A program made the translations under genes and the position numbers. 22,322 nt of DNA from the IMG/VR virus record IMGVR_UViG_3300035162_002970, positions 1 through 22,322 of that record. The stretch is one strand, 5' to 3'. The stretch comes from a virus. The notes below the pieces were generated by a model. The model saw nothing but the letters and a program-made list of their open reading frames with translations. It had not been told where the DNA came from and made no database searches. Below, piece after piece: positions 1 to 22,322 of this stretch (its first letter is position 1; every line of letters begins with the position of its first letter).

Positions 1-141
1 AATGGTGTCAGAGGCGAAAAGAAAACAAAGAAAAGATCTTCCAGACATAATGCAAAGGTTATGATTGACAAAGTTAATCATGGTCTGTTAGACTCTACAG
101 AACTAGATGAGTATCTAGAATTTGATTCGATTGATGATTGA
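1..141 (+). CDS. C-terminal end of an unrecognised protein (5' truncated)
   Basis: Frame 1 is open from the first base to a TGA at 139-141 and gives 46 residues. The first third is very basic (KKTKKRSSRHNAK) and the end is acidic (the last residues are EFDSIDD). The gene ends 27 bases before the clamp start on the same strand, so it probably belongs to the replication operon. In T4 relatives this position can hold recombination or transcription-accessory genes, but I recognise no family from this tail and assign no function. The start lies outside the window. Confidence 0.6.
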   Translation, partial: NGVRGEKKTKKRSSRHNAKVMIDKVNHGLLDSTELDEYLEFDSIDD

Positions 142-168
142 TAACCCCTACATGGAGATTTATTCGTA

Positions 169-858
169 ATGGCTGTAATGACAAGTGTGAAGATTTCAAA
201 AGAAACCCTATCCGTACTGAAGAACTTTTCTCAGTTGAACTCTAACCTTTTGGTTAAGCAAGGCAACATGATTAATACAATCACTGGTGCCAAAAATGTA
301 ATGGCAGAGGCAACTATTGAAGAGAACTTTGAAGTTGAATTTGGTATTTGGGATCTAAACAAATTCCTTGGAACAGTGTCGTTGTTTGATTCACCTTCCT
401 TTGAGTTTGGTGAGAAGTCTGTGAGGATCTCTGGTAATAATGGTTCTGCTGTTACTTACTATTATTCAGAACCAAGTCTTCTTTCTACGGTTAACAAAAA
501 GGTTCAGATGCCTGAGTCAGTGATTTCTTTTGACTTCACAGAAAGTATGTTCTCTGATCTTCAGAGAGCCGCTTCGGTTCTTGCTCTTCCTGATCTTTGT
601 ATTCGTTCAGAAGGAACTAATATTGTTGCTGTTGCTCTTGATAAGAAAGATCCAACATCAAACCAGTATGCTGTTGAACTGGCGAATTATGATGGCAATG
701 CAACCTTCAACTTCAATTTTAAGATTGAGAATTTGAAGATGCTTGCTGGTGATTATCAAGTAGATATCTGTGAATCTGTTGTGAGTTCCTTTACTAACAA
801 GAATGTTGATGTTAAGTATTGGATTGCACTCGAAACTGATTCCACTTATACTGCTTGA
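169..858 (+). CDS. 45: gp45-like DNA polymerase sliding clamp
   Basis: This is the processivity clamp that encircles DNA, tethers the polymerase gp43 and, in T4, also activates late transcription. Its 229 residues nearly equal T4 gp45 (228). Recognisable gp45 features are the N-terminal KISKETLSVLKNFSQLNS, then WDLNKFLGTVSLF around residues 56-68, YDGNATFNFNF near 173-183 and the C-terminal WIALETDSTY. The ATG at 169 is preferred over the in-frame ATG at 178 because GGAG at 154-157 lies 11 bases upstream of it. It is followed 13 bases later by gp44, the same order as in T4. Its carboxy end is expected to contact late-transcription factors by analogy with T4; nothing here tests that. Confidence 0.95.
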   Translation: MAVMTSVKISKETLSVLKNFSQLNSNLLVKQGNMINTITGAKNVMAEATIEENFEVEFGIWDLNKFLGTVSLFDSPSFEFGEKSVRISGNNGSAVTYYYSEPSLLSTVNKKVQMPESVISFDFTESMFSDLQRAASVLALPDLCIRSEGTNIVAVALDKKDPTSNQYAVELANYDGNATFNFNFKIENLKMLAGDYQVDICESVVSSFTNKNVDVKYWIALETDSTYTA

Positions 859-871
859 TAAAGGATTGATA

Positions 872-1816
872 ATGAACGATGTGAAAAACTATCTGTGGGT
901 CGAGAAGTATCGGCCGCAGAAGATTGATGATTGTATTCTTCCAGTGGAAATCAAATCCACCTTTACCCAAATGGTAAAAGCAGGTGAGGTACAGAACCTT
1001 CTGCTTTCTGGTGGTGCTGGTTGTGGTAAGACAACTGTAGCAAAGGCGTTGTGTAACGAACTTGATCTTGAGTATATCTTGATCAACTGTTCAGAGGAGG
1101 GTAACATTGATACTCTTCGTACAACCATTCGTCAGTTCGCAAGCACTGTCTCTATGACGGGACAGAAAAAGATTGTGATCCTAGACGAATTTGACTATAG
1201 TAATGCCCAGAGCATTCAACCAGCCCTTCGCGGTGCTATCGAGGAGTTTGCTAACAGTTGTAGATTTATTCTAACTTGTAATTACAAGAACCGAATCATC
1301 CAACCGTTGCACTCCCGATGCACCACTATTGAGTTTAAGATTCCTAGCAACGAGAAGCCTACGCTCGCCGTTGGTATTCTTGAAAGAATAGAAAATATTC
1401 TCAAGACAGAGGGCATTAAGTATGAACGTCCTATTCTTCTTGAACTTATCAAGAAGCACTTTCCTGATATTCGTAGGATTATAAATGAACTCCAACGCTA
1501 TTCAGTTTCTGGTGTGATTGACACAGGAATTCTTGCTCAGATTGGTGAGATTCGTGTCAAGACTTTGATGAAGTCAATGAAGGAAAAGAACTTCACTGAG
1601 GTTCGGAAGTGGGTTGTTGAAAATCTAGACAACTCACAGGAGCAAATGATTCGTACTTTGTATGATTCGATGTATCAATACATGAAGCCAGGATCGATCC
1701 CGCAGGCGATCCTAATTTGTGGTGAGTATCTTTACAAGGCTGCTTTTGTTGCCGACACAGAGATAAACATGACTGCGTGTTTAGTTCAAATTATGATGGA
1801 GTGTGAATTCAAATGA
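872..1816 (+). CDS. 44: gp44-like clamp loader large subunit (AAA+ ATPase)
   Basis: This AAA+ ATPase, with gp62, opens and loads the gp45 clamp at primer-template junctions. It has 314 residues (T4 gp44 has 319). The opening LWVEKYRPQKIDDCILP is typical. Walker A is GGAGCGKTT at residues 47-55, Walker B is ILDEFD at 103-108, and the SRC arginine-finger motif is at 148-150. The ATG at 872 is chosen because AAGGA at 861-865 precedes it and because T4 gp44 begins at the equivalent place; an earlier in-frame start would run into gp45. Its stop overlaps the next start as ATGA, so downstream translation is likely coupled. All catalytic motifs look intact. Confidence 0.95.
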   Translation: MNDVKNYLWVEKYRPQKIDDCILPVEIKSTFTQMVKAGEVQNLLLSGGAGCGKTTVAKALCNELDLEYILINCSEEGNIDTLRTTIRQFASTVSMTGQKKIVILDEFDYSNAQSIQPALRGAIEEFANSCRFILTCNYKNRIIQPLHSRCTTIEFKIPSNEKPTLAVGILERIENILKTEGIKYERPILLELIKKHFPDIRRIINELQRYSVSGVIDTGILAQIGEIRVKTLMKSMKEKNFTEVRKWVVENLDNSQEQMIRTLYDSMYQYMKPGSIPQAILICGEYLYKAAFVADTEINMTACLVQIMMECEFK

Positions 1817-2103
1817 AAAAGTTTTATGTAACAAGAGGTAAGATTGCTATCAAAGAAGATAATCCTGATAATGAAACTAGTAATGGAATCATTTATCAAG
1901 AGAAGGCCAGTAAGGTTCATGGGACAGGAGTTGTTTCTAGTATAGGACTTCCTATGGTTTTAGAAAATGGTATGCAAATTCCTATTAAGATAAACGAGGG
2001 TGATCGAGTTATCTTTGATAAGTCAAAGGGTTACTCTACTTTTGGTGGCCTTTCTATTCTAGATCAGGAATTAATTCTGGGAGTCTTTGGTGAAACTGAC
2101 TGA
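1813..2103 (+). CDS. GroES/gp31-like co-chaperonin
   Basis: This 96-residue protein resembles the Cpn10/GroES family, which caps the GroEL folding chamber. Visible features are a beta-barrel start (KKFYVTRGKIAIKE), a candidate mobile loop around residues 17-33 containing GII (25-27) where GroES carries its GroEL-binding hydrophobic tripeptide, GTGVVSSIG at 37-45, EGDRVIFDKSKGY at 62-74 (matching the GD-x-VIF strand of GroES), and a terminal DQELILGVFG like the GroES ending. T4 encodes gp31 to replace GroES for folding its large capsid protein; the same role is inferred here. Its position between the two clamp loader genes is odd. It overlaps gp44 by ATGA, and gp62 begins inside its 3' end. 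Confidence 0.8.
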   Translation: MKKFYVTRGKIAIKEDNPDNETSNGIIYQEKASKVHGTGVVSSIGLPMVLENGMQIPIKINEGDRVIFDKSKGYSTFGGLSILDQELILGVFGETD

Positions 2104-2491
2104 ATATCTCAACGCGATTAATCATAGTAAGGAATCTCTTATGGACACTGAAGATGAATCAGTTGAAAAAGAGTATGTTCCTTTTGTGGTTAATCGCTGT
2201 CTTTCGTATTTTCCTGATACGATTTATTTTTCTAATGAGATGAATCAGTATCATACACTGCCTAAGAATATGCAGTTTGATTTTCTTAGATTAGGTGTTC
2301 GTAAGAACAAGAGATATAGTTCGTGGTTAAAGAAGCAGAAGATTAATAATATTGATATAATCAAACAATATTTTGGATACTCAGATGCAAAGGCAATTCA
2401 GGTAGCAGATCTTCTATCAGATGAAGATTTGATCTCTATGCAAGAGGAAATGTATACTGGCGGTACTCAAAAGATGAAAAAACCTAAATAA
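2090..2491 (+). CDS. 62: gp62-like clamp loader small subunit
   Basis: This is the non-ATPase subunit of the gp44/gp62 clamp loader. It has 133 residues, clearly shorter than T4 gp62 (187). The identifying stretch is FVVNRCLSYFPD followed by QFDFLRLGVRKNKRYSSWLKK, which parallels the T4 segment around ALSQFPE and PRGKRYGKWAK. No ATG fits. TTG at 2087 and GTG at 2090 are adjacent, and GTG is preferred because GGGAG at 2079-2083 lies 6 bases before it but only 3 before TTG. The start sits inside the co-chaperonin gene, 14 bases before that gene ends, so the two are probably translationally coupled. A non-ATG start may lower its yield relative to gp44, of which the loader needs four copies. Confidence 0.85.
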   Translation: MKLTEYLNAINHSKESLMDTEDESVEKEYVPFVVNRCLSYFPDTIYFSNEMNQYHTLPKNMQFDFLRLGVRKNKRYSSWLKKQKINNIDIIKQYFGYSDAKAIQVADLLSDEDLISMQEEMYTGGTQKMKKPK

Positions 2492-2537
2492 ATTGTATAA
2501 AACGTATACAGTATGGTATTTTCATTGAGAGAACGAT
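2492..2537 (+). promoter_or_regulatory. Possible promoter and hairpin region before regA
   Basis: This 46-base gap is AT-rich. It holds a small inverted repeat, GTATA (2495-2499) / TATAC (2505-2509), and a TATGGTAT at 2512-2519. The same TATGGTAT followed two bases later by TTC recurs in the promoter before the dUTPase gene (20576-20588). A -35-like TTGTAT at 2493-2498 is weak and its spacing to any -10 is not ideal. A separate start point for regA is therefore possible but unproven. Only a poor ribosome site (GAGA, 2527-2530) precedes the ATG. Confidence 0.35.
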
Positions 2538-2945
2538 ATGGAACCAGAAGATTTATTTGATGGCTATGGTGTAGAAATAACTCTTAAAGAACGTGATGAT
2601 TTCTTGAAGGTAAAGGAAACCCTAACACGATTAGGTGTTTCTTCCCGTAAAGAAAATAAGTTATATCAGTCGTGTCACATCTTGCATAAACGAGGAAAGT
2701 ATGCTATACTACATTTCAAGGAATTGTTTTCCTTGGATGGGTTAGATAGCGATATCTCAGAAACGGATATAGGTAGAAGGAATACGATAGTAAAACTTCT
2801 AGTAGAATGGAAACTACTTAAAGTAGTTGATGAAGAAGAGTATGCTGAACCTCAAGTTAGTCTTGCTCAACTAAAGATTTTACCCCACTCCGAGAAAAAG
2901 AACTGGGAATTGATACCTAAATACCATATAGGTAAGCGTAGATAA
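2538..2945 (+). CDS. regA: RegA-like translational repressor
   Basis: RegA binds the ribosome-start regions of many early T4 mRNAs, including those of gp44 and gp45, and blocks their translation. This protein has 135 residues against 122 in T4. The extra length is an acidic N-terminal extension of about 11 residues (MEPEDLFDGYG) before VEITLKERDDFLKVKETLTR, which aligns closely with the T4 N-terminus. LYQSCHILHKRG (42-53), HFKEL and the ending KYHIGK are also RegA-like. In T4 gene 43 follows directly; here it is followed 23 bases later by a glycosyltransferase gene. The only start that retains the conserved core is the ATG at 2538. Confidence 0.93.
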   Translation: MEPEDLFDGYGVEITLKERDDFLKVKETLTRLGVSSRKENKLYQSCHILHKRGKYAILHFKELFSLDGLDSDISETDIGRRNTIVKLLVEWKLLKVVDEEEYAEPQVSLAQLKILPHSEKKNWELIPKYHIGKRR

Positions 2946-2968
2946 TACAGTGAAAGGCCTTTTTTATT

Positions 2969-3631
2969 ATGAGTATCCCAAAGATTATCCACCAATTGTG
3001 GGTAGGACCAAAACCTGCACCTCTTCATTTGATGAACACATGGAAAGAGTCTCATCCAGACTATGAGTATATGTTCTGGAATGAAGATACAATCGCAGAA
3101 CACTTTCCAGATGGACTCTACAATCAAAAGCAATACGACGCCATGCCAGAATGGAATGGTAAGTGTGATATTGCTCGATATGAAATACTCCAAAAGTTTG
3201 GTGGGTTCTTTCTCGATGCAGACTGTGTGTGCAAGCGACCACTCGATGACTATCTTTTAGAGAACGATAGTTTTAGTTGTTATGAGAATGAATTGATTCG
3301 TGGTCAACTAATCGCCGCTGGTTATCTTGGTTGTATAAAGGGTTGTGAGTTGATAGATCATCTTGTCAATCGTCTCCACGAACTTGAAGGTCAAACACTA
3401 CACGAAGGCCCCATGACTGCTTGGAAGACTGTGGGTCCAGTGTTCCTTACTAAGGCGGTACATGAACTTTCTTATATTAAGTTGGCAGTCTATCCTAGTT
3501 TTTACTTCATCCCAAATCACTACACTAAAATGAATCCGTACAATGGTCCGTTTGAACCATATGCAGATCAGTTCTGGGGTAGCACCGAAACCGCAGTCGG
3601 TAAGGTTGGAATGAACTATGAAGCATCTTGA
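2969..3631 (+). CDS. GT32-like (OCH1/Gly_transf_sug) glycosyltransferase
   Basis: This 220-residue protein probably transfers a sugar from a nucleotide-sugar donor in a metal-dependent way. It opens with IPKIIHQLWVG and has W-x-x-x-x-P-D-Y-E-Y near residues 25-34, then DIARYEILQKFGG (67-79) and the DAD metal-binding motif at 83-85. These are the hallmarks of the GT32 / DXD sugar-binding family. GAAAGG at 2952-2957 serves as ribosome site. It is the first gene of the glycan run after RegA. The donor and acceptor cannot be read from the sequence. No signal peptide or membrane segment is evident, so it should act in the cytoplasm. Confidence 0.82.
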   Translation: MSIPKIIHQLWVGPKPAPLHLMNTWKESHPDYEYMFWNEDTIAEHFPDGLYNQKQYDAMPEWNGKCDIARYEILQKFGGFFLDADCVCKRPLDDYLLENDSFSCYENELIRGQLIAAGYLGCIKGCELIDHLVNRLHELEGQTLHEGPMTAWKTVGPVFLTKAVHELSYIKLAVYPSFYFIPNHYTKMNPYNGPFEPYADQFWGSTETAVGKVGMNYEAS

Positions 3632-4238
3632 TTTATCGACACTTAAAACATACTGGATTAATCTAGATGATCGTACTGACAGACAAGACAGTATGATAAA
3701 GTTGTTTACTAGACTCGGTATGAATAACGTGGAGAGAATCTCTGCTATCAAAGCACAGCCGTACTACTTTGGTTGTGGTATGAGTCATATAAAAACTTTA
3801 GAGAGAGGTTTAGAGGGAGGAACTCCTTTTCTTGTTCTAGAGGATGATGTTACATTCAATGATACATTCAAGCCTACTCTCGATGTTCCTGATGAGATAG
3901 ATGCAGTTTATCTTGGGTGGACAACATGGAGTGCGACAGAAGAACGAGCGGCGTCTTCTAAGATGTCGAGGGCGTTAGAGATGCGAGTGTATGATGATAA
4001 CTTCGTAAAGATATCATACATGACATCTCTTCATGCCGTTCTCTACCTGAGCGAAGAGTATGTGAGAAAGTGTATCGACTCAATGAAAGAATGGGTACAG
4101 GAAAAGAAATGGCACTGTGATGTTGGGACTGCTGAAGTTCAGTGTGATTTCAATGTGGTAGTTCCTTTTGGTCGAACATGGTTCTATCAAGACGATCCTC
4201 GAAACATTCCGTGGACTAACGTGAAAGTAGATAAGTGA
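3618..4238 (+). CDS. GT25-like (LPS family) glycosyltransferase
   Basis: This 206-residue protein carries the pattern of glycosyltransferase family 25, whose bacterial members add galactose or glucose to lipooligosaccharide and whose animal members glycosylate collagen hydroxylysine. Visible motifs are YWINLDDRTDRQDSM (12-26), GCGMSHIKTLE (52-62) and FLVLEDDV (71-78), with the EDD putative metal-binding triad at 75-77. It begins 14 bases before the GT32-like gene ends, with a GGA-type ribosome site at 3608-3610, so the two are coupled. The sugar specificity is unknown. The collagen link of the family is notable given the collagen-like fibre downstream, but that is only suggestive. Confidence 0.82.
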   Translation: MKHLDLSTLKTYWINLDDRTDRQDSMIKLFTRLGMNNVERISAIKAQPYYFGCGMSHIKTLERGLEGGTPFLVLEDDVTFNDTFKPTLDVPDEIDAVYLGWTTWSATEERAASSKMSRALEMRVYDDNFVKISYMTSLHAVLYLSEEYVRKCIDSMKEWVQEKKWHCDVGTAEVQCDFNVVVPFGRTWFYQDDPRNIPWTNVKVDK

Positions 4239-5048
4239 ATGATTGTTAATCAAGAAATTGGATACTTGGGTAGACTAGCAAATCAGATGTTTCAGTATGC
4301 AGCATTGATTGGTATTGCCACTAAAAATAATTATGAGTATGGTATTCCGTTTGAGAACGCAAGAATACCAAAGACGACTCAACCATATGGACACATAGAA
4401 AAGTTAGAACTTATGGATGAGTTCAATCTTTCTGCTAAAGATAGCACAGGGGTTGCACCACAATATACATTATCGTATTATGATAATAAGTATGACGAAA
4501 GAGTATTTGATGTGCCAGATAATATTACTATGTCTGGTTACTTTCAAGTTCCTAAGTTTTTTGAACATTGTAGTGACAAGATAAAAGAAGAGTTTGCCTT
4601 TACATTAGAAACCACCGAACGCTGTTGGGAGAAACTAAGTTCTTTTGACAGGGATTTTCAAGTGTCTGCTGTTCATATTAGAAGAACAGACTATGCTAAG
4701 TCTAATGGTTGGCATAATATGTTAGGTATGGATTACTATAACGAAGCAATTAGTAACATAGGATCTGGTAAGTATGTTATCTTCTCTGATGATATAGGCT
4801 GGTGTAAAGAAAAGTTTGTTAGTGATGACAATAACCAGTTCTTTTTCTCAGAAGGTATGAACCAATTTGAAGATATGTGCTTGATTAGTATGTGTAAGAA
4901 TGTTATAATGGCAAACAGTTCTTTTAGTTGGTGGGGAGCATACTTGAATCCACACGCCGACACAATCATTTCTCCGAAGAAATGGCTTGGATCATCTCCA
5001 GAAGAAAGTTGGAGAGATATTTATTGTAAAGATTGGATAAGAGTATGA
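4239..5048 (+). CDS. GT11-like alpha-1,2-fucosyltransferase family protein
   Basis: This protein has 269 residues and a near-canonical GT11 layout. GRLANQMFQYAALIGIA is at residues 11-27, and HIRRTDY at 146-152 is the GDP-fucose-binding HxRRxD motif. IFSDDIGWCK is at 181-190 and a C-terminal MANSSFSWWGAYLN is at 224-237. Family members move L-fucose from GDP-fucose to a galactose in O-antigens or other glycans. The ATG follows the preceding stop directly. No GDP-mannose dehydratase or GDP-fucose synthase gene is visible in this window, so the donor would have to come from the host or from elsewhere in the genome. The exact linkage is inferred from the family only. Confidence 0.88.
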   Translation: MIVNQEIGYLGRLANQMFQYAALIGIATKNNYEYGIPFENARIPKTTQPYGHIEKLELMDEFNLSAKDSTGVAPQYTLSYYDNKYDERVFDVPDNITMSGYFQVPKFFEHCSDKIKEEFAFTLETTERCWEKLSSFDRDFQVSAVHIRRTDYAKSNGWHNMLGMDYYNEAISNIGSGKYVIFSDDIGWCKEKFVSDDNNQFFFSEGMNQFEDMCLISMCKNVIMANSSFSWWGAYLNPHADTIISPKKWLGSSPEESWRDIYCKDWIRV

Positions 5049-5899
5049 TTGGATTATTTCACGGTGGAGTAGGTAATAACAATGGGCCAGGAAAAGTAGC
5101 ATACAATCTGATGCTGGGTTTGGATAAGTTGGGTGTTGACTATGTTGTAAATCAAGAAGCAGATATTAATGGTTGCTTGACTGCATGGGGCCCACGGTTT
5201 ATGGATCTCCCAAAGAATACTTTGGTTGGTCCTAATCTCGTTGTTGTTCCTACAGACATTCCTCAGTTGTGGTATCGTTTCAAAAATGTTATTGTTCCTT
5301 GTCAGTGGGTAAAGAATAAATATGAAAGTTTTGAGATGACTCAGAATACAAATCTACATATTTGGCCTGTCGGTATTGATACTGATAAGTTTTCACCATC
5401 TAATGAAGTAAAAAATAATGATTGTTTAATTTACTTCAAGCGAGGATCGGAAGAGACAAAGAAAGAGTTAATTCGTTTGTTAGATTCTCAAAAACTTTCT
5501 TATGAACTCATTACCTACGGTAGTTACACAGAAGAACAATTGATGGATGTTGCAAGACGATCTAGATTCTGTGTTACTATTGCAGGAACTGAGAGTCAAG
5601 GTATTGCTTATCAGGAAATTCTTTCGATGGGTGTGCCTTGTTATGTTATTGATAAACTAGTTTGGGATGATCAACCACAACATACTTTTCCTGCTACATC
5701 AGCGCCGTATTTTGATAATAGGTGTGGAATAAAGTGTCCTGATCTTTCTCGACTCGAAGAGTTCATAGACGAACTCTTCATGGAAAGAGTCTTGAACATT
5801 TCTAAGTATGATCCGCGACAATACATACTAGACAACCTAACACTAGAGAAGTGTGCGAGTGATTATTTAAAACTATTGGAGATTAGTAATGAAAGATAA
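5045..5899 (+). CDS. GT4-like (GT-B fold) glycosyltransferase
   Basis: This 284-residue protein looks like a compact GT-B enzyme. The glycine-rich GLFHGGVGNNNGPGKVAYNL (3-22) forms the N-terminal donor/acceptor loop. VVVPTDIPQLW (67-77), VPCQWVKNKYE (84-94) and WPVGIDTDKF (107-116) bridge the two domains. The C-terminal E-x7-E motif of GT4 enzymes is at E183 and E191 (GTESQGIAYQEIL), followed by SMGVPCYV. The ATG at 5045 overlaps the preceding stop as ATGA and is preferred over TTG at 5033. Donor and acceptor are unknown. The protein is shorter than most GT4 enzymes (typically 350 or more residues). Confidence 0.75.
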   Translation: MIGLFHGGVGNNNGPGKVAYNLMLGLDKLGVDYVVNQEADINGCLTAWGPRFMDLPKNTLVGPNLVVVPTDIPQLWYRFKNVIVPCQWVKNKYESFEMTQNTNLHIWPVGIDTDKFSPSNEVKNNDCLIYFKRGSEETKKELIRLLDSQKLSYELITYGSYTEEQLMDVARRSRFCVTIAGTESQGIAYQEILSMGVPCYVIDKLVWDDQPQHTFPATSAPYFDNRCGIKCPDLSRLEEFIDELFMERVLNISKYDPRQYILDNLTLEKCASDYLKLLEISNER

Positions 5900-6488
5900 A
5901 TCTTTCTCACAAGCAAAACAAGATTTATTTGTTTTGCAAATGTTAAATAAAAAAATAAACGGGTTTTATCTTGAGATCGGAGGAGCATGGCCATTCGATC
6001 TCAGTAACACAGCGTTACTAGAACAAAACTATGGGTGGGTAGGTTTATCCTATGAAATTATGCAACAACGAGTTGATGATTATAATAAACTTAGAACTAA
6101 TAAATGTTATTGTGAAAATGCCACGCTGGTAGATTATACTTCTGAATTTCAAAAATATGACTTTCCAAAACAAATAGATTACCTGTCTTTGGACATTGAA
6201 CCTCACCACCAAACACTGAAATGTTTAAAGAAACTTCCACTGAATGATTATAGATTTTCAGTAATAACATATGAACACGATTCTTACGCGGGAGGAAATG
6301 TATCCAAAATGGAGTCTAGAGAAATTTTGCAATCATATGGTTATCAATTGGTTGTTTCTGATTTGACACATGTTCAAAATTCTTTTGAAGATTGGTATGT
6401 TGATCCAAATATTGTAGATGAAAAAATATATTCTCCTTTTATTGCACAAAATATTGAACATACTACCTTGTTTGAGGGAAAACTATGA
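5889..6488 (+). CDS. FkbM-like SAM-dependent methyltransferase
   Basis: This 199-residue protein has the FkbM/Methyltransf_21 layout: SQAKQDLFVLQML (7-19), the SAM-binding stretch FYLEIGGAWPFDLSNTALLE (26-45), GWVGLSYEI, then IDYLSLDIE (96-104) and VITYEHDSY (125-133). Members O-methylate sugars or other small hydroxylated molecules; the island context points to a glycan substrate. The usual DIGA loop reads EIGGAW, a conservative change. It overlaps the preceding gene by 11 bases. The region is visibly more AT-rich than the replication genes (one hand-counted 60-base line, 6061-6120, has 15 G+C), consistent with separate acquisition. Confidence 0.78.
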   Translation: MKDKSFSQAKQDLFVLQMLNKKINGFYLEIGGAWPFDLSNTALLEQNYGWVGLSYEIMQQRVDDYNKLRTNKCYCENATLVDYTSEFQKYDFPKQIDYLSLDIEPHHQTLKCLKKLPLNDYRFSVITYEHDSYAGGNVSKMESREILQSYGYQLVVSDLTHVQNSFEDWYVDPNIVDEKIYSPFIAQNIEHTTLFEGKL

Positions 6489-7225
6489 CGTTAGTTAAAA
6501 ATGAATGGACTAACTTTGAAAATCAAGTTCAAGATACAGAGGAATTCTTAAAACAACCTGCTGTTTTACAAACGATGTTTCAATCTGATCCTACTCTGTT
6601 TCAGAAAGAACTCATGTATATCAGAGAAAATAATAACGACTATCTAAAATTATTTAAAGATCCCAACCAATACGGAAGTCCCCTGTTGTTCGATATCAAT
6701 GGTGAAATATATAATCCAAATGATATTCATCATTTGTATCACTTATGCCGTTATGAAAATAAAATGGGAAAAATTGAATCACCTACTAAAATTTTAGAAT
6801 GGGGTGGTGGATATGGCAATATGTGTAAAGTAATGAATATGGTTTACGGTAATTTGATTGAATCATACACTATTATTGATTTGCCTAAATTTACTACAAT
6901 CAGCGAAAGATATATTTCAAATGTTTGTGAAACAGTAAATCATCATCATTTGTCTGTTGAAGATTTTGAGGATAAACTTGAATCCAAATATGATATGTTT
7001 TTATCTACATGGGCGTTAAGTGAGAGTCCTTCTTCTTGGACAGATTATATGGTATCTAATAGTTTTTTCGGTGCATCTAAATTTTTAATTGCTTTACATC
7101 AATGTGGTTCACATATTCCATTCATGGAAGAATCAACTAAACTTAGAAATGAGTTAAAGTTTTTTGATGTTAAAGAACAGTCAGTTGATGTTATTGATGG
7201 TATTAACTATTATATTTTGAAATGA
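6485..7225 (+). CDS. Putative sugar O-methyltransferase
   Basis: This 246-residue protein has a class I SAM-binding motif KILEWGGGYGNMCKVM (102-117) and a second strand ending IDLP (131-134), plus LSTWALSE near 173-180. The arrangement resembles the putative sugar O-methyltransferase group found in polysaccharide loci; a long N-terminal region of about 100 residues precedes the Rossmann core. It is coupled by ATGA to the FkbM-like gene, with a GAGGGA ribosome site about six bases upstream of the ATG. It shares that gene's low G+C (line 6841-6900 has 16 G+C in 60), so the two probably arrived as a pair. The methylated position is unknown. Confidence 0.68.
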   Translation: MTLVKNEWTNFENQVQDTEEFLKQPAVLQTMFQSDPTLFQKELMYIRENNNDYLKLFKDPNQYGSPLLFDINGEIYNPNDIHHLYHLCRYENKMGKIESPTKILEWGGGYGNMCKVMNMVYGNLIESYTIIDLPKFTTISERYISNVCETVNHHHLSVEDFEDKLESKYDMFLSTWALSESPSSWTDYMVSNSFFGASKFLIALHQCGSHIPFMEESTKLRNELKFFDVKEQSVDVIDGINYYILK

Positions 7226-7239
7226 AAAAGGAAAAAATA

Positions 7240-8112
7240 ATGAAAAGTATTAATGAAATGATAAGAGGGAAATTACATTTTGTTACAGGAGGTAGTGGAT
7301 TTTTAGGAGAAAAGGTTATTGAAAGACTCTTGGGGATGGGAGGAAATGTCATTACACTATCCCGCAATGAAGGAAAACTTATTGAACTTAAGCAGAAGTA
7401 TCCACAAATTGAAATTGCAACAGGGGATATATGTGATCCTATTGATGTGCATCAGTCAATCAAAAATGTTGATGGTGGGGTTTTTCATCTAGCGGCATTT
7501 AAGCACGTTGGTCTTGCGGAAAAATATGCACGGGAATGCACACGTTCAAATGTAACTGGTTCACTCAATGTACTCGAAGCATCTGCCATGCAAGGGTGTG
7601 ATTTTAATCTTGGAATTAGCACGGACAAAGCAGTTCAAGTTTCTGGAATCTATGGTGCAACCAAGTGTCTTATGGAGGGACTATATCATCAGTTCCAAGA
7701 AAACTATCCAGAGACAAAATTTAGACAAGTTAGATATGGTAATGTTCTTTACTCTACCGGTTCTGTTCTTTGTATATGGAAAGATCTTTTACAAAGAGGT
7801 GAAGAGGTCATCGTGACCGATCCAGATGCAACAAGATACTTTTGGACTTTAGAATCGGCCGTTGATCTTATTTTTGAGTGTCTCGCTGTGAGTAACACAT
7901 CAGATCCATATGTCCCCGAAATGAAGTCCATGCGGGTTGGTGATCTTTTGACCGCAATGGCAAACAAATATCTACCCAAGGATAAAGAACTCAAGGTTAA
8001 AGAAATTGGAATTCAACCCGGAGAGAATTTTCACGAAAAAGTTCATGCTGATGGTAAGAATTCATCTGAAGCAGAAAAATTTACTATTAAAGAAATTATG
8101 GAGTTAATCTGA
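7240..8112 (+). CDS. PseB/FlaA1-like UDP-GlcNAc 4,6-dehydratase (extended SDR)
   Basis: This 290-residue NAD(P)-dependent enzyme most resembles UDP-N-acetylglucosamine 4,6-dehydratases of the PseB/CapD type, which make a 4-keto-6-deoxy sugar. Motifs are VTGGSGFLG (15-23), GDICDP, HLAAFKHV, STDKAVQVSGIYGATK (127-142; the TDK and the Y-x-x-x-K pair are present), RYGNVLYSTGSV, TDPDATRYFWT and IQPGENFHE. Two starts are possible. ATG 7222 overlaps the previous stop but has no ribosome site. ATG 7240 has AAGG at 7228-7231 eight bases upstream and is preferred. The product is the natural substrate for a DegT-type aminotransferase such as the one at 9661. The substrate identity is inferred. Confidence 0.85.
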   Translation: MKSINEMIRGKLHFVTGGSGFLGEKVIERLLGMGGNVITLSRNEGKLIELKQKYPQIEIATGDICDPIDVHQSIKNVDGGVFHLAAFKHVGLAEKYARECTRSNVTGSLNVLEASAMQGCDFNLGISTDKAVQVSGIYGATKCLMEGLYHQFQENYPETKFRQVRYGNVLYSTGSVLCIWKDLLQRGEEVIVTDPDATRYFWTLESAVDLIFECLAVSNTSDPYVPEMKSMRVGDLLTAMANKYLPKDKELKVKEIGIQPGENFHEKVHADGKNSSEAEKFTIKEIMELI

Positions 8113-8981
8113 TGAAAATTTGTCTGATAGGATATCCCGGCAGCAAACACATTTTACCGGCGTCATCATTCCTGATTGATAAATATATCCCAAGTGATTT
8201 TGAGGTAAACTTTTTAAATTTTGGTGAGTATGATACTGATAAATTATTTTGTGGTAACTACATTAAACTAAGCGACACTCAAGAGGGTGGATCTTCTGCA
8301 TGGTCACGGTATCTCAGGGAATACTTTAGTTCTATAGAAGATGAGTTTGTTATTTTTGCTCTTGATGATTTTTTCTTGTGTCGGGACATGGACATGAAAG
8401 TGTATGATACTTTGTTAACAATGATTAGTGATGATTCAAATATTGCCTGTGCTAAATTAGGAATCAGTCCTCACCCAAGATTATACGAAATGGAACACAT
8501 TAAAAACTCTGACATCCATGCTTTTTCTCTTATAGAAAATGCATCATACTCTGCGTCAACACAATACTCTATATGGAGAAGAACTGTTCTCATAGATCTA
8601 TTAAATAATGTAACTGATGCTTGGTCTTTTGAGTTGAGGGGAACTGACTACTTAAACGGAACTGGACAGAAAGTAGTTGGATCTTCTAGAGTATGTCTTC
8701 CCTACTCAGAAAGTTCCGCTGTATCTAATCGCCACCCAAACAAAATTTCTGTTTTAGGAATTAACCCTACTGTAGTTGATGAGATGTTATCTAAAAATAT
8801 TTTTCCAGAGGAAGACTTAATTCTCGGACAACCGATTGGAAGCGTTCCTGCTTATTCCAAATATAAAAGTAATGTCCTTGATGGACTGAATACTATTTCG
8901 GAGAACGACTATAAAGAATACTGTACTTTGGTTTGTGATTTGGTTGAAGATAACACATATTTAAATGGGGTGGTGTCATGA
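8112..8981 (+). CDS. Probable GT-A-like glycosyltransferase (DDFF-motif type)
   Basis: This 289-residue protein is not assigned to a numbered family. It has W-S-R-Y-L-R-E-Y (64-71), EFVIFALDDFFLC (78-90) with a DDFF core at 85-88, STQYSIWRRTVL (149-160) and WSFE (171-174). This combination (a leucine-rich strand running into LDDFFL, then Q-x-x-I-W-R-R and W-x-F-E) recurs in unclassified capsule-locus glycosyltransferases that I recall. The DD pair is placed where a DXD metal site would be. It shares one base with the preceding stop (TGATG). The glycosyltransferase role is an inference from the motif and the locus, with donor and acceptor unknown. Confidence 0.55.
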   Translation: MKICLIGYPGSKHILPASSFLIDKYIPSDFEVNFLNFGEYDTDKLFCGNYIKLSDTQEGGSSAWSRYLREYFSSIEDEFVIFALDDFFLCRDMDMKVYDTLLTMISDDSNIACAKLGISPHPRLYEMEHIKNSDIHAFSLIENASYSASTQYSIWRRTVLIDLLNNVTDAWSFELRGTDYLNGTGQKVVGSSRVCLPYSESSAVSNRHPNKISVLGINPTVVDEMLSKNIFPEEDLILGQPIGSVPAYSKYKSNVLDGLNTISENDYKEYCTLVCDLVEDNTYLNGVVS

Positions 8982-9670
8982 GAAAACACTTAATATTATC
9001 CTTTAGTTCGTTTCATGTTGGTAGTGATCCTCAAAACAAACGAGAAGAGGAGTATGCTATTTGTTATGAGCAACTCCTTCGTGTGTTGCCGGATGATTTC
9101 GTCTGTAGGTTTATTGATAATACCACTAATGATATATCTGATATAAAAAACGAAAGATTAAAAAATGCTCTTGCAGAAACCCCATCAATCCTGTATAATA
9201 ACAACGTAGGAGAAACAAACAAAGGGTGGGGTGAATTAGACATGTTGGTTCGGGCAAAGAAACTTCTAGACTTTTCAGACTACAAAACAATTAGTTACTT
9301 AACCGGTCGAAGAATTTTAACCTGCCCATATGTCTTTGATAAAACAAGACAAACCGAAAAAGATGCTATTATGTCGAATCCATGTATCTACTCGATTATG
9401 AGTGGCATTGCACATCCTTTAGGAGAAAATCTTTACAATGATATGTTCTTTTCAATGAGTAGTGAAGTGATGCTACAGTATTGCGTATACTGTGAGAATA
9501 TTCTTAAGAATGGATCTTCTGGGTTAGGTTCTGAGCAAATTTTATACAATTTTATTAATGAAAACCAAATTGACTTTGAGTGGATTGAACATCTAGGATT
9601 TATTAGAAATGACTGGGAACTCTCGGGCAATGGATACACAAAACAAGAAGGAAATGCACAGTGGATATAA
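8978..9670 (+). CDS. Unrecognised protein of the glycan island
   Basis: This 230-residue protein belongs to no family I recognise. It starts MRKHLILSFSSFHVG and contains NNNVGETNKGWGELDMLVRA near residues 74-93, ISYLTGRRILTCPYVFDK near 105-122 and GSSGLGSEQILYNFI near 179-193. There is no signal peptide or membrane helix. The NKGWGELDML stretch, the TGRR strand and the GSEQ segment in a protein of this size would suit a glycosyltransferase-like enzyme, and its neighbours are a putative glycosyltransferase and a sugar aminotransferase. That is only contextual. It is coupled upstream by an ATGA overlap, and the next gene starts inside its last ten bases. Confidence 0.6.
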   Translation: MRKHLILSFSSFHVGSDPQNKREEEYAICYEQLLRVLPDDFVCRFIDNTTNDISDIKNERLKNALAETPSILYNNNVGETNKGWGELDMLVRAKKLLDFSDYKTISYLTGRRILTCPYVFDKTRQTEKDAIMSNPCIYSIMSGIAHPLGENLYNDMFFSMSSEVMLQYCVYCENILKNGSSGLGSEQILYNFINENQIDFEWIEHLGFIRNDWELSGNGYTKQEGNAQWI

Positions 9671-10764
9671 GAGATACAATGTTACCTGTTTTACGACCTC
9701 TCGGTGGTGAAGAGGAAGTTCAAGCAATCCGTGAAGTGATTGAAAGTGGTTGGTGGGGTAAAGGACCAAAGGTTGAGGAATTTGAAAATGAGTTTGCAAA
9801 GATGGTCGGGCATAAGTATGCCATTGCCGTGACTAGTAATTCTCATGGACAAGACTTAGTTATGAAAGCAAAGGGTCTTCATGGCATTGATGTCATCAAC
9901 CCTACAATTTCTTTTATTGCCACTGCACAAATTCCGCTTTGGAATAACTGCTCAACAAACATCGTTGATGTTAGAGAGCATGATTTGAATATTTGCCCCG
10001 ACGATGTTAAAAAGAGTCTCAAAAGAAATACAGATGCTATCATCGCCGTGAATATGGCAGGAGTTCCTGCCCCCATTGATGAAATTAGAAGTTTTTATGA
10101 TGGGTTTATTATTGAAGACTGTGCCCACAGTTGTTACGTTCCGGGTGCGGGTAAGAAAGGCGATTGTGCTGTTTGGTCTTTCCAAGCAGTAAAGACAATG
10201 CCATGCGGCGATGGAGGCATGATTACCACAGATGACTATGATCTGTATTGTAAAATGAAAGATATGACATGGTTTGGTGTCTCATCCACTTGGAGTCGAG
10301 CGAAAGGTCTCAGTGGAAAACCCGGATACTCTTGGGACTATCAGGTTGATCTATTGGGGTACAAGTATTATATGATTGATATCATGGCAGCGATTTGTCT
10401 TGAGCAAATGAAGAAACTACCAACTCACCTTGATATGAGAAAGCATATCCAATCCGAATACAATTCCAAGTTGCCGGAAATTGTTGGAAGACCACCTTTC
10501 TCCGAAACAGTGCAATATTATGTTGCAAGAGTTCCAAGTGAACATAGAGATAAACTCATTGATTTCTTGGCAAGTAAGAATGTTCACACTTCCGTACATT
10601 TTAAACCACTACACAAGTATTCTATTCTAAGACAATATAACTACCGTGACTATCCTGTCGCAGATGGTGTATGGGAGAGTTTGATTAGTTTACCTTGCCA
10701 CCCCGCGATGACACAAGAGGATATTGACTATGTAATTTATTGGGTCAAGGATTATTTTAAATGA
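9661..10764 (+). CDS. DegT/DnrJ/EryC1-family PLP sugar aminotransferase
   Basis: This 367-residue protein has the fold and length of sugar aminotransferases that convert a 4-keto (or 3-keto) nucleotide sugar to an amino sugar. Visible are GGEEEVQAIREVIESGWWGKGPKVEEFENEFA (split here as GGEEEVQAIREVIESGWW, 15-32, and GPKVEEFENEFA, 35-46), AVTSNSHG (56-63), EDCAHS (152-157) with D153 for the PLP nitrogen, and WSFQAVKTM with K178 as the internal aldimine lysine, followed by GDGGMI. The GTG at 9661 is chosen because AAGGA (9648-9652) lies 8 bases upstream; ATG 9679 is an alternative that would trim six residues. Its likely substrate is the product of the PseB-like enzyme encoded at 7240, a PseC-like relationship. 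Confidence 0.9.
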   Translation: MDIRDTMLPVLRPLGGEEEVQAIREVIESGWWGKGPKVEEFENEFAKMVGHKYAIAVTSNSHGQDLVMKAKGLHGIDVINPTISFIATAQIPLWNNCSTNIVDVREHDLNICPDDVKKSLKRNTDAIIAVNMAGVPAPIDEIRSFYDGFIIEDCAHSCYVPGAGKKGDCAVWSFQAVKTMPCGDGGMITTDDYDLYCKMKDMTWFGVSSTWSRAKGLSGKPGYSWDYQVDLLGYKYYMIDIMAAICLEQMKKLPTHLDMRKHIQSEYNSKLPEIVGRPPFSETVQYYVARVPSEHRDKLIDFLASKNVHTSVHFKPLHKYSILRQYNYRDYPVADGVWESLISLPCHPAMTQEDIDYVIYWVKDYFK

Positions 10765-11312
10765 AAGATCTTCTAGAAAAATATAAGGAATCACTTTGTG
10801 TTTTTAACGTATCTGACGAGTCAGACCATAATTTTCAAAGAACGCCGGGAACTGCTATGGATTTTCATACTAGGGCAGCAAAGGTAATGCAAGAGCATAA
10901 TATCAAAACTGTTCTCGACATTGGTTGCGGTTTCGGTGAGATTTGTTCTGAGTGCAATAAAATAGGCATTGATGCTTTTGGTATTGATCCGATTGTAGAT
11001 GAGCAGACCCTCACCCCAGATAAAATCTATAGAGGAACAATTGGCAGTGCGATTGGTACGATATTCAAAAAGGACTTTATCGTTGATTGTATCGTTTGTA
11101 CAAACATTATACACGCGGGTAGATACGATGAACTTAAAACCTTTTTGGACTGTGTTTACTCACACTCTAAATTTATTTTAGTGTCGCCTCCAAACTATGG
11201 CACTGGAGAAAATCTAGAGTCTTTTTGTGAAGAATATGGTTATGAAAATGTTCATAAGTTTGGACCAACTCACAGTGGACTGGTACAGCATTACCTTTTA
11301 AAAAAACTATGA
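10761..11312 (+). CDS. Class I SAM-dependent methyltransferase
   Basis: This 183-residue protein has a clear motif I, VLDIGCGFGEICSE (51-64), and an acidic second strand, AFGIDP (72-77). A motif IV-like VDCIVCTNIIHA and a later KFILVSPPNYG follow. It is a small Methyltransf_11/23-type enzyme. The island suggests a sugar O- or N-methyltransferase, possibly acting on the amino group made by the aminotransferase directly upstream, to which it is coupled by an ATGA overlap. That pairing is inference; the sequence alone shows only the SAM fold. Confidence 0.72.
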   Translation: MKDLLEKYKESLCVFNVSDESDHNFQRTPGTAMDFHTRAAKVMQEHNIKTVLDIGCGFGEICSECNKIGIDAFGIDPIVDEQTLTPDKIYRGTIGSAIGTIFKKDFIVDCIVCTNIIHAGRYDELKTFLDCVYSHSKFILVSPPNYGTGENLESFCEEYGYENVHKFGPTHSGLVQHYLLKKL

Positions 11313-12148
11313 TATATTCAATTGAAGGTACGGTAAATAACGATAAAAATCCAGTCTATGATTCACATGACCATCCAGACTTTCAGGAAAAGTTAGGGTT
11401 GTTCAAAGAAGATCTTGTGAAACTAGTAGAAGAAAACCAGTCTAAAACTTTTTATAAATTTGGAGATGGTGATTACTACTTTCTCCGAGGGGAAGGAATT
11501 GGTAGTGCAACTCCCGGAAGAAGGGCGTTGTCAAAAAATTATTCTGATATTAAACATGAAGAGTTTGTGGCAGGCGTTCCTCTGAATGATTATATTGGTG
11601 TTGAAACTTACAACACAGAATTATTCTCAAGTCTTTATCCAGATAGACCGATGGACTACTATGCGGAATATGGATATGGGTTGACTGCAAATAAATGGTT
11701 GACTAGCACATTTAAAGAATCTATCGGTGTCATTGGAGCAGGTCCAAAGATTAAACTTATTCAACAATTAATGCAGAGTGAGGAGTATCAAGAGTATCTC
11801 GGTCTAAAGGAGTTTACCGACTACATCGAGATACCACAAAAATTTGCATGTGATGATATCGATGAAACAGAAAGAATGGTAGGGGAGCAGTTGAGTAACT
11901 CATCATCTAAAATTTTTCTACTAGGGGTTGGGCATGTAAAATCCGCTTTACTTCATCGGTTGAAGAAATATACAAATGCGGTTTTCTTGGATGTTGGTAG
12001 TGGTATTGATGCTCTGGCGGGAATCATAGATCACAATCGTCCATACATGGGTGAGTGGGTGAATTACAGGGTATCAAGTTTTGATTATGATACGTTAGAT
12101 ATTTTACAGTATGACATATGGAATACTCCATACAAAATGATTGGATAA
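11309..12148 (+). CDS. GT-D-like (DUF1792/SP_1767-type) putative glycosyltransferase
   Basis: This 279-residue protein has FYKFGDGDYYFLRGEG (48-63), resembling the R/K-F-G-D-G-E metal/donor motif of GT-D fold glycosyltransferases. It also has VAGVPLNDYIG and SIGVIGAGPKIKLIQQ, and ends with KIFLLGVGHVKSALLHRLKK and AVFLDVGSGIDALAG (a D-x-G strand near the C-terminus, as in that fold). GT-D enzymes were described adding glucose to serine-rich streptococcal adhesins already bearing Glc-GlcNAc, so a protein-linked glycan acceptor is conceivable. Typical members read FGDGE; here the last residue is D. It is coupled upstream by ATGA. Family membership is moderately certain; specificity is unknown. 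Confidence 0.58.
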   Translation: MIYSIEGTVNNDKNPVYDSHDHPDFQEKLGLFKEDLVKLVEENQSKTFYKFGDGDYYFLRGEGIGSATPGRRALSKNYSDIKHEEFVAGVPLNDYIGVETYNTELFSSLYPDRPMDYYAEYGYGLTANKWLTSTFKESIGVIGAGPKIKLIQQLMQSEEYQEYLGLKEFTDYIEIPQKFACDDIDETERMVGEQLSNSSSKIFLLGVGHVKSALLHRLKKYTNAVFLDVGSGIDALAGIIDHNRPYMGEWVNYRVSSFDYDTLDILQYDIWNTPYKMIG

Positions 12149-12152
12149 AACA

Positions 12153-12374
12153 ATGAAAGATAAAACATATTCTACACTATCTGAGTATGGAAAAACATGC
12201 ACTCAACTGTTTCATTTTATTGGAGGTGAAAAGAGAACATTCAATAATATAAAAACAAAAAACATAAAACAAGGTCAGTTTACAAAGTTAGAAACTATTG
12301 ATGGTAGAATCATTATGATTAATGATAAAAATCTTTTACTAGTAGAAGTTATTTTTGATAAGGAAGATAAATGA
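12153..12374 (+). CDS. Small unrecognised protein
   Basis: This 73-residue, lysine-rich and probably beta-rich protein has FHFIGGEKRTF in the first half and TIDGRIIMINDKNLLLVEVIF at the end, a strand-turn-strand pattern of a small domain. I recognise no family. The ATG at 12153 is chosen over an in-frame TTG at 12141 because GGAT precedes it at a workable distance and because the TTG lies inside the upstream gene. It ends in an ATGA overlap with the SDR gene, so it is translated as part of the run. It may be an accessory or regulatory subunit, but nothing shows which. Confidence 0.6.
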   Translation: MKDKTYSTLSEYGKTCTQLFHFIGGEKRTFNNIKTKNIKQGQFTKLETIDGRIIMINDKNLLLVEVIFDKEDK

Positions 12375-13309
12375 ATATTTTAGTTACTGGTGGTGCTGGA
12401 TTTATTGGATCTAATCTAGTCAAGAACTTACTTGAGACTACAGATCATAGTGTTATAGTTGTAGATAGGGACAAGAAAAACGTACAAAGACTTGGGAATC
12501 TTGTTAAGGATTGTAGAGACGTTATAGTTTATAATAGTTGTTATGAATCTCTTATTGATTATATTCTTAAGACATATAAACCTGATACTATTATTCATCT
12601 CGCGGCGGTTCCGCGTGTGTCATACTCAGTCGAACATCCAGATATTACTACTCATGATAATGTATTTTTACTTTCTAAGTTATTGAACAAGTGTAGAAGT
12701 TCAGAGTCGGTGAAACGATTTGTGTTTGCCTCGTCTTCGTCTGTGTATGGAGGAGCCGAAGTTCTCCCAACACCAGAGACATGCCCACTTGATCCCAAAT
12801 CTCCATATGCACTTCAGAAGAAAATAGGAGAAGAGTATTGTAAAATGTTTTCTGAGTTGTATAGTTTAGACACTGTTTGTTTGAGATTCTTTAACGTGTT
12901 TGGTCCTGAACAATATGTTGATAGCCCATACGCCACAGTAATTTCTAACTGGTGTAACTCTATTAAAGAAGATCTTCCCTTGATAATAGATGACGATGGA
13001 AACCAAACTAGAGATTTTAACTATGTCGATAACGTCGTAGAGGCAATTAAGTGCGCCTCATTTACTGAAGGTAGATTTGATGGTGATGTATTTAATGTGG
13101 GTAATAATGAACAGACTTCACTGAATGAGATCTTAGAATGGTTCAAACAACATGAACATGAGTTTGAATTGGATCGCCGAGATCCAAGAGTCGGTGATGT
13201 TAGACACACAAGGGCAGATATCTCTAAGATTAAATCTATTGGTTATTCTCCAGTTTGTGATGTGTGGGAAGGACTAGAGAAAACTGCAAAGTGGTGGGGT
13301 TTGGTTTGA
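12371..13309 (+). CDS. NAD-dependent nucleotide-sugar epimerase/dehydratase (extended SDR)
   Basis: This 312-residue extended SDR is of the UDP-glucose 4-epimerase / WbpP type. The NAD-binding TGGAGFIGSN is at residues 6-15, HLAAVPRVSYSV at 76-87, SSSSVYG at 121-127, and the catalytic Y146 and K150 lie in PYALQKKIGEEY. RFFNVFGPEQ and DFNYVDNVVEAI follow, with FNVGNNEQTSLNEI near the end. It would interconvert or dehydrate a nucleotide sugar for the island enzymes; epimerase versus dehydratase cannot be told from motifs. It is the last gene of the coupled run, and a late promoter begins five bases after its stop. Confidence 0.85.
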   Translation: MNILVTGGAGFIGSNLVKNLLETTDHSVIVVDRDKKNVQRLGNLVKDCRDVIVYNSCYESLIDYILKTYKPDTIIHLAAVPRVSYSVEHPDITTHDNVFLLSKLLNKCRSSESVKRFVFASSSSVYGGAEVLPTPETCPLDPKSPYALQKKIGEEYCKMFSELYSLDTVCLRFFNVFGPEQYVDSPYATVISNWCNSIKEDLPLIIDDDGNQTRDFNYVDNVVEAIKCASFTEGRFDGDVFNVGNNEQTSLNEILEWFKQHEHEFELDRRDPRVGDVRHTRADISKIKSIGYSPVCDVWEGLEKTAKWWGLV

Positions 13310-13313
13310 GTAG

Positions 13314-13321
13314 TATAAATA
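13314..13321 (+). promoter_or_regulatory. T4-type late promoter TATAAATA
   Basis: An exact TATAAATA octamer, the T4 late promoter -10 recognised by the gp55 sigma factor, sits in the 46-base gap between the SDR and GT2-TPR genes. Its distance of 34 bases to the ATG fits a late leader with a TAAGGA ribosome site (13341-13346). It marks the switch from the glycan run to the virion module. Confidence 0.75.
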
Positions 13322-13355
13322 TAAGTGAAGCATATCACATTAAGGATTTTTTATT

Positions 13356-14600
13356 ATGAGCCGAACAAAAGTAACCCTGTGTATGATCGTGAAAGATGAG
13401 ACTCATATCATCGAAGAATGTCTTCGATCAATGGCAAAGTATGTCGATAGATATGATATTACAGATACTGGTTCTACAGATGGAACACAGGATCTTATCA
13501 AGAAAACAATGGATGAGTTGGGTGTTCCTGGCACCGTCCATCAGTCTGACTGGAAAGGCTTCGGTCCTTCTAGAACTGAATCACTACGAAACGCAGAGAA
13601 AAGTGATGCTGAATATGCGTGGATGATTGATGCTGATGATTACATTACTGGTAATTTTAAATACCCACCTAATATGAAATGTGATTCATATTCACTTCGT
13701 CTTGGTAGACCTGAGTTTATGTGGTGGCGTAATCAAATCTTTAAGTTGGGTATTGGTTGGGAATATACAGGCGTTCTTCATGAATATGCTCATTGTCCAT
13801 CAAAGCCAAAAGAAGAAGTTATTCTAGAAAAACTTCATGGTGATTATTTTGTAGTTGCTAGAACTGAGGGTAATCGTAACGTAGGTATTACCCCAAAGGA
13901 AAAATATACCAGAGATGCAGAGACTTTGTACTCAGCACTAAACAATCCTGAAGATCCACATTATGCGCCAACTAATGAAAGGTATCAATTCTATCTTGCT
14001 CAATCGTATTTTGATTCTCAGCAATTTGAAAAGTCATTTGAAGCCTATAGTAAGAGAGTAGAAATGGGTGGATGGGAAGAAGAGTGTTTCTATTCTCTCT
14101 TCCGTATGGCTATGCTCGCAGGGATGATGGAAAAACCATTCGGTGAAGTATGTGAACTTCTTCGTCAGTGTTACGAATATCGTCCCATTAGAGCAGAACC
14201 TTTGGTTGAACTTTCTAGACTATATAGAATGAACAATCGTCCTAGAACGGCTTATCTTTATGCAAAGGCCGCAGCAGAACTTATAATTCCTCCTCAAGAT
14301 ATTCTCTTTGTTTCTGAAGATTGTTATAACTGGAGATCATTGGATGAAGTATCTGCTACTGCGTTCTTTATGTTCCGATTTGAAGAAGGATATAATGCTA
14401 CTAAGAAACTTCTTCGAGAAAATAAGATGCCTGCATCTGAACTAGAAAGAATTAAGGGAAATCTAGTTCATTATGAGGGTAAGATGAAAGAGATGGAAGC
14501 ACAAAAACGAGAATATATGGCAAATATGAAACAACAGAAATCTGTTTCTAAACCTGTAATAAAAACTAAGTCATATAAAAAGAAAAAGGTTCGTTCGTAA
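13356..14600 (+). CDS. GT2 glycosyltransferase with C-terminal TPR-like repeats
   Basis: This 414-residue protein starts with a GT2/GT-A catalytic domain: TLCMIVKDETHIIEECLRSM (7-26), DTGSTDGT (37-44) for nucleotide binding and WMIDADD (89-95) with the DADD metal site. From about residue 210 the protein becomes helical with TPR-like units (RYQFYLAQSYFDSQQFEKSFEAY, split as RYQFYLAQSYFD and SQQFEKSFEAY; then AEPLVELSRLYRMNNRPRTA). The last 15 or so residues are strongly basic (KTKSYKKKKVRS). GT2-TPR proteins are often peptide or protein glycosyltransferases or bind extended acceptors. Being behind a late promoter and directly upstream of fibre genes, it is the best candidate here for attaching sugar to virion protein; that is inference. 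Confidence 0.85.
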   Translation: MSRTKVTLCMIVKDETHIIEECLRSMAKYVDRYDITDTGSTDGTQDLIKKTMDELGVPGTVHQSDWKGFGPSRTESLRNAEKSDAEYAWMIDADDYITGNFKYPPNMKCDSYSLRLGRPEFMWWRNQIFKLGIGWEYTGVLHEYAHCPSKPKEEVILEKLHGDYFVVARTEGNRNVGITPKEKYTRDAETLYSALNNPEDPHYAPTNERYQFYLAQSYFDSQQFEKSFEAYSKRVEMGGWEEECFYSLFRMAMLAGMMEKPFGEVCELLRQCYEYRPIRAEPLVELSRLYRMNNRPRTAYLYAKAAAELIIPPQDILFVSEDCYNWRSLDEVSATAFFMFRFEEGYNATKKLLRENKMPASELERIKGNLVHYEGKMKEMEAQKREYMANMKQQKSVSKPVIKTKSYKKKKVRS

Positions 14601-14603
14601 AAC

Positions 14604-14619
14604 CTATATACTGATATAG
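14604..14619 (+). other. Small hairpin before the fibre-operon gene
   Basis: CTATAT (14604-14609) and ATATAG (14614-14619) are exact reverse complements around an ACTG loop, four bases before an AGGAG ribosome site (14623-14627). The stem is AT-rich and no T-run follows, so it is more likely a leader structure than a terminator. No TATAAATA lies in this gap, so the structural genes probably rely on the late promoter at 13314. Confidence 0.35.
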
Positions 14620-14633
14620 ATCAGGAGAACAAT

Positions 14634-15080
14634 ATGGCTGCCGGACAATTTGATATTTTAGCAGATCAAGGAGCAAATTATGTTCTATACTTCACATACG
14701 AAGAGAACGATAATTCTGTAATAGATTTGGCTAATTATAACGGAAGAATGCAGGTTAGACGATCTGCGTTCTCGAATGATATTCTTTTATCTTGTGCTGG
14801 TAATACTGCTTCTGGTGGTGTTACTGGTGGTGGTGTTACTGGATCATTTACTGGAACTGGTGGAGTCGCTGGTTCTGGAACAATGCTTTTGAATGCTTCC
14901 ACTGCTGGTCTAACTGGTGCTAATGGTGTAACTGGTGGTGTGTTTGTTAGTCTTGATTCTACTTCTATGTCAAATATTCCTCACGGCCGTCATGTTTATG
15001 ATATAGAACTAATTGCGGGTGAAACTGTTAGTAGAGTTGTTCAAGGACGTTTTGAGGTTAGAGCAGAGGTAACTAGATAA
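14634..15080 (+). CDS. Small phage structural protein (tail/fibre-associated type)
   Basis: This 148-residue protein matches a pattern seen in many tailed-phage structural loci. It begins [42 protein letters not shown] (broken here as [19 protein letters not shown] and [13 protein letters not shown], residues 4-22 and 31-43) and ends [22 protein letters not shown] / [10 protein letters not shown]. The middle (about 57-103) is rich in Gly, Thr and Ser with repeated TGG and TGA steps. A small virion protein serving baseplate or fibre attachment is likely. The strong AGGAG ribosome site and a one-base overlap (TAATG) with the collagen-like gene indicate coordinate late expression. No specific T4 counterpart is claimed. 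Confidence 0.7.
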
Positions 15081-17695
15081 TGCCACAGATTAGAGTTATT
15101 ACTAGTAAATCGGGTGATCCTCAGATAGTTGGGGTTGGTGGTATTGTTCGTTCTAATGGTAATCAAAATCAACCAAATATTATAAAAATTGTTCAAGCGT
15201 CTGGTGTTGGCCCACAGGGAGCAGTTGGCCCACAGGGCCCACAAGGACTCATTGGTAACACTGGTCCCATTGGAAACACTGGCGCAACAGGAAACACTGG
15301 TGCCGATTCTTCAGTTCCTGGTCCTATAGGAACAACAGGAAACACTGGCGCAACAGGAAACACTGGTGCCGATTCTTCAGTTCCTGGTCCTATAGGAACA
15401 ACAGGAAACACTGGCCCTACTGGACCTGGTGTTACAGGAAGTGTTACATCACCTTATGTATCTTCTTCTGGTGGTGACGTAACTGCTGATAGTGTTAGTG
15501 GTATAGTAACTCTAACTCAACGCCAATATGATGGTATTACTGATGGACCATCTGGAGATGTTGTTTATATAATAAGTAATGCGTCTGTTGAAGATTCTGT
15601 TACTACATTCAATGGACTCACGGGTCAAGTCGGAATCAGTGCTGGTACTGAAATATCAATTACTCAATCTGGTAATACTTTTACCATAGCATCATCGACA
15701 TCAACTCTCCCATCACAAAGAACATTTTCCGCATCTGCTCCTTATACTTACACTTCTAGTCCGATAGCAGGTACTGCGACTTCCAACGGCGAAATATTAC
15801 ATAATACAAGTAACGACTCAATATCAATTTATAAATTTGATAATAATGGTGCAGATTTTAGAGATGTGTTATCGGAAGCATCTGCAATTGGTACTAGCGG
15901 TAGAGTTGGTATAGTATTTGGAACTTCGGATACAGAACGATCTTTTTATTATGATTCAGTGACATATAATGGCACTGCGTTTAATTTTACTACTACTGGT
16001 ATTGTTCCTGGCTCAAGTGCCGGGAGTGGTAAGGCAGTAGAACTACGAGTCTATCCCGATAACCCCACACAATCCGCCAGTAGTTATTTTGGATTCCCAG
16101 ATGGAACAAATGCTGTATCCATTGTTACATCATTCAACGGACAAACTGGCGATGTCATTGGAGTTTCGAGTGTTAATGGACAAACTGGCGCGGTCACTGT
16201 AACTGGTGGTGCTGGTGGTGGTGTTACAGGTGCTACTGGTAATACTGGTCCTGCTGGACCTATAGGTTCAACTGGTAATACTGGTCCTCAAGGGCCTATA
16301 GGTAATACTGGTGCTGCTGGAACTGGTAATACTGGTGATACTGGTCCTGCTGGACCTATAGGTAATACTGGTAATACTGGTCCTCAAGGGCCTATAGGTA
16401 ATACTGGTGCTGCTGGAACTGGTGATACTGGTGATACTGGTCCTCAAGGGCCTATAGGAAACACTGGTAATACTGGTCCTGCTGGACCTATAGGTAATAC
16501 TGGTAATACTGGTCCTCAAGGGCCTATAGGTAATACTGGTGCTGCTGGAACTGGTGATACTGGTGATACTGGTCCTCAAGGGCCTATAGGAAACACTGGT
16601 AATACTGGTCCTCAAGGGCCTATAGGTAATACTGGTGCTGCTGGAACTGGTGATACTGGTCCTCAAGGGCCTATAGGTAATACTGGTGCTGCTGGAACTG
16701 GTAATACTGGTAATACTGGTCCTCAAGGGCCTATAGGTAATACTGGTGCTGCTGGATCCGATGGAACTTCTGTAGGTTACACCGCAGGTAATACTGCTCC
16801 CGTTAGTTCACCAACAGGTGACTTCTGGTTTAGAAATGATACTGGATCATATTACGCAAATGTTTTTGATGGATCAACTCTTGGTTGGTTACAGATATCT
16901 GGTATTCAAGGTGTAACGGGTAATACTGGTGCCGCTGGATCTGGTGGTGGTGGAGTCTCTGCTGGAGCAGGACTAACACTCAACGGATCTACTCTAGGTA
17001 TTGATCCAACCGCCGTTGTTCATGTCGCTGGTATCTCTGCTGATGGTGTAATTACTGCATCTGGTAGATTTATTAATGATGGTGGTATTGTTCAGACTTC
17101 AGGTAATGTAGGTTCCAGATATGGGTATATTAATGGAGGAAATGACACCTCCGATACATCCCAATTTAGAGTATATGTAGGCAACAATACCCCCTTTCTC
17201 ACCGTCAATACTAATGGAGTTGATTCAGCGACTAGGGTAAAAGCAGGAACATATGTCCAAGCAGTAACATATGTCCAAGCAGGAACATATGTCCATGCTG
17301 GTACTGGTATCTCGATGGATGCTGGTGGTATTACCTTCGCTGATGGAACCCATCAAACAAGTGCCGCATCTGGATCTGGTAGTAGTGAATTTACAAGTTC
17401 ACATACAATGCTGTTAGAATTCCCAGACAATAAAGACTATTATCTGGATAGTTATACAGTGGCAGATCGAACATATAATCGATTCTTTGGTAAGAGTGTA
17501 ACTGGTGGATGTAGTGCAGACTTAAGAACCTCGCTTGGAGTAACTTTAGGATCAATATATGTAAATAATACTGGTGTTGGTGTTACCTTCAATACTGGAG
17601 TTACTATGGGTACGGAAGTCTTTATCACAATTAGGGGTGTTACTTCAGGAACATTCACAGAAGATGTAAGGTTTGTTGCAGGATATACGCAATGA
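15080..17695 (+). CDS. Collagen-like tail fibre / virion structural protein
   Basis: This 871-residue protein is the largest in the window. After a short N-terminal segment (residues 1-43) come Gly-X-Y blocks at about 44-120 and 384-558. They are separated by a beta-type region that holds three FNG/VNG-(L/Q)-TG-x-V motifs ([32 protein letters not shown]). After the second block comes [13 protein letters not shown]-type sequence, then [18 protein letters not shown] and [16 protein letters not shown], a stretch familiar from marine myovirus fibres. A C-terminal domain of about 110 residues ([14 protein letters not shown] onward) follows. It should be a trimeric, elongated surface protein. Most Y positions are Thr, so it offers many possible O-glycosylation sites. 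It is coupled upstream (TAATG) and downstream (ATGA). Confidence 0.85.
15272..15415 (+). repeat. 66-base tandem duplication in the fibre gene
   Basis: A 66-base unit at 15272-15337 is repeated at 15338-15403, and a third copy starts at 15404 but diverges after about 12 bases (GGAAACACTGGC). Each unit encodes 22 residues, [20 protein letters not shown] followed by TT. The copies look identical by eye, including the rarer AAACAC codon choice, so the duplication is recent or maintained by recombination. It stays in frame. Confidence 0.85.
16229..16753 (+). repeat. Main Gly-X-Y tandem repeat array
   Basis: About 525 bases encode residues 384-558, almost purely Gly-X-Y built from GPQ, GPI, GPA, GNT, GDT and GAA. 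The 17-mer CCTCAAGGGCCTATAGG occurs eight times (near 16286, 16382, 16442, 16514, 16574, 16610, 16661 and 16721), at spacings that are multiples of 3 but not constant (96, 60, 72, 60, 36, 51 and 60). Five GAA-GT-G steps break the triplet register by one residue. Near-identical DNA makes this a likely site of slippage and length variation. Confidence 0.9.
17243..17296 (+). repeat. Three 18-base tandem repeats in the fibre gene
   Basis: Units at 17243-17260, 17261-17278 and 17279-17296 read GCAGGAACATATGTCCAA, GCAGTAACATATGTCCAA and GCAGGAACATATGTCCAT. They encode [12 protein letters not shown] and AGTYVH. The six-residue period suggests three rungs of a beta-structured stalk downstream of the collagen array. 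Confidence 0.85.
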
Positions 17696-18486
17696 CAATA
17701 GTCAGTAGTCCAATGTCGAAATTTCCTATGCAGGATCTGTCGCTGCTATGGAACTTTCAACACGGTAGATGCGCCCTCAATGGAACTAGCATAAGAGACA
17801 TGGCTCCTAGTTATAATGGAAACGGAGTTCCATTTGTAGGAACCGCCACAAACGGACCAGTTTTTGAAGATGATATCTTTGGTGCAAAGGGTATTACCTT
17901 TGACGGTTCTAATGATTATGTCACCCTTGATGGAAGTGATACTAGATTTGATGCTGGTCGTGGCGCCGGTGGTCGAGTTACTGATATGTATTGGGTTAAC
18001 ATAAGATTATGGAAAGATTTCAATATCTGTCAATGGGGAAGTAACGCCTCAAATGCGTGGACACAGTGGGCGATGAACGGGGGCAACGTAAATTATAAAA
18101 GCGGCTGGGGATTTGGTAAACAGTTAACTGGATCTTGGAGATCTATAAGAAATTCTAATGAAGGAATTACATTCGATGATCCTGCTGGTGGAGGAGTTTA
18201 TGCAGACTTCACGAATAAGTGGTGGTGTCTTGCAGTTACAAATCCATACCCAGATCAAATAAAACCATATATTATGGGGGAAGTTGCTGTTAATGTTCAT
18301 ACTGATTCTGCGGCAGATGGTACTGCAACGCCGATCGCTAAGGATTCTACTGGGAAGATGGGCACCGGTGGGGATGCAGTCATCCCCGGCGCTATTGGAT
18401 TTTTTGCAAGTTGGAATAGAGCATTATCAGATGCAGAGGTTAAATTAGCATTCAACGCAACTAAAGGTTATTTTGGAGTTCAATAA
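17692..18486 (+). CDS. LamG / concanavalin-like jelly-roll virion protein
   Basis: This 264-residue protein has [15 protein letters not shown] (67-81), the usual opening strand of LamG-type (Laminin_G_3) domains, and the matching closing stretch [20 protein letters not shown] followed by NATKGYFG at the C-terminus. Such domains bind carbohydrate or protein and occur in phage fibres and adhesins. It is translationally coupled to the collagen-like gene by ATGA, so the two are probably produced together and may form one fibre (stalk plus binding head). The N-terminus ([14 protein letters not shown]) has no signal sequence. Whether it recognises host sugar or is structural cannot be told. Confidence 0.75.
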
Positions 18487-18722
18487 TGTATACAGTAAAT
18501 GTAGTAAAAGCAACATCACTTGATACGAATGAGGATATAGTTTATGCGTTCGCTTATCTAGCCGACGCTGAACAAACACTTGCAGAGTTTCAACAAGACG
18601 CTGGTTTGACTGGTGAAGTTTTATATGCAGGTGCTGAAATTCATGACACTGTATTTCCAAAATTTAAACATTCTTTATACGGTTCAGCCGAAACTAGATA
18701 TATCAAAAATCTTCATAAATAA
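18486..18722 (+). CDS. Small unrecognised protein of the fibre operon
   Basis: This 78-residue protein is coupled by a TAATG overlap to the LamG gene. It begins [22 protein letters not shown] and has an acidic middle (LADAEQTLAEFQQDAG), consistent with a small alpha/beta domain. No family is recognised. The coupling suggests a fibre-assembly or accessory virion role, which is contextual only. Its last codons carry the late-promoter-like CATAAATA at 18714-18721. Confidence 0.6.
   Translation: MYTVNVVKATSLDTNEDIVYAFAYLADAEQTLAEFQQDAGLTGEVLYAGAEIHDTVFPKFKHSLYGSAETRYIKNLHK
18714..18721 (+). promoter_or_regulatory. Probable late promoter (CATAAATA)
   Basis: CATAAATA differs from the T4 late octamer only at the first base. 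It lies 26 bases before the ATG of the next gene, overlapping the end of the preceding one. The position matches that of the exact octamers at 13314 and 18953, which supports function. Confidence 0.5.
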
Positions 18723-18747
18723 TTATACATAACACAAAGGAATTAAA

Positions 18748-18948
18748 ATGAAATCATTATATCCAATGGCAGACATCATGACCCTCTTGACAAAGATCGA
18801 GGGTGAAATTAATACTCTTAGTGTAATCTACACCTCAGAAGAAGCAAGAAACGCAATCGACGAAGGTCTGATTGATCAATTTGTAGTAAAAGCAGGAGAG
18901 TTAACAACTGCTGCTAATGCACTCAAGAGTATCACTTTCGGTGGTTAG
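18748..18948 (+). CDS. Small unrecognised protein
   Basis: This 66-residue protein is probably alpha-helical (MTLLTKIEGEINTLSVIYTS, then VVKAGELTTAANALKSI), with alternating hydrophobic and charged residues that could form a short coiled coil. An AAAGGA ribosome site (18737-18742) and a late-type promoter precede it, so it is expressed late as a separate unit. A small virion or assembly protein is plausible. I recognise no family. Confidence 0.65.
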   Translation: MKSLYPMADIMTLLTKIEGEINTLSVIYTSEEARNAIDEGLIDQFVVKAGELTTAANALKSITFGG

Positions 18949-18952
18949 TTTT

Positions 18953-18960
18953 TATAAATA
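18953..18960 (+). promoter_or_regulatory. T4-type late promoter TATAAATA
   Basis: This exact TATAAATA starts five bases after the preceding stop and 33 bases before the ATG at 18993, which has a strong AAGGAGA ribosome site (18977-18983). It is the clearest promoter-leader-RBS unit in the window and drives the next structural gene, perhaps also the beta-helix gene behind it. Confidence 0.78.
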
Positions 18961-18992
18961 AAAAGTATAATCTATTAAGGAGATTAACTACA

Positions 18993-19319
18993 ATGGCTAT
19001 TACAGATCCAGAAGCAATTAAATTCGTAAACGAATACATTAGACCCATGTGCGAAAACATTCGATACATGAACGCAAGAGGTTCCGACTTTGCACTTAAA
19101 TGGGCATCAGTTGGTTCTGATTTTCCAAATGATCCAGCAGAGATCGTCGAAGATGGTAGAGCCGCTGAAGGTGTCAGTGTTCTCACAGGAGCAGACATCA
19201 ATGCAGTCGCTGCTGTTTTCTCTTCTCTCATTGGTGATCTTGCAGGAGCAACTGCTGCCGCAGTGATCAGTAAACCATGCGTTCGTCCTTTGATGTACAC
19301 TCCTCAACAGAATAACTAA
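18993..19319 (+). CDS. Small phage virion-locus protein
   Basis: This 108-residue protein begins MAITDPEAIKFVNEYIRPMCENIRYMNA and carries EIVEDGRAAEGVSVLTGADINAV near residues 50-72. The same layout (I-T-D-P-x-A-I-x-F-x-N-E at the start, then D-G-R-x-x-E-G-x-x-x-L-T-G-A-D) recurs in small proteins beside phage structural genes that I recall. Its function is unknown; a small capsid- or tail-associated protein is likely. It sits behind a perfect late promoter and a strong ribosome site, which predicts high late expression. The cluster of Ala and Gly near the C-terminal half (DLAGATAAAVIS) suggests a packed helix. Confidence 0.65.
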   Translation: MAITDPEAIKFVNEYIRPMCENIRYMNARGSDFALKWASVGSDFPNDPAEIVEDGRAAEGVSVLTGADINAVAAVFSSLIGDLAGATAAAVISKPCVRPLMYTPQQNN

Positions 19320-19334
19320 TTTAAGGGAATTTGA

Positions 19335-20552
19335 ATGCCAACATTTTACGTTAGACCAACTAACGGTGATGACACCAATGATGGGTTGTCTTTTGTGAAC
19401 GCTTTTAAGACTACACAAAAGGCAATCCTTGGTGTCACTACGGATACTGGTGACGAACAAATATTTTTATGTAATGAAGGTATAGAGGATGTTACCGAAC
19501 AGGTAAACTTACTACGAGATGTGGCTAGAACAAATCCCGTGTTCATACGAACAGCAAATTCTTCTGGTGTTACTGGTGCAACATTAGGTTTAAACAAATA
19601 CACTATTCGAGCAACTGGTGGTAGTTATAGCGGGAATGGTGTTCTTGGTATGAGCGGGGGAAATGATGGTAATGCCTATAGTGATGATTATAGATGTTAT
19701 GATATTATATTTGATGCAAATGATGTAGCAGCGTATGGTTATTATCACGCTCTAAGTGCTGCGGCAAATGTGAACTTCTGGAACTGTAGATTCACGAATG
19801 CAACAACCTCGGGTGCGCGCCATAGTGCGTATAATTCCCACACTTTTTTTGGTTGTGAGTTTGATAATAACACATCTTATGGTTGGCAGACACATACGGC
19901 GAATAGAGGTAACTCTTTACATTTTAATTGTTCATATCACGACAATGGTACAGGTTTGTATGCTGGAAACAATGTGGATTTGTTTAATTGTAGAATATAC
20001 GATAATACAAATTATGGAATCGAAGCAGTCAATCGATACAACGCCAGTTTTGAGATGACTAGTTGTGTCGTTTATAATAATGGTAGTCATGGGTATTATG
20101 TTAATAATAATCTTGACACTTCTTCTGGTAATGTATTTACAAATACCGTTATAGTAAATAATGGTGGTTACGGTATTCAGTCTAACACAACAGAAATCGG
20201 TTCTGGTATGAAGATCCTTGGTTGTATCGTGAAAAATAATACACCAGGTCAGTATAATTTTACCGCAGTAACTTATCCACCACCCGATTCGCTTGGACTT
20301 CAGTTTACCGATGCGAATGTCACGATTCCTGATTTTGATGCTGCAACGGGTAAATTTAATTATAGTAGTGAAGCAGTAGATGCTATGTTCCCGTTCGGCG
20401 GTGCGCCGGGTGCTGTTTCCCGCGAAGGTTTCAGCACTACTATTTCGGGTAGTCTTAGTTTGGGTACGGGTGATGTAGGTGATGTAGTAACAGTTAGTGG
20501 AACAGAATTCCAAAAAGTTAGTAATAGTCCAATTGTATGGAATGTAATCTAA
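19335..20552 (+). CDS. Right-handed beta-helix protein (tailspike/depolymerase-like candidate)
   Basis: This 405-residue protein starts TFYVRPTNGDDTNDGLSFVNAFKT, a typical entry strand of pectate-lyase-like beta-helices (the N-G-x-D-x-N-D-G-x-S-x-x-A-F pattern). From about residue 120 to 300 it repeats rungs such as NVNFWNCRFTN, SHTFFGCEFDNNTSYGW, NSLHFNCSYHDNGTGLY, NVDLFNCRIYDNTNYGI and SFEMTSCVVYNNGSHGYY. Its Asn and Cys ladders are those of parallel beta-helices. The C-terminal 80 residues form a separate small domain. Many such phage proteins cleave or bind bacterial polysaccharide, but no catalytic residues are obvious and a structural fibre role is equally possible. AAGGGA at 19323-19328 is the ribosome site. 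Confidence 0.78.
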   Translation: MPTFYVRPTNGDDTNDGLSFVNAFKTTQKAILGVTTDTGDEQIFLCNEGIEDVTEQVNLLRDVARTNPVFIRTANSSGVTGATLGLNKYTIRATGGSYSGNGVLGMSGGNDGNAYSDDYRCYDIIFDANDVAAYGYYHALSAAANVNFWNCRFTNATTSGARHSAYNSHTFFGCEFDNNTSYGWQTHTANRGNSLHFNCSYHDNGTGLYAGNNVDLFNCRIYDNTNYGIEAVNRYNASFEMTSCVVYNNGSHGYYVNNNLDTSSGNVFTNTVIVNNGGYGIQSNTTEIGSGMKILGCIVKNNTPGQYNFTAVTYPPPDSLGLQFTDANVTIPDFDAATGKFNYSSEAVDAMFPFGGAPGAVSREGFSTTISGSLSLGTGDVGDVVTVSGTEFQKVSNSPIVWNVI

Positions 20553-20558
20553 AACTAC

Positions 20559-20586
20559 TTGACATTGTGACTTGATATGGTATACT
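20559..20586 (+). promoter_or_regulatory. Sigma70-like early promoter before the dUTPase gene
   Basis: TTGACA (20559-20564) and TATACT (20581-20586) are separated by 16 bases, an excellent host-type promoter. The start point would fall near 20593, with the dUTPase ribosome site GGAG at 20610-20613. This opens the early dUTPase / Nmad1 / gp43 transcript right after the late virion genes. Confidence 0.75.
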
Positions 20587-20602
20587 TCGTCTATACCTTT
20601 TT
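20579..20602 (+). terminator. Hairpin with T-tract overlapping the promoter
   Basis: GGTATA (20579-20584) and TATACC (20592-20597) can pair around a seven-base loop and are followed directly by five T (20598-20602). The stem is short (6 bp, two G-C pairs), so strength is doubtful. It would end transcripts of the late virion module arriving from upstream. Its left arm includes most of the -10 element of the promoter, so transcripts starting near 20593 lack that arm and would escape termination. Confidence 0.5.
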
Positions 20603-20618
20603 ACTTTATGGAGTGAGT

Positions 20619-21188
20619 ATGACCGAGACGATGAAGATTTACAAGTTGTATCCCAATACACTTGAACTCAAACATGCCAGTCACGATGCTGCCTGTTATG
20701 ACATTCACGCACATTTGCGTGGACCAGTCACCCCCGAAGATGTTGCACCGACGATTCGTGACATCAAGTGGTTCGACTGCTATAATCAACCACATACTAC
20801 GACGCCTGATGTTGTCTTTCAAGATGACACACCCAACTGCACATTTGAACTTGGACCCAAGTGTCGTGCGTTGATTCCAACTGGTATGGTCTTTGATATT
20901 CCTGCCAGTTTCTCTGCTCGACTTCATCCTCGATCTGGTCTTGCATGGAAGAACGGCGTGACTCTTATCAATGCAGAAGGTGTGATCGACTCGGACTATT
21001 GTAATGAAGTCTTCATTCCTCTGTGGAACACTACAAGCAGTCCATTCAAGATTATGCATGGTGATCGAGTAGCACAAGTTGAAATTGTTCAATACAGCCG
21101 ACTTGTTAGTCACATCACCTACACACAAGCAACCCCACAAACACAAAAGACCAACCGCAAAGGCGGATTTGGTTCAACTGGAGTATAG
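20619..21188 (+). CDS. dut: dUTPase (trimeric dUTP diphosphatase)
   Basis: This enzyme hydrolyses dUTP to dUMP and pyrophosphate, keeping uracil out of phage DNA and feeding dTMP synthesis. All five dUTPase motifs are visible in 189 residues: AACYDIHAH (24-32), PRSGLA (104-109), GVIDSDY (121-127), HGDRVAQ (148-154) and the C-terminal RKGGFGSTG (180-188). Between motifs 1 and 2 lies an unusually long insert (about 33-75), making the protein longer than the 140-160 residues usual for the family. The ATG at 20619 is preferred because GGAG (20610-20613) precedes it; an upstream in-frame ATG (20577) falls inside the promoter. Confidence 0.95.
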   Translation: MTETMKIYKLYPNTLELKHASHDAACYDIHAHLRGPVTPEDVAPTIRDIKWFDCYNQPHTTTPDVVFQDDTPNCTFELGPKCRALIPTGMVFDIPASFSARLHPRSGLAWKNGVTLINAEGVIDSDYCNEVFIPLWNTTSSPFKIMHGDRVAQVEIVQYSRLVSHITYTQATPQTQKTNRKGGFGSTGV

Positions 21189-21189
21189 T

Positions 21190-21570
21190 ATGAATCGTGA
21201 CGAACTTTTAGAATATCATTCTGCAATTTGTAAAACAGCACAAGAACTGATGAGCCTAAAAAACCGAGACTATGCGGGGGATCATGGAAATGAGCCTTTT
21301 GCCAACTTTACTCGGGTCGAAGCAATGGGCATCTGCACTACCGAACAAGGCTTTCTCACTCGCATCACGGACAAGATGAGCCGTCTGTCATCTTTTATAG
21401 ATTGTGGGAAGATGCATGTTGAAAATGAGAGTTTTAATGATACAATAGTAGATGTAATCAACTACATGGTTCTTCTTAGTGCCTTTCTTAAGGACAAAGA
21501 AGAGGGTAGTAAAAAAGATGTCATTATGGCGGATGGGTATTCCCATCAGAAAGTCTTGCTGAATGAGTAG
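21190..21570 (+). CDS. Nmad1 / DUF1599 nucleotide-modification-associated protein
   Basis: This 126-residue protein has the KNRDYAGDHGNEPFANFTR core near residues 21-39, then TRITDKMSRLSSFI and ESFNDTIVDVINYMVLL, the conserved helices of the Nmad1 (DUF1599) domain. That all-alpha family resembles MazG-type nucleotide pyrophosphohydrolases and is common in phage nucleotide-metabolism loci. A role in nucleotide pool cleaning or modification is inferred. It starts two bases after the dUTPase stop, and gp43 starts within its last eight bases, so the three genes form one operon. The ATG at 21190 is preferred because the domain core begins a short way after it; upstream in-frame starts lie within the dUTPase gene. 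Confidence 0.82.
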   Translation: MNRDELLEYHSAICKTAQELMSLKNRDYAGDHGNEPFANFTRVEAMGICTTEQGFLTRITDKMSRLSSFIDCGKMHVENESFNDTIVDVINYMVLLSAFLKDKEEGSKKDVIMADGYSHQKVLLNE

Positions 21571-22322
21571 ATTCTACACCAGTGTTTGTGTGTATGGTAA
21601 AAATGTTCTTTATCGTGGGTATGAAAACGGAAAGCAAATCACAGACAGGGTAGAGTATCATCCTACCCTGTTTGTGCCTAGCAGCAACGATACATCGATT
21701 CATCGTTCTCTCGACGGTCATTTATTGGAGCCAGTTCAACCTGGCAACATTCCTGATTGTCGAGATTTCGTTGAAAAGTATAAGGGTATTCATGGTTTCC
21801 GTATCTTCGGTAACACAGACTACATCTATCCTTTCATCGCGGACAAGTTCCCTGCTGAAATTGAGTATGATATGTCACAGATCGGTGTGGCGAACATAGA
21901 CATCGAAACCGAGTGTGAGTATGGATTCCCACAGGTAGATGATCCCGAAGAGAAGGTGATCGCTATCAGTATGCTCATGCGAGGCAAGATGAATGTGTTT
22001 TGCCTCGGTGAGTTTGAGACTGATCGGAAAGACATCACGGTTCATACTGCCTTCACTGAGGAGGAGATGCTTCAGCGTTTCATCTACCACTGGCAGCAGG
22101 ACTTCCCTGACATCGTGACTGGTTGGAACGTCAAGTTCTTTGACATTCCTTATCTTGTGAATCGTATCAAGCGAGTGCTTGGTGAAACCGAAGCAAAGAA
22201 GATTTCTCCTTGGAACAAGATCAAGGAGAAGACTATCACGAAGATGGGTCGTGAGCAGACTGCGTTTCATATCAATGGTGTCGCCGTCATTGACTACCTC
22301 GATCTCTACAAGACATTCACCT
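21563..22322 (+). CDS. 43: gp43-like family B DNA polymerase, N-terminal part (3' truncated by window)
   Basis: This is the replicative polymerase, which works with the gp45 clamp. About 253 of roughly 900 expected residues are present. The N-terminus MSRFYTSVCVYGKNVLYRGY aligns with T4 gp43. The Exo I motif of the 3'-5' proofreading nuclease is NIDIETE with D113 and E115 (T4 D112 and E114). Further on are DIVTGWNVKFFDIPYLVNRI, matching the T4 GWN-x-x-x-FD segment (Exo II), and VAVIDYLDLYKTF at the window edge. Proofreading residues seen so far look intact. The start overlaps the previous gene by eight bases. No stop is reached, because the window ends inside the gene. Confidence 0.95.
   Translation, partial: MSRFYTSVCVYGKNVLYRGYENGKQITDRVEYHPTLFVPSSNDTSIHRSLDGHLLEPVQPGNIPDCRDFVEKYKGIHGFRIFGNTDYIYPFIADKFPAEIEYDMSQIGVANIDIETECEYGFPQVDDPEEKVIAISMLMRGKMNVFCLGEFETDRKDITVHTAFTEEEMLQRFIYHWQQDFPDIVTGWNVKFFDIPYLVNRIKRVLGETEAKKISPWNKIKEKTITKMGREQTAFHINGVAVIDYLDLYKTFT

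Follow-up and report, generated by a model that had tools for sequence, protein, structure and literature searches.

A proposed virion-glycosylation module with an exchangeable sugar gene cassette in an uncultured marine T4-like phage

The SgtA protein of C. difficile has a GT-A domain and four TPRs, is encoded directly upstream of bclA3, and in vitro adds beta-O-GlcNAc onto Thr of BclA3 collagen-repeat peptides; the glycans of BclA3 can bear an additional capping glycan (PMC7157674). The phage locus described here resembles that system, as judged from its published description, in having a GT-A domain followed by TPRs, encoded upstream of a collagen-like gene with Thr-bearing repeats. The SgtA/BclA3 scheme, a single initiating enzyme with further capping, is the one we propose for the phage fibre. 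The two differ in that SgtA and BclA3 belong to the spore coat and the phage locus to a tail fibre, that a dedicated, exchangeable 10-kb sugar cassette adjoins the phage enzyme, and that a small tail gene separates enzyme and collagen. By this analogy, we propose that the locus is a tailed-phage form of SgtA-type collagen glycosylation, with a fibre as acceptor and a cassette that can be exchanged. The original prediction drew on Bacillus BclA; SgtA/BclA3 is the better precedent. To our knowledge, C. difficile is the only case in which collagen glycosylation by the GT2-TPR architecture has been proven biochemically, and we know of no sugar cassette exchange for GmaR or FlmG.

GmaR and FlmG likewise join a glycosyltransferase to a TPR-type domain and act in the cytoplasm on a surface filament protein, but their acceptor is flagellin (for FlmG, PMC7591256). 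Mycobacteriophages glycosylate virion proteins with phage-encoded glycosyltransferases (Freeman et al. 2023, cited by PMC12619734); the targets are the capsid and tail-tube C-termini, and PMC12619734 mentions neither collagen nor an exchangeable sugar island. Mimivirus encodes collagen-like proteins together with L230, the enzyme that attaches sugar to them, and makes its own methylated 4-amino-4,6-dideoxy sugars (PMC9614988). It thereby parallels the proposed phage scheme in virus-encoded collagen, its glycosylating enzyme and self-made 4-amino sugars, but it is a eukaryotic giant virus that places glucose on hydroxylysine with a different enzyme. In pelagimyophages and cyanophages, a hypervariable host-recognition cluster mixes variable glycosyltransferase genes of LPS type with tail-fibre genes (PMC7029224). 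The pelagimyophage cluster lies between vrlC and gp14, whereas the island reported here lies between regA and gp43 and, unlike that cluster, has a constant GT2-TPR gene as its boundary. Literature searches on the glycosylation of collagen in phages turned up no papers other than those cited here.

The window, a 22.3-kb virus fragment, carries T4-like replication genes on either side of a sugar island; all features below are on the + strand. A replication and regulation block (gp45, gp44, a Cpn10-like gene, gp62 and regA; 169..2945) forms the left boundary of the island, and dUTPase, a small MazG-like protein and the start of gp43 (20577..22322) make up the right flank, both as identified by Pfam. 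The gene order gp45-gp44-gp62-regA-gp43, with homologous replication genes, is that of T4-like (Kyanoviridae-like) phages, and gp44 is up to 56% identical to those of HTVC008M, Melnitz and cyanophages. The fragment comes from an uncultured, T4-like marine virus that infects bacteria. Megablast of the whole window against phage records gave no match, and neither did tblastn with the fibre, probably because of the low-complexity filter. The island itself (2969-13309) comprises 13 genes, all for soluble proteins, between regA and the DNA polymerase gene gp43, an interval that holds few or zero genes in the cultured relatives checked.

From 2969 to 12148 the genes abut or overlap, and the gap before the final gene holds a 73-aa ORF (about 12153-12373). 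The first three encode glycosyltransferases matched above cut-off: GT32/DXD-type (2969..3631; PF04488, 1.4e-12), GT25 (3618..4238; PF01755, 8e-10) and GT11, the fucosyltransferase family (4239..5048; PF01531, 6.5e-29). The fourth is weakly GT4-like (5033..5899; PF00534/PF13439, E 0.006, below cut-off) and is conserved in two relatives (L066 and L076). There follow a weakly FkbM-like methyltransferase (5889..6488; PF05050, E 0.15), a NanM-type sugar O-methyltransferase (6485..7225; TIGR04371, 48.3 bits against a cut-off of 44) and a UDP-GlcNAc 4,6-dehydratase-like protein of PseB/FlaA1 type (7222..8112; PF02719, 4.5e-60), whose match to PseB (3e-48) falls under the equivalog cut-off and which, among solved structures, is most closely related to UDP-GlcNAc C6 dehydratases (PDB, 8e-35). 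Two soluble proteins with zero family matches come next (8112..8981 and 8978..9670), the second conserved at 51-53% identity in the same two relatives. The remainder are a DegT sugar aminotransferase of PseC/ArnB type (9661..10764; PF01041, 6e-79; PseC 2e-61, below cut-off; ArnB 5e-47), a Methyltransf_23 methyltransferase (10761..11312; PF13489, 1.7e-7, above cut-off), a possible WecG/TagA-like glycosyltransferase (11309..12148; PF03808, E 0.07) and an NDP-sugar epimerase of the SDR type (12371..13309; PF01370, 5e-53). Profile searches yielded nothing above cut-off for 8112-8981, 8978-9670 or 11309-12148. A fold model of the last, made from three sequences, was too poor (pLDDT 51.5), and its Foldseek match to TarA had an E of 2e-3.

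The gene inventory of the original prediction was largely borne out: 14 genes of at least 80 aa lie in 2969-14600, and family matches confirm the 4,6-dehydratase, the DegT/ArnB/PseC-like aminotransferase and the SDR epimerase. Because family matches cover only GT32/DXD, GT25, GT11 and GT2, all above cut-off, and the weak GT4-like protein, five glycosyltransferases are supported, against the six of the prediction. Two of its three methyltransferases (6485-7225 and 10761-11312) score above cut-off, and the one at 5889-6488 is only FkbM-like.

The fixed right boundary of the island is the GT2-TPR glycosyltransferase gene (13356..14600; PF00535, above cut-off), whose product we propose to be an initiating protein O-glycosyltransferase. 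Its AlphaFold model (pLDDT 92.5) has GT-A strands followed by helical repeats, so that a GT2 domain with a DXD motif is joined to TPR helices as in SgtA; the DADD motif (D92-A93-D94-D95) is invariant in 59 relatives. The top full-length fold matches in the PDB are the peptide glycosyltransferases SunS and ThuS (E about 1e-14), which have a GT2 and a TPR-like domain but are only about 15% identical and act on an S-linked bacteriocin substrate. The likeness is one of fold, the enzyme scoring 20.7 bits against the cut-off of 350 for SunS family TIGR04195. GmaR is the best sequence match in the PDB (7e-6), and alignments with Firmicutes relatives extend over both domains at about 25% identity. In a FastTree phylogeny the phage enzymes form a single clade (support 100) that adjoins Mycobacteriaceae and two other bacterial sequences, outside the main collagen-linked clades.

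A profile search retrieved 80 cellular relatives of the GT2-TPR enzyme, from several bacterial phyla. A collagen-like ORF lies within 8 kb of the gene in 37 of the 80, within 1 kb in 29 and within 300 bp in 21; in just two cases is the nearest one more than 2 kb away. Thr occupies the Y position of these collagens at a fraction of mostly 0.5-1.0. A collagen domain is present in 38 of 40 genomes with a cellular GT2-TPR relative, compared with 3 of 14 control genomes. Since bacterial relatives so often adjoin collagen-like genes, the phage probably puts sugars on its own fibre. In Mycobacteriaceae, the closest cellular relatives, the neighbours are Gly-rich PE_PGRS-like ORFs, not classical collagen, which counts against a fibre acceptor.

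In the window, the collagen gene begins 480 bp downstream of the GT2-TPR gene with a single small gene between. That gene encodes a tail or fibre-associated protein (14634..15080; phrog_1084, 1e-17; phrog_3304, L-shaped tail fibre assembly, 2.5e-9) and frequently adjoins GT2-TPR in relatives. The Gly-X-Thr-rich, collagen-like protein predicted from the sequence is indeed found after the enzyme: the tail fibre at 15080..17695 (PF01391, 1.4e-21; PHROG tail fibre, 6e-40), the proposed acceptor, has Gly-X-Y runs spanning residues 44-98 and 381-564. Thr takes the Y position in 41 of its 83 strict triplets (49%), compared with 126 of all 871 residues. A LamG/concanavalin-like fibre-tip protein (17692..18486; phrog_8510, 1.5e-7; Laminin_G_3, E 0.013) comes next, and a right-handed beta-helix protein (19335..20552; PF13229, 9e-12) ends the fibre module. 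Across relatives, island length correlates only weakly with fibre-module length (rho 0.35, p 0.07).

Among the phage relatives, GT2-TPR was found in all 50 records searched, and gene order was the same in all 27 records having all three markers. Collagen lies within 5 kb of GT2-TPR in 20 of 44 non-redundant loci having at least 4 kb downstream; none was seen in three large fragments (77-126 kb, incomplete). In many relatives the adjoining collagen is Thr-poor and K/R/Q-rich, with Thr at Y 0-9%. A Thr-rich collagen as obligate partner of GT2-TPR is therefore rejected for phages, an observation that counts against the fibre as acceptor.

Two sister phages show the island to be an exchangeable cassette. 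L082 is 98% identical to the window over 1-2972 and diverges at the island start. L002 is 94% identical in DNA sequence over 13352-15414 and over 18909-22322, but its entire island, up to 4 bp before the GT2-TPR gene, has been swapped for one with heptose-type sugar genes, GT10 and GT4. Its GT2-TPR gene is 97% identical to that of the window, yet its fibre is changed and a different protein occupies the fibre-tip position (17692-18486); the beta-helix protein remains 92% identical.

A T4-type late-promoter-like motif, TATAAATA, lies upstream of GT2-TPR (13314..13321). The window holds two exact copies, each on the coding strand ahead of an ORF, a count not above chance (2.0 expected), so the weight of the motif comes from its position and its enrichment across relatives. 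There, against an expected fraction of 0.018, ATAAATA stands before 12 of 46 GT2-TPR genes and 5 of 15 tail-protein genes, but before 0 of 27 gp43 genes and 0 of 39 dUTPase genes. It is equally enriched before regA, a non-structural gene, which counts against linking it to virion genes.

We consider it slightly better than an even chance that the locus is a virion-glycosylation module, in which GT2-TPR starts and the island extends a glycan on the phage's own fibre. Collagen linkage, fold, joint exchange of island and fibre, and late-promoter-like motifs all strengthen the core of the original prediction, that GT2-TPR works on the fibre. The constant enzyme would be made alongside late genes, its TPR domain would bind the collagen-like protein in the cytoplasm, and it would initiate O-glycans, likeliest by attaching GlcNAc or another common sugar to the Thr of Gly-X-Thr triplets, as SgtA does on BclA3. 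The island would supply activated sugars, here probably an O-methylated 4-amino-4,6-dideoxy sugar from UDP-GlcNAc, and its soluble glycosyltransferases would extend and cap the glycan ahead of assembly. Joint swapping of island and fibre tip could then give near-identical phages different fibre coats, with possible effects on fibre stability, protease resistance or adsorption. More tentatively, an uncultured T4-like clade may use a fixed collagen-type glycosyltransferase and an exchangeable cassette to rewrite its fibre glycan coat, affecting adsorption or stability.

It is less likely, at about one chance in five in our judgement, that the functions are split, GT2-TPR glycosylating a virion protein (the fibre or another) while the island acts apart, for example on the host envelope, at a site that is a recombination hotspot. 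In up to eight minimal loci, GT2-TPR stands between regA and dUTPase with neither island nor fibre; at island-free sites it lies 28-49 bp from regA, and because it persists there its role does not depend on the island. Such loci also count against fibre glycosylation. Two of these phages (L044 and L069) have other glycosyltransferase-like genes after uvsX, and island content across relatives is very diverse, both of which fit separate functions. Against this stand the exchange of island and fibre together between otherwise 94% identical phages, the apparent solubility of every sampled island protein, and the further sugars that SgtA-type glycans receive in C. difficile.

Similarly improbable overall is remodelling of the host surface, in which the island with GT2-TPR would alter the lipopolysaccharide or capsule of the infected cell and block adsorption of other phages; an altered host glycan is possible above all for the island enzymes. 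GT11, GT25, GT32, PseB/PseC-like and NanM enzymes are found in envelope glycan clusters, which favours this explanation and counts against the fibre. It is also the published reading of the pelagimyophage, that is, marine T4-like, glycosyltransferase islands (PMC7029224). However, among 161 sampled island ORFs (near-duplicates partly included) not one is predicted to have more than a single membrane segment, and the top 25 Pfam families in a set of 87 island proteins include neither a flippase nor a polymerase, and no lipid-linked initiating transferase or protein of Gtr type. As there is no multi-pass membrane protein among the 161, the sampled islands have no flippase, polymerase or usual membrane glycosyltransferase, and so do not have the membrane components of an envelope polysaccharide cluster or a Gtr seroconversion system. 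Moreover, GT2-TPR genes of bacteria are linked to collagen genes, the enzyme is similar to peptide transferases, and late-promoter-like motifs suit virion genes more than early superinfection exclusion. The phage probably puts the sugars on its own collagen-like fibre and does not alter the host surface.

Glycosylation of modified bases in phage DNA, as by the T4 alpha- and beta-glucosyltransferases, is very improbable despite the position of the enzyme amid replication genes and the presence, downstream, of a protein with a 'nucleotide modification associated' domain (match below cut-off), since the thymidylate synthase/dCMP hydroxymethylase family is found in 0 of 12 relatives (58-157 kb, all possibly incomplete), the GT2-TPR fold and neighbours indicate protein targets, and DNA glucosylation of T4 type is not expected to involve 4-amino sugars or O-methylation.

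Glycosyltransferase islands of marine T4-like phages are usually read as changing host lipopolysaccharide, and the locus offers a specific, testable alternative. If fibre glycosylation is correct, tailed phages would join the small set of viruses for which self-glycosylation of the virion is known, the placement of a tail module amid replication genes would be accounted for, and fibre glycans would appear to be swapped as cassettes. The link between GT2-TPR and collagen genes in several bacterial phyla also predicts a widespread bacterial collagen-glycosylation system.

The window, 22.3 kb of virus sequence, is a fragment of a T4-like phage. Its left flank carries gp45, gp44, a Cpn10-like gene, gp62 and regA; its right flank carries dUTPase, a MazG-like gene and the first part of gp43. 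Its gp44 has a best identity of about 56%, to HTVC008M, Melnitz phages and cyanophages. The Cpn10/GroES-like gene (1813-2103) lies between gp44 and gp62. Cultured relatives mapped through this region have few genes in the regA-gp43 gap: HTVC008M has a single small one and S-SM2 has three. In the window the gap spans 18 kb. The first 10.4 kb of it is an island of 13 tightly packed sugar genes (2969-13309), encoding GT32-, GT25-, GT11- and GT4-like transferases, two or three methyltransferases (one a NanM-type sugar O-methyltransferase, above cut-off), a UDP-GlcNAc 4,6-dehydratase-like protein, a PseC/ArnB-like aminotransferase, an epimerase, and three proteins without family assignment. There follow the glycosyltransferase GT2-TPR (13356-14600, plus strand), a small tail protein, a collagen-like fibre (15080-17695), a LamG-like protein (17692-18486) and a beta-helix protein. 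Family matches across the window bear out the gene block of the original prediction; family support extends to five glycosyltransferases, not the six proposed. Small ORFs occupy apparent gaps at 12153-12373 (~73 aa), 18487-18722 (~78 aa) and 18749-18946 (~65 aa).

Relatives of GT2-TPR were taken from IMG/VR; the records used are fragments. All 50 virus records carry exactly one strong copy, and the order regA, GT2-TPR, small pre-gp43 gene is constant in the 27 records, window included, that contain all three. In four records regA and GT2-TPR lie 28-49 bp apart; all others have 6.7-22.4 kb between them. A sister phage (L002) matches the window at 94% DNA identity over 13352-15414 and 18909-22322, with homology resuming 4 bp ahead of the GT2-TPR start codon. 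Its island is unrelated except for a diverged epimerase, and includes nucleotidyltransferase, SIS, transaldolase and GHMP-kinase genes, a set that suggests a heptose-type sugar, together with GT10 and GT4. The two phages share 97% identity in GT2-TPR and 95% in the small tail protein, but differ in the middle of the fibre and in the LamG protein as well as in the island; island and fibre tip have therefore been swapped around a constant enzyme. The island's other edge is marked by L082, a second contig from the same dataset, which matches window 1-2972 at 98% identity. Two further relatives (L083/L084), 85% identical over 31-5887, keep the first four transferases and diverge past 5887. These comparisons identify a cassette hotspot whose right-hand gene, GT2-TPR, is constant. 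One minimal locus has, exactly in the regA/GT2-TPR gap, an ORF that by inspection resembles a GIY-YIG homing endonuclease (L046:1265-1822), a possible driver of hotspot recombination. Two other phages with a minimal regA-GT2-TPR-dUTPase locus (L044, L069) have glycosyltransferase-like genes elsewhere, at a second position downstream of a uvsX/RecA-like gene.

The AlphaFold model of GT2-TPR shows a confident GT-A domain followed by helical repeats (mean pLDDT 92.5; 59 sequences), and its DADD metal motif is invariant across the 59 relatives. In full-length fold it most resembles the peptide glycosyltransferases SunS and ThuS; the best PDB match by sequence is GmaR. Bacterial and archaeal species genomes, searched by profile, yielded 80 cellular relatives; we consider their neighbourhoods the strongest new evidence. 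A collagen-like ORF lies within 8 kb in 37 of the 80, within 1 kb in 29 and within 300 bp in 21; the nearest is more than 2 kb away in only two cases. The collagen-linked loci are spread over at least Actinomycetota, Bacillota, Pseudomonadota, Myxococcota, Vulcanimicrobiota and Hydrogenedentota, and a collagen domain is found in 38/40 genomes with GT2-TPR versus 3/14 control genomes. The bacterial genes (L162-L241, several phyla) very often directly adjoin collagen-like genes with Thr-rich Gly-X-Y repeats, and the two likely form a widespread collagen-glycosylation pair. The phage enzyme's nearest cellular kin, from Mycobacteriaceae (L162-L165), adjoin Gly-rich PE_PGRS-like ORFs and might act on PE_PGRS proteins. 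For one enzyme, likened to GT2-TPR by architecture and gene order, published biochemistry has settled the function: Clostridioides difficile SgtA adds beta-O-GlcNAc to Thr in collagen-repeat peptides of BclA3, a protein whose glycans can receive further capping (PMC7157674).

We slightly favor glycosylation of the fibre, with the island supplying the glycan. Phage virion glycosylation, viral collagen glycosylation and SgtA-type enzymes are each known separately; our searches turned up no description of a tailed phage that unites them with an exchangeable cassette. Thr-rich collagen as a constant partner is ruled out by the Thr-poor collagens of many phage relatives (L005, L006, L009, L010, L015, L018, L019, L031-L039, L071, L246-L248). 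These are K/R/Q/E-rich, with 0-9% Thr at Y, the third triplet position, and often directly follow GT2-TPR; their nearly constant triplet number, mostly 54-60, suggests a structural ruler. Often, though not always, such genomes have a Thr-rich collagen farther downstream or elsewhere. Collagen is missing from three large fragments, and at minimal loci the regA-gp43 site lacks a fibre. The acceptors of GT2-TPR may therefore be different residues or different virion proteins. That it modifies a virion protein independently of the island is unlikely, at about one chance in five in our judgment.

Host-surface remodelling, the published reading for glycosyltransferase islands of marine T4-like phages, which are held to modify the host O-chain (PMC7029224), we rate just as improbable. 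Against it, flippases and polymerases typical of envelope clusters are absent from the sampled island content: each of 161 ORFs has at most one hydrophobic segment, and soluble transferases, NDP-sugar enzymes and methyltransferases make up the leading Pfam families among 87 island proteins. Such a soluble set fits glycan building on a cytoplasmic acceptor; peripheral island transferases could possibly use host lipid carriers. DNA modification is very improbable.

ATAAATA is the core of the T4 late promoter. Among non-redundant loci, the 100 bp preceding the gene contain it in 12/46 cases for GT2-TPR and in 5/15 for the small tail gene (expected fraction 0.018), and in none for gp44, gp62, dUTPase and gp43; in the window, an exact TATAAATA lies 42 bp before the GT2-TPR start. 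The motif is also enriched ahead of regA (12 of 39 relatives, L082-L161), even though that gene encodes a regulator of the replication region. It may therefore drive the island too, by late read-through; we had not foreseen this pattern, which is only suggestive.
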